NCBI GenBank assembly: GCA_018262095.1
Contig: JAGTRW010000016.1
Span: forward strand, 19,843 to 83,842
Length of the DNA: 64,000 nt
Source: Pseudomonadota bacterium
Lineage (GTDB): Bacteria; Pseudomonadota; Gammaproteobacteria; Burkholderiales; Rhodocyclaceae
Reading direction: 5' to 3'
Shown here: positions 1 to 64,000 of the stretch, piece by piece
How the letters are laid out: each line of letters begins with the position of its first letter
Numbering within the stretch: position 1 is the first letter of the stretch
Translations under genes and position numbers: made by a program
Notes under the pieces: generated by a model
Seen by the model: only the letters and a program-made list of their open reading frames with translations
Told to the model about the DNA's origin: nothing
Database searches by the model: none

Positions 1-702
1 CACCTTGCCCGCGGCGTCGGTGAACGAGCCCATTTCGAAGAAGAAGGGGACGTTCCAGATGTGGTGCAGGCCGAACGGGATCAGCAGCCGTTCGAAGAAA
101 CCGTAGATGGTCGCCGCGGTGCGTGGGTCGCTGACCGCGGCCCAGTGCGAGAAAGTCTGGATGGCGCCGCCGATCGGCGGCCAGACGATCGAAAGAACGG
201 CGCCGAGCACGATGCCGCCGATGGCCGTGACGATCGGCACGAAGCGCTTGCCGCCGAAGAAGCCGAGGTAAGTCGGCAGCGCGATGCGGTAGAAGCGGTT
301 GAACATCGCTGCGGCGAGTCCGCCGGCCAGGATGCCGCCGAACACGCCGGTCTGGATCGAAGGCAGGCCGAGGATGGTATCGGGCTTGAGCCCCATCAGA
401 GAAGCCATCACGCCGAGCGTCACGGTCATCACCAGGAAGCCGATGGTCGCCGCGATCGCCGCGACGCCGTCGTTTTCGGTAAAGCCGAGCGCGACGCCGA
501 TGGCGAAGATCAGCGGCAGGTTGCCGAAGATCACGTCACCCGAGTTTTTCATCAGCGACAGGATGACCAGCGCGACTTGGTTGCTGGTGTGAAAATCGGT
601 CGCGCCGATGCCGAGCAGCAGGCCGGCGACCGGCAGTACGGCGACAGGCAACATCAGCGCCTTGCCGATCTTTTGCAGCACTGCGAAAGAGTTCTGGAAC
701 AT
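1..702 (-). CDS. ptsG: PTS glucose-type EIIC permease (PtsG), C-terminal part outside the window
   Basis: This is the membrane permease domain of a glucose-family phosphotransferase system, which imports sugar while phosphorylating it. The reverse-strand frame opens at ATG 702 and stays open to base 1, giving 234 residues. The N-terminus [20 protein letters not shown], the stretch [38 protein letters not shown] and [19 protein letters not shown] closely follow E. coli PtsG as I remember it, more than NagE. Several hydrophobic helices are evident. The rest of EIIC and any EIIB domain lie before base 1. It starts 32 nt downstream of the EIIA-HPr-EI gene stop, so the two form one operon. Glucose as substrate is inferred from family; N-acetylglucosamine remains possible. 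Confidence 0.9.
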
Positions 703-734
703 GGCTGGAGTCTCCTGGATTTAGCTGGCTTGAA

Positions 735-3260
<2,526 letters not shown>

Positions 3261-3688
3261 TGATCAACTCCTTGGTCGATTCAATCAGGGAATGGGGCGG
3301 CCGGTCTTGCGCTGAGCAGGAAGGTGCGCTGGCGGAAATCCATTTGCATGCCGAAGAGTATCACCGGAAGTGGCGTCGGTGGTCAATCGTCGAGGGCAAC
3401 TGCCTGGATTCTGAACACACCCGTTTCGACGCAGGGTGCGAGAGATGAGCGCAGGCGAGCAAAGGGAATGCATGACAAGCGCCGGACTCGCAAAAGGAGC
3501 GGGAAAACAGAGGTTCTTTCGTGTCGCTGCACGCTCTGCGCCGCGAGTGGCCAAACGCGGCAGTGCAGCGGATGCTTCAAGGGTAAATCGAGTTGGAATA
3601 TTCGGGCAGCGGCGGCAGGTGATCCTCGACTGCCTATTACGTTTTCTGCTCGCAGAGAGAAACGCGACGGCTCCGAGCTTCGCCTCTT
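3261..3688. other. Gene-free stretch upstream of the PTS operon
   Basis: About 430 bases separate the PTS operon start from the stop of the neighbouring minus-strand binding-protein gene. It must hold the PTS promoter (reverse strand). I recognise no convincing -35/-10 pair, terminator or small gene. Open frames crossing it on both strands have no plausible ribosome binding site and no recognisable protein. Confidence 0.4.
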
Positions 3689-4465
3689 TCATTTGGACGG
3701 GATGCGCGCCTGCGGTGGTTGGTAGGCATTATTCAGACGCTTTAGGGTGCCATCGCGTTCCATGCTTTCCAGCGCCTGGTCAAACTGTTTGGATAGCTCG
3801 GTGTAATCTCTTTTTCGGGTGAAAACAAGATAGCTGAGTGTGGTTTCCACGGTGGGGCCACTGACCTCCACGTCGTTCAGACCGTTCAACATCCTAAGAT
3901 AGTAAAGTCCGACCAAGCGACTACAGATGACGACGTCGACCCGATGGGCAAGCAGTTTGCGAAAATTCGATTCGTGGCTGGCGACCGTCTCCAATTTCCT
4001 CAACGTGCCTGCCTTCACCGCCGTATCGAAGCGGCTTCCATAGGAGGTAGCGATGACCACACCGATAGTGGCGTTGTCCAACGAGTCGAAACTGCCGGTA
4101 AAGCGCCAGCGTGAGCCTTTATTTACAAAAAAAACATAATCCTGCGTCATCAGCGCATTTTGTGTGAACAGCATGTCCCGTTCCCTCTCGGGCGTCTTCT
4201 TGATGCTGAAGTATGCATCCGCATCGCCATTCAAAAGCCTGATTTGCCCGCGCGCAACCGGAAATAACTCGGTCTTGATGGATCGGCCAATCCGCGAAAA
4301 GGCAGCGCTCACGATATCAACCGCCAGACCTTGCGGTCCTTGGTCGGTATTAGTGATGTAAGGTGGGTACTCGAGTGTCGCTAGCCGTAATGGCGTATCT
4401 GCTGCCATGCACGGCGGGCGAAAAATCGATAGGAACGCCCCCAGAATCAAGCTCCAGTAGCGCAT
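3689..4465 (-). CDS. Periplasmic solute-binding protein, family 3 (amino-acid type)
   Basis: This 258-residue protein resembles periplasmic binding proteins of polar amino-acid ABC systems (SBP_bac_3). An N-terminal signal peptide (MRYWSLILGAFLSIFRPPCM then AADTPLR) is followed by LRLATLEYPPYITNTDQGPQ, the typical start of the first lobe, and GLAVDIVSAAFSRIG. The second-lobe segment NATIGVVIATSYGSRFD and the closing LSKQFDQALESMERDGTLKR also fit. No transporter ATPase or permease adjoins it, so it may be an orphan receptor or serve a system elsewhere. The ligand cannot be told from the sequence. It stands alone between two unrelated minus-strand genes. Confidence 0.8.
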   Translation of the reverse strand: MRYWSLILGAFLSIFRPPCMAADTPLRLATLEYPPYITNTDQGPQGLAVDIVSAAFSRIGRSIKTELFPVARGQIRLLNGDADAYFSIKKTPERERDMLFTQNALMTQDYVFFVNKGSRWRFTGSFDSLDNATIGVVIATSYGSRFDTAVKAGTLRKLETVASHESNFRKLLAHRVDVVICSRLVGLYYLRMLNGLNDVEVSGPTVETTLSYLVFTRKRDYTELSKQFDQALESMERDGTLKRLNNAYQPPQARIPSK

Positions 4466-4646
4466 GACTCTCCCTTCTGCAGCGTATCTCCGGTGGCTAT
4501 CGACCGGATTGGTGACCTAACTTGTGGATCGAAGACTCATCATAGACGACTTGGATAAGTTGGCCGCAAAAGGCGTTCGGGGGGGGCTGCAAATCGACCT
4601 TGGGCTGAACTTCTTTCTTGGCACGCGCTGACCCCTCTGGGCGGTT

Positions 4647-6116
4647 TTAGAGATGATGCTCGATGACCTCGGCCAGCGTCGTGGCCGCCGGTCCGATGTT
4701 TTTGAGCGGTACCGCGGCAAAGCCGAGATTGAGACCCGGTTCGGCGCGCTGCTGATCGGCGTAATACATGCTCAAGGGGCGGCAGACGACGCCTCTGGCG
4801 AGTGATTCGGCGGCGACCGATGCGTCGTCTACCGGTTGCCTGAAGCGGTAGAGCAGTTGCAGTCCGGCGTGTCCGCCGGAGACGCTGACGGCGTCGCCGA
4901 GGCGCGACTCCATCGCGCAGCGCAAGGCGTCGCGCCGTTCCTGATAGACGCCGCGCATGCGCTTGATATGCGCGGTGAAATAGCCTTCGTCGATGAACTC
5001 GGCGAGCGCCGCCTGCTCGGGCATTCGTCCGCCGCGGTAGAGCTCGGAGTTGCCGATCACGAAGGCGTCGACCAGATCCTCGGGCAGCACCAGGTAGGCC
5101 AGGCGCAAGCCGGGGAACATCACCTTGGAGAGCGTGCCGAGATAAATCACGCGCTGTTTGCGGCACAGGCCGAACAGCGAGGCGACCGGCCGCTCGTCGT
5201 AGCGCAGCTCGTTGTCGTAGTCGTCTTCGATGATCCAGGCACCAACCTGGTGCGCGCGCTCGAGCAATTCGAGGCGCCGATCGAGCGCCATCACTGTTCC
5301 GGTCGGGTACTGGCTCGACGGCGAAGTGAAGATCAGCCGCGGCGGCGTCTCCCAGTCGGCTAGCGTCGGCGCCAGCCCCTTGGCGTCGAGCGGGATCGGC
5401 AGGACGTCGAGTCCGGCGGCGCGCAGCACGTTGCGCGCGCCCCAGTAACCGGGGTCTTCGATCCACGCGCGGTCGCCCTGGTCGGCGAGCAGTCGCGCGC
5501 ACAGGTCGATGCTCTGGTGCGAGCCGTTGATGACGACGATCTGTTTGGGATCGACGACCATCATCCGCGTCACGCGCAGGTAGTTGGCCAGCGCCACCTT
5601 GAGCGGGCCGTAGCCCAGATGCGTGTAGTGCAGCAGGTTGGACTGGCTCGGGGTGATGTACTTGGCGACCAGGCGGCGCCAGATGCTGAACGGAAAGAGA
5701 TCGACGTCGGGGACGCCGGGCATGAAGGCGCCGTGCTGGATCACGCTGCTGGCGGCGTTGCTGGCGATCATCGTGCCGCGCCGCGACAGCCCTTCGCGGC
5801 GCGTGCCGATCAGTCGCCTGGGCGGCGCCGGCTTGCTGGCGAGGTCAACCAGGTCGGAAACGTAAGTGCCGTCGCCGACGCGGCCTTCGAGGTAACCCTC
5901 GACGAGCAGCTGTTCGTAGGCGCGAACGACGGTGTTGCGCCCCAGCTTGAGGTCTTCGGCCAGGCTGCGCGTCGGCGGCAATTTGGTGCCCTGCGTCAGC
6001 GCCTGGTCGAGAATCGCCAGACGCAGCGCCATGTAGAGCCGCAAGCGGATTTTTTCGGCGGCGGGCTGCCGGTCCAGATATTGCTCTATGACCTCGGTGA
6101 TCAAATGCGCTTCCAT
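4647..6116 (-). CDS. gabR: MocR/GabR-type regulator (GntR HTH fused to aminotransferase fold)
   Basis: A 489-residue PLP-dependent transcription factor. The N-terminal winged helix-turn-helix (about 1-85) includes LPPTRSLAEDLKLGRNTVVR and VEGYLEGRVGDGTYVSDL. The rest is a class I aminotransferase fold with FTSPSSQYPTGTVMALDRR, EDDYDNELRYDERPVASLF and the PLP-lysine region VIYLGTLSKVMFPGLRLAYL. Such proteins sense a PLP-reactive amine such as GABA. It is divergent from a GABA/polyamine ABC importer plus gabD and gabT, which supports a GabR role. ATG 6116 is preferred because GAGG lies about seven bases upstream; in-frame upstream starts at 6140 (ATG) and 6143 (TTG) overlap the likely operator and promoter. 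The true ligand is inferred. Confidence 0.88.
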   Translation of the reverse strand: MEAHLITEVIEQYLDRQPAAEKIRLRLYMALRLAILDQALTQGTKLPPTRSLAEDLKLGRNTVVRAYEQLLVEGYLEGRVGDGTYVSDLVDLASKPAPPRRLIGTRREGLSRRGTMIASNAASSVIQHGAFMPGVPDVDLFPFSIWRRLVAKYITPSQSNLLHYTHLGYGPLKVALANYLRVTRMMVVDPKQIVVINGSHQSIDLCARLLADQGDRAWIEDPGYWGARNVLRAAGLDVLPIPLDAKGLAPTLADWETPPRLIFTSPSSQYPTGTVMALDRRLELLERAHQVGAWIIEDDYDNELRYDERPVASLFGLCRKQRVIYLGTLSKVMFPGLRLAYLVLPEDLVDAFVIGNSELYRGGRMPEQAALAEFIDEGYFTAHIKRMRGVYQERRDALRCAMESRLGDAVSVSGGHAGLQLLYRFRQPVDDASVAAESLARGVVCRPLSMYYADQQRAEPGLNLGFAAVPLKNIGPAATTLAEVIEHHL

Positions 6117-6129
6117 GGTCGGACCTCGG

Positions 6130-6175
6130 ATTGGTTCCATCAAACCGTTATAAATTGGTTCTCATTTTGACCAAT
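6130..6175. promoter_or_regulatory. Candidate MocR operator: two direct repeats plus one inverted half-site
   Basis: ATTGGTTC occurs at 6130-6137 and again at 6154-6161, start-to-start 24 bases. The inverted half-site ACCAAT lies at 6170-6175, forming ATTGGT-N10-ACCAAT with the second copy. On the minus strand TTGGTC (6174-6169), 16 bases, then TATAAC (6152-6147) is a plausible promoter for the regulator, with its predicted start near 6140. On the plus strand a -10-like TATGAT at 6184-6189 lacks a good -35, as expected for an activator-dependent promoter. Two direct repeats plus an inverted copy is a layout reported for MocR-family regulators. Confidence 0.6.
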
Positions 6176-6274
6176 AGCCCGCCTATGATCAAGCCGTGGT
6201 CAGCAAGGCGTCAGCATTTCGCTGACCGGAAACCCAAGGCTCGTCGTTTCTGGACGGGCAGCAAGGAGTCGATG

Positions 6275-7393
6275 ATGAACAAGGAACATAGAGCCCAGAG
6301 CGAGGCGCCGCACGTGACCTTCTGCTCGGTTCAGAAGACCTACGACGGCGTCAATCTGATCGTTCGTGACTTGAACCTCGATATTCGTCGCGGTGAGTTC
6401 CTGACGCTGCTTGGCCCGTCGGGTTCGGGCAAGACGACCTGCCTGATGATGCTGGCGGGCTTCGAGACGCCGACCAGCGGCCAGATCCGTCTGTCCGGCG
6501 AGATCATCAACCGGGTGCCGCCGCACCAACGCAATATCGGCATGGTGTTCCAGAACTACGCGCTGTTTCCGCACATGACGGTGGTCGACAACCTGCGTTT
6601 TCCGCTGGCGGTGCGCAAGCTGCCGAACGCCGAAATCGACGCCAAGGTGACTCGTGCGCTTTCCATGGTTCAGCTCGGCGCTTACGGCGACCGCTATCCG
6701 CAGCAACTCTCTGGTGGCCAGCAGCAGCGCGTCGCGCTGGCCCGCGCGCTGGTCTTCGACCCCGAACTGGTGCTGATGGACGAGCCGCTGGGCGCGCTCG
6801 ACAAACAGTTGCGCGAACAGATGCAGCTCGAAATCAAGCATCTCCACCAGGAGCTCGGCGTCACCGTGGTTTTTGTCACGCACGACCAGGGCGAGGCGCT
6901 GACGATGTCCGACCGCATCGCCGTTTTCGACAAGGGCGTGATCCAGCAGATCGACTCGCCGGCGACGATCTACGAGAAGCCCGCCAATAATTTCGTCGCC
7001 AACTTCATCGGCGAGAACAACGCGCTCGACGGAACGGTCGAGTCGGTCGATGGCGACACCTGCCAGGTCCGCCTGAGCAACGGCACGCGAGTCCAGGCCA
7101 GCGTCGGCAACGTCGCCAAGGTCGGCGAGCGCACCGTGCTCTCGGTGCGCCCGGAGAGCGTCCAGCTCAACGTCCAGTCGCTCGGCTGCGCCAACCGCCT
7201 CGGCGGTTACGTCAAGGAGATCCTCTATCAGGGCGATCACCTGCGCGTTCGCGTCGAACTCGCCGGGCGCCGCGAAATCATCGTCAAGGCCCCGGCAGCG
7301 CAGCACAAACACCGCTTCGACACCGGCGACGCGATCCATGTCGGAATCCTTCCAGAGCAATTGCGTGCGCTCGACCCGAGCGTCGGCGCATGA
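6275..7393 (+). CDS. ABC importer ATPase, polyamine/GABA type (PotA family)
   Basis: The energy-coupling ATPase of a spermidine/putrescine-type importer, 372 residues. Visible motifs are Walker A GPSGSGKTT, the Q-loop region GMVFQNYALFPHMTV, signature LSGGQQQRVALARAL, Walker B LVLMDEPLGALD and the switch histidine VVFVTHDQGEA. The C-terminal part from about residue 250 fits a TOBE_2 regulatory domain (VRPESVQLNV). ATG 6275 is chosen because AAGGAG sits six bases upstream; ATG 6272 is only three from it. It is the first gene of the importer operon, divergent from the MocR regulator and followed by binding protein, two permeases, gabD and gabT. Confidence 0.92.
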   Translation: MNKEHRAQSEAPHVTFCSVQKTYDGVNLIVRDLNLDIRRGEFLTLLGPSGSGKTTCLMMLAGFETPTSGQIRLSGEIINRVPPHQRNIGMVFQNYALFPHMTVVDNLRFPLAVRKLPNAEIDAKVTRALSMVQLGAYGDRYPQQLSGGQQQRVALARALVFDPELVLMDEPLGALDKQLREQMQLEIKHLHQELGVTVVFVTHDQGEALTMSDRIAVFDKGVIQQIDSPATIYEKPANNFVANFIGENNALDGTVESVDGDTCQVRLSNGTRVQASVGNVAKVGERTVLSVRPESVQLNVQSLGCANRLGGYVKEILYQGDHLRVRVELAGRREIIVKAPAAQHKHRFDTGDAIHVGILPEQLRALDPSVGA

Positions 7394-7443
7394 GCCCGTC
7401 ACTTATTTTTCGCAGCGCCCGTTTCACTCATCAGGAGACTCAC

Positions 7444-8484
7444 ATGACCCGCCTCACCACAAAAGTTCGTCCGCTCGCCTGTGCCGTATTCTGTTTTCTG
7501 GCCGGCGCCGCCCACGCCGACGTCACCGTCATCTCGTTCGGCGGCAGCAACCAGAAGGCCCAGATCAAGGCCTTCTACGCGCCCTATACGAAATCGACCG
7601 GCGGCAAGATCGTACAGGGCGAATACAACGGCGAACAGGCCAAGATCAAGGCCATGGTCGAAGCCAAGAACGTCTCGTGGGACGTCGTCGAAGTCGAATC
7701 GCCCGAACTCGCACGCGGCTGCGAGGAGGGCATCTACGAGAAGCTCGACATGAGCAAGATCGGTCCCAAGGCCGACTTCGTCCCGGCGGCGATTTCCGAG
7801 TGCGGCATCGGCGTCTTCGTCTGGTCGACGGTGATCGCCTACAACGCCGACGTGCTCAAAACGGTGCCGACGTCGTGGGCCGACTTCTGGGACACCAAGA
7901 AGATCCCGGGTAAGCGCGGCATGCGCAAGGGCGCCAAGTTTACGCTCGAATTCGCGCTGCTCGCCGACGGCGTCAAGCCCGACGAGGTCTATAAGCTGCT
8001 CGCCACCAAGGCCGGCGTCGAGCGCGCGTTCAAGAAGCTCGGCGAGCTCAAGGCCAACATCCAGTGGTGGGAAGCCGGCGCCCAGGCGCCGCAGCTCTTG
8101 GCCGCCGGCGACGTGGTGATGACCAGCGCCTACAACGGTCGCATCGCGACGGCGCAGAAGGAAGGCAAGAACTTCAAGATGGTGTGGACCAACAACATCT
8201 ACGACTTCGACTCGTGGGCGATCCCGGTCGGCACGCCGAACAAGGCCGAAGCGTACAAATTCATCGCTTTCGCCAGCAAGCCCGAGAATCAGGCGGTGTT
8301 CGCCGGCGAGATCCCCTACGGACCGACCAACGTCAAGGGAACGCCGCTGGTCGCCAAGGCCGTCGTCCCCGAACTGCCGACCGCGCCGCAGAACATGAAG
8401 GGCGCGCTGGCCAGCAACACGGCGTTCTGGGTCGAGCACGGCGAGGACTTGGAGCAACGCTTCAACGCCTGGGCGGCGAAGTAA
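7444..8484 (+). CDS. Periplasmic binding protein of the polyamine/GABA ABC importer (PotD/PotF-like)
   Basis: A 346-residue extracellular solute-binding protein that should capture the substrate for the neighbouring permeases. A signal peptide (LACAVFCFLAGAAHA) ends near residue 26, and DVTVISFGGSNQKAQIKAFY follows, typical of family 1/PotD proteins. SWDVVEVESPELARGCEEGI and FVWSTVIAYNADVLK also fit. CAGGAG lies six bases before ATG 7444. The stop is followed within seven bases by a large inverted repeat that separates it from the permease gene. The gab context suggests GABA, putrescine or a related amine as ligand, which is inference. Confidence 0.9.
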   Translation: MTRLTTKVRPLACAVFCFLAGAAHADVTVISFGGSNQKAQIKAFYAPYTKSTGGKIVQGEYNGEQAKIKAMVEAKNVSWDVVEVESPELARGCEEGIYEKLDMSKIGPKADFVPAAISECGIGVFVWSTVIAYNADVLKTVPTSWADFWDTKKIPGKRGMRKGAKFTLEFALLADGVKPDEVYKLLATKAGVERAFKKLGELKANIQWWEAGAQAPQLLAAGDVVMTSAYNGRIATAQKEGKNFKMVWTNNIYDFDSWAIPVGTPNKAEAYKFIAFASKPENQAVFAGEIPYGPTNVKGTPLVAKAVVPELPTAPQNMKGALASNTAFWVEHGEDLEQRFNAWAAK

Positions 8485-8488
8485 GGAA

Positions 8489-8577
8489 ATTAACCACGGC
8501 GAACACAGCGGGCACAGCGAATTTCCAATAGAAATAAAGCGGATTTCTCGCCGTGGCCGCCGTGTCGCTGTGGTTGA
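8489..8577 (+). repeat. Intra-operon hairpin repeat, copy 1
   Basis: The left arm 8492-8520 begins ACCACGGCGAACACAGCG and continues with a further CACAGCGA unit. The right arm 8546-8575 is its approximate reverse complement, ending GTCGCTGTGGTT. The loop is about 25 bases. It starts seven bases after the binding-protein stop and ends 33 bases before the permease start. Confidence 0.85.
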
Positions 8578-8608
8578 AATGCCTTTACGACTTACCTGAG
8601 GATCAGGC

Positions 8609-9868
8609 ATGACCGATTTCACTGCAACTCTGCCCGCGACGCTGGCCGTTGAGGCGCCGATTTCGCTCAAGGCCCAGCTGCGCCGTGCCGAGCGACTCAA
8701 GAAGCTCAAGTTCGGCGCGCTGATCGTGCCGCTCGCGCTGTTCTTGCTGCTCACCTTCGTCTGGCCGATCGCCGCGCTGCTCAAGCGTAGCGTCGACAAC
8801 CCCGAGGTGGTCGCCGCCTTTCCGGACACCTGCGCGCTGCTGCGCCAGTGGGACGGCCAGGCGCTGCCCGACGACGCCGTCTATGCGTCGTTCGCCGGCG
8901 AGGTCGACCGGATCAAGGGGACGCCGGTCCTGGCCAGCGCCGCCAAACGGCTCAACATGGAGCTGCCGGGCTTTCGCACGCTGATGATGCGCACCGCCAA
9001 GGCGATGCCGGTCGCAATCAACGGTTCGGCACGCGCCGCGCTGATCGACGCCGACGAGCGCTGGGGAGAGGTCGCCACTTGGCAGTACCTGGCGCGCAAC
9101 GCCTCACCCTATACCGCGCGCTACCTGCTCGCCTCGGTCGATCGCAAGTACGACGATTTCGGCAATATCGTTGCGGCCGACGATGACGAAGCGATTTACG
9201 TCAAGGTCCTCACCCGCACCTTCGGCATGTCGGCGGTGGTCACCGCGGTGTGCCTGCTGCTCGGTTTTCCGCTTGCCTATATGATGGCGACGCAGCCGGC
9301 GAAGATCGCCAACACGCTGCTGATCTTCGTTCTGTTGCCGTTCTGGACGTCGATCCTGGTACGCGTCGCGGCGTGGATCGTGCTGCTGCAGACCGAGGGC
9401 CTGGTCAACCAGGCGCTGATGGGGCTCGGGATCACCGATCATCCGCTGCAGCTCGTCTTCAACAGCACCGGCGTCTATATCGCGATGGTGCACATCCTGC
9501 TGCCGTTCATGATCCTGCCGCTCTACAGCGTCATGAAGGGAATTTCGCCGACCTATGTGCGCGCCGCGCTGTCGCTCGGCTGTCCGCCGTTTCGCAGCTT
9601 CTGGAAAGTCTACTTCCCGCAAGCGCTGCCCGGCGTCGGCGCCGGCTGCCTGCTGGTGTTCATCCTGTGCATGGGCTACTACATCACGCCGGCGCTGCTC
9701 GGCAGCCCCAAGGAGCAGATGGCGAGCTACTTCGTCGCCTTCTACACCAACCAGACGATCAACTGGGGAATGGCCGCGGCGCTCTCGGCGATCCTCTTTG
9801 TCGCGACGCTGGCGCTCTACATGGTCTATACGCGGCTGGTCGGCAGTTCGACGCCGGCCGTGCGTTGA
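8609..9868 (+). CDS. ABC importer permease 1, polyamine type (PotB/PotH family)
   Basis: An integral-membrane permease of 419 residues. A first helix ([20 protein letters not shown]) is followed by a long insertion of about 130 residues before the core begins at TRTFGMSAVVTAVCLLLGFP, as in the longer members of the polyamine permease family. The EAA loop reads LSLGCPPFRSFWKVYFPQAL and couples to the ATPase. At least five further hydrophobic helices follow. ATG 8609 has GAGGA about eight bases upstream. It pairs with the shorter permease 11 bases downstream to form the heterodimeric channel. Confidence 0.9.
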   Translation: MTDFTATLPATLAVEAPISLKAQLRRAERLKKLKFGALIVPLALFLLLTFVWPIAALLKRSVDNPEVVAAFPDTCALLRQWDGQALPDDAVYASFAGEVDRIKGTPVLASAAKRLNMELPGFRTLMMRTAKAMPVAINGSARAALIDADERWGEVATWQYLARNASPYTARYLLASVDRKYDDFGNIVAADDDEAIYVKVLTRTFGMSAVVTAVCLLLGFPLAYMMATQPAKIANTLLIFVLLPFWTSILVRVAAWIVLLQTEGLVNQALMGLGITDHPLQLVFNSTGVYIAMVHILLPFMILPLYSVMKGISPTYVRAALSLGCPPFRSFWKVYFPQALPGVGAGCLLVFILCMGYYITPALLGSPKEQMASYFVAFYTNQTINWGMAAALSAILFVATLALYMVYTRLVGSSTPAVR

Positions 9869-9879
9869 AGGAGAAAGTC

Positions 9880-10704
9880 ATGCTTGCATCGTACGCTTCA
9901 CCGCTTGAGCGCCTCTGGCACTACGCCTTGCGCGCGATCTGCGGCTTGGTCGTCGTTTTCCTGATGTTGCCGATCCTGGTGATCGCGCCGCTGTCGTTCA
10001 ACTCGGATTCGTTCCTGCTCTATCCGATGTCCGGCTTCTCCTTGCGCTGGTACCAGGAGTTCCTGACCTCGCCGGCGTGGCAGCAGGCTTTCGTCAACAG
10101 CTGCATCGTCTCGCCGTTCGCGACGATCCTGGCCATGCTGCTCGGCACGCCGGCGGCGGTGGGACTGACGCGAATGGACTTTCCGGGCAAGGCGCTGCTC
10201 ACCGCGATCCTGATCTCGCCGATGGTTGTCCCGGTGGTCATCGTCGGCGTCGCGACTTACCTCGTCTTTGCGCCGATCGGCCTGTCCGGCAGCTACCTCG
10301 GACTGATCCTGGTGCATGCCGCGCTCGGCGTTCCCTTCGTCGTCACCACCGTCAGTGCGACGCTGCAGGGCTTCGACTTCAATCTGGTGCGTGCCGCCGC
10401 CAGCCTCGGCGCCAATCCGCTCACCACCTTCTTCCGCGTCACCTTGCCGCTGGTCGCTCCGGGCGTCATTTCGGGCGGACTGTTCGCCTTCGGCACCTCG
10501 TTCGACGAAGTCGTCGTCACGCTGTTCCTTGCCGGCCCCGAGCAGACGACGCTGCCACGCCAGATGTTTTCGGGAATCCGCGAGAACATCAGCCCGACGA
10601 TCGCCGCCGTCGCGACGATCCTGACGGTACTCTCGACGCTGATGCTGATCACGCTCGAATGGCTGCGCCGACGCGGCGAACGCCTGCGCAGCGCGGCGAG
10701 ATAG
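9880..10704 (+). CDS. ABC importer permease 2, polyamine type (PotC/PotI family)
   Basis: The second permease subunit, 274 residues. It opens with a strong helix (LVVVFLMLPILVIAPLSF), then the family segment SGFSLRWYQEFLTSPAWQQA, and an EAA loop in ASLGANPLTTFFRVTLPLVA. GTSFDEVVVTLFLAGPEQTT is the conserved C-terminal region of PotC-like proteins. AAGGAG (9868-9873) sits six bases before ATG 9880, overlapping the end of the upstream permease gene. An upstream frame extends to 9250 but overlaps permease 1 and is not used. Confidence 0.91.
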   Translation: MLASYASPLERLWHYALRAICGLVVVFLMLPILVIAPLSFNSDSFLLYPMSGFSLRWYQEFLTSPAWQQAFVNSCIVSPFATILAMLLGTPAAVGLTRMDFPGKALLTAILISPMVVPVVIVGVATYLVFAPIGLSGSYLGLILVHAALGVPFVVTTVSATLQGFDFNLVRAAASLGANPLTTFFRVTLPLVAPGVISGGLFAFGTSFDEVVVTLFLAGPEQTTLPRQMFSGIRENISPTIAAVATILTVLSTLMLITLEWLRRRGERLRSAAR

Positions 10705-10712
10705 GGAGCAGA

Positions 10713-10834
10713 ATTCACCACAACGACACAAAGAGCACAACGGAAAACGCCTTCTTGAGTACGTTGTTGCCCCCTCTGCGATTGACGGTCGATATTGGCT
10801 CAAAAAAGGGTTTCGTTGTGCACGTTGTGGTTGG
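10713..10834 (+). repeat. Intra-operon hairpin repeat, copy 2 (diverged)
   Basis: The left arm about 10716-10747 contains ACCACAACGACACAAAGAGC and the right arm 10811-10834 contains GTTGTGCACGTTGTGGTT. The arms match imperfectly and the loop is about 63 bases. The left arm begins 11 bases after the permease stop, and the right arm ends 40 bases before the gabD start. It shares the ACCAC...GCACA framework with the other copies, with A replacing G at several positions. Confidence 0.7.
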
Positions 10835-10874
10835 CGATTTTCGCCATTTTTGGAACTAGATAAGGACATTGCAT

Positions 10875-12329
10875 ATGCTCAAGCTCAAGGACGCGACGCT
10901 CTTCCGCCAATGTTGTTACATCGACGGCGCCTGGCTCGATGCCGACGAACCCGCGACCATCGCCGTGCGCAATCCGGCGACCGGCGAATTGCTCGGATCC
11001 GTGCCGAAGATGGGCGCCGCCGAAACGCGGCGCGCCATAAACGCCGCCGATGCGGCGCTGCCCGACTGGCGCGCGCGCACCGCTGCCGAGCGCGGTCGGC
11101 TGCTGCGTCGCTGGTACGAGCTGATGCTCGAAAATCAGGACGACCTGGCGCTGATCATGACCTGCGAACAGGGCAAACCGCTCGCCGAGGCCAGGGGCGA
11201 AATCGCCTACGCGGCAAGCTATCTCGAGTGGTTCGCCGAGGAGGGCAAGCGCGCCTACGGCGAGATCATTCCGCCCAACGGCAAGGATAGGCGGCTGCTG
11301 GTCACGCACGCGCCGGTCGGTGTCTGCGCGGCGATCACCCCGTGGAACTTCCCGGCCGCGATGATCACGCGCAAGGCCGGCGCGGCGCTCGCCGCGGGCT
11401 GCACGATGGTGCTCAAGCCGGCCAGTCAGACGCCGTTTTCCGCCTTGGCGCTCGCTGAACTGGCGCAGCGCGCGGGAATTCCCAGGGGCGTCTTCAACGT
11501 CGTGACCGGCGCTGCCAAGGCGATCGGCGGCGAAATCTGCGCCAACCCGGTCGTGAGAAAGCTTTCCTTCACCGGGTCGACCGAGATCGGTTCGCAACTG
11601 ATCGCGCAGTGCGCGCCGACCGTCAAGAAACTCTCGATGGAGCTTGGCGGCAACGCGCCGTTCATCGTCTTCGACGACGCTGATCTTGACGCCGCGGTCG
11701 TCGGCGCGATGGCGTCCAAATACCGCAACGCCGGACAGACCTGCGTCTGCGCCAACCGCCTGCTGGTCCAGGATGGCGTCTATGAGCAATTCGCCGCCAA
11801 GCTGGCGAAAGCGGTTTGCGAACTCAAGGTCGGCAACGGCGTCGATGTTGGCGTCACGCAAGGGCCGCTGATCGATCAGGCGGCGCTCGCCAAGGTCTGC
11901 GATCTGGTCGCCGACGCGGTGGACAAGGGCGCTCGCGTCGTCTGCGGCGGCAAGGCGCACGCGCTCGGTCGCACCTTCTTTGAACCGACCATCCTCGCCG
12001 ACGTCACCCCCGAAATGCGCATGGCGCGCGAAGAGATTTTCGGGCCGGTGGCGCCGCTCTTCCGCTTCAAGGACGAGGCCGAGGCGATCGCTATGGCCAA
12101 CGACACCGAGTTCGGTCTCGCCTCGTACTTCTACGCGCGCGACGTCGGTCGAATCTTCCGCGTTTCGGAAGCGCTCGAATACGGCATGGTCGGCGTCAAT
12201 ACCGGCTTGATTTCGACCGAGATCGCGCCCTTCGGCGGCGTCAAGTCATCGGGCCTGGGCCGCGAAGGATCGCGCCACGGCCTTAGCGACTACCTCGAAC
12301 TCAAATACGTCTGCGTCGCCGGTATTTGA
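10875..12329 (+). CDS. gabD: Succinate-semialdehyde dehydrogenase
   Basis: Oxidises succinate semialdehyde to succinate with NAD(P), the last step of GABA degradation. The 484-residue protein has the aldehyde dehydrogenase fold: ITPWNFPAAMITRKAGAALA (cofactor region), SFTGSTEIGSQL, the general-base glutamate in MELGGNAPFIVFDDADLD, and the catalytic cysteine in NAGQTCVCANRLLVQ. The ending GGVKSSGLGREGSRHG is also typical. ATG 10875 has AAGGAC eight bases upstream; an in-frame TTG at 10869 is less likely. It lies between the importer and gabT, each junction holding a hairpin repeat, which supports succinate semialdehyde over other aldehydes. Confidence 0.93.
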   Translation: MLKLKDATLFRQCCYIDGAWLDADEPATIAVRNPATGELLGSVPKMGAAETRRAINAADAALPDWRARTAAERGRLLRRWYELMLENQDDLALIMTCEQGKPLAEARGEIAYAASYLEWFAEEGKRAYGEIIPPNGKDRRLLVTHAPVGVCAAITPWNFPAAMITRKAGAALAAGCTMVLKPASQTPFSALALAELAQRAGIPRGVFNVVTGAAKAIGGEICANPVVRKLSFTGSTEIGSQLIAQCAPTVKKLSMELGGNAPFIVFDDADLDAAVVGAMASKYRNAGQTCVCANRLLVQDGVYEQFAAKLAKAVCELKVGNGVDVGVTQGPLIDQAALAKVCDLVADAVDKGARVVCGGKAHALGRTFFEPTILADVTPEMRMAREEIFGPVAPLFRFKDEAEAIAMANDTEFGLASYFYARDVGRIFRVSEALEYGMVGVNTGLISTEIAPFGGVKSSGLGREGSRHGLSDYLELKYVCVAGI

Positions 12330-12344
12330 TTTGCTGACAAAAAA

Positions 12345-12462
12345 TTAACCACGGCGGGCACAGCGAACGCGGCGAAGACCGATAGCGTGCAGGCTCGCAG
12401 CCAGTGCAGAGAGCTCCGTCGATTGAAAGGTTCGCTGTGCCCGCCGTGTTCGCCGTGGTTTG
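12345..12462 (+). repeat. Intra-operon hairpin repeat, copy 3
   Basis: The left arm 12345-12376 contains ACCACGGCGGGCACAGCG, and the right arm 12431-12461 reads TTCGCTGTGCCCGCCGTG and then TTCGCCGTGGTTT. The loop is about 54 bases. It sits between gabD and gabT, with its ACCAC starting 17 bases after the gabD stop and ending 47 bases before gabT. Confidence 0.85.
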
Positions 12463-12508
12463 AATCGAATTTCCCAATTGCAACTTTACGATCTCAGGAG
12501 AACAGCAC

Positions 12509-13825
12509 ATGAATTCAATGACCGACCTTCAATCTCAAACCAACGATGGTCTGATGGCGCGGCGCGCTGCGGCGCTGCCGCGCGGGGTTTCGCAGGCACA
12601 CGGCGTGTTTGCCGAGCGCGCCGAGAACTCCGAAATATGGGACGTCGAAGGTCGGCGCTGGATCGATTTCTGCGCCGGAATCGCGGTCGTCAACACCGGC
12701 CACTGCCATCCGCGCGTGATGGCCGCGGCGCGAGCGCAGATGGAAAAGTTCACTCACACCTGTTTCCAGGTCGTCGCCTATGAAGGCTACGTCGAGCTCG
12801 CCGAGCGCCTCAACGCGCTGGCGCCGGGCAAGACGCCGAAGAAGAGCTTCTTCATGAACAGCGGCGCCGAAGCGGTCGAGAACGCGGTCAAGATCGCTCG
12901 CGCAGCGACCGGACGCAGCGGAATCATCGCCTTCAACGGCGCTTTCCACGGCCGCACGATGTTCACGCTGGCGCTCACCGGCAAGGTCAATCCGTACAAG
13001 ACCGGCTTCGGGCCGTTCCCGGCCGAGGTCTATCACGCGCCGTATCCCAACGCGCTGCACGGAATTTCCGTCGACGACGCGATCGCCGGAATCGAGCTGA
13101 TCTTCAAGAACGACATCGAGGCGGCGCGCGTCGCGGCGATCCTGGTCGAACCGGTGCAGGGCGAGGGCGGCTACCTGCCGGCGCCGGCCGAGTTCTTTAA
13201 GCGGCTGCGCGCGCTGTGCGACCAGCACGGCATCCTGCTGATCGTCGACGAGATCCAGACCGGCGCGGCGCGCTGCGGGACGATGTTCGCCATCGAACAC
13301 GCCGGTATCGAACCCGACATCATCACCATGGCCAAGGGCTTGGGCGGCGGCCTGACGCTGTCGGCGGTGATCGGCAAGGCGGCGGTGATGGACGTCGCGG
13401 TTCCCGGTGCGCTGGGATCGACCTACGCCGGCCACCCGATGGCGGTCGCCAGCGCGCTCGCCGTGCTCGACGTGATCGACGAAGAACAGCTGTGCGCGCG
13501 GGCCTTGGCCATCGGCGAAAAGACGCGCGCCAGATTCTTGGCGTTGGCCTCGCGCTTCGATTGCATCGCCGAAGTTCGCGGTCTGGGCGCGATGACCGCC
13601 GTCGAATTTTGCCAGCCGGGCGATGTGCAGCGACCGGCGCCGGAGATCATGAACGCGCTCAAGGCCGAGGCGGCCAAACGCGGGCTGCTGGTGCTCGGCT
13701 GCGGAAGCTACGGCAATGTGCTGCGCCTGATGCTGCCGCTGACGATCCCCGATGCGGTGCTCGACGAGGGAATGGACATCCTCGAAGCATCGCTCGCCGC
13801 CGCGGTCGATCTCGTCGCCCGCTGA
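12509..13825 (+). CDS. gabT: 4-aminobutyrate aminotransferase
   Basis: Transfers the amino group of GABA to 2-oxoglutarate, giving succinate semialdehyde for GabD. The 438-residue class III aminotransferase shows the PLP cradle FFMNSGAEAVENAVKIAR, AFNGAFHGRTMFTLALTGK, the aspartate in LLIVDEIQTGAARCGTMFA, and the PLP lysine in DIITMAKGLGGGLTLSAVIG. CAGGAG lies seven bases before ATG 12509. It closes the importer-gabD-gabT operon. Related aminotransferases act on putrescine or 5-aminovalerate, but pairing with GabD makes GABA most likely. Confidence 0.93.
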   Translation: MNSMTDLQSQTNDGLMARRAAALPRGVSQAHGVFAERAENSEIWDVEGRRWIDFCAGIAVVNTGHCHPRVMAAARAQMEKFTHTCFQVVAYEGYVELAERLNALAPGKTPKKSFFMNSGAEAVENAVKIARAATGRSGIIAFNGAFHGRTMFTLALTGKVNPYKTGFGPFPAEVYHAPYPNALHGISVDDAIAGIELIFKNDIEAARVAAILVEPVQGEGGYLPAPAEFFKRLRALCDQHGILLIVDEIQTGAARCGTMFAIEHAGIEPDIITMAKGLGGGLTLSAVIGKAAVMDVAVPGALGSTYAGHPMAVASALAVLDVIDEEQLCARALAIGEKTRARFLALASRFDCIAEVRGLGAMTAVEFCQPGDVQRPAPEIMNALKAEAAKRGLLVLGCGSYGNVLRLMLPLTIPDAVLDEGMDILEASLAAAVDLVAR

Positions 13826-13846
13826 AGCTGGGTCGCGCGCGGCAGT

Positions 13847-14878
13847 TCAGTCGCGCCGCGCGTCGGCCTGCTGCGCCAGGTCTTCGAGAATCCTGATCGT
13901 CGGGATCACGCTTGCCGGATCGACCGGCGGCGGTGTCCCGGCGCGGATGGCCTTGGCCACACCGCGGTAAAAGGAAGGATAAGCGCCGGCCAGCGTCGGC
14001 AGCCGGCGCTCAGCGATTCCTTCTGGCTGCGCCAGCAACAGCGATCCCCACCGCGCCGGATCTTCCCGGCCCCAGTCGGTAGCGTTCAGCGCCTTGCCCG
14101 ATTGCAGGTCTTTTTCTTGCGGGTCCTTGCCGAATTTGACGTAGCTGCCATTGAGGCCATGGACGACGAAGCGCGGACCTGGCCAGGCGCGGACCATCGC
14201 GGCGCGCAGCGTGACGCGTAGCGCGGGCGAGTAGTCGAGGCGGATCTCGAAGTCGTCTGGCGTTTGCGCGCCCGGCCGGGTGCGCCGGAAATCGCCCGAC
14301 CAGCTGCGCGGGACGCCGAACAGTTCGACCGCCTGATCGACGAGGTGCGCGCCGATATCCCACAGCAGACCGCCGCCGGTCGTTTGATCTTCCTTCCAGC
14401 TGTCGCGGATGGCAACGCGGTAGCGGTCGTAGTTCGATTCCAGGCTGACCATCGTTCCCAGCGTCACGTCGCGCAGCAGTTGCTTGACCGTCAGAAAATC
14501 GCCGTCCCTGCGCCGGTTGTGGAAAACGCTGAGCATCAATCGGCGCTCGCGCGCGAGGTTGACCAGGTCTTGCGCCTCGCGGCTCGACAGGCAGAACGGT
14601 TTGTCGACGACGACGTGCTTGCCGGCCTGCAGCGCGCTCCTCGCCAGCGCGCCGTGCGTCGCGTTGGGCGTGGTGATCACCACCAGTTCGATCTGGCTAT
14701 CGGCAATGATTTGCTCGCAACTCGCCTGCGCCGTTGCGGGATAGGCACCGGCAAACTCGGCAAAGCGGCTGCCGCTCACTGCCTTGAGCGCGAAACCGCC
14801 GTCGCCGGCGAGCAGCGGGCCGTGAAAGACCTGCCCGCCCATGCCGAAGCCGATCAGCCCGGTGGCGATTTTCTTCAT
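13847..14878 (-). CDS. Gfo/Idh/MocA family oxidoreductase
   Basis: A 343-residue NAD(P)-dependent dehydrogenase of the sugar/inositol type. The Rossmann motif TGLIGFGMGGQVFHGPLL starts at residue 7, and the family EKP-like catalytic motif is VVVDKPFCLSSREA. The C-terminal half (LESNYDRYRVAIRDSWKED, GLLWDIGAHLVDQAVELFG) resembles E. coli YdgJ. Its ATG overlaps the antitoxin stop as ATGA, so translation is probably coupled to the toxin-antitoxin pair, an unusual arrangement for a metabolic enzyme. It converges on gabT 21 bases away. The substrate is unknown. Confidence 0.87.
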   Translation of the reverse strand: MKKIATGLIGFGMGGQVFHGPLLAGDGGFALKAVSGSRFAEFAGAYPATAQASCEQIIADSQIELVVITTPNATHGALARSALQAGKHVVVDKPFCLSSREAQDLVNLARERRLMLSVFHNRRRDGDFLTVKQLLRDVTLGTMVSLESNYDRYRVAIRDSWKEDQTTGGGLLWDIGAHLVDQAVELFGVPRSWSGDFRRTRPGAQTPDDFEIRLDYSPALRVTLRAAMVRAWPGPRFVVHGLNGSYVKFGKDPQEKDLQSGKALNATDWGREDPARWGSLLLAQPEGIAERRLPTLAGAYPSFYRGVAKAIRAGTPPPVDPASVIPTIRILEDLAQQADARRD

Positions 14879-15162
14879 CGGCTGACGGGAGTCGCCGAAA
14901 GCTTGACGCCCAGCGCGTGGAGCAGCTTGAGCATGGTGTCGTAGCGCGGCTTGGCTCCCGGGGTAAGCGCCTTGTAAAGGCTTTCCCGACCAAGACCGGC
15001 ATCCTTGGCGAGCTGTGCCATGCCGCGGGCGCGCGCCACGTCGCGTACGGCGGTTAAAAACACATCGGGATTGGGATCTTCCAGTGCGGCGGTGATGTAT
15101 TCGGCGATGGTTTGCTCATCATCGAGGTAGTCGGCCGCATCAAAGGTCGAAAATTTGACCAT
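14875..15162 (-). CDS. Antitoxin with Xre-type helix-turn-helix (HigA-like, TIGR02684 type)
   Basis: A 95-residue putative addiction-module antidote that should neutralise the adjoining RelE/HigB-like toxin and repress the promoter. It starts MVKFSTFDAADYLDDEQTIA, typical for the family, followed by YITAALEDPNPDVFLTAVRD. The helix-turn-helix is MAQLAKDAGLGRESLYKALT and the end is YDTMLKLLHALGVKLSA. AAGGAG inside the last codons of the toxin gene lies six bases before ATG 15162, and the genes are three bases apart, so toxin precedes antitoxin as in higBA. The stop overlaps the start of the downstream oxidoreductase. Confidence 0.9.
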   Translation of the reverse strand: MVKFSTFDAADYLDDEQTIAEYITAALEDPNPDVFLTAVRDVARARGMAQLAKDAGLGRESLYKALTPGAKPRYDTMLKLLHALGVKLSATPVSR

Positions 15163-15165
15163 CGT

Positions 15166-15465
15166 TCACTCCTTGTTCAAAGTCCGCGCCATCTCGATAG
15201 CACGTTTGATGTCACGCTTCTGAGAGGACTTGTCGCCGCCCAGCAGAAGCAAATAAACCACCTCGGCATGCCGAGTAAAGTAGGCCCGGTAGCCGGGGCC
15301 GACGTGCACTCGCATTTCGTGGACACCTTCGCCGACCGGCGCACAGTCGCCGAAGTTGCCGTGCTCGGCAGACCGGATTCGATGAACGATTCGGGCACGA
15401 CCCTGTTTGTCTTTCAGGCCGCTGAGCCAGGCGTTGAATTCGTCGGAGCGCTCAAAGCTGATCAT
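15166..15465 (-). CDS. Toxin of RelE/ParE family (HigB-like, TIGR02683 type)
   Basis: A 99-residue killer protein, probably a ribosome-dependent mRNA interferase or relative. MISFERSDEFNAWLSGLKDK, ARIVHRIRSAEHGNFGDCAP, VHEMRVHVGPGYRAYFTRHA and VYLLLLGGDKSSQKRDIKRA match the addiction-module killer family. ATG 15465 is preferred because the frame upstream runs through a palindromic operator and because family members are about 95-100 residues long. No Shine-Dalgarno is visible, and a -10-like TACAAT at 15478-15473 would place the transcript start at about the ATG, suggesting a leaderless message (inference). Confidence 0.88.
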   Translation of the reverse strand: MISFERSDEFNAWLSGLKDKQGRARIVHRIRSAEHGNFGDCAPVGEGVHEMRVHVGPGYRAYFTRHAEVVYLLLLGGDKSSQKRDIKRAIEMARTLNKE

Positions 15466-15472
15466 GGATTGG

Positions 15473-15501
15473 ATTGTATCCGATCGGATACCTGTGCGCA
15501 A
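15473..15501 (-). promoter_or_regulatory. Toxin-antitoxin promoter with palindromic operator
   Basis: GTATCCGATCGGATAC at 15476-15491 is a perfect 16-base palindrome. Reading the minus strand, TTGCGC (15501-15496), 17 bases, then TACAAT (15478-15473) forms a plausible promoter whose -10 overlaps the palindrome. Binding of the antitoxin there would block transcription, the usual autoregulation of such modules. Confidence 0.65.
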
Positions 15502-15531
15502 TGTCGAATGCGTCGGTGTGGCGAATCAACC

Positions 15532-16476
15532 CTACACGAAGACGAACACCTGCATCGCCTCGGCCGGGATGATCGCCCCCGCGTGCTGGATCACGATAGC
15601 CGCAAGCCGGTTGCCGCACTTGGCCGAAGCTTCTGGCGGCAGACCCTGCAAGCGCGCCGCCAGATAGCCGCCGGCGAACGAGTCGCCGGCGCCGGTGGTG
15701 TCGACGACGCGGCTGACCTTGAACGTCGGCACCGCGAGCGGTGGCTCGCCGGCGACGCGGATCAGCGTCGGCTCGCCGCCGCGCTTGACGACGACTTCGG
15801 CGGCGGCCAGCGAATACGCATGGTCGATCGCTGCGTCGGCATCGGCGATCTCGAGCAAGGACTGGTGGTCGTCGAGCGTGATCAGCGCCATGTCGCACGC
15901 GGCGAAGGCGCGCTGGTACCAGAGCCGCGCTTCGGCATGGCCACCCGGCCACAGCCGCGCCCGGTAGTTGTTGTCGAAAATCACCCGGCCGCCGCGTGCG
16001 CGCAGACGGTCGGCGCAGCTCAACAAGCGCTCGCGACCTGCGGGCGAAAGCACGGCCAGGCTGATGCCGCTGTAGTAGAGCGCGTCGAGCGCGTCGATGC
16101 GCTCTTCGAGCGGACTGCTCGCGCCGTCGAAATAGTGTTTGGCGGCGCTCGAATCGCGCCAGTAATAGAAAGTCCGCTCGCCGCTCTCGTCGACCTGGAT
16201 CGTATACAGGCCGGGCATCCGGCCCGCTTCACGCAAGACCAGACTGGTATCGATGCGTTCCTTGTCCCAGGCCGCGATCATCGCGTCGCTGTAGGCGTCG
16301 GTGCCGAGCTCGGTGGCAAAAGCGACGTCGATGCCGCTGTCGCGCCCGAGGCGCGCCAGATAAACGGCGGTGTTGAGCGTGTCGCCACCGAAGTATTGCT
16401 GCATCGCGCCAAACATCTGGCCGCGCAGCTCGATCATGCATTCGCCGAGCAGGGCGATGCGACATTTCTGTTCCAT
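15532..16476 (-). CDS. kdgK: 2-dehydro-3-deoxygluconokinase (PfkB/ribokinase family)
   Basis: Phosphorylates 2-keto-3-deoxygluconate for the Entner-Doudoroff route. The 314-residue protein opens IALLGECMIELRGQMFG, then YFGGDTLNTAVYLARLG (substrate glycines), FYYWRDSSAAKHYFDG, GRVIFDNNYRARLWPGG, and the anion-hole/catalytic motif VVDTTGAGDSFAGGYLAARL with the base Asp. These fit KdgK more closely than ribokinase or fructokinase. ATG 16476 is chosen over ATG 16545 because homologues begin at this MEQ...ALLGE position and GGATGG precedes it. No uronate catabolic genes adjoin, so the context does not confirm the substrate. Confidence 0.88.
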   Translation of the reverse strand: MEQKCRIALLGECMIELRGQMFGAMQQYFGGDTLNTAVYLARLGRDSGIDVAFATELGTDAYSDAMIAAWDKERIDTSLVLREAGRMPGLYTIQVDESGERTFYYWRDSSAAKHYFDGASSPLEERIDALDALYYSGISLAVLSPAGRERLLSCADRLRARGGRVIFDNNYRARLWPGGHAEARLWYQRAFAACDMALITLDDHQSLLEIADADAAIDHAYSLAAAEVVVKRGGEPTLIRVAGEPPLAVPTFKVSRVVDTTGAGDSFAGGYLAARLQGLPPEASAKCGNRLAAIVIQHAGAIIPAEAMQVFVFV

Positions 16477-16651
16477 GAATCCATCCGTAAATTGTGCTGT
16501 GGCGATGATTTCAAAGCGCGCCGGGCGAAAGCGCTGCGCTGCCAAGCCTGCTACTTTAGCGGACGCCAGCGCAAAGGGGGCCGTGTGATTGGCGATTTGT
16601 TGGCCAAGGCAGCGTTTTCCTGGCGGCGCTCAATGTCGCCAACGGTTTCGG

Positions 16652-17437
16652 TCAAGCGCTTTGTTTGGCATAAACCGCTGACCTCGGATGCAAGCGGCGG
16701 TAGCGCCGCTGGCGGGCCATCCGCTTAAGCGATGGGATTTTGAGGTCGACACTGGACATCGGGATGGCGGCTTCCATCACCAGCTGCAAGGCAAGATCGG
16801 GATCAAGCGCCGACTCGTTGCTGCTGATCGCCTGTTGAATCGAAAGGCCGATGAGTATCGGCCAATGCTCGGGATTGGGGCAAAACTTGGCGATCAGCGG
16901 TTGCAGCGTCGGCCAAAGCGTTCGCACGTAGTTGAGCGGGGAATCGTGGGCGGCGTTCTCTGGCGGCACGCGAGGTTTGCCGAACGCCGCGCTGCCGGCT
17001 GCCGTCGCGCTGTGTTTGAATATCTCCATCAGATCGGGACGCCGGCTGCTGTGCGCGTGCCGCATCGCTGCGCTGGCGATCGCCCAGACCGAACAGGGCG
17101 AGTCGGCAAGCGAGTAGTTGAGCTGATCGCCGAAGTAGTACGTCTTGCCGTCGCCGGACTGCCTGGTCGTCAACAGCGCGGTCTCCGGCAGGCCTTTGGC
17201 GACGGCATCGGCGCGAACGCTGGCTTGACAGGCGTAGCCCGCGATGGCGCCGAGCGCGCAGAGCAGCGATTCGAGATGGACGCCGCGTCCGTCCTTCATC
17301 ACGGTCAACAGACGGTGCGTCAGCTCGTCGCTGCCTACCTTGGCGCCAACCAGGGGGTCGTCTTTGCTGATCTTGGCAATCTCGTGCAGCAAGGCTTGCT
17401 CGGGCGAATGGGCCGGCGTCAGCACAAAAACGTTCAT
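16652..17437 (-). CDS. Conserved hypothetical protein
   Basis: A 261-residue protein that I cannot assign to a named family. It begins MNVFVLTPAHSPEQALLHEI, has a small glycine/alanine-rich segment (LLCALGAIAGYACQASVRAD), and ends with a basic tail (LKRMARQRRYRRLHP). There is no signal peptide or clear membrane helix. ATG 17437 is preferred over the longer frame from 17557, whose extra residues are compositionally poor. The coding direction is supported by the long, well-structured frame and by lying co-directional upstream of kdgK, 175 bases away. No function is inferred. Confidence 0.6.
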   Translation of the reverse strand: MNVFVLTPAHSPEQALLHEIAKISKDDPLVGAKVGSDELTHRLLTVMKDGRGVHLESLLCALGAIAGYACQASVRADAVAKGLPETALLTTRQSGDGKTYYFGDQLNYSLADSPCSVWAIASAAMRHAHSSRRPDLMEIFKHSATAAGSAAFGKPRVPPENAAHDSPLNYVRTLWPTLQPLIAKFCPNPEHWPILIGLSIQQAISSNESALDPDLALQLVMEAAIPMSSVDLKIPSLKRMARQRRYRRLHPRSAVYAKQSA

Positions 17438-17650
17438 GGCATCAGTCCCGCTGAAGGCGGCCAAGAGTCTCTGGCTCGCGGATCGCTGCGAGCCATGCCG
17501 GCGGCGTGCTCTGACCTGTTCGGTTGGTCGGTATTGCGATGCAAAGAACAATAGCATATGTCATGGGGGTTTGTTTGGTGGTGGCGCGGCGTGTCGCCTG
17601 CGCTGCCGCATTGCGTTTGTCGAATTCGGCCGATTTCGCTGGCGGCGCCC

Positions 17651-17656
17651 TATAAT
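17651..17656 (+). promoter_or_regulatory. Perfect -10 hexamer upstream of the FAH-family gene
   Basis: TATAAT lies 64 bases before the GTG start of the fumarylacetoacetate-hydrolase-family gene. No good -35 is visible at 16-18 bases, so only the -10 is claimed. Confidence 0.4.
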
Positions 17657-17719
17657 CTGCAGCGGCGCGGGGATGGTCGTCTGCCGTCCTCGCCTTCCCT
17701 CAATCGACAAGGAAAATTC

Positions 17720-18565
17720 GTGAAACTCTTGCGTTACGGCCCGCTGGGCCAGGAAAAACCGGGGCTGCTCGACGCTGCCGGGAATCTTCGTGACCTCTCC
17801 GGATTGCTCGCCGACTTCACCCCGAAAACGCTGGCGCCCGAAGCGCTCGACGTGCTGCGCGCGATCGATCCCGAGCGGCTACCGAAAGTCGCGGGAAGCC
17901 CGCGGCTCGGCGTGCCGTGGGGCGGAATCGGCAAGTACGTGGCGATCGGCCTCAACTACAGCGACCATGCCGCCGAATCGGGCAACCCGATCCCGACCGA
18001 GCCGACGATGTTCACCAAGTGGCTAAGTTGCGTCTGCGGGCCGAACGACGACACGGTGATGCCGCCGGATTCGACCAAGCTCGACTGGGAAGTTGAGCTC
18101 GGCATCGTGATCGGCCGCCGCGCGCGCAACGTGTCGCCGGCGGACGCGCTCGACTACGTCGCCGGCTACTGCCTGGCCAACGATATTTCCGAACGCGCCT
18201 ACCAGATCGACCGCAGCGGCGGGCAGTGGAGCAAGGGCAAGGGCTTCGATACCTTCGGTCCGGTCGGCCCGTGGCTGGTGACGCGCGACGAGGTGCCCGA
18301 TCCGCAGCAACTCGATCTGTGGCTTGACGTGAACGGCGTTCGTCGGCAGACCGGCAACACGTCGAAGATGATCTTCCCGTGCGATGTCATCGTCAGCTAC
18401 TGCAGCAAGGTGATGACGCTGGAGCCGGGCGACCTGATCATCACCGGCACGCCGCCGGGCGTCGGCCTGGGCTGCAAGCCGCCGCAATTCCTCAAGGTCG
18501 GCGACGTCGTCGAACTGGGAATCGGCGGCCTCGGACAGCAGCGGCAGCAGGTGGTCCGGGGCTGA
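17720..18565 (+). CDS. Fumarylacetoacetate hydrolase (FAH) family protein
   Basis: A 281-residue member of the FAH superfamily (fumarylpyruvate or acylpyruvate hydrolases, ureidoglycolate lyase-like). The N-terminal cap VKLLRYGPLGQEKPGLLD is followed by the core: KYVAIGLNYSDHAAESGNPI, metal ligands in LDWEVELGIVIGRRARNVSP and GYCLANDISERAYQIDRSGG, GKGFDTFGPVGPWLVTRDEV, and LITGTPPGVGLGCKPPQFL. Start GTG 17720 has AAGGA seven bases upstream and gives the usual family length. Nearby genes do not identify the substrate; 2-keto-3-deoxy sugar acid or aromatic catabolism are both possible. Confidence 0.88.
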   Translation: MKLLRYGPLGQEKPGLLDAAGNLRDLSGLLADFTPKTLAPEALDVLRAIDPERLPKVAGSPRLGVPWGGIGKYVAIGLNYSDHAAESGNPIPTEPTMFTKWLSCVCGPNDDTVMPPDSTKLDWEVELGIVIGRRARNVSPADALDYVAGYCLANDISERAYQIDRSGGQWSKGKGFDTFGPVGPWLVTRDEVPDPQQLDLWLDVNGVRRQTGNTSKMIFPCDVIVSYCSKVMTLEPGDLIITGTPPGVGLGCKPPQFLKVGDVVELGIGGLGQQRQQVVRG

Positions 18566-18677
18566 CGCCCGGCCCGGGGGCTTCGGCCACGACAGCGCTC
18601 GATGTCAGTCATGACGTCAGGGGGCCGCGCCGGCGTCGCTGGCCCCAATCGCCGCTAGCTGATCAGGGCCGGCAGCT

Positions 18678-19052
18678 TCAGCTTTGACGCCCCTCCAAGG
18701 GCCGCGGTGATCCGTCGTGGACGGCCATATGCCAGCTCAAGCGATCTTTCTGGCTTGACGACAGGTCGGCGAACAGGGAGTCCGCCAACCGCATGGCTCG
18801 AGCAGTCAGCCCCGTTCTCGCTTGCTGGTCCGAATCGGTCGACCGTTGCCTGAGCTTGCCTTGCGCAGCGATTTCAGCGTTGAACGCCGACAAGGCTTCA
18901 ATCAGCTCCGGGTCGGCCTGCCCGGATTTGAGATGCCGGAGCAAGAACTCGATCTGCTCAAACTGGTTCCATTTGCGGTTGGCCACGGCGCCGTCGGTCA
19001 CGACGCTCTCGAGCATTCTGATCAATGCCGCCAGGTCGACTCTTTGGTCCAT
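18678..19052 (-). CDS. Small hypothetical protein, second gene of a two-gene unit
   Basis: A 124-residue protein with no recognised domain. It is helical and charged: MDQRVDLAALIRMLESVVTD, then KWNQFEQIEFLLRHLKSGQA, then LIEALSAFNAEIAAQGK. ATG 19052 is chosen because GGAGGG lies six bases upstream; a longer start at 19070 would place that site inside the gene. It follows the 58-residue gene by 48 bases on the same strand, so the two are probably co-transcribed. It converges on the FAH-family gene. Confidence 0.6.
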   Translation of the reverse strand: MDQRVDLAALIRMLESVVTDGAVANRKWNQFEQIEFLLRHLKSGQADPELIEALSAFNAEIAAQGKLRQRSTDSDQQARTGLTARAMRLADSLFADLSSSQKDRLSWHMAVHDGSPRPLEGRQS

Positions 19053-19100
19053 GCGATGCCCTCCAGGCATTTAAGCGATTGCCGAGCAAATTGCTGATGA

Positions 19101-19277
19101 TCAATCATCATCCTGGCCATTCACCGGTTCCCAGTACGGGTCGTAAGGGTCATAGGAGCCGCCCGCCAGCGTGCCGAGGGCATTTTCGTACCAGCGCCAC
19201 TCTTGTCCAGAAGCCGTCAGAGACCGGTTGGCGCCGCGACGATCGGTTCCTGCTCTACGCTCGAATTGGTTTTGCAT
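19101..19277 (-). CDS. Small hypothetical protein, 58 residues
   Basis: Starts MQNQFERRAGTDRRGANRSL and ends with an acidic, aromatic-rich tail (GGSYDPYDPYWEPVNGQDDD). AGGAGA lies seven bases before ATG 19277, good support for translation. No family is recognised. The basic first half and acidic second half suggest a small binding partner, but that is speculation. It is probably the first gene of a two-gene transcript starting in the region with GAAATTTCACAA repeats. Confidence 0.55.
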   Translation of the reverse strand: MQNQFERRAGTDRRGANRSLTASGQEWRWYENALGTLAGGSYDPYDPYWEPVNGQDDD

Positions 19278-19353
19278 GATGACTCTCCTGTCGGTTGATG
19301 GTCTGTGCAGCAACGCGCTGATTGCGTAGAACCATGCTAGACGCACAGTCCTG

Positions 19354-19394
19354 GAAATTTCACAAATAGAAATTTCACAATGTAAAGTTCACAA
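19354..19394. repeat. Three tandem direct repeats of a GAAATTTCACAA-type motif
   Basis: GAAATTTCACAA is exact at 19354-19365 and 19369-19380, with a degenerate third copy GTAAAGTTCACAA at 19382-19394. The period is about 15 bases in an AT-rich patch within GC-rich DNA. It lies between the divergent small-gene unit (start 19277) and the diguanylate cyclase gene (start 19503), so it is a good candidate for regulator binding. Confidence 0.55.
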
Positions 19395-19502
19395 CGAGAG
19401 GGTGACGGCTTTTCACAGGCACGATTTGACTGGCGCGGCGCCAAGCGGCCCGGGCGTCATTCGTCTCGTCGATACCACGCTGACGCGTGAGCAGATTGTC
19501 AT

Positions 19503-21938
19503 ATGAGATTGACGTACAGGCTGCGCGCAGGGATACTCGTGGCTCGGTCTTTTCCTGTCAATTCCCGGTGCAAAAGGTGCGGCCTGTTGAACACTTCATC
19601 TGAAGCACTCGCGCCGGCCTTGCGGTGTTTGAATCGACAGCAGCGCTTCCTGCTGTTCGGTGCGATTTACGTCACGCTGTGGATCAGTACCTGGTACTCC
19701 GCACGCCTGCTTGACAATCTGGATGTCGTCAGCCTGTGGTTCCTGCCGGCGGGGCTGCGTTTTGTCTGCCTGCTGGTTCTCGGCTGGCGCGGGCTGCTGC
19801 TGGAGCTGGCGGTTCAGCTTGCGTTCCTGCTGATGCAGCTGACGCAGCTCGCTGGGGTGCCGATTCCCGAGATCCTGTCTGTCCATGCCTTATGGCGAAT
19901 CTACAACCTGCTGGCGTCGCTGTTGGCCAACGCTGCGCTGATCCTTCCGTTGCGTTGGTGGATGCGCGATTCGTGGGACTTCTCGCGTCCCGCGCACAGC
20001 GCGCTGTTCCTGGTCGCCAGCCTGGGCGTCAGCGCCTTGTCGGCGCTGGCCGGTACGTTCGGTTTGCTCAAGCTCGGATTCGTCAGCGCGACAGCGTGTT
20101 CAGACGTCTTTGTCAAATGGCTGACCGGTGACTTTGTCGGCATCATCACGCTGGCGCCGTTGCTGCTGTTGGCCGTGGTTCCCCGCCTCAAGAACTATCT
20201 GCAGCGCGGATTCTGGCTCAGTCAGCGCAGATCCGCGGCAAGCGCGAAGTCGTCGGATCTGCCGACGATTCTGATCGTGCTGTCAGCGCTGCTGCTGGTC
20301 TTCTGCATCCCATGGCAGTTGGACGTTAACCAGAATTTCCCGCTGATTACGCTATTGTTGTTGCTGCCATTGGCCTTCGTGGCGCTGCGTTACAGCCTGC
20401 GCGGTGCGGTCATCGCGGTCGTCTTGCTCGATGGCGGGATGGTCATCTTGATCGCGCTTTTTGACAAGCAAGGCCAGGCGCTCCACTATCAGTTGGTGAT
20501 GATCGCCATCGCGCTGATGGGCCTGTGGCTGGGTGGGGCGGTGGAAGCGCGCAATCGGCTGATGGCCCGCTACCGTGATTTCGCCAGCGTTTCCAATGAC
20601 CTGCTTTGGGAAGCCGACAGCCAGGGCCGTCTGCTCGAGGCCAGCGGTCGGCTGGCCAATCAATTCGTATTGACCCCTGGACACTGCTGGCGATCGTTGT
20701 TGCACCAGGGCGCACAACCGCAACTGGCCGAACTCGACCAGGCCCTGAGGCGACGACAGCCGTTTCGGCAGGTGGCGATCGCGATGCAAAATAGCGGCGG
20801 CGAACTGCTCTGGATTCAACTCAACGGTCTGCCCGTGCGCAGCGCCGCAGGTGAGTTCTGCGGCTACCGCGGTAGCGCCGTCGATGTCTCGACGGCACGG
20901 CAAGCGGAAGAGCAACTGCGCAATTACAACGACGATCTGCTCAGCGAAGTCGCCGAGCGCACCCGTTCTCTGCGTCAGACCAATGGCGAACTGGTAGTCA
21001 AGGACAGGCATCTTGAGGTGTTGTTGGCGGCTGTACCGGTCGGCGTGCTGGAGTTCGATGATGCTCATCGCTGCCGCTTCATCAATGTCAATGGCTGCGT
21101 GTTGACCGGCTTTACCCCGGAGCAGGCGCAAGGTGCTTTTGTCCTCGATTTCGTTCATCCCGACGACCGCGCGCACGTCGAATTCGTCCTCAAGATCAAT
21201 CGCCAAAGCGATGGCGTGCAATGGCTCGAATTCCGCCCTGGTCTTACTGATCAGCGGTGCTCGGCGCACTGGATCAATCTGCGTCATGCCGATCACTCGA
21301 TGGACGGCGCCATCATGGTGCTGAGCAGCGCGACTGCACGCAGCCAGCAGGATGAGCGGCTATGGACGCAGGCCCACCACGACGCGCTGACCGATTTGCC
21401 CAACCGCAACCTGTTCCAGGATCGGATCGGGCAGGCCTTGCGCCACGCCAAGCGCCGGCAAGGTGGCGCGGCAGTATTGTGGATCGACCTCGATGCATTC
21501 AAGAATGTGAACGACAGCCTTGGCCATGCCGCCGGCGATGCGTTGCTGCAACAAGTGGCGCAACGGCTCAAGAGTCGGATACGCGACAGCGATACCGTGG
21601 CCCGTATGGGCGGCGACGAGTTCGCCGTGATCATGCCGGACATCACCCAGCCCGAGGACGCGCTGCAGATTGCCCGGCAGATGGTCGCCAGTCTGGCCGA
21701 GCCGTTCGACCTGCCGCAGGGGCTGGCGAACGTTTCGGCCAGCATTGGCGTGGCGCTCTATCCGCAACATGCGACGAGCGTTGAGACGCTGACGCAATGC
21801 GCTGACATGGCGATGTACTCGGCCAAGAATTCAGGCAAGAATCAAGTTCAGGTTTGGCGTGGCGCCGCGCCGGCAAGCGCAGCAGATACGGTTCAAGCGC
21901 CTTCCAATATCACGACGCCGGGCTGCGCAATCGAGTAG
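19503..21938 (+). CDS. Membrane diguanylate cyclase, MASE1-PAS-PAS-GGDEF
   Basis: Synthesises the second messenger cyclic di-GMP. The 811-residue protein has an N-terminal multi-helix MASE1 sensor (about 45-345, e.g. FLLFGAIYVTLWISTWYSA and VVSLWFLPAGLRFVCLLVL). A first PAS follows (about 360-470, SNDLLWEADSQGRLLEASG), a short coiled linker (AEEQLRNYNDDLLSEVAERT), a second PAS (about 505-620, LEFDDAHRCRFINVNGC), and the GGDEF domain (about 635-795). The active motif is MGGDEFAVIMPD, and the inhibitory I-site RDSD sits five residues before it, so product inhibition is expected. No EAL domain is present. Start ATG 19503 has a weak ribosome site; a downstream TTG is possible. Bacteriohemerythrin follows by 37 bases. 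Confidence 0.9.
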   Translation: MRLTYRLRAGILVARSFPVNSRCKRCGLLNTSSEALAPALRCLNRQQRFLLFGAIYVTLWISTWYSARLLDNLDVVSLWFLPAGLRFVCLLVLGWRGLLLELAVQLAFLLMQLTQLAGVPIPEILSVHALWRIYNLLASLLANAALILPLRWWMRDSWDFSRPAHSALFLVASLGVSALSALAGTFGLLKLGFVSATACSDVFVKWLTGDFVGIITLAPLLLLAVVPRLKNYLQRGFWLSQRRSAASAKSSDLPTILIVLSALLLVFCIPWQLDVNQNFPLITLLLLLPLAFVALRYSLRGAVIAVVLLDGGMVILIALFDKQGQALHYQLVMIAIALMGLWLGGAVEARNRLMARYRDFASVSNDLLWEADSQGRLLEASGRLANQFVLTPGHCWRSLLHQGAQPQLAELDQALRRRQPFRQVAIAMQNSGGELLWIQLNGLPVRSAAGEFCGYRGSAVDVSTARQAEEQLRNYNDDLLSEVAERTRSLRQTNGELVVKDRHLEVLLAAVPVGVLEFDDAHRCRFINVNGCVLTGFTPEQAQGAFVLDFVHPDDRAHVEFVLKINRQSDGVQWLEFRPGLTDQRCSAHWINLRHADHSMDGAIMVLSSATARSQQDERLWTQAHHDALTDLPNRNLFQDRIGQALRHAKRRQGGAAVLWIDLDAFKNVNDSLGHAAGDALLQQVAQRLKSRIRDSDTVARMGGDEFAVIMPDITQPEDALQIARQMVASLAEPFDLPQGLANVSASIGVALYPQHATSVETLTQCADMAMYSAKNSGKNQVQVWRGAAPASAADTVQAPSNITTPGCAIE

Positions 21939-21975
21939 ACTCGGTGCATCTCAAATGGCCGATGGAGGCAATGCG

Positions 21976-22386
21976 GTGTCAGAACTTGTCTGGAACGCAG
22001 CATACGACTCCGGCGTCGAAGAAATCGATCTGCAACACCGGTATTTCTTGGCGCTGATCAATCGCCTCAGTTCGGAGCTCGCTTCGTGCGCCGATGCGAA
22101 TTATCGCCAGAGACTGTTGAATGAACTCGCCAAATACGCCATTTTTCATTTCGTGAGTGAAGAAAACATGATGATCAAGTTCGCTTACCCGGACGCTGAT
22201 CGGCACCGCATGCTGCACATCGAGCTCATCGACCAGCTCTCGTCACGAATGCAGGCCAAGACCTACGCGCCATTGTTCGTGTTTTTGGTCGACTGGTTTA
22301 TCCAGCACACGACCACCGAGGATCGCCTGATCGGCGAATTCGTTCGCAACCATGCCGCGACCCGTGAGCTGGCGAGCGACAGCTAG
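21976..22386 (+). CDS. Bacteriohemerythrin
   Basis: A 136-residue four-helix oxygen-binding di-iron protein. The iron-ligand pattern is visible: the first histidine in SGVEEIDLQHRYFLALINRL, HxxxE in IFHFVSEENMMIKFAYPDAD, a histidine in HRMLHIELIDQLS, and HxxxxD in FIQHTTTEDRLIGEF. GTG 21976 is chosen because GGAGG lies seven bases upstream; an in-frame ATG at 21955 precedes that site. It lies just downstream of a diguanylate cyclase, so it may supply oxygen or link oxygen to cyclic di-GMP signalling (inference). Its TAG stop overlaps the opposing LysR gene stop. Confidence 0.92.
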   Translation: MSELVWNAAYDSGVEEIDLQHRYFLALINRLSSELASCADANYRQRLLNELAKYAIFHFVSEENMMIKFAYPDADRHRMLHIELIDQLSSRMQAKTYAPLFVFLVDWFIQHTTTEDRLIGEFVRNHAATRELASDS

Positions 22387-23288
22387 GCTTTATGCCGTAA
22401 CAGCAGCGGTCCGGCCGTTCGAATGATCAGATCCTGCACCGCCTGCTGCGTCAGCGTGGCCGGACGCAGCGAACTGACCGCCAGCAATAGCTTGCTGCGC
22501 AAGCGCGGCTTGACGATCGGCTGCAGGCTGAAAGCGTCCGACGCTCCCAGGTTGGTGACCGCATTCCTAGACAGCACGGCGCAGCCGGCGCCATCGGCCA
22601 CCAGGTCCAGAATGGCTGAGATGCTGCCGATTTCCAGAGCGATTTTTGGATGGCTGCCAATATTCGCCAATTCGACTTCGATGATCATGCGCAAGGAATT
22701 GGGCTGAGGCGGAATCACCAATGGCTCGTCGGCAACCGCACGCAGAGGAATCGGACCGGAAATGAAGCTTTTTTCCTTTTTTCTCACCAGGAATAGCTCC
22801 TCTTCCAGCAGCGGGAAAACGTTGACGTCCGCAGACAGAATAGGGTTGAAGAGCAGTGCAATATCCAGCCGTCCGTTGGCCAGCGCTTCCTGCATGTTTA
22901 ACGACAGGCCTTCGCTGATTGAAAGCGAGGCTTCGGGCATGCACGCTCTGAGCTCGTGAATCAGCGGTACGGTAAGGACCTTGGTCAGGCTCGGCGGAAG
23001 CCCCAAGGCGACCCGTCCGGCCAGGGTGCCGCGAACGCGGCCCAGTTCTTCGCGGGCGCGCGCGATCTGGTGCAAGACGCCGCGTGCGTGTCCCGCCAGC
23101 ACTTTGCCCGCATCGGTCATGGTTACGCCTCGTCCATTGCGCAGCAACAGCGTCTGCCGCAGTTCAACCTCAAGCAAACGCACCTGGCGACTCAGCGCTG
23201 ACTGCGCGACGTTGAGCGCAATCGAGGCGCGCGTGAAACTGCCCAGTTCGGCGACACGGACAAAATATTCAAGCTGCTTGATATCCAT
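22383..23288 (-). CDS. LysR-family transcriptional regulator of the lig operon
   Basis: A 301-residue LysR protein. The N-terminal helix-turn-helix is FVRVAELGSFTRASIALNVA, QSALSRQVRLLEVELRQTLL and RNGRGVTMTDAGKVLAGHAR. The C-terminal part is the periplasmic-binding-like effector domain (about 90-295). It is divergent from the ligU-ligJ-ligK-ligI-dctA operon with 121 bases between starts, the classical LysR arrangement, so it probably activates that operon in response to a pathway intermediate such as oxalomesaconate or pyrone dicarboxylate. The effector is inferred, not seen. Confidence 0.9.
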   Translation of the reverse strand: MDIKQLEYFVRVAELGSFTRASIALNVAQSALSRQVRLLEVELRQTLLLRNGRGVTMTDAGKVLAGHARGVLHQIARAREELGRVRGTLAGRVALGLPPSLTKVLTVPLIHELRACMPEASLSISEGLSLNMQEALANGRLDIALLFNPILSADVNVFPLLEEELFLVRKKEKSFISGPIPLRAVADEPLVIPPQPNSLRMIIEVELANIGSHPKIALEIGSISAILDLVADGAGCAVLSRNAVTNLGASDAFSLQPIVKPRLRSKLLLAVSSLRPATLTQQAVQDLIIRTAGPLLLRHKA

Positions 23289-23334
23289 GGCTCGATTCTA
23301 CCGTGCGTTGCCGTTACTGAATTCGACACCAGCA

Positions 23335-23356
23335 GCTATCTCATTTGGCGCTATCT
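23335..23356. promoter_or_regulatory. Direct repeat in the LysR-ligU intergenic region
   Basis: GCTATCT occurs at 23335-23341 and 23350-23356, 15 bases start to start, in the 121-base gap between divergent starts. It could be part of a LysR binding region; a clear T-N11-A palindrome was not identified. Confidence 0.25.
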
Positions 23357-23409
23357 GCTAGTCGCTTGTGCCCCTTTCGGCCAAAAGTGGCGGGCGTAGA
23401 GTTCGGCCC

Positions 23410-24504
23410 ATGCAAACACCGATCAAGACTCTCTTCATGCGCGGCGGCACATCGCGCGGACCGTTCTTCAGCGCGCAGGATCTGCCGTCGGACAGCGCGA
23501 CGCGCGACCGCGTGCTGCTGGCGGTCATCGGCTCGCCCGACAAACGCCAGATCGACGGGCTGGGCGGCGCGCATCCGCTGACCAGCAAGGTCGGCATCGT
23601 GAGCCGCGGCAGCCGGCCCGGCGTCGACCTCGATTTCCTTTTCGCTCAGTTGCAGCCCGACAAGGATACGGTCGATACCACCGCCAACTGCGGCAATATG
23701 CTCGCCGCCGTCGTCCCCTTCGCGCTCGAAACCGGCATGGTCAAGGCCAGCGGCGAGACGACGACGCTGCGCGTGCTGACGCTCAACACCGACATGCAGT
23801 GCGACATCACCGTCCAGACGCCCGGCGGCCAGGTCGAGTACCAGGGCGAGTCGCGCATCGACGGCGTTCCCGGAACGTCGGCGCCGATCGCCATCAACTT
23901 TCTCGATACCGCCGGTTCGGTCGCGGCGAGCCTGCTGCCGACCGGTAGCGTGCTCGACACGATCGACGGATTGCCAGTGACGTGCATCGACAACGGCATG
24001 CCGATGGTTCTTTTTCGCGCCGCCGACGTCGGGCGCAGCGGCAACGAGAGCGTAGCCGCGATGAACTCTGACGAAGAGCTTAAGGCGCGAATCGAAACGC
24101 TGCGCCTCAAGGCCGGCGTGCTGATGGGACTCGGCGACGTCAGCCAGAAAAACTACCCGAAGATGTGCCTGATCGCGCCGCCGCGTGCAGGCGGCAGCAT
24201 CGCGACGCGCTGCTTCATTCCGCACGTCTGCCACGACGCGATCGGCGTTCTCGCCGCGGTCACCGTCGCCACCGCCTGCGTGCTCGACGGTTCGATCGCC
24301 GCCGGCGTCGCGCTGATGCCTGCGGGACGCGTCAAGACCGTTGCCGTCGAACACCCGACCGGCGAGTTCTCGGTCGAGCTTGAACTCGACCCCAACGACA
24401 CACAGAACGTCATCCGCGCCGCGTTGCTGCGCACCGCGCGCCTGATCATGCGCGGCGAAGTGATGATTCCCGCTTCAATCTGGAAAGGACATTGCGCATC
24501 ATGA
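23410..24504 (+). CDS. ligU: 4-oxalomesaconate tautomerase (PrpF/GalD/LigU family)
   Basis: Isomerises 4-oxalomesaconate for hydration by LigJ. The 364-residue PrpF-like protein begins MQTPIKTLFMRGGTSRGPFF, the family signature, with LLAVIGSPDKRQIDGLGGAH, VDTTANCGNMLAAVVPFALE (conserved cysteine), and PKMCLIAPPRAGGSIATRCF. PrpF relatives also act on 2-methylaconitate, but the ligJ-ligK-ligI neighbours favour oxalomesaconate. ATG 23410 is the only start giving the family N-terminus; its ribosome site is weak. The stop overlaps ligJ as ATGA. Confidence 0.88.
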   Translation: MQTPIKTLFMRGGTSRGPFFSAQDLPSDSATRDRVLLAVIGSPDKRQIDGLGGAHPLTSKVGIVSRGSRPGVDLDFLFAQLQPDKDTVDTTANCGNMLAAVVPFALETGMVKASGETTTLRVLTLNTDMQCDITVQTPGGQVEYQGESRIDGVPGTSAPIAINFLDTAGSVAASLLPTGSVLDTIDGLPVTCIDNGMPMVLFRAADVGRSGNESVAAMNSDEELKARIETLRLKAGVLMGLGDVSQKNYPKMCLIAPPRAGGSIATRCFIPHVCHDAIGVLAAVTVATACVLDGSIAAGVALMPAGRVKTVAVEHPTGEFSVELELDPNDTQNVIRAALLRTARLIMRGEVMIPASIWKGHCAS

Positions 24505-25529
24505 TCATCGACATCCACGGCCACTACACGACGGCGCCCAAAGCGCTCGAAGACTGGCGCAACAAGCAGGTGGCGAGCCTCAAAGACGCCTCTCTGGCGC
24601 CCAAGGTTGGCGACCTTGCGATCTCCGACGACGAGCTCGCCGAGACGATCGTCGCCAACCAGCTCGCCAAGATGCAGGAACGCGGCTCGGACCTCACCAT
24701 CTTCTCGCCGCGCGCGAGCTTCATGGCGCATCACATCGGCGACTTTCAGACGAGTTCGACCTGGGCGGCGATCTGCAACGAGCTGTGCCACCGCGTCGCG
24801 CAACTCTTTCCCGATCATTTCATCGGCGCCGCGATGCTGCCGCAGTCGCCGGGCGTAGCTCCCAAGACGTGCATCCCGGAGCTTGAGAAGTGCGTCAAGG
24901 AGTACGGTTTTGTCGGCATCAACCTCAACCCCGACCCGTCGGGCGGCCACTGGACGTCGCCGCCGCTCTCCGACCGCAGCTGGTACCCGCTCTACGAGAA
25001 GATGGTCGAGTACCAGATCCCGGCGATGATCCACGTGTCGACGAGCTGCAACGCGTGTTTCCACACCACCGGCGCGCACTATCTTAACGCCGACACGACG
25101 GCGTTCATGCAGTGTTTGACGTCCGACTTGTTCACTGACTTTCCGACGCTCAAATTCGTGATCCCGCACGGCGGCGGCGCCGTGCCGTATCACTGGGGGC
25201 GCTTCCGCGGCCTCGCGCAGGAGTTGAAAAAGCCGCTGCTCAAGGACCATCTGCTCAACAACATCTTCTTCGATACCTGCGTCTACCACCAGCCCGGAAT
25301 CGACCTGCTGACCAAAGTGATCCCGGTCGACAACATCCTGTTCGCCTCCGAGATGATCGGCGCGGTGCGCGGCATCGACCCCGAGACCGGGAACTACTAC
25401 GACGATACCAAGCGCTACATCGAAGGCACGGGGAATCTTTCTGCTGACGACCGCTACAAGGTCTATGAGGGCAACGCGCGCCGCGTCTATCCGCGTCTCG
25501 ACGCGGCCTTGAAAGCCCGGGGTAGGTGA
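24501..25529 (+). CDS. ligJ: 4-oxalomesaconate hydratase
   Basis: An amidohydrolase-superfamily hydratase forming 4-carboxy-4-hydroxy-2-oxoadipate. The 342-residue protein starts MIIDIHGHYTTAPKALEDWR with the HxH metal motif. YGFVGINLNPDPSGGHWTSP, IHVSTSCNACFHTTGAHYLN, LKFVIPHGGGAVPYHWGRFR and the closing FASEMIGAVRGIDPETGNYY match LigJ as remembered from Sphingobium. ATG 24501 overlaps the ligU stop by four bases, and AAGGA lies 12 bases upstream, consistent with coupling. A hairpin repeat separates it from ligK. Confidence 0.91.
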   Translation: MIIDIHGHYTTAPKALEDWRNKQVASLKDASLAPKVGDLAISDDELAETIVANQLAKMQERGSDLTIFSPRASFMAHHIGDFQTSSTWAAICNELCHRVAQLFPDHFIGAAMLPQSPGVAPKTCIPELEKCVKEYGFVGINLNPDPSGGHWTSPPLSDRSWYPLYEKMVEYQIPAMIHVSTSCNACFHTTGAHYLNADTTAFMQCLTSDLFTDFPTLKFVIPHGGGAVPYHWGRFRGLAQELKKPLLKDHLLNNIFFDTCVYHQPGIDLLTKVIPVDNILFASEMIGAVRGIDPETGNYYDDTKRYIEGTGNLSADDRYKVYEGNARRVYPRLDAALKARGR

Positions 25530-25539
25530 AGAGTGAAAT

Positions 25540-25678
25540 TGAACCACGGCGAACACGGCGGGCACCGCGAGAACCTCTGTTTTGAGGTGTTTTCTTCTTG
25601 CTTCACTGGTGAGTGTGTCGAGAAAAGCGATTGAAGATTTTGCCTCTCGCCGTGTTCGCCGTGCCCGCTGCGGTTAAG
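25540..25678 (+). repeat. Intra-operon hairpin repeat, copy 4
   Basis: The left arm 25542-25572 begins AACCACGGCGAACACGGCG and the right arm 25644-25677 contains CGCCGTGTTCGCCGTGCCCG and then CTGCGGTTAA. The loop is about 71 bases. It starts 12 bases after the ligJ stop and ends 21 bases before ligK. Confidence 0.85.
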
Positions 25679-25698
25679 CAATTCTTGAGGAATCAGAT

Positions 25699-26388
25699 AT
25701 GAGCATGAACCATCTCGGAATCGTCAAAAGAAACATCGTTCGCGCCGACAAGGCCGCTGTCGATCACCTCGCGCATTTCGGCGTCGCCACCATCCACGAA
25801 GCGATGGGCCGCGTCGGGCTGCTGCAGCCGTATATGCGGCCGATCTACCCGAGTGCCCGGCTGTGCGGAACGGCGGTGACGGTGCTGCTGCATCCGGGCG
25901 ACAACTGGATGATGCACGTCGTCGCCGAACAGATCCGGCCCGGCGACGTCGTCGTCGCGGCGCTCACCGCCGAATGCAGCGACGGCTTTTTCGGCGACCT
26001 GCTGGCGACGTCGTTTCGCGCGCGCGGCGCGGTCGGGCTGATCATCGACGCCGGCGTTCGCGACGTCAAGGATCTGACGGCGATGGGCTTCCCGGTCTGG
26101 AGCCGCGCGATCAGCGCCAAGGGAACGATCAAGGCGACGCTCGGTTCAGTCAATATCCCGATCGTCTGCGCTGGCGCGCTCATCAATCCCGGCGACGTGA
26201 TCGTCGCCGACGCCGACGGCGTCGTCGTCGTTCCGGCGGCGATCGCGCAGCAGGCCGCCGACGCGGCGCAATCGCGTGAGGACAACGAAGCGGCCAAGCG
26301 CGCGCGCTTCGCCGCCGGCGAACTCGGGCTCGACATGTACAAGATGCGCGAGCCGCTCGAGAAGGCCGGACTCAGGTATATCGACTGA
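25699..26388 (+). CDS. ligK: 4-carboxy-4-hydroxy-2-oxoadipate aldolase / oxaloacetate decarboxylase
   Basis: Splits 4-carboxy-4-hydroxy-2-oxoadipate into pyruvate and oxaloacetate. The 229-residue RraA-like protein contains [60 protein letters not shown] (the conserved Arg-Asp for pyruvate and metal binding) and [21 protein letters not shown] lies eight bases before ATG 25699. Its TGA overlaps the ligI ATG (TGATG), implying coupling. It sits between the hydratase and the pyrone dicarboxylate hydrolase of the same pathway. Confidence 0.92.
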
Positions 26389-27326
26389 TGGATACGACAA
26401 TGGAATTTTCCAAGACTCCCGGCTGGCTCGACTGGTACGCCAAGCCCTCGCAACCGCAGTTCATTCCGCCACCGGGCAGCGTCGATGCCCACTGTCACGT
26501 GTTCGGCCCCGGCGCGCAGTTTCCCTACGCGCCCGAGCGCAAATACACGCCGTGCGACGCGTCGAAGGACCAGCTCTTCGCCTTGCGCGACCATCTCGGC
26601 TTTGCGCGCAACGTGATCGTCCAGGCGACTTGCCACGGCGCCGACAACCGCGCGCTGGTCGATGCCTTGCAGCATTCGGAAGGCCGCGCGCGCGGCATCG
26701 CGACAGTCAGGCGCGGCATCAGCGATCAGGACCTGCAGGCGCTGCACGCGGCCGGCGTGCGCGGCGTGCGCTTCAACTTCGTCAAGCGCCTCGTAGACTT
26801 CACGCCCAAGGACGAGCTGCTCGAAATCGCGCGGCGCATCGCGCCGCTCGGCTGGCACGTCGTCGTTTATTTCGAGGCCGTCGACCTGCCTGAACTCTGG
26901 GATTTCTTCACCGCGCTGCCGACGACGGTGGTCGTCGACCACATGGGAAGACCCGACGTCGGTAAACCGGTCGACGGCCCGCAGTTCGAGCTCTTCGTCA
27001 AGCTGATGCGCGAGCACGACAACGTCTGGTCCAAGGTGAGCTGCCCCGAACGCCTCTCGCTCTCGGGCCCGCGCGCGCTCGACGGCGAACGCGATGCCTA
27101 TCGCGACGTCGTACCCTTCGCCCGGCGCCTGGTCGAGACCTTCCCCGACCGTGTGCTGTGGGGCAGCGACTGGCCGCACCCGAACCTCAGGGAGCACATG
27201 CCCGACGACGGACTGCTCGTCGATTTCATTCCGCACATCGCGACGAGCGCGGCCCTGCAGCACAAGCTGCTGGTCGACAACCCGATGCGCCTGTACTGGC
27301 CGGAGCAGAGCGCCGGCGAACTTTGA
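26388..27326 (+). CDS. ligI: 2-pyrone-4,6-dicarboxylate hydrolase
   Basis: Hydrolyses the pyrone ring of 2-pyrone-4,6-dicarboxylate to the oxalomesaconate-type product. The 312-residue amidohydrolase (COG3618 type) shows the HxH motif VDAHCHVFGPGAQFPYAPER, VRGVRFNFVKRLVDFTPKDE, TTVVVDHMGRPDVGKPVDGP and the catalytic aspartate region RVLWGSDWPHPNLREHMPDD, all typical of LigI. ATG 26388 overlaps the ligK stop by one base; ATG 26400 is an alternative. It is predicted cytoplasmic, unlike the paralogue that follows. Confidence 0.9.
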   Translation: MDTTMEFSKTPGWLDWYAKPSQPQFIPPPGSVDAHCHVFGPGAQFPYAPERKYTPCDASKDQLFALRDHLGFARNVIVQATCHGADNRALVDALQHSEGRARGIATVRRGISDQDLQALHAAGVRGVRFNFVKRLVDFTPKDELLEIARRIAPLGWHVVVYFEAVDLPELWDFFTALPTTVVVDHMGRPDVGKPVDGPQFELFVKLMREHDNVWSKVSCPERLSLSGPRALDGERDAYRDVVPFARRLVETFPDRVLWGSDWPHPNLREHMPDDGLLVDFIPHIATSAALQHKLLVDNPMRLYWPEQSAGEL

Positions 27327-27352
27327 TTCAAACAAATAATAAGGGAGGCGTC

Positions 27353-28336
27353 ATGAAAAGAAGAGATGCGCTCAACACGATGGCCGGCCTGGTCGGCGCC
27401 GCGCTGGCGACGGCGGTCACCGGCAGCCGCGCGGCCGACGGCGACGCGGCGGCCAAGAAGGTCATCCCGATGATCCCGCCGCCCGACCGCAACACGAAAA
27501 CACCGAAATACAAGGCGCCGCCAGGTTCGTGCGACACCCACACCCATATCTTCGGGCCGGCGGCGCGTTATCCGTATTCGCCCAAGCGCAGCTATACGCC
27601 GCCCGATTCGGGCCTCGACGATTTTCGCGAACTGCACGCCAGGATCGGCGTCGAGCGCGCGGTCATCGTCAACGCCAGCCTCTACGGCAACGACAACCGC
27701 GTCGTCACCGACGCCATCGCGCAAAGCGGCGGTCACTATCGCGGCATCGCCAACGTCGACGATAGCGTCTCCGACGCGCAATTGCAGGCGCTCGACCGGG
27801 GCGGAATCCGCGGCTGCCGTTTCAACTTCGTCAAGCATCTGGGCGGCTTTCCCGACATGGCCGTTTTCGACCGCACGATCAAGCGCATTGCCAAGCTGGG
27901 CTGGCACGTCGACCTGCATTTCGACGCCATCGACCTGCCGTCGTTCTACCCGCTGCTCGACAGCCTGCCGATTCCCTACCTGATCGACCATATGGGCCGC
28001 GTCCAGGCCAGCGACGGGCTCGACCAGAAGCCGTTCAAGATCCTCACCGACCTGCTGGCGCGCGATCGCCAGTGTTACGTCAAGATCAGCGGCCCCGAGC
28101 GCGTTTCGGCGACCGGCGCGCCTTTTCACGACGCCGTGCCGTTCGCCCGCAAACTCATCGAGACCGCGCCCGACCGCGTGCTGTGGGGCAGCGACTGGCC
28201 GCACCCGAACGTCAAGGTGATGCCCAACGACGGCGACCTGATCGACCTGGTTCCGCTCTACGCGCCGGATGCCGCCGATCAACGGCGTCTGCTGGTCGAC
28301 AACCCGCGGCGCCTGTACTGGCCCGAAGAGGCCTGA
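27353..28336 (+). CDS. LigI-like amidohydrolase with a Tat-like export signal
   Basis: A 327-residue paralogue of the preceding PDC hydrolase with an N-terminal extension MKRRDALNTMAGLVGAALAT ending near VTGSRAA. This looks like a twin-arginine or Sec signal (arginine pair, weakly hydrophobic stretch, Ala cleavage site). The mature part keeps the LigI motifs: CDTHTHIFGPAARYPYSPKR, GIRGCRFNFVKHLGGFPDMA, PYLIDHMGRVQASDG and RVLWGSDWPHPNVKVMPNDG. AGGGAGG lies about five bases before ATG 27353. An exported lactonase next to dctA suggests periplasmic processing of a pyrone or lactone before uptake. That role is inference. Confidence 0.8.
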   Translation: MKRRDALNTMAGLVGAALATAVTGSRAADGDAAAKKVIPMIPPPDRNTKTPKYKAPPGSCDTHTHIFGPAARYPYSPKRSYTPPDSGLDDFRELHARIGVERAVIVNASLYGNDNRVVTDAIAQSGGHYRGIANVDDSVSDAQLQALDRGGIRGCRFNFVKHLGGFPDMAVFDRTIKRIAKLGWHVDLHFDAIDLPSFYPLLDSLPIPYLIDHMGRVQASDGLDQKPFKILTDLLARDRQCYVKISGPERVSATGAPFHDAVPFARKLIETAPDRVLWGSDWPHPNVKVMPNDGDLIDLVPLYAPDAADQRRLLVDNPRRLYWPEEA

Positions 28337-28392
28337 GCACGGTATTCACTTCGGTCACATTGCTGCTTAACGGCAGGGAAAAAGGGAAAAAA

Positions 28393-29718
28393 ATGATTTC
28401 AGACAACTCGATTGCACAAGAAATTGTCCAGGTTGAATTACCGCAGCGGAAGACTTCAATAGCGAGCAAAAAGTGTTGGTACAAGCAGTTGTGGTTTTAC
28501 GTGCTGTTGGCGATGGTCGTCGGTGTCGCCGTCGGCCACTGGTATCCGGCCTTTGGCACCGACATGCAGCCGCTTGGCGTGGCCTTCATCAAGGCGATCA
28601 AGATGCTCATCGCGCCGCTCATCTTCTTCACCGTCATCCTGGGAATCGCCGGCATGGGCGACATGGCGAAGGTTGGGCGCGTGGCGCTCAAGACGCTCGT
28701 CTATTTCGAGGTGATGACGACGATTGCCTTGGTTATCGGGCTGGTGGCGGTCAATTATTGGCAACCCGGCGCAGGGATGAACGTCGATATGGCGACGATC
28801 GATGCATCGTCGGTCAAGAGCGTCGTTTCCCAGACCAAAGAGCTGGGAACGACCCAGTTCCTGATGAACATCATTCCCAACACGGTCGTCGGGGCATTGT
28901 CCGAGGGGCATATCCTTCAGGTTCTCTTCATTTCCGTGATGTTCGGCTTTGCCATGGTTGCTCTTGGCGATGCCGGCAAGCCGCTGATCCACATCATCGA
29001 ACTGGCTTCAAAAACGGTGTTCGGGGCGGTCAACATCGTGATGTGGGCGGCGCCCGTAGGCGCTTTCGGAGCCATCGCCTTCACCGTCGGAAAGTATGGC
29101 GCGGGATCGCTGATGTCGCTCGGCAAGCTCGTCGGCTATTTCTACATCGTTTGCATCTTCTTCTCGGTCGTTGTTCTGGGGATCGTCGCCAAGTTTTCCG
29201 GTTACAGCATCTTCAAGTTGATCCGCTATTTTCGTGAAGAGCTGGTGATCTGTCTGGCGACGACTTCGTCGGAGGTCGTGCTGCCCAGACTGCTCGACAA
29301 GCTCGAGCAACTGGGATGCAAGAAGAGCGTTGTCGGGCTGGTCATTCCCACCGGGTACTCGTTCAACCTTGACGGCACCTGTCTTTACCTGGCCTTCGCC
29401 GCCGTGTTTCTGGCGCAGGCGACCAACACCCCGCTCGATCTGATGCAGCAGATCGGCCTGCTCGGTGTTCTGCTGCTGACCTCGAAGGGCGCTGCGGGGG
29501 TTGCCGGCGCGGCCTTCGTGGTTCTCGCGGCGACCTTGTCAACCGTTGGGTCGATTCCGGTCACCAGCGTCGCACTGATTCTGGGTATTCACCGCCTGCT
29601 CGCCGAAGGCCTGGTGCCGACCAATATGATCGGTAACGCGGTGGCGACCATCGTCGTTGCCAAATGGGAAGACTCGCTTGACGACGAGCAACTGAGGCGG
29701 GTGCTCGACGCGAAGTGA
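28393..29718 (+). CDS. dctA: C4-dicarboxylate:cation symporter (DctA family)
   Basis: A secondary transporter of the dicarboxylate/amino-acid:cation symporter family, 441 residues in the inner membrane. Family motifs are LIAPLIFFTVILGIAGMGDM, CLATTSSEVVLPRLLDKLEQ (serine-rich hairpin), GLVIPTGYSFNLDGTCLYLA and LLTSKGAAGVAGAAFVVLAA. AAAGGG lies six bases before ATG 28393. As last gene of the lig operon it probably imports a carboxylated substrate or product of the pathway rather than succinate alone, but specificity cannot be read from sequence. A hairpin GACGCGAAG...CTTCGCGTC spans its stop codon, without a T-tract. Confidence 0.92.
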   Translation: MISDNSIAQEIVQVELPQRKTSIASKKCWYKQLWFYVLLAMVVGVAVGHWYPAFGTDMQPLGVAFIKAIKMLIAPLIFFTVILGIAGMGDMAKVGRVALKTLVYFEVMTTIALVIGLVAVNYWQPGAGMNVDMATIDASSVKSVVSQTKELGTTQFLMNIIPNTVVGALSEGHILQVLFISVMFGFAMVALGDAGKPLIHIIELASKTVFGAVNIVMWAAPVGAFGAIAFTVGKYGAGSLMSLGKLVGYFYIVCIFFSVVVLGIVAKFSGYSIFKLIRYFREELVICLATTSSEVVLPRLLDKLEQLGCKKSVVGLVIPTGYSFNLDGTCLYLAFAAVFLAQATNTPLDLMQQIGLLGVLLLTSKGAAGVAGAAFVVLAATLSTVGSIPVTSVALILGIHRLLAEGLVPTNMIGNAVATIVVAKWEDSLDDEQLRRVLDAK

Positions 29719-30118
29719 GCCTGAGTCCGCTTCGCGTCAGCGTGAATTGCTAACGATAAACAAGCTGGCAATGGCCGTATAGCGGCTCACGCAACGGGCT
29801 AGCGAAGCGATTTTTCTCGCGCCATGATGCGGGAAATTCTCGTCCCGCTCGACGACACGGGCGCACGGCAGATGTACCCCGCTGGCAAATCAGGCGACGA
29901 TTGGGCGCTGAGCAATGGCCATCGCCTTCGCATGCTTTCGGTCCTGCGGCTGCCGGGGAGCGGCGATTGACCTCGACGATTTGAAAGGTTTTGTAATCTT
30001 TCGTGCCGGCCGTCATCTGACGCGGCCAGGCATCCGTTACTGGTATCGACAGGGGGCTTAACCTCCGGCGCGCGAACTCAAGACGCGTTGTTGTCGACTG
30101 CTTGGGAAGGATGCTTCG
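29719..30118. other. Gene-free stretch between dctA and the WXXGXW lipoprotein gene
   Basis: About 400 bases. The start forms half of a hairpin over the dctA stop (29707-29738), possibly a weak terminator. A 48-codon plus-strand frame at 29824-29970 has no ribosome binding site or recognisable product. The remainder probably holds the promoter of the downstream lipoprotein gene; no clear hexamers were found. Confidence 0.35.
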
Positions 30119-30688
30119 GTGAGAAATGTATCGCGAGTTGCCGGCTTTGTTGCCGTGTCCCTGCTGCTGAGCGCATGCGCGGTGGCGCCTTACGACAGCT
30201 ACTATGGCGCCGCAGCTGGCGTCGCACCGCCGCCGGCGCTGCTTGAGTATCCCGGTTATCCGCCGGCCGCTGACTATCTCTGGGTCGATGGTTACTGGAA
30301 CTGGGGTGGCGCTCGCTACGTCTGGGTTCCCGGTCGCTGGGAAAGCCCTCGCCCCGGGTATTACTGGATGCCGCATCGCTGGGAGCGTGACGGTGACCAT
30401 TGGCGAGCGCAGGGCGGGCGCTGGGCGCCCGATGCGCGACCGCGGCCGGCACCGATGCCGGCTCCGCGCTCAGGACCGCGGCCGGCGCCGGCGCCTGAGC
30501 GCGACGTTCGACGCCCGCCAGAACCCGCACCAGCCCACCAGCAGCAGCGCGGCAATGCGCCGCGCGGTGAAGGCGATGTTCGCACTTCGTCTGAGCGGTA
30601 TCCGAGTTCTCGCGCCGACCATCCGGACCGGCCGCAGCGCAAGGACGAGCGCCGCGCTGAGCGGCGGCCGGCGGACGACGGGCATTGA
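30119..30688 (+). CDS. YXWGXW/WXXGXW repeat-containing lipoprotein
   Basis: A 189-residue predicted lipoprotein. The signal peptide ends in lipobox LLLSACAV near residue 20. The mature part has aromatic repeats typical of the family: YLWVDGYWNWGGARYVWVPG, RWESPRPGYYWMPHRWER, HWRAQGGRWAP. The C-terminal half is a low-complexity Pro/Arg-rich tail. GTG 30119 has AAGGA about eight bases upstream. The function of these envelope proteins is unknown. It converges on the neighbouring lipoprotein gene. Confidence 0.85.
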   Translation: MRNVSRVAGFVAVSLLLSACAVAPYDSYYGAAAGVAPPPALLEYPGYPPAADYLWVDGYWNWGGARYVWVPGRWESPRPGYYWMPHRWERDGDHWRAQGGRWAPDARPRPAPMPAPRSGPRPAPAPERDVRRPPEPAPAHQQQRGNAPRGEGDVRTSSERYPSSRADHPDRPQRKDERRAERRPADDGH

Positions 30689-30731
30689 ACGCAACGGGGG
30701 GTCGGCGGTCCTTTGACGCGCTCGATTGGCG

Positions 30732-31241
30732 TTAGCGGCGCGGCGGCGAGCCGCCCGGTCCACCGCCCGGCTGGTCGCGCGTGGGCGGCGCCGTGAAGCA
30801 GGAAATCAGTCCGGAATAGAGCGGCGGTACGGTTGCTGGCAGACTCTGGTCGGCAATCTTCTTCTGCTCGGCATCGAGTGATTCGTAGACGGCAGTCGCG
30901 GCCTGCTGCACTTCCTCGATCGCGGCCAACCGGTTGCGCACCGTCGCGACGCGCGAGTCGATCTGCTGCGGGGCGCTGAGCCGGCGGTTAGGCGGCGGTT
31001 CGCTGCGCAACTGGTCGGCCAGCAGCGCGCCGACCCATTGCTGATAGCGTTCCCAGAGCACCAGTTGGCGCGGCGTCAGTTTGAGTTCGGCGGCCGTTTC
31101 GCGCAGCAGCGCTTGCTGTTGGTCGGTGACCGAGATGATTGGCGGGCCGACGGCGTCGCCCGACGGACCGCCGCGCCCGCCAAATGGCGCGCAGGCGCTG
31201 AGCAGAAGCAGCAGAAAAAACAGGGTCGAAGTGCGTTTCAT
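30732..31241 (-). CDS. Predicted lipoprotein, Spy/LTXXQ-like helical
   Basis: A 169-residue protein with a lipoprotein signal (TSTLFFLLLLLSACAPFGG, cysteine in the lipobox). The mature region contains ETAAELKLTPRQLVLWERYQ and AIEEVQQAATAVYESLDAEQ, resembling the L-T-x-x-Q helical repeats of Spy/CpxP-type periplasmic proteins. It ends in a Gly/Pro-rich tail. Its ATG overlaps the stop of the small gene upstream (ATGA), so it is the last gene of a three-gene coupled unit. A periplasmic chaperone or stress role is suggested by resemblance only. Confidence 0.72.
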   Translation of the reverse strand: MKRTSTLFFLLLLLSACAPFGGRGGPSGDAVGPPIISVTDQQQALLRETAAELKLTPRQLVLWERYQQWVGALLADQLRSEPPPNRRLSAPQQIDSRVATVRNRLAAIEEVQQAATAVYESLDAEQKKIADQSLPATVPPLYSGLISCFTAPPTRDQPGGGPGGSPPRR

Positions 31242-31438
31242 GGGCTTTCCGGTGGCGGCAGATGGCCCGATGGTATCAGCTGCTTGTCGATCCTGGCGTC
31301 AGCAAAGATGAATCGGCTCATGCCGCGCTTCTCTGCCGCGCAGGCAATCCACTCGACGGGCAAGGACAGCGTGCGTGCGCGGTCGATCAGCTCCCGGCCT
31401 TCGATGCTCATGCTTGGCGGGCTGGCCGTCGCGCTCAA
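31238..31438 (-). CDS. Small hypothetical protein overlapping both neighbours
   Basis: A frame of 66 residues starting at TTG 31438, which overlaps the upstream stop as TTGA; an internal ATG at 31411 would give 57 residues. The protein contains MSIEGRELIDRARTLSLPVE and GMSRFIFADARIDKQLIPSG. Its stop overlaps the ATG of the downstream lipoprotein, leaving almost no non-coding space in the unit, which argues for a real gene. No good Shine-Dalgarno is seen for either start. No family recognised. Confidence 0.5.
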   Translation of the reverse strand: MSATASPPSMSIEGRELIDRARTLSLPVEWIACAAEKRGMSRFIFADARIDKQLIPSGHLPPPESP

Positions 31439-31920
31439 GGCCTGGCCGGGCGAGGACCGGGCCGCTCGTGGCGCGGCGCGTCGAGCTGCTGGCGCTGCTC
31501 GGGCGTCAGCAAGGCGCGCAGCTTGCTGTCGAGTTCGGCCTGGTTGAAGCTAAGCTGCGCTTGCGCCTGGGAATAGGTCTCGGCGAGCGCGCGCGCTTGC
31601 CTGGTATCGAAGCGCTCGCTGGTGCCCAAGCGATGCAGTTCGTCGAGCGCCTTGGCGGCTTTCCTTTCGAGCGTTCGCTGTGCAGGGATTTTCGCGTGCA
31701 CGAGCTCGAAAACCGCGTCCTCCTGGGCTTCGCTGAGCTCAACGCCGTGCAGCACAGGCAGGCCTTGAGTCATTCCGGGTGCGGCGCCGTGTTCGACGAA
31801 GTCGGGCGGGCAGGGGGGCGGGACGTCATCGGGTGCGCGCGCCAAGAGGACTTGCGGCAGCGCGGCGACCGCGGCGCCGATCACGATGCGTTTGAGCCAG
31901 AGTGTTTTGCTTGCTTTCAT
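31435..31920 (-). CDS. Spy/CpxP-like periplasmic protein
   Basis: A 161-residue protein with an N-terminal signal (LKRIVIGAAVAALPQVLLAR). The mature part is helical: GVELSEAQEDAVFELVHAKI, RKAAKALDELHRLGTSERFD, and LDSKLRALLTPEQRQQLDA with the final LTPEQ motif of the LTXXQ/Spy family. Such proteins act as periplasmic chaperones or metal-stress sensors. A His/Pro-rich N-terminal stretch (PPPCPPDFVEHGAAPG) could bind metal (speculative). It is the first gene of the three-gene unit. Confidence 0.78.
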   Translation of the reverse strand: MKASKTLWLKRIVIGAAVAALPQVLLARAPDDVPPPCPPDFVEHGAAPGMTQGLPVLHGVELSEAQEDAVFELVHAKIPAQRTLERKAAKALDELHRLGTSERFDTRQARALAETYSQAQAQLSFNQAELDSKLRALLTPEQRQQLDAPRHERPGPRPARP

Positions 31921-32088
31921 GCTTTCTCCTGAGGGTCGACCGGGCAGGATGGCGGGTCGTTACGCTGACGCCATTGTCGGCCGGGCAGGCGTTAAGTGCG
32001 GTTAGGGTCGCCGTAAAACCGGGTAAAGCCGCCGGCCGGCGAAACGGCTGATCGACAGCAAACTGCTGCGCCGGACGAGCCTTGGCGC

Positions 32089-34014
32089 GTGCAATCGGGT
32101 ACCATCACGGCTTTGTCGTCGACTCGTCCAGTGACCCCTTCAGCTTCAATTCCTTCAGCGTCAGATTCTGCCGCCACGATCCTGCACGACGTTTTCGGCT
32201 ACGGTGCATTTCGCGACGCGCAGGGCGAGATCGTCGACCACCTGATCGGCGGCGGCGACGCGCTGGTGTTGATGCCGACCGGCGGCGGCAAGAGCCTCTG
32301 TTACCAGGTGCCGGCGATCGCCCGCCATCGCGCCGGGCGTGGCGTCGCGCTGGTGGTGAGTCCGCTGATCGCGCTGATGCACGACCAGGTCGGCGCGCTC
32401 GAAGAAGCCGGCGTGCACGCCGCTTTCCTCAACTCGACGCTGTCGTTTGACGAAACGCAAACGATAGAGCGCGAGATGATGAGCGGCCGCCTGGTGTTGC
32501 TCTACGTCGCACCCGAGCGCCTGTCCACGCCGCGCATGCTGGCGCAGCTCGATTCGCTCAATGAGCGCGGCCTCTTGAGCCTGTTCGCGATCGACGAGGC
32601 GCATTGCGTGAGCCAGTGGGGCCACGATTTTCGCGAGGATTATCTTTCGCTCAACGTGCTGCACGAGCGCTATCCGCAGGTGCCGCGAATCGCGCTGACG
32701 GCGACCGCCGACGATCTGACGCGCGCCGACATCATCGAGCGCCTCGCACTCTCTGATGCGCGCGTCTTCATCAGCAGCTTCGACCGGCCCAACATCCGCT
32801 ACGCGGTGGTCGAGAAGGACGACGCGCGCCGCCAGTTGCTGCGCTTCATCCACGACGAGCACGACGGCGACGCCGGAATCGTCTATTGCCAGTCGCGCAA
32901 GAAGGTCGACGACACCGCAGCCTGGCTGTGCACCGAGGGGGTCAACGCGCTGCCCTATCACGCCGGGCTCGACGCCGCGCTGCGCCGGCGCCACCAGGAC
33001 CGCTTCCTGCGCGACGAGGGCGTGGTGATGGTCGCCACCATCGCCTTCGGCATGGGAATCGACAAGCCCGACGTGCGCTTCGTCGCGCACATGGATCTGC
33101 CCAAGAACATCGAGAGCTACTACCAGGAAACCGGCCGCGCCGGGCGCGACGGGCTGCCGGCCGACGCCTGGATGGCTTACGGCCTGGCTGATGTCGTCAA
33201 CCAGCGGCGGATGATCGACGAGAGTCCGGCCGCCGAGGAATTCAAGCGCGGCCAGCGCGGCAAGCTCGACGCGCTGCTCTCTCTCGCCGAGGCGCACGAC
33301 TGCCGGCGCGTTCGCCTGCTCGCCTACTTCGGCGAGGCGAGCTCGCCTTGCGCGCCCCATCAGCACGCTTGCGACAACTGCCTCAATCCGCCCGCCACCT
33401 GGGATGCGACCGAGGCTGCGCGCAAGGCGCTGTCTTGCATCTACCGCTTCCACCAGAACGGTGGCCAGCGCTTCGGCGCGGTGCACCTGATCGACGTGCT
33501 GCGCGGCAAGATGACCGAAAAGGTGACGCAGAACGGGCACGCGAGCTTGTCGACCTTCGGCATCGGCGTCGACATCGGCGACGCGCAGTGGCGCGTCGTG
33601 TTGCGCCAGCTGATCGCGCTTGGCTTTGTGCAGACCGAAGGCGAGTACAACACGCTCGAACTGACGGCGAGCGCGCGCGAGGTGTTGCGCGGCGAAGTTC
33701 AGCTGCTGCTGCGCGAGCCCAGCGCCAAGCGCAGCAAGGCCGCGGCCAAGACCTCGCGCGGCAAGGCCAAGCCGCCGCCAGTGCCGCTCGACGCAGCGGG
33801 CCTCGCGCGCTTCGCCGCGCTCAAGTCATGGCGCGGCCTCGTCGCGCGCGAACACAATCTGCCGGCCTACGTCGTGTTCAACGACGCGACGCTCGCCGAA
33901 ATGGCGCAGGAAGCGCCTGAGACGCTCGACGACCTCTCGGACATCAGCGGCGTCGGCGCCAAGAAGCTCGAAGCCTACGGGCGCGAGCTATTGCGGGTGC
34001 TGGGCGGCGGATAA
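32089..34014 (+). CDS. recQ: ATP-dependent DNA helicase RecQ
   Basis: A 3'-5' DNA helicase of recombination and repair, 641 residues. Visible are the Q-motif [20 protein letters not shown], Walker [20 protein letters not shown] box [20 protein letters not shown], motif [10 protein letters not shown], and motifs [23 protein letters not shown] and [19 protein letters not shown] zinc-binding region has its cysteines in [12 protein letters not shown] and [11 protein letters not shown]. The C-terminal HRDC domain spans about 565-640. The start is taken as GTG 32089; the first about 25 residues are not conserved and a later start is possible. It is monocistronic. Confidence 0.93.
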
Positions 34015-34089
34015 ATAGACACATAGGGAAACGCATTTCCGATCCAGATGGACAACAATGTTCAGGCAGTCAGTAGCTAATTGAAAAAT

Positions 34090-34190
34090 CTGTCATTCCG
34101 GGGCTGTCTGTTAGGACAGAACCCGGAATCCAGTAAGCACGATGAAAAACCCTGGATTCCGGGTTCCGCTTCGCGGCCCCGGAATGACAG
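34090..34190. repeat. NIME-like interrupted inverted repeat downstream of recQ
   Basis: CTGTCATTCCGGGGC (34090-34104) is perfectly complementary to GCCCCGGAATGACAG (34176-34190). An inner pair AACCCGGAATCCAG (34120-34133) and CTGGATTCCGGGTT (34152-34165) is also perfect. The GTCATTCC end is shared with the element at 35926-35995, so both belong to one class of dispersed repeats. Confidence 0.8.
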
Positions 34191-34242
34191 GCTGAGTGGC
34201 TAATCAGGTTTCCGATTGATCTTCCTCTAGTGGAGTAACGTC

Positions 34243-35790
34243 ATGGGTTTGATTCTTTCAATTGATGTGGGAACGACCAACATCAAGGCCGCTCTGGTCG
34301 ACGATTCGGGGCAGATTTCCGGCGACGTCAAGAGCCTCAACATGAAAATCGAGGGCGACGCTTCCGGGCGTGCCGAGCACGATCCACTCAAGCTCAAGGC
34401 GGCATTGCTCGAGGTCTGCGAACTGGCGATTGGCGATCGCGGCAGCGAAGTCGAGTGCTTCGCGCTGACCTCGTACATGTTCGGCCTGCTGCTCGCCGAC
34501 CAGGATCACCGGCCGCTGACCAAGATCTCGACCTTTCTCGATACCACCTCGCAATCGCATCACCCCAAATTCCTCGAAGCGATCGGCGACGTCGACCGCA
34601 TGTATCTGGCGACCGGCTGCCCGCCGATCTTCCAGTACCCGATCAATCGCCTGCATTACATCGCGACCAAGAGCCCCGAAATTGCGCGCCGAACCGCTTA
34701 CGTGCTCGATTCGAAGGCTTTCATCCTGCACGAGCTGACCGGCGAGTACGCCACCGATTACAGCACCGCCAATTCGATGGGCTGCCTCGACATCGAAGGC
34801 AACTGGGACCGACAGATCGTCGAAGCCGCGGGATTTTCGGTCGACCAGTTTCCGCGCGTCGTCGACGGCTTTGCCGACAAGATCGCGCTCAAGGACTCGA
34901 TCTGTTCGGCTTTCGGCTTGAAGCCGGGAACGACCATCTCGCCGGGGCTTTACGACGGCGCCGCGCTGGCCGCGGCATTGACTGGCTTCGAACCCAAAAT
35001 CGCGGTCGGCAATTTCGGCACCTCGGGAATGTTCCGCGTGCCGACCGCCGCGCCGATCGACGATCTCGAGGGCGGCGCGATCCAGAGTTGCCTGCTCAAG
35101 CCCGGAACCTTCTTCACCGGGTCGGGGATCAACAACTGCACGATCGCCACCAATCTGCTGCTCAACGTGCTCGGACTCGACCTCGATTATCTGCGCGGCA
35201 ATTCGCTGTCGGTTCCGGGCTCGCACGGCATCATGACCTTCCCGTATTTTACCGGCGAGCGCGACATGATCATCGGCAACATCGGCACCGGGACGGTGAT
35301 CGGCCTGGGCATTGCCTCGACGCGCGACGACCTGGCGCGATCTTTCCTCGAAGGCGTCGCTTTTTCTTTCCTGTTCGTCAAGGACCGGCTCGATCCCGAC
35401 AAGCAGATCAAGGAGTTTCGCCTGGGCGGCGGCGGCACCGCCAACCTGCCGTGGATGCAGATCATGGCCGACGCGCTCAACCTGCCGATCCGCATCACGC
35501 AGAACCCGGAAATGGGGATCATCGGCGCCGCCAGCCTGGCGCGCTACGGCTACGGCGACGAGTTGCTGGAAAGCTCGCGGCGAATCATGGACGGTGCCAC
35601 GCTGATCGAGCCGATTGCGGCCAATGTCGAGATCTACCAGGAAGTCGCCGGGCGTTACTTCGCGGTGCGCGAATCGCTCAAGGAACCGCTCTTGGCGCGG
35701 CAGGGATTGCGGCCCTTGCAGAGCTTGAAACACCGGCCGGTGGCCAAGGAATTGCGGCTGGTCAGGGAAATTCCCGAAGAAGTCAGGTAA
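34243..35790 (+). CDS. FGGY-family carbohydrate kinase
   Basis: A 515-residue sugar kinase. The N-terminal phosphate loop is LILSIDVGTTNIKAALVDDS; the FGGY core includes AVGNFGTSGMFRVPTAAPID, FPYFTGERDMIIGNIGTGTV, and the C-terminal adenosine-binding motif KEFRLGGGGTANLPWMQIMA. Related enzymes phosphorylate gluconate, xylulose or erythritol-type polyols. A D-2-hydroxyacid dehydrogenase lies downstream across a repeat, and 6-phosphogluconate dehydrogenase lies beyond that, which would fit a gluconate-like substrate, but the substrate is unproven. GGAG lies about ten bases before ATG 34243. Confidence 0.87.
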   Translation: MGLILSIDVGTTNIKAALVDDSGQISGDVKSLNMKIEGDASGRAEHDPLKLKAALLEVCELAIGDRGSEVECFALTSYMFGLLLADQDHRPLTKISTFLDTTSQSHHPKFLEAIGDVDRMYLATGCPPIFQYPINRLHYIATKSPEIARRTAYVLDSKAFILHELTGEYATDYSTANSMGCLDIEGNWDRQIVEAAGFSVDQFPRVVDGFADKIALKDSICSAFGLKPGTTISPGLYDGAALAAALTGFEPKIAVGNFGTSGMFRVPTAAPIDDLEGGAIQSCLLKPGTFFTGSGINNCTIATNLLLNVLGLDLDYLRGNSLSVPGSHGIMTFPYFTGERDMIIGNIGTGTVIGLGIASTRDDLARSFLEGVAFSFLFVKDRLDPDKQIKEFRLGGGGTANLPWMQIMADALNLPIRITQNPEMGIIGAASLARYGYGDELLESSRRIMDGATLIEPIAANVEIYQEVAGRYFAVRESLKEPLLARQGLRPLQSLKHRPVAKELRLVREIPEEVR

Positions 35791-35803
35791 TTCTAAGCCG
35801 TAG

Positions 35804-36045
35804 TTTTAACCACGGCGACACGGCGAACACAGCGAAATGCCTGAGGTTTTCAGTATTTTTTCGCCAACCCAAAGGATGAATTCAAGAACCATCGCAATTA
35901 AGTAGGTGCTGATTAAATGCAAAAATGTCATTCCCGCGAACGCGGGAATCCAGGAAAAGCAACGAACTGGACCCCGGCCTCCGCCGGGGTGACGAATAAA
36001 AGATGTCTCCTTAATTGTTTTTCCGCTGTGTTCGCCGTGGTCAAC
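35804..36045 (+). repeat. Intra-operon hairpin repeat, copy 5, carrying another repeat in its loop
   Basis: The left arm 35804-35836 contains ACCACGGCGACACGGCGAAC and the right arm 36019-36044 contains CCGCTGTGTTCGCCGTGGT. The loop is about 182 bases and contains the NIME-like element at 35926-35995. The ACCAC arm starts 16 bases after the kinase stop and the right arm ends 71 bases before the dehydrogenase start. Confidence 0.8.
35926..35995. repeat. dRS3/NIME-like element nested in hairpin repeat 5
   Basis: ATTCCCGCGAACGCGGGAAT (35930-35949) has exactly the ATTCCC-N8-GGGAAT form of neisserial dRS3 repeats. A second hairpin CCCCGGCCTCCGCCGGGG lies at 35972-35989. The ends, GTCATTCC and GGGGTGAC, are imperfectly complementary, giving a compound element of about 70 bases. 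Confidence 0.75.
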
Positions 36046-36115
36046 TGCTTTTTCTAGGTTTAAATGTAATGCTAATGCCGCAGACCGTACCATTTGACAG
36101 CAAAGGACTGAAAAC

Positions 36116-37150
36116 ATGAGTGCCAAGAAAATTCTGATCGCCATCGTCAATTCAAGCTCGTTCGGCGTCTCTTATCCGGAACACTTGAGAGCGCTGGAAG
36201 AATTCGCCGACCTGATCCGCGTCGAAATTCCCAAGGGCGCGAGCGCCGCGGTATTCCACGAAAAGCTGTCAGCGTGTGACGGCATCATCGCCAGCGTGAC
36301 GCCGATGTATACGCGCGAAGTGCTGCAGGGCTTGCCCAAGCTGCAATTGCTGGCACGCCATGGCGTCGGCTGCGACAACGTCGATCTTGCAACGTGCAGC
36401 GAGCTCGGCATCGCGGTGTCCAAGGTCGGTCCGCAGATCGAGCGCGAGTCGGTCGCGCAGATGGCGCTGGGCTTGATGGACGCGTCGGCGCGGCGCATCG
36501 TCGAAGGCGCGCAGATGGTCAAGGCGGGGGAATGGGCGAAAAGGGCCAAGATCGCGCTCGGCGTCGATTTTCACGGCGCGACGATCGGCATCGTCGGCAT
36601 CGGCGCGATCGGCAAGACCGTCGCGCGAATCCTGGCGCAGGGCTATCAGGCCAAGGTCATCGCTTACGACCCCTACGTCGATGACGCGGTGATTCGCGCC
36701 AACCACGCGACCAAGGTGAGCTTCGACGAACTGCTCGCGCAAAGCGCGATCATTTCGCTGCATTGCCCGCTGACCCATGAGACGTCGCGGATGTTCGGCG
36801 CCAAGCAACTCGCTGCAATGAAAGACGGCGCGATCATCGTCAACACCTGTCGCGGCGAAATCTTCAAGCAAGGCGAACTGATCGATGCGCTCGAATCGGG
36901 CAAGCTCGGCGGTTACGCCAGCGACGTCGTCGAAGGCGAACCGATCGGCGCCGACCACGTGCTGCTCAAGACCAAGAACGTGATCATCACGCCGCACCTG
37001 GGGGGCTATTCGGTCGTTTCCTTACGCGGCATGGGAACGACGATGGTCGACGATATGCGCCGCGTCTTCGTCGAAGGCGGCTTCCCGGGAGTCATCGCCA
37101 ACCCGACGATCGACCTGGCGAAATCGCGGATCGCACGCTTGCGGAAATGA
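36116..37150 (+). CDS. D-isomer-specific 2-hydroxyacid dehydrogenase
   Basis: A 344-residue NAD-dependent dehydrogenase of the phosphoglycerate/glyoxylate reductase type. Substrate-domain motif LQLLARHGVGCDNVDLATCS, Rossmann glycines in GATIGIVGIGAIGKTVARIL, catalytic Arg in GAIIVNTCRGEIFKQGELID, and the active-site histidine in VIITPHLGGYSVVSLRGMG are visible. It probably follows the FGGY kinase in one transcript, separated by a compound repeat. It could interconvert a 2-keto and 2-hydroxy sugar acid; the substrate is not evident. A strong bidirectional terminator follows. Confidence 0.87.
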   Translation: MSAKKILIAIVNSSSFGVSYPEHLRALEEFADLIRVEIPKGASAAVFHEKLSACDGIIASVTPMYTREVLQGLPKLQLLARHGVGCDNVDLATCSELGIAVSKVGPQIERESVAQMALGLMDASARRIVEGAQMVKAGEWAKRAKIALGVDFHGATIGIVGIGAIGKTVARILAQGYQAKVIAYDPYVDDAVIRANHATKVSFDELLAQSAIISLHCPLTHETSRMFGAKQLAAMKDGAIIVNTCRGEIFKQGELIDALESGKLGGYASDVVEGEPIGADHVLLKTKNVIITPHLGGYSVVSLRGMGTTMVDDMRRVFVEGGFPGVIANPTIDLAKSRIARLRK

Positions 37151-37160
37151 CGCGTTAAAA

Positions 37161-37194
37161 AAGGGCGCGCAGATTACTCTGCGCGCCCTTTTTC
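37161..37194. terminator. Bidirectional rho-independent terminator
   Basis: The stem GGGCGCGCAGA (37163-37173), loop TTAC, and TCTGCGCGCCC (37178-37188) are perfectly paired. A T-run follows on the plus strand (TTTTTCTT) and an A-run precedes it (AAAAAA), so it works on both strands. It lies between the convergent dehydrogenase and gnd genes. Confidence 0.92.
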
Positions 37195-37210
37195 TTGTCC
37201 GCCTAAACGG

Positions 37211-38683
37211 TCAGACCGTGTATTCGCTCGACGCGGTGGTGCCGCCCTTGCCGGTCCAGTTGGTGTGGAAGAACTTGCCGCGCGGTTGGTCGATGCGCTC
37301 GTAGGTGTGGGCGCCGAAGTAGTCGCGCTGCGCCTGCAGCAGGTTGGCCGGCAGCACGGCGCTGCGGTACTGGTCGAAGAACGACAGCGCGGTCGAGAAC
37401 GCCGGTACCGGGATGCCGCGCAGCGCGGCGGTGGCGACCACCTTGCGCCAGCCCTTCTGCGCCTTCTTGATCTCGCCGCGGAAGAAGTCGTCGAGCATCA
37501 GGTTGGGGAGTTCCGGCTGTTTGTCGTAGGCGTCCTTGATGTTCGACAGGAACTGCGAACGGATGATGCAGCCGCCGCGCCACATCAGCGCGATGCCGCC
37601 GTAGTTGAGCGTCCACTTGTATTCCTTGGCGGCAGCGCGCATCAGCATGTAGCCCTGCGCGTAGCTGACGATCTTCGAGGCGTAGAGCGCGCTCTTGATG
37701 TCTTCGATGAACGCCGCCTTCTTTTCGGCGTTGGCGGCGATCGCGGAGAGCGCCGGGCGCGGGCCCTTGAGCTTGCGCGCCGCCTTGACGCGCTCGTCCT
37801 TCAAGGCCGAGGCGCAGCGCGAATAGACCGCTTCGGCCATCAGCGTGATCGGGATGCCGAGGTCCTGCGAGTTGATCACCGTCCATTTGCCCGTGCCTTT
37901 TTGTCCGGCGGTGTCGAGGATCTTGTCGACCAGCGGCGACCCGTCGTCGTCCTTGGTTCCCAGGATGTCGCGCGAGATCTCGATCAGGTAGCTGTCGAGG
38001 TCGCCCTTGTTCCATTCGGTGAACACGTCGTGCATCTCGTCGGCGCTCATCCCGAGGCCGGTCTTCATGATGTTGTAGGCTTCGCAGATGAGCTGCATGT
38101 CGCCGTATTCGATGCCGTTATGCACCATCTTGACGTAGTGGCCGGCGCCCATCTGGCCGACCCAGTCGCAGCACGGCACGCCGCCGTCGACCTTGGCCGA
38201 GACCGCCTGGAAGATGTCCTTGACGAAGGGCCAGGCAGCGGGTGATCCGCCGGGCATCATCGAAGGGCCGCGCCGCGCGCCTTCCTCGCCGCCGGAGACG
38301 CCGGTGCCGATGTAGAGCAAGCCCTTGCTTTCGACGTACTTCTGGCGCCGGTTGGTGTCCTCGAACAGCGAGTTGCCGCCGTCGATGATGATGTCGCCGG
38401 CTTCGAGCTGCGGGATCAGTTGTTCGATGAAGTCGTCGACCGGCTTGCCGGCCTTGACCAGCATCATCACGCGGCGCGGCGTCTTGAGCAGGCCGACCAT
38501 CTCTTCGATCGAATGCGCGCCGAGCACCTTGGTGCCCTTGGCCTCGTTGGCGAGGAAGTGGTCGACCTTGTCGGTGCTGCGGTTGTAGGCAACGACGGTA
38601 TAGCCGTGATCGTCCATGTTGAGGATCAGGTTCTGGCCCATCACGGCCAGTCCGATCAGTGCAATGTCTGCTTTAGCTTCCAT
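37211..38683 (-). CDS. gnd: 6-phosphogluconate dehydrogenase, decarboxylating
   Basis: Oxidatively decarboxylates 6-phosphogluconate to ribulose 5-phosphate with NADP in the pentose phosphate pathway. The 490-residue long-form enzyme opens IALIGLAVMGQNLILNMDDH and NRSTDKVDHFLANEAKG. It contains GDIIIDGGNSLFEDTNRRQK, the substrate motif GTGVSGGEEGARRGPSMMPG, and catalytic Lys/Glu in GAGHYVKMVHNGIEYGDMQL. It ends with the family C-terminus (GKFFHTNWTGKGGTTASSEY). ATG 38683 matches the family start; the in-frame upstream extension to 38791 is unlikely. Confidence 0.96.
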   Translation of the reverse strand: MEAKADIALIGLAVMGQNLILNMDDHGYTVVAYNRSTDKVDHFLANEAKGTKVLGAHSIEEMVGLLKTPRRVMMLVKAGKPVDDFIEQLIPQLEAGDIIIDGGNSLFEDTNRRQKYVESKGLLYIGTGVSGGEEGARRGPSMMPGGSPAAWPFVKDIFQAVSAKVDGGVPCCDWVGQMGAGHYVKMVHNGIEYGDMQLICEAYNIMKTGLGMSADEMHDVFTEWNKGDLDSYLIEISRDILGTKDDDGSPLVDKILDTAGQKGTGKWTVINSQDLGIPITLMAEAVYSRCASALKDERVKAARKLKGPRPALSAIAANAEKKAAFIEDIKSALYASKIVSYAQGYMLMRAAAKEYKWTLNYGGIALMWRGGCIIRSQFLSNIKDAYDKQPELPNLMLDDFFRGEIKKAQKGWRKVVATAALRGIPVPAFSTALSFFDQYRSAVLPANLLQAQRDYFGAHTYERIDQPRGKFFHTNWTGKGGTTASSEYTV

Positions 38684-39006
38684 TTTTTCTTTCTTTCGAT
38701 GGCCGGGCAGGTGCCCGACGGGGTCACGGGTCATCCCGGTTGGGACGAGAACGGTTTGTTGCGGGGGAATGGCGACCTGATGGGTGAGCATTTAACCTGA
38801 ACTGCCAGCGAAATTCAACGTTACCGGCGATTGAGTCGGTTTTTCCGCGTCGGGCAGGCGCAAGATCGCCTGGCCATTGGAAGCCGATCGGTAATTGCGG
38901 CATCATGTGCGCTATCCGCCGGCAGGGCGTCGCGTTCGCTGGCGAACGCCTGCCAATCGCTCGTGCTCAGTGCCAAGCGAACCAATCAAGTGATGAAAGC
39001 AAAAAG
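38684..39006. other. Divergent promoter region between gnd and the aminoacylase gene
   Basis: About 320 bases between divergent starts. It should contain promoters for both directions. No convincing hexamers, repeats or small genes were recognised. Confidence 0.35.
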
Positions 39007-40599
39007 ATGAAGACCCTTTTCAAAAACGGCACCATCGTCGATGGCACCGGCGCGCCCGGATTTGTTGCCGACCTGCGGGTCGATCACGGCCGGATCGTGG
39101 GCTTCGGCAGCTTCACCGCCGATTTTGGCGAGCAGGTCTATGACGCCACCGGCAAGATCGTCTGCCCCGGCTTCATCGATACCCATACGCATTCCGACCT
39201 GGCGGCGATCGTCGCTCCGGCGCTGTCGGCCAAGATCCGCCAGGGGATCACCAGCGAGTTGCTCGGCCAGGACGGCGTCGCCATGGCGCCCTTGCCCGAG
39301 CAATACATCGCGGCGTGGCGCAAGAACATCGCCGGACTCGACGGCGACACCGACACCATTGACTGGAAGTACCAGGATACCGAGGGCTATCTCAAGCTGC
39401 TCGCAGCGCACCGCCCGGCGACCAACCTGGCGAGCCTGGTGCCGCACGGCAACGTGCGCATCGAGGCGATGGGACTCGAAGGGAAGAAAGCCAGCCGCCG
39501 GCAGGTCGCCGCGATGTGCCGCATTCTCGAGCGCGAGTTGCAGGCCGGCGCCTACGGGCTATCGACCGGGTTGATCTACAACCCCTGCGCCTTCGGCGAC
39601 ATTTACGAGCTGATCGAATTGTGCAAGGTCACGCACCAGTACGGCGGGGTTTTCGTCGTCCATCAGCGCAGCGAAGCCGACGACATCATCGCCTCGACGC
39701 GCGAGTTGATAGCCATCGCGCAGCAGTCCGGCGTCGCGCTGCATATCTCGCACATGAAGGTGTGCGGCCGCAAGAACTGGGGGCTGATCGACGAAATGCT
39801 CGGTCTGCTCGAAGCGGCGCAGGCGAGCGGAATTCGCGTCTCGTTCGACCACTATCCGTATGTCGCCGGCAGCACCATGCTCGGCGTGATCCTGCCGCCG
39901 TGGGTCCATGCCGGCGGCACCGAGAAGCTGCTCGAACGCCTGGCGTCGCCGCAGCTGCGCCAGAGAATCATCGATGATTTCGAGAACGGCATTGCCGGCT
40001 GGGACAATTTCATCGATTTTGCCGGCATCGACCAGATCTTCATCACCAGCGTCAAGACCGACAAGAACCGCGACACGATAGGCAAGAACCTCGCCGAGCT
40101 CGGCCAGATGCGCGGCAAGGACCCGTACAACGCGACCTTCGACCTGCTGTTCGAGGAAGAAAACGCGGTCGGCATGGTCGATTTTTACGGCAGCGAAGAA
40201 CATGTCGTCAAATTCCTCTGCCGCCCCGAACAGAACGTCTGTACCGACGGCCTGATGGGCGGAGGCAAGCCGCATCCGCGCGTCTTCGGCGCCTTTCCGC
40301 GCGTGCTCGGCAAATACGTTCGCGAGGAGAAATGCCTGAGCTGGGAAGCGGCGATTCGCAAGATGACCGGCAAGCCCGCCGAGGTCCTGGGGCTCGCGGG
40401 TCGCGGTCTGCTGCGCACCGGTTACGCCGCTGACATCGTCGTTCTCGATCCGGCAACGGTGATCGACAAGGGGACCTTCATCGACCCCAACCAGTACCCC
40501 GAAGGCATCGCCGCGGTGATGGTCAACGGCGCTTTCGCGCTGCTCGACGGCTTTGAGACCTACGCGCGCAGCGGCGCCATCCTGAGAAAGGGCGTTTAG
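39007..40599 (+). CDS. D-aminoacylase / N-acyl-D-amino-acid deacylase family amidohydrolase
   Basis: A 530-residue amidohydrolase that likely removes an N-acyl group from a D-amino acid or related amide. The N-terminal beta domain is KTLFKNGTIVDGTGAPGF, then GKIVCPGFIDTHTHSDLAAI with HxH, GAYGLSTGLIYNPCAFGDIY, VALHISHMKVCGRKNWGLID (metal-site His), FDHYPYVAGSTMLGVILPPW, and GLAGRGLLRTGYAADIVVLD near the end. ATG 39007 begins the family N-terminus; the frame extends upstream to 38905 without support. It stands alone. Dihydroorotase- or hydantoinase-like activity is a less likely alternative. Confidence 0.85.
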   Translation: MKTLFKNGTIVDGTGAPGFVADLRVDHGRIVGFGSFTADFGEQVYDATGKIVCPGFIDTHTHSDLAAIVAPALSAKIRQGITSELLGQDGVAMAPLPEQYIAAWRKNIAGLDGDTDTIDWKYQDTEGYLKLLAAHRPATNLASLVPHGNVRIEAMGLEGKKASRRQVAAMCRILERELQAGAYGLSTGLIYNPCAFGDIYELIELCKVTHQYGGVFVVHQRSEADDIIASTRELIAIAQQSGVALHISHMKVCGRKNWGLIDEMLGLLEAAQASGIRVSFDHYPYVAGSTMLGVILPPWVHAGGTEKLLERLASPQLRQRIIDDFENGIAGWDNFIDFAGIDQIFITSVKTDKNRDTIGKNLAELGQMRGKDPYNATFDLLFEEENAVGMVDFYGSEEHVVKFLCRPEQNVCTDGLMGGGKPHPRVFGAFPRVLGKYVREEKCLSWEAAIRKMTGKPAEVLGLAGRGLLRTGYAADIVVLDPATVIDKGTFIDPNQYPEGIAAVMVNGAFALLDGFETYARSGAILRKGV

Positions 40600-40768
40600 G
40601 TCTGGGATGGTGAGTTCAACACCGGTCCAGAAGCTCTCGATTCGTTCCTTGAAGAAAGAATCAGACCCTTGTGGTCAAGGCGGATCAAGCGTTTGCTGGT
40701 CCGTCGTTGCGCCGCCTTCGATTTCGTTGCCGCGAATCGGCCTCACTGAAGCCAGGGCGTCCGAAGGG

Positions 40769-41527
40769 TCACCAGAGGCTATGTCTGAGTAAGGAAATTG
40801 CCCCGATCACCACGATCAGCTCCATGATCCAGGCGTGGATTCCCGCTGGCACGTATTTGAGCAGCCAACGAGCGACCAAGGCGCCTGGCGCGGTGCAAAA
40901 ACCGACCAGCAATCCAACGCAAGCCAGTTCGAGCGTGAGGGCCGAAAATCCGCCAAACAAGACGACCTTGGTGGCGCCCATGATGAGTGATGTCACCGCA
41001 TCCGTGGCAATGAGAATCTCGCCAGACAGCCCTGCTGACATCAGAATCGAGATGAGCAGGATTCCTGTTCCCGACATCCCGCCATTGACAAAGCCAAAAC
41101 CACCGCCGGCAAGGATCTCAACGCTTGTGGAGAATTGAAATACGGATTTGCGCAAAATCCGGCGAAGAGGGACGCAAGCGAGCAGGAAAAATCCAAGCAG
41201 CGCGGCGACCCAGTTGGCGTTGAGCAAGGTGTAGCAATAGGCTCCGGCAACGCAGGCGGGAAAGCCGACGATGAGGATGCGTCGGACATGAGTCCAGTGA
41301 ATATCCCGCCAAAAAACAAGGACACGACTGCCATTGGTAAATAGCATCGCCACGGCCATTACCGGGATGACGTTTTCCACGCCGACCAGTGGCGCCAGAA
41401 ACGCAGGCAGGATAAGGCCGGTACCGAAACCGGAAACCCCGCCAAGGATCGAGGCAAGAAATGCGACCAAGCAGGCTATGCCAAATTGTGGCAGGTGCGC
41501 AATTTGGATTTGGAGTAATTCTGCCAT
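40769..41527 (-). CDS. TauE/SafE (TSUP) family membrane transporter
   Basis: A 252-residue membrane protein with about eight hydrophobic helices. The family repeat is LVAFLASILGGVSGFGTGLI near the N-terminus and LAGGGFGFVNGGMSGTGILL in the second half. TSUP proteins export or import small organic or sulfur-containing anions such as sulfite, sulfoacetate or 2-oxo acids. It lies on the same strand 121 bases downstream of the DUF4387 gene, so it may transport the substrate of the AtuA-like protein. The substrate is unknown. Confidence 0.85.
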   Translation of the reverse strand: MAELLQIQIAHLPQFGIACLVAFLASILGGVSGFGTGLILPAFLAPLVGVENVIPVMAVAMLFTNGSRVLVFWRDIHWTHVRRILIVGFPACVAGAYCYTLLNANWVAALLGFFLLACVPLRRILRKSVFQFSTSVEILAGGGFGFVNGGMSGTGILLISILMSAGLSGEILIATDAVTSLIMGATKVVLFGGFSALTLELACVGLLVGFCTAPGALVARWLLKYVPAGIHAWIMELIVVIGAISLLRHSLW

Positions 41528-41648
41528 CAGGGCTGGGCAACCGATGTAAAAAACCGCTATTGAAAATCCGCGCCAGACGCCGGCTACCCTCGGCCAAACC
41601 GTTTTGGCACACCCTCCTGCTGGTAGCCGTGCGTCCTAGAGCCTGCTT

Positions 41649-41954
41649 CTACAGCATCACATCAAGCAGGCGCACGTACTGTTGTCCGCCGTGCATATCA
41701 CGCTCCATCACCCCCCCCTGAGCTCGAACGCGTGGGTAGGAGATCTTGAGGACGCACAAATCCGGAACCGGAAAACACTTGATTTGTGTCGGATCAATAC
41801 CATAGAGCGCGCCGATCGCCGCGGGCTGAAACGCCTGCGACGAACTGTAGCGGTCAAAAGCGGCGCGATCGGGGAACCACAAGTCCAGCGTGATCCAGAA
41901 CGGTCCCGCATTCTTCGATCGTACGTGCCGGCAAACCTCGCTGACCTTAGGCAT
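41649..41954 (-). CDS. DUF4387 family protein
   Basis: A 101-residue small protein of the DUF4387 family, often found next to or fused with AtuA-like proteins. It reads MPKVSEVCRHVRSKNAGPFW, ITLDLWFPDRAAFDRYSSSQ, FPVPDLCVLKISYPRVRAQG and RDMHGGQQYVRLLDVML. ATG 41954 has AAGGAG seven bases upstream. It overlaps the AtuA-like gene by eight bases, indicating coupled translation and probably a complex of the two products. Biochemical function is undefined. Confidence 0.85.
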   Translation of the reverse strand: MPKVSEVCRHVRSKNAGPFWITLDLWFPDRAAFDRYSSSQAFQPAAIGALYGIDPTQIKCFPVPDLCVLKISYPRVRAQGGVMERDMHGGQQYVRLLDVML

Positions 41955-43329
41955 CGGCTTTCTCCTTGGCGTTGATATACACGGTACGAACCAATTCCAT
42001 CGGGTCATCGACATGGACGACGTGGTTCAGCTTGAACTCATACACCTGTCCTCGCTCCACTTCCGCGGGGGAAAACGGGAAGGCATAACTTGGCAATTCC
42101 TGGCAGGGATTGAGCGGCAGATGGAAAAACCACGGATTGCAGGTTTTTGCGATCTGCGTGGCGACTTCCTGCGTCGCCGCCGTGACGACGAGCAACAGCC
42201 CCACTTCGCGCGGCGCGGCCGTTGGCGCATCGAGTTTCTCGCCGCACACTGCATTCCATCCATAGGCGCGCAAGGAAATGTCGAACTCACCGGCTCGCTC
42301 GCCCATGTTGGCGTGCACCCGCGTCACCAGAACGTCATGCATCTGCGCCATGAAACGATCGAGATTGGCGAGCACCTCGCGATCCTGGATGCCGACGAGC
42401 ATGATCGTCTGGTAACCACATCCGCTTGCCCCTTCGAGCTTCATCGTATAAGGCTGCGCCACCAGCTTCGAACCGGTGACGCGCACGGTGCGCTGATCGA
42501 CGGCTTCGTAAATGGCTTGCGTTACATCCAGGGTGCAGCCGGGTTCCTGCAGCAGAAAGGGATCGCTGTTCTCGTACAACATGTGGGCGGCAATGGTCTC
42601 GACCGTGCATTGATTGTCGGGGCCCAAGGGTTCGACCGTAAAATCGTCCCGGCCGACGTGGATCATCACCCCGCCCTCGCGCGGGTGCGTGGTACACAAA
42701 GAACCACATTCCGCGATTTTGCCCGCATGCCAGGCGACGCCCAGGCCCGCGCCGCGCATCAAGGGCACGGCGGCGAGCACCGCGGAGTCAGTCGACCGTC
42801 CGCCGAGCACGATGTCGGCGCCGGCTTCCAGGGCCGCGATGTACGGCTCCGGCCCCATCAGCGCGACGATGTGATCGCATGCCCGGAAAAGGGCCGGGTC
42901 GCTGTCTGTCATTGGCGCCAAGGGGGTGACCCGGCCTGCTTCGGCCTTTTTCGCCATGAGCTCGGGCGGCTGTTCCGAATAGAGCAGCGCGATGCGGGGA
43001 TGCAAGCCGTGCTCCCGCGCGATTTCCAGTGCGATGTCGCGTGTCCACTCGAGTGCCTGATCGCCGCCCGAAGTGCCGCACGATCCGATGAGCAGAGGAA
43101 TGCCGGCTTTGGCCTGGGCGCGCATGAGAATCGACAGGTCGTGTTTGATCGAATCGCGCGAATACTTGGCTTTGCCCGTCGCGAGGTAAGCCGGGCCACT
43201 GTCGGTTGACCCGGCGTCGCAGGCAATGGCGTCGGCGTCGCTGACGCGCGCGAAGACATCGCTTTCCTTGACGCCGAGCCCCAGTGCGCCAACGGGCACC
43301 AGAATATTGATGGAGGAAGAGGGTGACAT
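41947..43329 (-). CDS. AtuA-like protein (acyclic terpene utilisation family, DUF1446)
   Basis: A 460-residue protein of the AtuA/DUF1446 family, which has been linked to acyclic terpene utilisation in Pseudomonas but lacks a settled activity. Family segments are SDADAIACDAGSTDSGPAYL, IPLLIGSCGTSGGDQALEWT, GADIVLGGRSTDSAVLAAVP, HPREGGVMIHVGRDDFTVEP and QPYTMKLEGASGCGYQTIML. AAGGAC lies five bases before ATG 43329. First gene of an operon with DUF4387 and a TSUP transporter, divergent from a GntR/FCD regulator. No CoA-ligase or carboxylase genes of the Atu pathway are present, so a terpene role should not be assumed. Confidence 0.85.
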   Translation of the reverse strand: MSPSSSINILVPVGALGLGVKESDVFARVSDADAIACDAGSTDSGPAYLATGKAKYSRDSIKHDLSILMRAQAKAGIPLLIGSCGTSGGDQALEWTRDIALEIAREHGLHPRIALLYSEQPPELMAKKAEAGRVTPLAPMTDSDPALFRACDHIVALMGPEPYIAALEAGADIVLGGRSTDSAVLAAVPLMRGAGLGVAWHAGKIAECGSLCTTHPREGGVMIHVGRDDFTVEPLGPDNQCTVETIAAHMLYENSDPFLLQEPGCTLDVTQAIYEAVDQRTVRVTGSKLVAQPYTMKLEGASGCGYQTIMLVGIQDREVLANLDRFMAQMHDVLVTRVHANMGERAGEFDISLRAYGWNAVCGEKLDAPTAAPREVGLLLVVTAATQEVATQIAKTCNPWFFHLPLNPCQELPSYAFPFSPAEVERGQVYEFKLNHVVHVDDPMELVRTVYINAKEKADA

Positions 43330-43340
43330 GGTTTGTCCTT

Positions 43341-43370
43341 ATGTATACGACCTGTTGAGATTGTAGACAA
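43341..43370. promoter_or_regulatory. Candidate GntR/FCD operator pair
   Basis: ATGTATACGA (43341-43350) and TTGTAGACAA (43361-43370) are two near-palindromic TTGTnnACAA-like sites 20 bases apart in the 78-base gap between divergent starts. This matches the spacing and form of operators used by many FCD-type GntR regulators, so autorepression plus control of the AtuA-like operon is likely. Confidence 0.55.
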
Positions 43371-43407
43371 ATATGCGACTTCGTCAACCGTATGCTAAAG
43401 TCGCCCG

Positions 43408-44085
43408 ATGACGATCACTAAACCTATCCTGTCTTCCCGTGTGATGATCGACGATACCGTTGCACAGTTGGAAGCGTTGATCATGCGCGGCGAATTGCAA
43501 CCGGGCGACCGATTGCCGGAACAGCAGTTGGCCAACACGCTGGGGGTCAGCCGAGGTCCTTTGCGAGAAGCGATCCGGACCCTGGAAGGGCGTCGCTTGC
43601 TTGAACGAACGCCGCACGCCGGCGTGCGAGTGGTTCAGCTCTCGCTCGATGACCTTGAGCAACTGCTGGTGATGCGCGAGGCCCTCGAAGGCATGGCGTG
43701 TCGGCAGGCCGCTGAACAAATGACGGTGCATGAAATTCACAAGCTGCGCGAGACGGCAGCGCGCATCGAAAAGCTCATCAACGAAGGGTCGCTGTTCATA
43801 TTTTCGGGCCAGCTGGATGCCGATTTTCACTTGCAGATCGCTATTGGCAGCCGTAACCAATGGATCAGGCGCTTGCTGTGTGAAGACCTGTATTCGCTGT
43901 TACGCCTGTATCGTCTGCATGGGGTACGCCAACCCGACAACATTGCGCTGGTCACCGCCAAGGAGCACCACGAGATTATTGATCGCATCCATGCGCGTGA
44001 CCCGGACGGTGCTGAACAGACCATGCGCGCGCATGTGCGCCACAGTCGGGACCGGCTGCTCAGCCAGATCCGGGCCGCCGGCTGA
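43408..44085 (+). CDS. GntR-family regulator with FCD domain
   Basis: A 225-residue transcription factor. The winged helix-turn-helix is ALIMRGELQPGDRLPEQQLA, NTLGVSRGPLREAIRTLEGR and RRLLERTPHAGVRVVQLSLD. The C-terminal all-helical FCD effector domain (about 80-220) has DADFHLQIAIGSRNQWIRRL and a metal/ligand His region AKEHHEIIDRIHARDPDGAE. Divergent from the AtuA-like operon with a paired operator between, so it probably represses that operon and itself. The ligand is likely an organic acid. ATG 43408 lacks a strong ribosome site. Confidence 0.9.
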   Translation: MTITKPILSSRVMIDDTVAQLEALIMRGELQPGDRLPEQQLANTLGVSRGPLREAIRTLEGRRLLERTPHAGVRVVQLSLDDLEQLLVMREALEGMACRQAAEQMTVHEIHKLRETAARIEKLINEGSLFIFSGQLDADFHLQIAIGSRNQWIRRLLCEDLYSLLRLYRLHGVRQPDNIALVTAKEHHEIIDRIHARDPDGAEQTMRAHVRHSRDRLLSQIRAAG

Positions 44086-44272
44086 AGTCGAATAGCCGGT
44101 CGCGCGGCTGATTTTGCTGAGAACCAAGAACCCGTCTGGGCGCTGCGACGGTTCCGCTCTGTCCCTTTAGCTGCGATAATCCAGAAACCACTTCGGGAGT
44201 GTTGGTAATGTGGCGCAGGCCATGTGCTCGACCCTCCGCTCAGCGACGTTGCGCTTTCGGAAAGGGTTGTCG

Positions 44273-45766
44273 ATGGCTTCTGACGGAAAAATAGGGCTGG
44301 TTCCCGCGACCTTGATGGTGGCCGGCAATATGATGGGCTCGGGCGTTTTCATGCTGCCCGCCAACCTCGCGACGACCGGCGGCATTGCGCTTTACGGCTG
44401 GCTGATCACGGTGGTCGGCGCGGTGGCGCTGGCGCTGGTCTTCGCCAAGCTCTCGGCGATCGATCCGGCGGCCGGCGGACCCTATGCCTACACGCGCAAG
44501 GCGTTCGGCAACTACATGGGCTATCAGGCCAATCTGGTTTACTGGCTGGCCAACGTGATCGGCAACGTCGGGCTGGCGGTCGCCGGAATGGGCTATCTCA
44601 CCCACTTCTTCCCGCTGCTGCAGAACCCGCTGGCTTCGGCGCTGGCGCAGATCGCGGTGATCTGGTTCTTCACCTACGCCAACATCCTCGGTCCCAACCT
44701 GGTCGGCAAGATCCAGTCATTCACCACCGTCTTCGCGTTGTTTCCGATCGTCGGCATGGCGTTGTTCGGCTGGTTCTGGTTCAGCGGCGAGATCTATTCG
44801 GCGGGCTGGAACGTTTCCGGAAAAACCGGCTTCGACGCGGTGAGCGTGACGCTCAACTACACGCTGTGGGCCTTTATCGGCGTCGAGAGCGCTTCGGTTT
44901 CCGCCGGCGTGGTCAGGGATCCGGCCAGGAACGTGCCGATTGCCACGGTCGGCGGCGTCGTGCTCGCCGCAGTCTGCTATGTCCTGAGTTCGACGGTGAT
45001 CATGGGAATGATCCCGAACAAGGATCTCATCGCCTCCGGCGCACCGTTCGCCGACGCCGCGCGGCTCGCGCTGGGCAACAGCGCGGCCGACATCGTCAGC
45101 CTGTGCGCGGCGATCGGCTGTCTCGGTTCGCTTGCCGGCTGGACTCTGCTGGTCGGGCAGACGGCCAAGGCGGCGGCCGACGACGGCCTGTTCGCCAACG
45201 TCTTTGCGCGGGTCAATAGCCAGGGTGTTCCGTCGGCGGGCCTGGCCATCGTCGCGGCGATCATGTCGATCGAGGTGCTGGCCACCATGTCGCCGACGGC
45301 GAGCGAGCAGTTCGGCAAGATCGCGTCGATCGCCGTGATCATGACGCTGCTGCCGTATATCTATTCGGCGGTGTCGATCAAGATCCTGGCGTACAAGAAA
45401 ATCCCGAGCGGCGAATATACCGCCTACACCTTCGTCGGGATCATCGCGGCGATTTACTGCCTGTGGGCGATTGTCGGCTCGGACGGCCAGCTGACGCGCT
45501 GGTCGCTGATCTTCGTGATCGCCACGGTCATCTTCTACGAGCTCTCGATCAACGCGACGCGCAGGATCGAGGAGCAGGGCGTTCATCCGGGCGGCGTCTC
45601 GCCGGCTTGGGTCCGCTATGCGTCGCTGGCGCTCACGCTGATTGCGCTGGCCGTGATGTTCTGGATTTCGGTCGGTCGTCACGACGGGCTCAACCTGCGT
45701 CACCGTTCGCCGAAGCCGGTGGCGCCGATGGTGGTGCAGACCCCGGCCCCCGCAGTGGCTCAATAA
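44273..45766 (+). CDS. adiC: Arginine:agmatine antiporter (AdiC-like APC transporter)
   Basis: A 497-residue inner-membrane antiporter exchanging external arginine for internal agmatine. It tracks AdiC closely: GLVPATLMVAGNMMGSGVFM (GSG substrate motif), LPANLATTGGIALYGWLITV, TLNYTLWAFIGVESASVSAG, IATVGGVVLAAVCYVLSSTV and GWTLLVGQTAKAAADDGLFA. About twelve hydrophobic segments are apparent. ATG 44273 has AAAGGG nearby and matches the family start; the frame also opens at 44210. The adiA gene follows by 89 bases. CadB or PotE specificity cannot be fully excluded. Confidence 0.87.
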   Translation: MASDGKIGLVPATLMVAGNMMGSGVFMLPANLATTGGIALYGWLITVVGAVALALVFAKLSAIDPAAGGPYAYTRKAFGNYMGYQANLVYWLANVIGNVGLAVAGMGYLTHFFPLLQNPLASALAQIAVIWFFTYANILGPNLVGKIQSFTTVFALFPIVGMALFGWFWFSGEIYSAGWNVSGKTGFDAVSVTLNYTLWAFIGVESASVSAGVVRDPARNVPIATVGGVVLAAVCYVLSSTVIMGMIPNKDLIASGAPFADAARLALGNSAADIVSLCAAIGCLGSLAGWTLLVGQTAKAAADDGLFANVFARVNSQGVPSAGLAIVAAIMSIEVLATMSPTASEQFGKIASIAVIMTLLPYIYSAVSIKILAYKKIPSGEYTAYTFVGIIAAIYCLWAIVGSDGQLTRWSLIFVIATVIFYELSINATRRIEEQGVHPGGVSPAWVRYASLALTLIALAVMFWISVGRHDGLNLRHRSPKPVAPMVVQTPAPAVAQ

Positions 45767-45855
45767 AAATTCCGTGGCGGCTGCTCGCGGCCGCCACGGT
45801 TCCCAGCGGTCGTGGCGACGCCATGGCCAGGCAACCCCTTTACGAGGAGCAGCGC

Positions 45856-48171
45856 ATGTCCGCCACACCAACCGTCCCACTCCATCGCCGGCTCGGCATG
45901 AAAGCCTTGTTGGTTCACGACAGGATCGACGACGCGACGGCGGCGGGCAACAGCGCCGACAAGCTGCTGCAGGAGCTCGAAGCGCGTCTGGTGCGCATCG
46001 TCGTGGCGATCAGCGCCGACGACGCGGTGCTGACGATCAAGGCCGACCCGGGAATCCAGTGCCTGTTGCTCAGCTGGGACCTCGGCGGCGACCCCGAGCA
46101 TCGCAGTGCGCTGCGCGTGCTCGACGCGATCCGCGCGCGCAGCGTCGGCCTGCCGGTTTTCCTGCTCGCCGACCGCAGCAGCGCCGCCGACATTCCGGTC
46201 GAGGCGATGCGTCTGGCCGACGACTTCGTCTTCATGCAGGAGGATACGACCGACTTCATCGGCGGGCGAATCGTCGCCGCGATCGACCGTTATCGCGCGA
46301 CGGTGCTGCCGCCGATGTTCAAGGCGCTGGCTAATTTCTCGAAAGTCTATGAATACTCGTGGCACACGCCGGGGCACACGGGCGGGACGGCCTTCCTCAA
46401 GAGCACGGTCGGCCGCGCCTTCTTCGAGTTCTTCGGCGAGAGCCTGTTCCGCTCTGATCTGTCGATCTCTGTCGGCGAGCTCGGCTCGCTGCTCGATCAC
46501 TCCGGACCGATCGGCGAGAGCGAACGCTACGCCGCGCGCGTTTTCGGCGCGCACCGCAGCTACCACGTCACCAACGGCTCGTCGACGTCGAACCGCGTGA
46601 TCCTGATGGCCAGCGTGACGCGCAACCAGATCGCGCTGTGCGACCGCAACTGCCACAAATCGGTCGAGCATTCGATGGTGATGTCGGGAGCGATCCCGAC
46701 CTATCTCATTCCGTCGCGCAACCGTTACGGAATCATCGGGCCGATTCGTCCCGAGCACCTGACGCCCGCGGCGATCAGCAAGGGGATCAGCGACAATCCG
46801 CTGGTTCGCGGCGCCATCGACCCGACGCCGGTGCACGCCATCGTCACCAATTCGACCTACGACGGCCTGTGCTACAAGGTCAGCCGCGTCGAAGCCTTGC
46901 TCGGCCAGAGCGTCGACCGGCTGCACTTCGACGAAGCCTGGTACGGCTACGCGCGCTTCAACCCGATCTACCGCGAGCGTTTCGCGATGCACGGCGACCC
47001 GGCGCAGCACGACGCGAGCCGGCCGACGGTGTTCGCCACGCAATCGACGCACAAGCTGCTGGCGGCGCTCTCGCAAGCGTCGTTCATCCACGTTCGCGAT
47101 GGCCGCAACCCGATTCCGCACGAGCGTTTCAACGAAGCGTACATGATGCATGCGTCGACCTCGCCGCTCTACGCCATCATCGCCTCCAACGACGTCAGCG
47201 CGGCGATGATGGACGGTCCCGGCGGCGAGGCGCTGACCGGCGACGCGATTCGCGAAGCGGTCGCTTTCCGGCGCATGCTGGCGCGTCTGTGCAGCGAGTT
47301 TGCGCAAAAGAAAGACTGGTTCTTCGACGCCTGGCAGCCGGAGACCGTCGATGACCAATCTTCCGGCCAGCGCATCCCCTTCTTCGCGGTGGACGAAGAG
47401 CGTCTGGTCACCGACCCCGCGTGCTGGGTGCTCAAACCCAACGCGCTGTGGCACGGTTTTGGCGACATCGAAGACGGTTATTGCCTGCTCGATCCGATCA
47501 AGGTCTCGATCGTGACGCCCGGCGTCGCCGTTTCGGGCGGCCTGCTGGAAAGCGGGATTCCCGCCGCCGTGGTGACCGCGTACCTTGATCAGCAGGGCAT
47601 CGTCGTCGAAAAGACCAACGACTTCACGATTCTCTTCCTGTTCTCGATCGGCATCACCAAGGGCAAGTGGGGAACGCTGGTCAACGCGCTGCTCGATTTC
47701 AAGCGCGACTACGACGCCAATGCGCCGCTCGAGCACGTGCTGCCAGCGCTGCTGGCGGCCAATCCGGCGCGCTACCGCGGGCTCGGCCTCAAGGATCTGG
47801 CCGCTTCGATGTTCGCCGCGATGCGCGCGTTCAAGACCAGCGAGACGATGGCGCAAGCCTTCTCGATTCTGCCGCATCCCGATTTCAGCCCGGTCGAAGC
47901 CTACGAGCAGCTGGTTCGCGGCAACGTCGAATCGCTGACGCTCGACGAGATGGCCGGCCGCACGGTGGCGACCGGCGTCGTTCCTTATCCGCCGGGAATT
48001 CCGCTGCTGATGCCGGGCGAAAACGCCGGCGACGCGGACGCGCCGCTGCTCGGCTACCTCAAGGCGCTGCAATCGTTCGACCGCGAGTTCCCGGGGTTCG
48101 CTCACGATACGCACGGCGTCGAGGTCGAGGACGGCAATTATCGCGTGCAGTGTATTCGTCGTTTGTCGTAA
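45856..48171 (+). CDS. adiA: Arginine decarboxylase, acid-inducible type (AdiA-like)
   Basis: A 771-residue PLP enzyme of the Orn/Lys/Arg decarboxylase family that consumes protons by turning arginine into agmatine. The N-terminal CheY-like wing domain (about 1-145) is LVHDRIDDATAAGNSADKLL to FLLADRSSAADI. The catalytic domain starts EYSWHTPGHTGGTAFLKSTV and has the PLP lysine in FATQSTHKLLAALSQASFIH. The C-terminal FSIGITKGKWGTLVNALLDF and VVPYPPGIPLLMPGENAGDA resemble AdiA more than LdcC. GAGGAG lies six bases before ATG 45856. With AdiC it forms an arginine-dependent acid resistance pair. Confidence 0.87.
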   Translation: MSATPTVPLHRRLGMKALLVHDRIDDATAAGNSADKLLQELEARLVRIVVAISADDAVLTIKADPGIQCLLLSWDLGGDPEHRSALRVLDAIRARSVGLPVFLLADRSSAADIPVEAMRLADDFVFMQEDTTDFIGGRIVAAIDRYRATVLPPMFKALANFSKVYEYSWHTPGHTGGTAFLKSTVGRAFFEFFGESLFRSDLSISVGELGSLLDHSGPIGESERYAARVFGAHRSYHVTNGSSTSNRVILMASVTRNQIALCDRNCHKSVEHSMVMSGAIPTYLIPSRNRYGIIGPIRPEHLTPAAISKGISDNPLVRGAIDPTPVHAIVTNSTYDGLCYKVSRVEALLGQSVDRLHFDEAWYGYARFNPIYRERFAMHGDPAQHDASRPTVFATQSTHKLLAALSQASFIHVRDGRNPIPHERFNEAYMMHASTSPLYAIIASNDVSAAMMDGPGGEALTGDAIREAVAFRRMLARLCSEFAQKKDWFFDAWQPETVDDQSSGQRIPFFAVDEERLVTDPACWVLKPNALWHGFGDIEDGYCLLDPIKVSIVTPGVAVSGGLLESGIPAAVVTAYLDQQGIVVEKTNDFTILFLFSIGITKGKWGTLVNALLDFKRDYDANAPLEHVLPALLAANPARYRGLGLKDLAASMFAAMRAFKTSETMAQAFSILPHPDFSPVEAYEQLVRGNVESLTLDEMAGRTVATGVVPYPPGIPLLMPGENAGDADAPLLGYLKALQSFDREFPGFAHDTHGVEVEDGNYRVQCIRRLS

Positions 48172-48188
48172 GGAGCGCTTCAGCCATC

Positions 48189-48725
48189 GTGAATAGGCGA
48201 GCGAAGAGCGAACTGCAACGAAAGTGCAAATTGCGGCTGATGACGCAGGACGATGTGCCTGCCGTTCTCGTCATCCAGGCCGAATGCTACCTGCCGGCGG
48301 TGATCGAAGACGAGTCGTCGATCCGCTCGCGTCTTGACGCGTCACCGGATTCGGCGTGGGTTGCCGAAGATGAGCAAGGCGTCTGCGCCTATCTGGTCGC
48401 CTATCGTTCGATCGTCGGCAAGGTCACGCCGATCGGCGGCGCCTTCGACGTCGCGACTGAACCTGGAACGTTCTATCTGCACGACCTGGCGGTTGCCCGG
48501 CGTGCCACGGGTTGCCGGATCGGCCAGGCGCTGGTCGGCTTGGCGTGCGAGCAGGCGCGCGCCGAAGGGTTGGCCCATTCGTCGCTGGTCTCGATTCAGG
48601 CGTCAAGCGAGTTCTGGAAGAAACACGGTTACGCGGTCGTCGATGAGCTCGATCCGCTCGAACTCGCCAATTTGCAGACCTATGGCGGGCAGGGCTATTA
48701 CATGGTCAAACGGCTGCGCGGCTGA
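48189..48725 (+). CDS. GNAT-family N-acetyltransferase
   Basis: A 178-residue acetyltransferase. The fold begins LRLMTQDDVPAVLVIQAECY; the acetyl-CoA binding region is FYLHDLAVARRATGCRIGQA (motif A, with R-x-x-G-x-x in diverged form), then LVSIQASSEFWKKHGYAVVD. GTG 48189 is used so that the first beta strand is included; an ATG at 48240 would cut into it, and neither has a close ribosome site. It starts 17 bases after adiA, so it is probably co-transcribed. Agmatine or another amine as substrate is a guess from position. Confidence 0.75.
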   Translation: MNRRAKSELQRKCKLRLMTQDDVPAVLVIQAECYLPAVIEDESSIRSRLDASPDSAWVAEDEQGVCAYLVAYRSIVGKVTPIGGAFDVATEPGTFYLHDLAVARRATGCRIGQALVGLACEQARAEGLAHSSLVSIQASSEFWKKHGYAVVDELDPLELANLQTYGGQGYYMVKRLRG

Positions 48726-48729
48726 AGGC

Positions 48730-50010
48730 TCAGAACATCAGCGTCGAGCGCAAGGAAATCACCCAGGCGTCGTTTCTCGACGGCGCCAGCGCCGGATCGC
48801 GCAGGTACTGCACGCCGGGGGTGAGCAACAGTCCCTTGGCGAAGGTCCAGTTCCAGTAGGTCTCGACCACCTTCTCGTTGCGCAGCATCGCCGGGTTCGT
48901 CGCCGTCGGCATGACATCGCTGTAGGCGAACGCCAGGCCGATCTGATCGGTCGGGCTGCGCCCGAGCGGATCGTTGATCGCCACCCCGAGCGCGTAGGAA
49001 GCACGGATTGGCGTCACGTCGCCATACGCCCGGTTGGCGCGGCCGAACACCGCCCAGCGGTCGTTTACGTTCTGTACGGCGTTCGCCGACCAGCCGCGGC
49101 TGCTCGGCGATTGCGCCGGAACGCTCGGCGTCTCGTAATAGGTCAGCGAGTACTGCGCGGGGCCCAAGCCCTTGATCGCCGGCGTCCATTGCGCATAGCC
49201 GAACCAGGCATAGCCGTCGTCGCCGAAGTTCTTGGCCGACAGCGTCGTCGCAGCGAGGTTGTCGGCGCTTTGAAAGCCGGCGGCGAAATGGACGGTGCTC
49301 GTCGCATTGACCTGGACGTAGGCGCCAAGGCCCGCGCTGGCGTAGGTCTGACTGCCGTTCTGCGCGAGCAGGTCGTTGTTGAAATTCTGCTGCTGGTTGG
49401 CGAGGTACTGGTTGGCGTCGAAGTTGGCGAACGGATACTGGCCGACCGACACCAGCAGTCGGTTGCCCGGCAGGGCGTGGGTGTAGGTCAACTGGTTGAA
49501 GGTGTTCTGCGCGCTCGAATAGTCGTTGATCGGCGTGCCCAGTCCAAGCCTGCCCTGCACCTCGGCGGCGCTCTGCCGGGTGCCGTAGCGAACCGCCGTA
49601 TAGTCGAGCTGGAACGAACCGGTACCGATGGCACTGTCGCGAAACAGCGTCCAGTCGGCCGACGGCGTCGCCAGCCACTGCCCCGCCGGGCTGCCGCCGT
49701 CGGCGCGGCCCCATTGTTGCAGGTAGCTTAAGTCGATCGACCACGATAGGCCGGTGTTCTTGGTGGCGAGCGTCTTGAAAGCGGAATATTCATCGTAGAC
49801 GTCGGCCATCTCGGTATACAGCGAATGGCGCGCGGCGGTGCGCCGCAGCTTGTCGTGCACCTGGCCGATCTTGCCGACGCCGGAGACGTCGGTACTTCCC
49901 GTGAGCGCTTCGCCGGCGGCGACGTTCTCGGCGCGGGCCACTTGGCTGCCGGCCAGCAGCGCCAGCGCGCATCCCCCGGCGGCGAGCGTGTGGACGAAGA
50001 TCTTCGACAT
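48730..50010 (-). CDS. OprB-type outer-membrane carbohydrate porin
   Basis: A 426-residue predicted beta-barrel porin. A signal peptide (LAAGGCALALLAGSQVARA) is followed by a short linker and then alternating strands such as LSWSIDLSYLQQWGRADGGS, TGSFQLDYTAVRYGTRQSAA and GWSANAVQNVNDRWAVFGRA. The last residue is phenylalanine (STLMF), the outer-membrane assembly signal. WNWTFAKGLLLTPGVQYLRD near the end resembles the carbohydrate-selective porin (OprB) family. It converges on the GNAT gene four bases away. The transported sugar is unknown. Confidence 0.78.
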   Translation of the reverse strand: MSKIFVHTLAAGGCALALLAGSQVARAENVAAGEALTGSTDVSGVGKIGQVHDKLRRTAARHSLYTEMADVYDEYSAFKTLATKNTGLSWSIDLSYLQQWGRADGGSPAGQWLATPSADWTLFRDSAIGTGSFQLDYTAVRYGTRQSAAEVQGRLGLGTPINDYSSAQNTFNQLTYTHALPGNRLLVSVGQYPFANFDANQYLANQQQNFNNDLLAQNGSQTYASAGLGAYVQVNATSTVHFAAGFQSADNLAATTLSAKNFGDDGYAWFGYAQWTPAIKGLGPAQYSLTYYETPSVPAQSPSSRGWSANAVQNVNDRWAVFGRANRAYGDVTPIRASYALGVAINDPLGRSPTDQIGLAFAYSDVMPTATNPAMLRNEKVVETYWNWTFAKGLLLTPGVQYLRDPALAPSRNDAWVISLRSTLMF

Positions 50011-50133
50011 CGGAAATCCCTATTTTTTGCCAGGTCGCAATCTACACCAGGCGATAGGGACAACGGCGCAAATCGGAAACTGGCGACGGCCGATCTCGTC
50101 TTGCGCCAGCGCGATGCGATTTTTTGGCCTGTT

Positions 50134-50982
50134 CTAAAGCGCTGCCTGGTGGAAGCGGCGCAGCACATCGTCCAGGTAGTCGCCCAGCTCGTGCGCCGAG
50201 ATTCCGAGTTCGTCGCGTACCCGAGCACCGATCGTTTCCCACAGCGGATTGGCCTGCCGGTTATTGTAGAGGTAGCAGTGGATCGCCAACTGCACGATGC
50301 AGACCAGCGATATCGCCTGACCCGCCTCTTCGGTCGGGAGCTCGTCGTGATAGCGAATCGCTGCGCAGACAAAATCGGGCAGCCCCCAGTGGCGCGCCAC
50401 CAGATAGCCGATGCTGCAGTGGTCGACGTTAAAGATCGCATCTTCCTCGGCTAGGTCCGGCCAGTTCTGCGTGTCGTCAAGATGGAGTTTCTTGCAGTAA
50501 TCGGGAAAGCGCATCATCAGCACGGGAACGCCGCACTGGTGGAAGATTCCGGCCAAATAGGCCTGGTCCGGGAAAACGTTGCAGACGCCGACGTGGTCCT
50601 CGGCAATCAGCGATGACAGCTCAGCCACTTCGCCTGAGCGCGACCAGAACCGCGCGAAGGCATTTCGCGTTTCGCCGCCAATCGCCGTCGATAGCGCGAT
50701 CGACTGCACCAGATTGTAGGCCTGCTGGATCCCGATGACTTGCAGCACATCGCCAAGTTTGTTGAATTGTCGCCCGCGCGAAAAGGCTGGCGAACGAGAA
50801 ATCTTGAACAGCATGGCGACCAGCCCCGGATCCTGATTGATGATGCGGCTGATGGTCCCGACGGTGTAATCGGCGCTGTCGATGGCCTCGCGCAGTTCGA
50901 TCAGGACCCGCGGCTGCGGTGGAAGGCGGATACCTTTGGCGACTAAAGCGTCAAGCGCCTTTTGATCTTCGGTGGGCAACAA
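50134..50982 (-). CDS. HDOD domain protein
   Basis: A 282-residue protein with an HDOD domain, a signalling module related to HD hydrolases but usually non-catalytic. Family segments are IRLPPQPRVLIELREAIDSA, GTISRIINQDPGLVAMLFKI, LQVIGIQQAYNLVQSIALST and DHCSIGYLVARHWGLPDFVC. TTG 50982 is chosen because AGGAG sits six bases upstream; the frame also opens at 51018 (ATG) and 51063 with poor ribosome sites. It lies upstream of the porin on the same strand. A role in stress or cyclic di-GMP-linked signalling is typical of the family but unproven here. Confidence 0.83.
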   Translation of the reverse strand: MLPTEDQKALDALVAKGIRLPPQPRVLIELREAIDSADYTVGTISRIINQDPGLVAMLFKISRSPAFSRGRQFNKLGDVLQVIGIQQAYNLVQSIALSTAIGGETRNAFARFWSRSGEVAELSSLIAEDHVGVCNVFPDQAYLAGIFHQCGVPVLMMRFPDYCKKLHLDDTQNWPDLAEEDAIFNVDHCSIGYLVARHWGLPDFVCAAIRYHDELPTEEAGQAISLVCIVQLAIHCYLYNNRQANPLWETIGARVRDELGISAHELGDYLDDVLRRFHQAAL

Positions 50983-51108
50983 TGAAATCTCCTGGCGTGT
51001 CGCGATAGGGTGAAGCATCCGGGCGACCGTTTTGCACGCCGCTATTTTCGCAGCAGATTGCACGCTGGTGTATCCGTAAATGCCGCTGATCCGAAAAAAT
51101 CATCGCGC

Positions 51109-51152
51109 GGGCCAGAAAGACCAATGGCCACCGCTTGCGCGGTGGCCATTGG
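51109..51152 (-). terminator. Probable terminator of the pyruvate dehydrogenase operon
   Basis: CCAATGGCCACCGC (51121-51134), loop TTGC, GCGGTGGCCATTGG (51139-51152) form a perfect 14-bp stem 21 bases past the lpdA stop. On the minus strand it is followed by TCTTTCTGG, a weak T-tract, so termination is likely but less certain than at 37161. Confidence 0.65.
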
Positions 51153-51173
51153 CGTGCTGCCGTGCGCTGCGGC

Positions 51174-53012
51174 TTACTTCTTCCTCGCCGGCGGGATGTC
51201 GGTACAGGTGCCGTGCGCGACTTCGGCGGCCATGCCGATCGTCTCGCCGAGCGTCGGGTGCGGGTGGATGGTCTTGCCGATGTCGACGGCGTCGCAGCCC
51301 ATTTCGATGGCCAGGCAGATTTCGCCGATCATGTCGCCGGCGCTCGGGCCGACGATGGTGCCGCCGATCACGCGGTGCATGTGCGTGTCGAAGATGAGCT
51401 TGGTGAAGCCGTACTCGGCGCCGTTGGCGATTGCGCGTCCCGACGCCGCCCACGGGAACTTGGCGACTTCGATCGAGCGTCCTTCGCGCTTGGCCTGGTC
51501 TTCGCAAATGCCGACCCAGGCGACTTCCGGGTGAGTGTAGGCGACGCTGGGGATCACGTGCGCGTCGAAGGCGACGCGCGACAGTTCGCCGTTGCCTTGC
51601 ACTTCGCCGGCGGCGACTTCGGCGGCGACGTGCCCTTCATGCACCCCCTTGTGCGCGAGCATCGGGTTGCCGACGATGTCGCCGATGGCGAAGATGTTGG
51701 CCACATTGGTTCGCATATGCCGATCGACGGTGATGAAGCCGCGCTCGGAAACGACCACGCCGGCCTTTTCGGCGCCGATCTTCTTGCCGTTGGGCGAGCG
51801 GCCGGCGGCCTGCAGGATGAGGTCGTATTTGACCTCGCCGGCCGGCGCCTGGTCGCCTTCGAACTTGACGTAGAGCCCGTCGTCGCGCGCGTCGACCGAG
51901 ACCGTCCTGGTCTTCAGCATGACCTGGTCGAAACGGTGCAGGTTCTGCTTTTCCCAGACCTTGACCGCGTCGCGGTCGGGGCCTTGCATCAGCGCGTCGA
52001 GCATCTCGACGACGTCGACGCGGGTGCCGAGCAGCGAGTAGACGGTCGCCATTTCGAGACCGATGATGCCGCCGCCGATCACCAGCATCTTCTTCGGAAT
52101 CTGCCCATTGACGGTCCGCAGTTCGAGTGCGCCGGTCGAGTCGACGATGCGCGCATCCTGCGGGATGAACGGCAGATGCACCGGCGAACTGCCGGCGGCG
52201 ATGATGCATTTTTGGAAGCGGATGACCTTTTTGGCGCCGGTCTTCTCTTGCGCCGCACCGTCGGTGACTTCGACCTCGATGTGATTGGCGTCGAGGAACT
52301 GGCCGACCCCGCGAACGACCTCGACCTTGCGCATCTTGGCCATCCCGGCGAGTCCCGTGGTGAGCTTGCCGACCACCTTGGCCTTGTGCGCGCGCAGCTT
52401 GTCGATGTCGATCTGCGGCGCGCCGAAGGTCACTCCGGCTTCGGCCATATGCGCCGCTTCGTCGGCGACGACGGCGACGTGCAGCAGCGCTTTCGACGGG
52501 ATGCAGCCGACGTTGAGGCAAACGCCGCCGAGCGTCGCGTAACGCTCGACGATGATCGTCTTGAGGCCGAGGTCGGCGGCGCGGAACGCCGCCGAGTAAC
52601 CGCCGGGGCCGGCGCCGAGGACGAGCATTTCGCATTCGAGATCGGCGCTTCCGGCAAACTGTCCGGCGACCGGAACGGGCGCTGCGGTCGGGGCCGGTGC
52701 GGCGGCCGCAGGCGCGGACGAGACTGCGGGCGCAGCTGCTGATGTGGCGGCAGCGGGCTTGGCTTCGCTGGCCGCCGCGTCGAGAATGACGACCAGACTG
52801 CCCTGCGACACCTTGTCGCCGACTTTGACCTTGAACTCGCGAACGACGCCGGCGGCCGGGCTCGGAATGTCGATCGTCGCCTTGTCCGATTCGAGCGTCA
52901 GCAGCGCGTCCTCGGCGCGGACCGTATCGCCGACGGCAACGCACAGTTCGATGATCGGAACGTCCTTGAAGTCGCCGATGTCCGGGACTTTTACTTCGAT
53001 GATCTGAGTCAT
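51174..53012 (-). CDS. lpdA: Dihydrolipoyl dehydrogenase with N-terminal lipoyl domain (E3)
   Basis: Reoxidises dihydrolipoamide of the pyruvate dehydrogenase complex using FAD and NAD. The 612-residue protein starts with a lipoyl domain (about 1-80, lipoyl lysine in LTLESDKATIDIPSPAAGV), then an Ala/Pro linker. The flavoprotein follows with LGAGPGGYSAAFRAADLG, redox-active GGVCLNVGCIPSKALLHV, NAD-binding VIGGGIIGLEMATVYSLLG, and the C-terminal HPHPTLGETIGMAAEVAHG. The lipoyl-E3 fusion is a known betaproteobacterial trait. It is the last gene of the aceE-aceF-lpdA operon. Confidence 0.96.
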   Translation of the reverse strand: MTQIIEVKVPDIGDFKDVPIIELCVAVGDTVRAEDALLTLESDKATIDIPSPAAGVVREFKVKVGDKVSQGSLVVILDAAASEAKPAAATSAAAPAVSSAPAAAAPAPTAAPVPVAGQFAGSADLECEMLVLGAGPGGYSAAFRAADLGLKTIIVERYATLGGVCLNVGCIPSKALLHVAVVADEAAHMAEAGVTFGAPQIDIDKLRAHKAKVVGKLTTGLAGMAKMRKVEVVRGVGQFLDANHIEVEVTDGAAQEKTGAKKVIRFQKCIIAAGSSPVHLPFIPQDARIVDSTGALELRTVNGQIPKKMLVIGGGIIGLEMATVYSLLGTRVDVVEMLDALMQGPDRDAVKVWEKQNLHRFDQVMLKTRTVSVDARDDGLYVKFEGDQAPAGEVKYDLILQAAGRSPNGKKIGAEKAGVVVSERGFITVDRHMRTNVANIFAIGDIVGNPMLAHKGVHEGHVAAEVAAGEVQGNGELSRVAFDAHVIPSVAYTHPEVAWVGICEDQAKREGRSIEVAKFPWAASGRAIANGAEYGFTKLIFDTHMHRVIGGTIVGPSAGDMIGEICLAIEMGCDAVDIGKTIHPHPTLGETIGMAAEVAHGTCTDIPPARKK

Positions 53013-53025
53013 TTTTTTCTCCCGA

Positions 53026-54342
53026 TCAAATCAGCGCGCGGCGCAGGTCGGCCAAGAGCTGCGCGACAAAAGCGTTGAAGCGCGTCGCCGTGGCGCCGTC
53101 GATGACGCGGTGGTCGGCCGACAGCGAGAGCGGCAGGATCAGGCGCGGAGCGAATTCGGAGCCGTTCCAGACCGGTTTCATCACCGACTTGGAAACGCCG
53201 AGAATCGCGACTTCGGGCGCATTGACGATCGGCGAGAACGAGGTGCCGCCGATTCCGCCGACGCTCGAGATGGTGAAGCAGGCACCGCTCATCTCGGCCG
53301 GGCTGAGCTTGCCGTCGCGCGCTTTCTTGGCGAGTTCGCCGCATTCGACGACGATCTGGCTCACCGACTTCTGGTCGACGTTCTTGACCACCGGGACGAC
53401 CAGGCCGTTGGGCGTGTCAGCGGCAAAAGCGATGTGGAAGTACTTCTTGAGGATCAGATTCTCGCCGTCGAGCGAAGCGTTGAACTCGGGGAATTTCTTG
53501 AGCGCCAGCTCGCAGGCCTTGATCAGGAAGGCGAGCATGGTGATCTTGAGTCCGCTCTTGGCGTTTTCCTTGTTGAGCGCGACGCGGAAAGCTTCGAGCT
53601 CGGTGATGTCGGCGTCCTCGTGGTAGGTCACCGCCGGGATCATCACCCAGTTGCGCGCGAGGTTCTGGCCGGAGATCTTCTTGATTCGCGACAGCGGCTT
53701 GACCTCGACTTCGCCGAACTTGGCGAAATCGACTTTCGGCCACGGCAGCAGGTCAAGCCCACCACCCAGCGCGGCGCCGCTCGCGGCTGCGGCAGGCCCG
53801 GCCTTCATCACGCCTTTGATGAAGGCGGCGACGTCTTCCTTGACGATGCGCTGCTTGGGGCCGGTCGCTGCGACCTTCGTTAAATCGACGCCCAGTTCGC
53901 GCGCGAAGCGGCGAACCGACGGACTGGCGTGCGTTGGCGCGTCGAGTGCGAGGCCGGCGGTCGATGCCGGCGGAGCGATTGCCGCCGGTGCAGGGGCAGC
54001 GACCGCGGCGGGTGCCGCCGGAGCCGGGGCCACCGCGGCGGGCGCGGGAGCAGCAGGCGCGGGTGCCGCCGGCTTGGCCGTTTCTGCCGGGGCGCTGGCT
54101 TGCGCGGCTTCGATAATCGCGACGACGCGGCCTTCGGAGATCCGGTCGCCCAGCGCGACGCGGATTTCGCGAACGACACCGGCGACCGACGACGGAACGT
54201 CCATCGTCGCCTTGTCCGATTCGAGCGTCACCAGCGCGTCGTCGACCTTGACCGTGTCGCCGACCGCAACGCAGATTTCGATGACCGGGATGTCGGAATA
54301 ATCGCCGATGTCCGGGACCTTGACTTCAATTTGCTGACTCAT
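53026..54342 (-). CDS. aceF: Dihydrolipoyllysine acetyltransferase (E2) of pyruvate dehydrogenase
   Basis: Transfers acetyl groups from E1-bound lipoamide to CoA and forms the complex core. The 438-residue protein has one lipoyl domain (about 1-78, lysine in TLESDKATMDVPSSVAGV), a long Ala/Pro linker, a peripheral subunit-binding domain (SPSVRRFARELGVDLTKVAA, about 145-185), and the catalytic domain (about 210-438) with DHRVIDGATATRFNAFVAQL holding the active-site His-Asp. E. coli AceF has three lipoyl domains; here one is on E2 and one on E3. It lies 12 bases downstream of aceE. Confidence 0.95.
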   Translation of the reverse strand: MSQQIEVKVPDIGDYSDIPVIEICVAVGDTVKVDDALVTLESDKATMDVPSSVAGVVREIRVALGDRISEGRVVAIIEAAQASAPAETAKPAAPAPAAPAPAAVAPAPAAPAAVAAPAPAAIAPPASTAGLALDAPTHASPSVRRFARELGVDLTKVAATGPKQRIVKEDVAAFIKGVMKAGPAAAASGAALGGGLDLLPWPKVDFAKFGEVEVKPLSRIKKISGQNLARNWVMIPAVTYHEDADITELEAFRVALNKENAKSGLKITMLAFLIKACELALKKFPEFNASLDGENLILKKYFHIAFAADTPNGLVVPVVKNVDQKSVSQIVVECGELAKKARDGKLSPAEMSGACFTISSVGGIGGTSFSPIVNAPEVAILGVSKSVMKPVWNGSEFAPRLILPLSLSADHRVIDGATATRFNAFVAQLLADLRRALI

Positions 54343-54354
54343 TGATACGCTCCC

Positions 54355-57054
<2,700 letters not shown>

Positions 57055-57411
57055 GACTTGTCTCCTAGCCTGCGGGTGGGGAGTGTCGCTCATCGGTGCT
57101 TGACGAAAACGACAAGGGTAATGCGCGGTCGCGATGGAAAGTACCGCAGTGCATCAATCACGATGTTTATGTCACATTGTAAAACATGATCCTGTATCGT
57201 GCAATAAAAGCAAAGCAATTTAAATATTCATAGCCAAAGGATCAATGATGGCGTAAGAATGCCGTAAAGAGGCTTGGTTCCCGATCAGACCGAACATTTG
57301 GCGGTCGGCGACGAACGATGGCTGCGGCAGACGGTCATTCAAAATGACGGCTGGTGTGGAGGGGCGCGGCGAAGTGGCGGCGCGGGGTGGCATTGCGAAA
57401 GACTATTTTTT
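57055..57411. other. Divergent promoter region between aceE and the FapA-like gene
   Basis: About 357 bases. It contains the minus-strand promoter for aceE at 57176-57204 and a leader of about 115 bases. The 57170-57250 patch is AT-rich. No PdhR-type palindrome like ATTGGTATGACCAAT was found. The promoter of the plus-strand FapA-like gene was not identified. Confidence 0.5.
57176..57204 (-). promoter_or_regulatory. Sigma70-type promoter of the aceE-aceF-lpdA operon
   Basis: On the minus strand TTGCAC (57204-57199), a 17-base spacer, and TACAAT (57181-57176) form a near-consensus promoter. The predicted start is near 57169. Confidence 0.7.
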
Positions 57412-59019
57412 ATGACCGATTTTCCGGGGTTGGTGTTTTCTGCGAACGAAAACCAGCTTTTGGCGTCTCTGCGCCAGTCTTCAGAACGGCCATTGCTTGA
57501 TCTCGATGGCTTGCGTGAGATGTTGTCGCGTGCCGGTTACGGACAGTGCCAGCTGTTTGACGAGGCGCTCTCGACGCTGGTCGAAGCGTATAACTCGCCG
57601 GGGATTGAGCTCGAATTGACGATCGGCGAGTGTCGCGCTGCGAGCTTTACGCTCGAAATTGCCGCCGACGCGATGCAGGCCTGGATCAACGTGACTGCGG
57701 CGCGTGGCGGCAAGGCGCTCGAAGTCGACGCGGTGTTCGCGGCGCTCGACGCAGCCGGGGTGATTTTCGGTATCGATCAGGCGGCGGTGAGCGCGGTCTG
57801 TGCCGCCAGTGCGACGCAGGGCGCCGAGCGCGCCTGTATCGCCAGCGGAAAGCCTGCGGAAAACGGCATCGACGCGAGCTTCGAACTGCTCGTGACCGAT
57901 GCGCGTGACCGCTCGCCGCGTGTCGACGAAAAGGGCTTGATCGATTTTCGCGATCTGGGCGAGATCCCGTCGGTCGCTGCCGAACAGCCGTTGATGCGGC
58001 GCATCCCGCCGACGACCGGAACGGCCGGGCGTAACGTCCGCGGTGGGGCCGTCGAGCCGGTGCCCGGGAAAAATCTGCCGTTCGCTGAAAATCTTGTCGG
58101 CGCTTATGTCGCCGACGACGACGCCAATTTGCTGCGCGCGGTGTTCAGCGGGCAACCCGTTCGCTGCGGCAATGGCGTTAACGTCGAGCCCATTTTGCAT
58201 TTTCGCAACGTCAACCTGGCGACGGGCAATGTTTCCTTTGACGGCACGGTGAGCATCGAAGGCGAGGTCCTGCCCGGAATGAAGGTGCATGCGACCGGCG
58301 ACATCATCGTCGGCGGTGTGATCGACGGCGCCGAGCTCAAGGCCGGCGGCGACATCCGCATCGGTGGCGGGATTATCGCCAAGGCGCAGGTCGAGGCCGG
58401 CGGCGCGGTGTCGGCGCGTTTCGTCGAAAACTCGCAGGTCCTCGCCGGGACGACCATCGCCATCGACGACACGGCCCTGCAGAGCGACTTGCAGGCCAAT
58501 AATCAAATCGTCGTCGGTCTCAACTCACCGCGCGGACGACTGGCCGGCGGCTCGGCGCGCGCGATGATGCTGATCCAGGTGCCGATCCTCGGCTCGTCGA
58601 CGGGCGGCGTGACCCGCCTGTTGCTCGGCGTCAATCCGGTGCTCGACGCCAAATACCAGCAGCTGCAGAAGACCATCGAGAAGCAGCGCGAGGAAGAAAG
58701 CAATCTCGAAAAACTGGTCAAACATCTTTCGACGCATGGCGACAAGGCCGGCATGCTCGAACGCGCCAAGGCGTCGTGGCAAAAGTCGCTGCAGGCGTGG
58801 GCCAAACTGCTGCCGGAGAGAGACGCGCTCGAACAGGAGCTGGCCTTGACCGCCACGGCGAAAATCGAAGTCGGCGCGGGTGTCGAGGGCGCGGTCGACA
58901 TCACTTTTTGCGGCAAAGCGCTGCGCCTGCGCCGCACCTACGAGACGGGCAGCTTTTCAATGGACGGCGACCACATCGTCTTCACCGACATGATGGGCCA
59001 CGTCAAACCCGCCGGCTAG
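57412..59019 (+). CDS. FapA family protein (DUF342)
   Basis: A 535-residue cytoplasmic protein of the FapA/DUF342 family. The family core is PRVDEKGLIDFRDLGEIPSV, then a beta-helix-like glycine-rich stretch (SFDGTVSIEGEVLPGMKVHA, GDIIVGGVIDGAELKAGGDI, RIGGGIIAKAQVEAGGAVSA). A coiled coil follows (LQKTIEKQREEESNLEKLVK). Members have been linked to polar growth or flagellar/chemosensory clusters in other bacteria, but no such genes are nearby. ATG 57412 is the family-like start (MTDFPGLVFSANENQLLASL) with a weak ribosome site. The function here is unknown. Confidence 0.82.
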   Translation: MTDFPGLVFSANENQLLASLRQSSERPLLDLDGLREMLSRAGYGQCQLFDEALSTLVEAYNSPGIELELTIGECRAASFTLEIAADAMQAWINVTAARGGKALEVDAVFAALDAAGVIFGIDQAAVSAVCAASATQGAERACIASGKPAENGIDASFELLVTDARDRSPRVDEKGLIDFRDLGEIPSVAAEQPLMRRIPPTTGTAGRNVRGGAVEPVPGKNLPFAENLVGAYVADDDANLLRAVFSGQPVRCGNGVNVEPILHFRNVNLATGNVSFDGTVSIEGEVLPGMKVHATGDIIVGGVIDGAELKAGGDIRIGGGIIAKAQVEAGGAVSARFVENSQVLAGTTIAIDDTALQSDLQANNQIVVGLNSPRGRLAGGSARAMMLIQVPILGSSTGGVTRLLLGVNPVLDAKYQQLQKTIEKQREEESNLEKLVKHLSTHGDKAGMLERAKASWQKSLQAWAKLLPERDALEQELALTATAKIEVGAGVEGAVDITFCGKALRLRRTYETGSFSMDGDHIVFTDMMGHVKPAG

Positions 59020-59158
59020 CCGCCCAGCGTCCTCGCCGCCGGACCCGTCGGCGCTCCGATCAGGCCTTTGAGCCGAGACTGCGCCAAGCGGCTGGGGTAT
59101 ACTGCGTCGCTGAATTTCCCGCCGTTTCGAAGTCATTCGAGCCCTTTGGAGAGATGTG

Positions 59159-61027
59159 ATGGCCGCAGTCATGCCCGCGCCGGCGCAAAGCCGGCTCTTG
59201 ATGTCAGGTAACGAGGCGGTGTCCCGTGCCGTCTGGGAGTCGGGCGTGCGCGTCGCCGCCGCCTACCCGGGAACGCCGGCGACCGAAATGCTCGAGGAGA
59301 TTTCGACCTACCCTGATCTCTACGCCGAATGGTCGGTCAACGAGAAGGTCTCGCTGGAAGTCGCTTTCGGCGCGGCGATGGCCGGCTCGCGCGCCTTCTG
59401 CGCGATGAAGCACGTCGGCCTGAACGTCGCCTCAGACGCCTTGATGACCATGACGCTGACCGGCGTCGCCGGCGGCCTGGTGATCGCGGTGGCCGACGAC
59501 GTCGGCCTGTCGTCGTCGCAGAACGAGCAGGATTCGCGCTACTGGGGCCGCTTCGCGCATCTGCCGGTGCTCGAGCCGTCCGATTCGCAGGAGGCGCACG
59601 ACTTTACGCTCGCCGCCTTCGAACTCTCCGAGCGCTTCCAGACGCCGGTGATCCTGCGCCTGACGACGCGCATCTGCCACGTCAAGGCGCTGGTCACCGT
59701 CGGCGAGCGCAGCATGCATCCGGTCGCCGGCTTCACCAAGGACGTCGGTCGCTGGGTGATGGTTCCGGGCGCCGCTGGCCGCCGTCTGCCGCTGATGTTC
59801 GAGCGCGAAAGCCGCCTGCGCAGCGAGGCCGAGGTTTCACCGTTCAATGTGCTCGAAACTGGCGCCGACCGCCGCGTCGGCTTTGTCACCTCGGGCCCGG
59901 CGTATATGCACGTTCGCGAGCGCTTCCCCGACGCGCCAGTGTTGAAGCTCGGTTTTTCGTATCCGGTGCCTTTCGAGCTGGTGCGCAAGTTCGCTGATCA
60001 GTGCGACCAATTGGTCGTCGTCGAGGAAGTCGAGCCGCTGATCGAGACCGAAATCAAGGCGCAGGGTATCGCTGCGCTCGGCAAGGACATCCTGCCGCGT
60101 AGTGGCGAACTTTCGCCCGCTGTGCTCGGGCCGGCGATCGCGCGGCTGCTCGGCGAAACCGTTGCCGAAGCCCCGGTGGCGACGCCGATGCAAGTCTTTC
60201 CGCGGCCGCCGACGATGTGCGTCGCCTGTCCGCACCTCGGTGTCTATTACACGCTGGCGCAGCTGCGCAACGTCACCGTCTCCGGCGACATCGGCTGCTA
60301 CACGCTCGGTTTCGGCCAGCCGTGGAACGCACTCGACGCGTGCATCTCGATGGGGGCGTCGATGGGCATGGCGCACGGCCTCGACAAGGGCCGTGCCGAT
60401 TCCGAAAAGGACAAGAAGATCGTCGCCGTGATCGGCGACTCGACCTTCATGCACATGGGAATGCAGGGCCTGCTCAACATCGTCTACAACCGCGGCAACG
60501 TCACCGTGTTGCTGCTCGACAACCGCGCCGTCGGCATGACCGGCGGCCAGAACAATCCGGGCAACGGCCACGGCATCCACGGCGAAGACGCGCCGCGCGT
60601 CGATTTCGCGAACTTGGTCCGCGCGCTCGGCGTTCGCGATGAGCGCGTGCATGTCGTCGACCCCTACGAACTGCCGACGCTGTTCAAGACGCTGCGCCAG
60701 GAAACCAAGATCGCCGAGCCGTCGGTGATCATCACCAACCGGCCTTGCGTGCTGACCGACGACTTCAAGGCGCGATCGCCGTTCATGGTCGATAGCGACA
60801 AGTGCACCGGCTGCGGCAACTGCGTCGATATCGGTTGCCCGGCGATCCACGTGACGCGGCGCGAGAAGGTGATCAAGAATTCGGGCAAGGAGGTTGAGCT
60901 CAACTTCGTTCGCATCGAGAGTTCGGCGTGTACCGGTTGCGGCCTCTGCCTGCAACCCTGCGCGCCCGACGCCATCGTCCCGGTGGGCGAATTGTCGATG
61001 CCGATTCATGTGGTAAAGAAGAATTAA
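59159..61027 (+). CDS. iorA: Indolepyruvate ferredoxin oxidoreductase, alpha subunit
   Basis: The large subunit of an arylpyruvate:ferredoxin oxidoreductase that converts indolepyruvate or phenylpyruvate to aryl-acetyl-CoA. The 622-residue protein has the N-terminal pyrimidine domain (RVAAAYPGTPATEMLEEIST), CPHLG and GDIGCYTLGFGQPWNALDAC, the ThDP motif VIGDSTFMHMGMQGLLNIVY to LLLDNRAVGMTGGQNNPGNG, and two [4Fe-4S] motifs, CTGCGNCVDIGCP and CTGCGLCLQPCAP. GGAGAG lies about six bases before ATG 59159. It needs the beta subunit encoded by the frameshifted gene downstream. Confidence 0.94.
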   Translation: MAAVMPAPAQSRLLMSGNEAVSRAVWESGVRVAAAYPGTPATEMLEEISTYPDLYAEWSVNEKVSLEVAFGAAMAGSRAFCAMKHVGLNVASDALMTMTLTGVAGGLVIAVADDVGLSSSQNEQDSRYWGRFAHLPVLEPSDSQEAHDFTLAAFELSERFQTPVILRLTTRICHVKALVTVGERSMHPVAGFTKDVGRWVMVPGAAGRRLPLMFERESRLRSEAEVSPFNVLETGADRRVGFVTSGPAYMHVRERFPDAPVLKLGFSYPVPFELVRKFADQCDQLVVVEEVEPLIETEIKAQGIAALGKDILPRSGELSPAVLGPAIARLLGETVAEAPVATPMQVFPRPPTMCVACPHLGVYYTLAQLRNVTVSGDIGCYTLGFGQPWNALDACISMGASMGMAHGLDKGRADSEKDKKIVAVIGDSTFMHMGMQGLLNIVYNRGNVTVLLLDNRAVGMTGGQNNPGNGHGIHGEDAPRVDFANLVRALGVRDERVHVVDPYELPTLFKTLRQETKIAEPSVIITNRPCVLTDDFKARSPFMVDSDKCTGCGNCVDIGCPAIHVTRREKVIKNSGKEVELNFVRIESSACTGCGLCLQPCAPDAIVPVGELSMPIHVVKKN

Positions 61028-61032
61028 CAACT

Positions 61033-61173
61033 TCAGTTCAAACCACGGCGATACAGCGAGCACGGCGCGAAACCAGGTTTTGAGGGCCTATTGGGATCAA
61101 CCTCAAGCGAATTAAGTAAATCTTTTAAGCCTCTGTCTTTTCGCCGTGTTCGCCGTGCTCGCTGTGGTGAGCT
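61033..61173 (+). repeat. Intra-operon hairpin repeat, copy 6
   Basis: The left arm 61041-61072 begins AACCACGGCGATACAGCGAG and the right arm 61138-61168 contains CGCCGTGCTCGCTGTGGT. The loop is about 65 bases. It lies 13 bases after the iorA stop and ends 22 bases before the iorB start. Confidence 0.85.
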
Positions 61174-61190
61174 TGTTTTAGGAGTGTTTC

Positions 61191-61800
61191 ATGTCTGAAA
61201 TTACCAACATCCTCGTCGTCGGCACCGGTGGTCAGGGCGTCATGACGGCAACCGAAATCCTCGCCGAGGCGGCGATCGCCTTCGGCCACGACGTCAAAAA
61301 GACCGAAGTCGCCGGGGATGGCGCAGCGCGGCGGCGTCGTCTCGTCGCATCTGCGTTTCGGCGCCAAGGTGCTGTCGCCGCAGATCACGCCGGGGACCGC
61401 CGACCTGCTGCTCGGTTTCGAAGCCGCCGAAGGCATGCGCTGGCGCCACATGCTGCGCGCTGACGGCCTGGCGCTGATCAATAGCGGACGCCTCGTTCCT
61501 CCCGTCGTCGATCTGGGGCTCTACGACTATCCGGAAGACCCGGTCGCCGCCGTGCGTGCTGCCGGAACCCGCGTCTTTTCGTTCGACGCGTCGGCCATCG
61601 CCAGCGAACTCGGCGACGCCCGGCTAGGCAACAGCGTGATGCTCGGCGCCATTTCGGACTATCTGCCGTTCTCGGCGCAGGTGCTCGAGCAATGCATCCT
61701 CAAGCGTTTCGCGACCAAGAAGCCGGCGCTCATCGAGCTTAACCGCCAGGCCTTCGCCGCCGGTCGCGCGGCAGCGGCACAGGCCGCGCAGGCGGCGTGA
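61191..61800 (+). pseudogene. iorB: Indolepyruvate oxidoreductase beta subunit, interrupted by a +1 frameshift
   Basis: The beta subunit should contribute the gamma-type domain of the oxidoreductase. The first frame, from ATG 61191 (AGGAG upstream), encodes NILVVGTGGQGVMTATEILA and ends its homology at KKTEVAG. The homology continues one base over from 61318 as MAQRGGVVSSHLRFGAKVLS to 61800 (IorB C-terminus). The break is at GCCGGGGATGG, where four G at 61314-61317 replace an expected three. If the extra G is a sequencing error, the gene is intact at about 202 residues. Otherwise the subunit is truncated, or programmed frameshifting or restart at ATG 61318 would be needed; that restart has no proper ribosome spacing. 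Confidence 0.85.
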
Positions 61801-61850
61801 CGCGCCAGATTCCGGCGCCGATTTATCCTTACCCACCTTCTGGACCTCAC

Positions 61851-62705
61851 ATGACAGCACAACTTCTCGACGGCGTCGCACTCGGACAGCAACTGCGCGC
61901 CGGTTTCAAACAACGCGCCGATCAACTCGCTGCGCAGGGAACGCGGCCTGGCCTGGCGGTGATCCTGGTCGGCGAAGACGCGGCGTCGCAGGTCTATGTG
62001 CGCAACAAGGTCAATGCCTGCGCGCAGGCCGGTATCCACTCCGAGAAGTACGTCTTTGCGCCCGACGTCGCGCCGCAGGTGGTCTTCGACAAGATCGCCG
62101 AGCTTAACGCCGACCCCAAAATCCACGGCATCCTGGTGCAGTTGCCGCTGCCCAGACATTTTGACGCCGACGCCGTGCTCGAAGCGATCGCCGCGCAAAA
62201 GGACGTCGATGGCTTTCGCGCCGAGAACGTCGGCGCGCTGATGCAGGGCCAGCCCTGTTTCATTCCGTGCACGCCCTACGGCGCGATGAAGTTCCTCGAA
62301 AGCGCGGGGATTTCCGTCAAGGGCAAGGAAGCGGTCGTCGTCGGTCGCTCGAACATCGTCGGCAAGCCGATGGCGATGCTGCTGATGCACGCCGGCGCGA
62401 CGGTCACCGTCTGCCACTCTCAGACCAAGGATCTCAAGGCGCACTGTCTGCGCGCCGACATTCTGGTCGCGGCGATCGGCCGGCCGAAGATGATCACCGG
62501 CGACATGGTCAAACCCGGCGCGGTGGTCATCGACGTCGGCATCAACCGCATGGCCGACGGCAAACTCTGCGGCGACGTCGATTTCGAATCGGCCAGGGAG
62601 GTCGCTTCGTATATCACGCCGGTTCCCGGCGGCGTCGGCCCGATGACCATCACCATGCTGCTCGCCAATACGCTGGAAAGCGCCGAGCGTTCGGCCAGCG
62701 CCTAA
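61851..62705 (+). CDS. folD: Bifunctional methylenetetrahydrofolate dehydrogenase/cyclohydrolase
   Basis: Interconverts 5,10-methylene-, methenyl- and 10-formyl-tetrahydrofolate. The 284-residue protein has the substrate motif [17 protein letters not shown] with the catalytic Tyr-x-x-x-Lys, [30 protein letters not shown]-binding [20 protein letters not shown], and the C-terminal [23 protein letters not shown] 61851 begins the family N-terminus ([19 protein letters not shown]). It lies 50 bases past iorB, followed by a hairpin repeat and then purE. Confidence 0.96.
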
Positions 62706-62706
62706 A

Positions 62707-62826
62707 TTTTTGACCACGAAGAACACCAGGAAAAGACAAAAGGTCCGATCCGCTTGAACTTTTTGTCTTTCTTCGTGCTCTTGGTCCCTCCGGGATTTGC
62801 TTCGCGCTATGTCCTTCGTGGTTAAG
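62707..62826 (+). repeat. Intra-operon hairpin repeat, copy 7 (GAAGAA variant)
   Basis: The left arm 62711-62741 has ACCACGAAGAACACCAGG and continues to AAGACAAAA. The right arm from 62761 has TTTTGTCTTTCTTCGTGCTC then TTGGT, and a second terminal copy CCTTCGTGGTTAA ends at 62825. The main loop is about 19 bases. ACCAC starts about six bases after the folD stop and the repeat ends 29 bases before purE. GC-richness is lower than in the other copies. Confidence 0.75.
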
Positions 62827-62854
62827 TTGTCTTTTATGGTTTAAAGGAATGATC

Positions 62855-63352
62855 ATGGTTACAAATCCGCTGGTAGGTATCGTCATGGGGTCGGACAGCG
62901 ACTGGCCGGTACTGCGCGCCTGCGCCGAGACGCTCAAGCGCTTCGCGATTCCCTACGAGGCGCGCGTTCTGTCGGCGCACCGCACGCCCGACGCCGCGCT
63001 CGACTACGCGGCGAGCGCGCAAGAGCGCGGAATCAAGGTGCTGATCGGCGCCGCCGGCGGCGCTGCGCACCTCGCCGGTGTGCTGGCGGCCAAGAGCCAG
63101 CTGCCGGTGCTGGCCGTGCCGATGCCGTCGAAACACCTGCAGGGGCTCGATTCGCTGCTCGCCATGGTGCAGATGCCGGGCGGCATTCCGGTCGCGACCT
63201 TCGCCATCGGCGAAGCCGGCGCGATCAATGCGGCACTGTTCTCGGTCGCCATGCTGGCGCTCTCCGATAATGAGCTGGCGGCCAAGCTGCGAGAGTTCCG
63301 CGCCGACCAGTGCGCCAAGGTGCTGGCGAAGACGCTTCCCGACCTGCCGTGA
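62855..63352 (+). CDS. purE: 5-(carboxyamino)imidazole ribonucleotide mutase
   Basis: A purine-biosynthesis mutase converting N5-CAIR to CAIR. The 165-residue protein contains GIVMGSDSDWPVLRACAETL, VLSAHRTPDAALDYAASAQE, GAAGGAAHLAGVLAAKSQLP, and PMPSKHLQGLDSLLAMVQMP, all class I PurE signatures. ATG 62855 is used because AAAGGA lies six bases upstream; ATG 62849 would have none. Its stop overlaps the GTG start of the Sua5-like gene. No purK lies between them. Confidence 0.96.
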   Translation: MVTNPLVGIVMGSDSDWPVLRACAETLKRFAIPYEARVLSAHRTPDAALDYAASAQERGIKVLIGAAGGAAHLAGVLAAKSQLPVLAVPMPSKHLQGLDSLLAMVQMPGGIPVATFAIGEAGAINAALFSVAMLALSDNELAAKLREFRADQCAKVLAKTLPDLP

Positions 63353-64000
63353 GCGTGCCGGATTACGCGCGAGCGGTCGAACTGCTGCAGGCCGGCGAAC
63401 TCGTCGCCTTTCCGACCGAGACGGTCTATGGCCTGGGCGCCGACGCCGCCAACCCCGAGGCGGTGGCCAAAATCTTCGCCGCCAAGGGACGTCCCGCCGA
63501 CCACCCATTGATCGTGCATCTCGCCGGTGCGGCTTACCTCGAGCGCTGGGCGATCGATCTTCCGCAAGCGGCCTGGGACCTCGCTGAAGCTTTCTGGCCG
63601 GGGCCGCTGACGCTGATCCTCAAACGCGCGCCGCAGGTTCCCTACGCGGTGACCGGCGGCCAGGAGACGGTCGGCCTGCGCGTGCCGTCGCATCCGATTG
63701 CGCTCGAGCTGCTGCGCGCCTACGCGCAGGCCGGCGGCGGTCGCCACGGCATGAGTGGGGTCGCGGCGCCGTCGGCCAACCGCTTCGGGCGGATCAGTCC
63801 GACCGACGCCGCGCACGTTCGCGAAGAACTCGGCGACGCGGTGGCATTGATTTTGGACGGCGGCCGCTGCCCGGTCGGCATCGAATCGACGATCATCGAC
63901 CTGTCGCGCGACGATGCGCTGCCGCGCCTGCTGCGTCCCGGTCACGTCACGCCCGAGCAGATCGCCAGCGTGATCGGCGTCATTCCGGAGTTGCCGGGCG
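63349..64000 (+). CDS. L-threonylcarbamoyladenylate synthase (Sua5/YrdC family), 3' end outside the window
   Basis: Makes the threonylcarbamoyl-AMP used for tRNA t6A modification. The frame opens at GTG 63349, overlapping the purE stop (GTGA), and runs past base 64000, giving 217 residues so far. The YrdC domain shows LVAFPTETVYGLGADAANPE, IFAAKGRPADHPLIVHLAGA, FWPGPLTLILKRAP, LRVPSHPIALELLRAYA, and GVAAPSANRFGRISPTDAAH, then CPVGIESTIIDLSRDD and LRPGHVT. Length beyond about 200 residues suggests the longer Sua5-type with a C-terminal domain, but the end is not visible. Confidence 0.93.
   Translation, partial: MSVPDYARAVELLQAGELVAFPTETVYGLGADAANPEAVAKIFAAKGRPADHPLIVHLAGAAYLERWAIDLPQAAWDLAEAFWPGPLTLILKRAPQVPYAVTGGQETVGLRVPSHPIALELLRAYAQAGGGRHGMSGVAAPSANRFGRISPTDAAHVREELGDAVALILDGGRCPVGIESTIIDLSRDDALPRLLRPGHVTPEQIASVIGVIPELPG

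Follow-up and report, generated by a model that had tools for sequence, protein, structure and literature searches.

A probable MITE-like family of short inverted-repeat elements in the gaps between genes of a Rhodocyclaceae genome

One way to place the short inverted repeats of this genome is to set them beside the described families that they most resemble. REP, BIME and REPIN sequences, associated with RAYT, are extragenic palindromes of high copy number that undergo lineage-specific expansion; the present family shares these traits, but some of its copies have target-site duplications (TSDs) and its genome lacks RAYT. TIMEs derived from Tn3 are non-autonomous and have inverted repeats and 5-bp duplications, as does this family. 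Tn3-type ends, however, begin GGGG, and TIME inverted repeats measure 38 bp; the ends here begin CCTRGAAA and, on reading, show no 38-bp inverted repeat of that type. ERIC is to be expected among E. coli records, and one full copy of the present family, compared by blastn (E 1e-5) with 20,395 such records, gave no match and hence no similarity to ERIC in that collection. According to PMC10969869, ERIC copies at the 3' ends of genes affect the mRNA through an RNase E site, and the terminal inverted repeats (TIRs) of Correia (NEMIS) elements are cleaved by RNase III. Both resemble this family as short TIR elements in transcribed gaps; the 5-bp duplications found here distinguish it. BOX elements of Streptococcus pneumoniae, as PMC3049150 describes them, supply the stop codon of 36 genes and have a modular A-B-C structure; some genes here likewise appear to draw their stop from an element end (L042, L028), but the structure is one of TIR arms made of tandem 9-mers.

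The Chunjie MITE of Geobacter uraniireducens is also similar by description: it is multi-copy and mostly intergenic, with TIRs and direct repeats, but its 178–235 bp differ from the size found here, the comparison being one of descriptions rather than sequences. (A review has Chunjie-1 disrupting a single operon for phosphate uptake, which does not agree with the title of the paper itself.) A search for the arm strings, which covered little of the subscription literature, gave no bacterial-repeat paper among the matches listed; among the papers listed on MITE insertion at start codons or gene overlaps, and on repeats of Propionivibrio and Accumulibacter, none describes such a family in its title or the opening of its abstract.

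The window is the whole stretch of 64,000 nucleotides analysed. The initial annotation reported seven inverted repeats in it, each in a gap between plus-strand genes, and all seven are present where it placed them:

Element 1, 8493..8574, unstranded: in the gap from an ABC solute-binding protein gene to a permease gene; left arm ACCACGGCG-AACACAGCG-GGCACAGCG, right arm ACCACAGCG-ACACGGCG-GCCACGGCG
Element 2, 10717..10831, unstranded: AACG-type arms, between permease and aldehyde dehydrogenase genes
Element 3, 12348..12459, unstranded: GGCG-type arms, between aldehyde dehydrogenase and class-III aminotransferase genes
Element 4, 25543..25674, unstranded: between an amidohydrolase gene and an RraA-like gene
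Element 5, 35809..36041, unstranded: between FGGY kinase and 2-hydroxyacid dehydrogenase genes; right outer end CAACTGCTTTTTCTAGG
Element 6, 61042..61168, unstranded: separates two genes that each encode a part of a pyruvate:ferredoxin-type oxidoreductase (POR)
Element 7, 62713..62822, unstranded: GAAG-type arms, between folD-like and AIR carboxylase genes

All seven have the limits ACCAC...GTGGT, once GCGGT. The arm pattern, which is blind to more degenerate copies, matches the window 11 times, always inside these elements and never in a called gene. Distances to start codons are approximate because start calls can be late, as for the POR gene at 61318, which was probably begun too far downstream.

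The genome-wide search for arms that the initial annotation had proposed gave 248 matches (121+127) as against 22 (15+7) for a reversed control pattern, so the arm hits are not due to chance. The full-length form is about 165 nt: an outer end of about 19 nt, an arm, a loop of about 66 nt enclosing a small stem, and the mirror image. Each arm consists of three 8–9-nt units of the type NNCACRRCG; the outer ends, starting CCTRG, flank the arms on both sides in better-preserved copies. The family is longer than the arms first described, by some 19 nt on each side. In element 2, the upstream stop TAG appears to sit at the expected place of the outer end CCTAG. In 1.03 Mb of this genome 82 elements were counted, 11 of the 93 arm rows being excluded: five lie within genes and six were partnerless by the filter, although three of the six (L013:6709, L015:7262 and L041:8303) do show partners on inspection. 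Short size, terminal inverted repeats and many copies, as expected of a MITE, are thus all found.

The seven hairpins are probably copies of a MITE-like family, spread by a transposase rather than kept for an RNA role, of which several better-preserved copies have 5-bp duplications, most often ATGAA. Among 20 full-length copies tested, eight have an exact 5-bp duplication at both boundaries and 12 do not; 5000 shuffles gave a mean of 1.19 and a maximum of 6. These tests, like those of divergence, took in 20 of the 25 family places, L183–L187 being omitted partly as partial matches. Over all 54 pattern pairs the signal is weak (8/54 against a mean of 3.9; 4 of 300 shuffles reach 8), and it is absent from the window copies, none of the seven having a TSD at the expected offsets; element 5 alone has an exact 5-mer pair within 5–25 nt, at unmatched offsets. 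A search right beside ACCAC (offsets 0–7) found nothing convincing, the true ends being some 18 nt farther out.

The duplicated 5-mers are ATGAA (three times), TTGAA (twice), ATTCA, ATAAA and GATAA, and several better-preserved copies lie precisely at a start codon, or where a stop and a start codon overlap, and have five bases repeated there, which leaves both neighbors whole. Of the three copies with ATGAA, one (L170) sits between genes of the opposite strand and therefore not at a start codon. A target motif WTNAW was read by eye from these sequences; GATAA does not match it, and ATTCA does so only with a one-base shift. It occurs at 0.7% of coding positions, 216/858 starts and 130/858 stops. 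A TGA stop as the specific target was rejected in its favor: TGA is not enriched among stops at the expected distance (14/22, against 493/858), and stops are thus no specific target.

Comparison with relatives supplies the empty sites expected of a mobile element. The junction of the nucleotidyltransferase and aminopeptidase P genes is a 4-nt ATGA/GTGA overlap in 14 of 22 relatives in which it is readable (it is unreadable in G014 and G011) and non-overlapping in the other eight; that of a response regulator and a histidine kinase is such an overlap in 13 of 14 readable relatives, with the pair unreadable in G014 and kinase matches below 45% identity not taken as orthologous. In this genome both junctions read ATGA-element-ATGAA. 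The arm pattern is absent behind the second permease, in the gap of element 2, from all 24 named relatives in which that gap was read, and behind the aldehyde dehydrogenase, in the gap of element 3, from 21 of 22, the exception being P. limicola with CACCAAG-type units; the latter gap is 31–46 nt long in 18 of the 22. Family matches number 25 here, 1, 1 and 2 in three congeners, and none in the other 24; arm counts within the genus run from none above control up to 287.

The initial annotation had also found none in minus-strand operons. That holds inside the window, where elements occupy 0/6 minus/minus gaps of at least 60 nt as against 7/14 plus/plus gaps (Fisher p = 0.051). It fails over 1.03 Mb, where the tabulation by strand that it advised gives 36 plus/plus, 34 minus/minus, 9 convergent and 2 divergent elements. 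Divergent gaps are rarely occupied: 84/335 stop-containing gaps hold an element as against 3/97 divergent ones (p = 1e-7), and the divergent share is 2/81 where the distribution of WTNAW sites would predict 30% (p = 2e-10). The position of the elements seems best explained by target choice together with loss near promoters.

A mechanism can be proposed. A DDE-type transposase would bind the tandem arm units; arms would stay alike while loops drift because the enzyme reads those units as binding sites. WTNAW, its presumed target, is scarce in GC-rich coding DNA but common both at starts, as ATGAW, and at stops, as WTRAW. Insertion into an ATGA overlap would duplicate it and give each gene its own copy; such insertions would therefore survive with both genes whole, whereas those near promoters in divergent gaps would be purged. 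GAGG, a ribosome-binding motif, is present in 7/17 element ends that meet an ATG as against 3/91 others (p = 6e-5), a result independent of gene calls; it would replace the translational coupling lost when overlapping genes part. The second reading of the initial annotation, in which the hairpin is mobile and survives only in such gaps, is supported by the TSDs (8/20), the empty sites, the species-restricted expansion and the scarcity in divergent gaps (3/97). An autonomous element with these ends was not found in the draft genome, where all 11 end matches (up to 3 mismatches) belong to short copies; the plasmid collection gave no match.

An alternative, the first reading of the initial annotation, is that the transcribed hairpin itself is selected, as a stability boundary, an RNase III processing site or a translation insulator in operons. 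In its support, 70 of the 82 copies are flanked by co-directional genes, the predicted folds in the window are stable (−26 to −88 kcal/mol), arms are more conserved than loops, and some relatives have, by eye, unrelated inverted repeats in the solute-binding protein–permease gap. However, differences among arms on the sense strand comprise 119 G-U and 145 A-C, with no G-U excess; sense folding is no better than antisense (lower in 37/70, p = 0.83; for element 1 the predicted MFE is −43.4 sense and −45.0 antisense); shared loops occur in both orientations; and most relatives lack the element at the junctions examined. Rfam has no match in the window at gathering score, and one full copy drew a sub-threshold microRNA match alone (E 0.12). 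With the strand-asymmetry and folding tests negative, selection at the RNA level was rejected, and we regard it as improbable; incidental effects on RNA at single sites, through RNase III or stability, may occur.

The loops had been called unrelated, which is true of most of them, including the other window loops, but not of the 24/70 (of those at least 20 nt long) that form one cluster; 28/70 fall in any cluster, and the main one becomes 23/69 without L025, whose tie is a nested repeat. Among the window copies only element 5 has a main-cluster loop, in the orientation opposite to that of L010:8143, and four of the seven are assigned by arms and position alone. Nor is there a fixed orientation to transcription, as had been supposed: loop matches between co-directional copies are same-sense 17 times and opposite-sense 20 times (29 and 29 over all copies), and the arms are themselves palindromic. 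Pairwise difference is 10–16% in arms and 39% in loops, arm divergence being 2.5 to 4 times below that of loops; in copies with an exact TSD it is 6–12% and 34%. Since loops are already so diverged where the TSD is exact, most loop drift seems to predate insertion, which suggests that the constraint on arms is older than residence at the locus and weighs against an RNA function. The outer ends have drifted nearly as much as the loops, which is odd for true transposon ends.

Very unlikely, too, is that the arms are domesticated DNA sites, spread once and now selected because a nucleoid or supercoiling protein of the host binds them where genes end: the arms are conserved and strand-symmetric and lie at gene ends, not promoters, but genomes of one genus have anything from background up to 287 copies, orthologous junctions lack the element, and the arm constraint is already present in copies with intact TSDs. 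The least credible alternative, rejected on the lack of a Y1 transposase, makes the arms REP units around any spacer, moved by a RAYT; short palindromic extragenic units in high copy, variable spacers and the free arms and head-to-tail arrays of congener G014 fit it, but the 97.7% complete genome has no Y1_Tnp (PF01797) match in a search that was positive in 5 of 14 control genomes, 5-bp target duplications exist, and neither GTAG nor CGTC, given in PMC3733652 as the tag at the foot of the REP palindrome, is in the consensus on either strand.

The MITE-like reading does not cover everything. In G014, 30 of 64 arm rows have no inverted partner, many of them in head-to-tail arrays, and 34 of the 64 were left out of counts; the free arms and arrays there are beyond what a simple MITE explains.

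Within the preferred reading of a mobile MITE-like family, a more tentative extension, which we would sooner doubt than assert, is that this is a lineage adapted to operons, with a transposase for WTNAW, duplicated codons, an end-borne ribosome-binding site and cousins in the same junctions. The independent cousins would be the CGCAAAG (G023), CGCAGAG (P. limicola) and single-arm (G001) forms; if cousins with other arm units do invade the same junctions, overlaps between genes would serve them as a common niche. Under the preferred reading itself, target chemistry and survival at gene ends and overlaps, not necessarily RNA function, give a testable reason for finding such hairpins between co-directional genes. 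The elements also offer a simple route by which tightly coupled gene pairs part with neither gene lost, and a natural series of junctions, before and after, in which to gauge the worth of translational coupling.

Smaller features of the locus may be recorded. The loop of element 5 holds a nested 93-nt repeat, 95.7% identical to the one in L025. A nested insert, some 25 nt long and with its motif at 62792, interrupts the right arm of element 7. The solute-binding protein–permease junction, occupied here by element 1, has other inverted repeats, unrelated by eye, in some relatives.

The seven inverted repeats of the window, all of which lie where the initial annotation had placed them, are best understood as members of a dispersed, MITE-like family of mobile DNA that comes to rest at gene ends and at stop and start codons; of the claims made here, this is the strongest. 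The arm pattern (ACCACNNNGN{1,2}CACNNNG) has 248 matches in the draft genome that includes the window (4.80 Mb, 82 contigs, 97.7% complete), against 22 for the backwards pattern used as a control, and the 11 matches in the window all fall within the seven repeats. Compared via one permease of the window, the closest named relatives are Candidatus Accumulibacter sp. UBA704 and Propionivibrio species; junction sequences common to a genome of the same genus (G009) and Propionivibrio limicola (L144 versus L069) suggest that the genus is Propionivibrio or close kin.

Searching with a full copy brings up 25 places in this genome; of 27 congeners, three hold matches, four in all. When 20 of the 25 were tested, the same 5-mer stood exactly at both boundaries in eight (ATGAA three times, TTGAA twice, ATTCA, ATAAA and GATAA); 5000 shuffled boundary pairings gave a mean of 1.19 and a maximum of 6. 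All 54 pattern pairs give a weak signal of target-site duplication (8 versus 3.9), which would follow if decay had reached many of the ends; no clear duplication was found at the window's seven copies, nor a transposase with the family's ends in this draft genome. The proposed target, WTNAW, is our own reading of the 5-mers by eye and fits seven of the eight, ATTCA (as TTCAA) only after a one-base shift; GATAA does not fit. Two of the ATGAA copies (L159 and L165) lie at a start codon; the third (L170) does not.

Relatives supply the empty sites. Where nucleotidyltransferase and aminopeptidase P genes meet (Pfam assignments; murU and pepP, in our reading), the two overlap by 4 nt (ATGA) in 14 of 22 relatives, and this genome has ATGA, an element and ATGAA. 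Response regulator and histidine kinase genes, also assigned through Pfam, overlap in 13 of 14 orthologous relatives (ATGA in 11, GTGA in 2); here an element is flanked by two copies of ATGA. Insertion into such an overlap would duplicate it and keep both genes whole. In genome G001 the latter overlap (L285) carries a 72-nt insert between ATGAA copies, at a site empty in G025 (L288); the insert holds one arm-like stretch and is possibly a single-arm mobile form. The window's permease-aldehyde dehydrogenase gap measures 170 nt. Among 24 named relatives it spans 24-98 nt in 22 and 138 and 162 nt in the other two, and none of the 24 has the arm pattern there; the aldehyde dehydrogenase-aminotransferase gap measures 179 nt, against 31-46 nt in 18 of 22 relatives (126-208 in the others), with the arm pattern in P. 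limicola only. At three junctions of the same operon at which this genome carries its hairpins, P. limicola also has hairpins, built from different units (CGCAGAG, CACCAAG), and genome G023 has one of CGCAAAG units at the nucleotidyltransferase-aminopeptidase P junction.

Operon junctions at other loci hold further inverted repeats. The two-permease gap of L075 and L076 is 152-154 nt long with inverted ends (GAACTTGTGAA...TTCACAAGTTC), against 7-17 nt in 24 of 27 named loci, and looks like another mobile element. Unrelated inverted repeats, seen by eye behind the binding-protein gene in relatives' solute-binding protein-permease gaps (L059, L063, L065, L067), are perhaps mRNA stabilisers.

Positions were surveyed in the window and 50 fetched stretches (1.03 Mb in total), 45 of them picked for holding matches and five extra, three of these with elements too; gene boundaries came from our own simple caller, with no annotation used. 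The 93 arm rows gave 82 elements (11 rows were left out): 70 in co-directional gaps, nine in convergent, two in divergent and one at a contig end. Among gaps of at least 60 nt, an arm is held by 75 of 300 co-directional, nine of 35 convergent and three of 97 divergent (p = 1e-7); in congener G014, arms occupy 38 of 126 stop-containing gaps versus three of 29 divergent ones (p = 0.035). Thus, the favoured co-directional gaps of the initial annotation stand, but its restriction to them fails, with convergent gaps occupied as well, and contig strand plays no part (36 plus/plus, 34 minus/minus). WTNAW occurs at 0.7% of coding positions, 216 of 858 starts (as ATGAW) and 130 of 858 stops. From its density alone 30% of elements would be expected in divergent gaps, against two of 81 observed (p = 2e-10). 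Hence, either copies are purged from gaps with promoters or such gaps are avoided; we favour purging. In some cases the upstream gene apparently takes its stop codon or a short tail from the element. The gene called at L042:8344-9681 continues into an arm of an element and closes with a repeat-coded tail, NHGGHGEHSEKPNN.

A rival reading, that of an RNA-level element, supposes selection for pairing in the transcript, which would favour G-U over A-C among sense-strand arm differences. In the 70 co-directional copies no such excess was found (G-U 119, A-C 145), and the two strands show no difference in folding energy (lower for the sense strand in 37 of 70, p = 0.83). The 20 copies compared were found through their resemblance to one of their number, possibly a bias towards conserved parts; their arms differ by 10-16%, against 39% for loops and 36-37% for outer ends. 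Where the duplication is exact, in eight copies that are presumably recent insertions, the figures are 6-12% for arms, 18-31% for outer ends and already 34% for loops; therefore, arms were probably constrained while the element moved, and may be kept alike as binding sites of its enzyme.

The repeat extends past ACCAC, as the flanks of the 54 pattern pairs indicate. In the 20 aligned copies, each half has an outer end of ~19 nt (CCTRGAAAAAGCAGTTGA or similar) followed by 8-9-nt units; between the halves, which mirror each other, lies a loop of ~66 nt that holds an inner stem (TCACCC...GGGTGA). Loops had been described as unrelated, but 24 of the 70 loops of at least 20 nt form one cluster (23 of 69 without L025, joined through a nested repeat). 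Loop matches among co-directional copies are same-sense in 17 cases and opposite-sense in 20; the loops are thus partly one family, and the orientation, earlier taken as fixed, is free.

The ribosome-binding motif GAGG appears in seven of 17 element ends with an ATG 16-21 nt past GTGGT, against three of 91 remaining ends (p = 6e-5); by called starts the figures are seven of 12 versus three of 96 (p = 3e-6), the gene caller itself favouring ribosome-binding motifs. GAGG in the element end, whether brought by the insertion or gained later, may drive translation; that it replaces lost translational coupling is our weakest claim.

Elements also carry other repeats. The loop at window 35809-36041 contains one of 93 nt, which carries TGTCATTCCCGCG-type palindromes and recurs near L025:9848 (95.7% identity). 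An insert of ~25 nt, TGCCGCGAAGCNAATCCCNNNGGGA, splits arm units at NNCA|CRRCG at these sites:
window 62792, in element 7
L011:7402
L013:5583
L019:1534
L021:5093
L031:8275
L036:7062
L054:7203
Its motif has 10 matches in 1.03 Mb, eight inside elements and two outside any; the insert is perhaps another, nested micro-element. In G014 (L226, L227, L228), by eye, many arms stand in head-to-tail arrays (period very roughly 50 nt), not in inverted pairs; arms may therefore spread by other routes as well.
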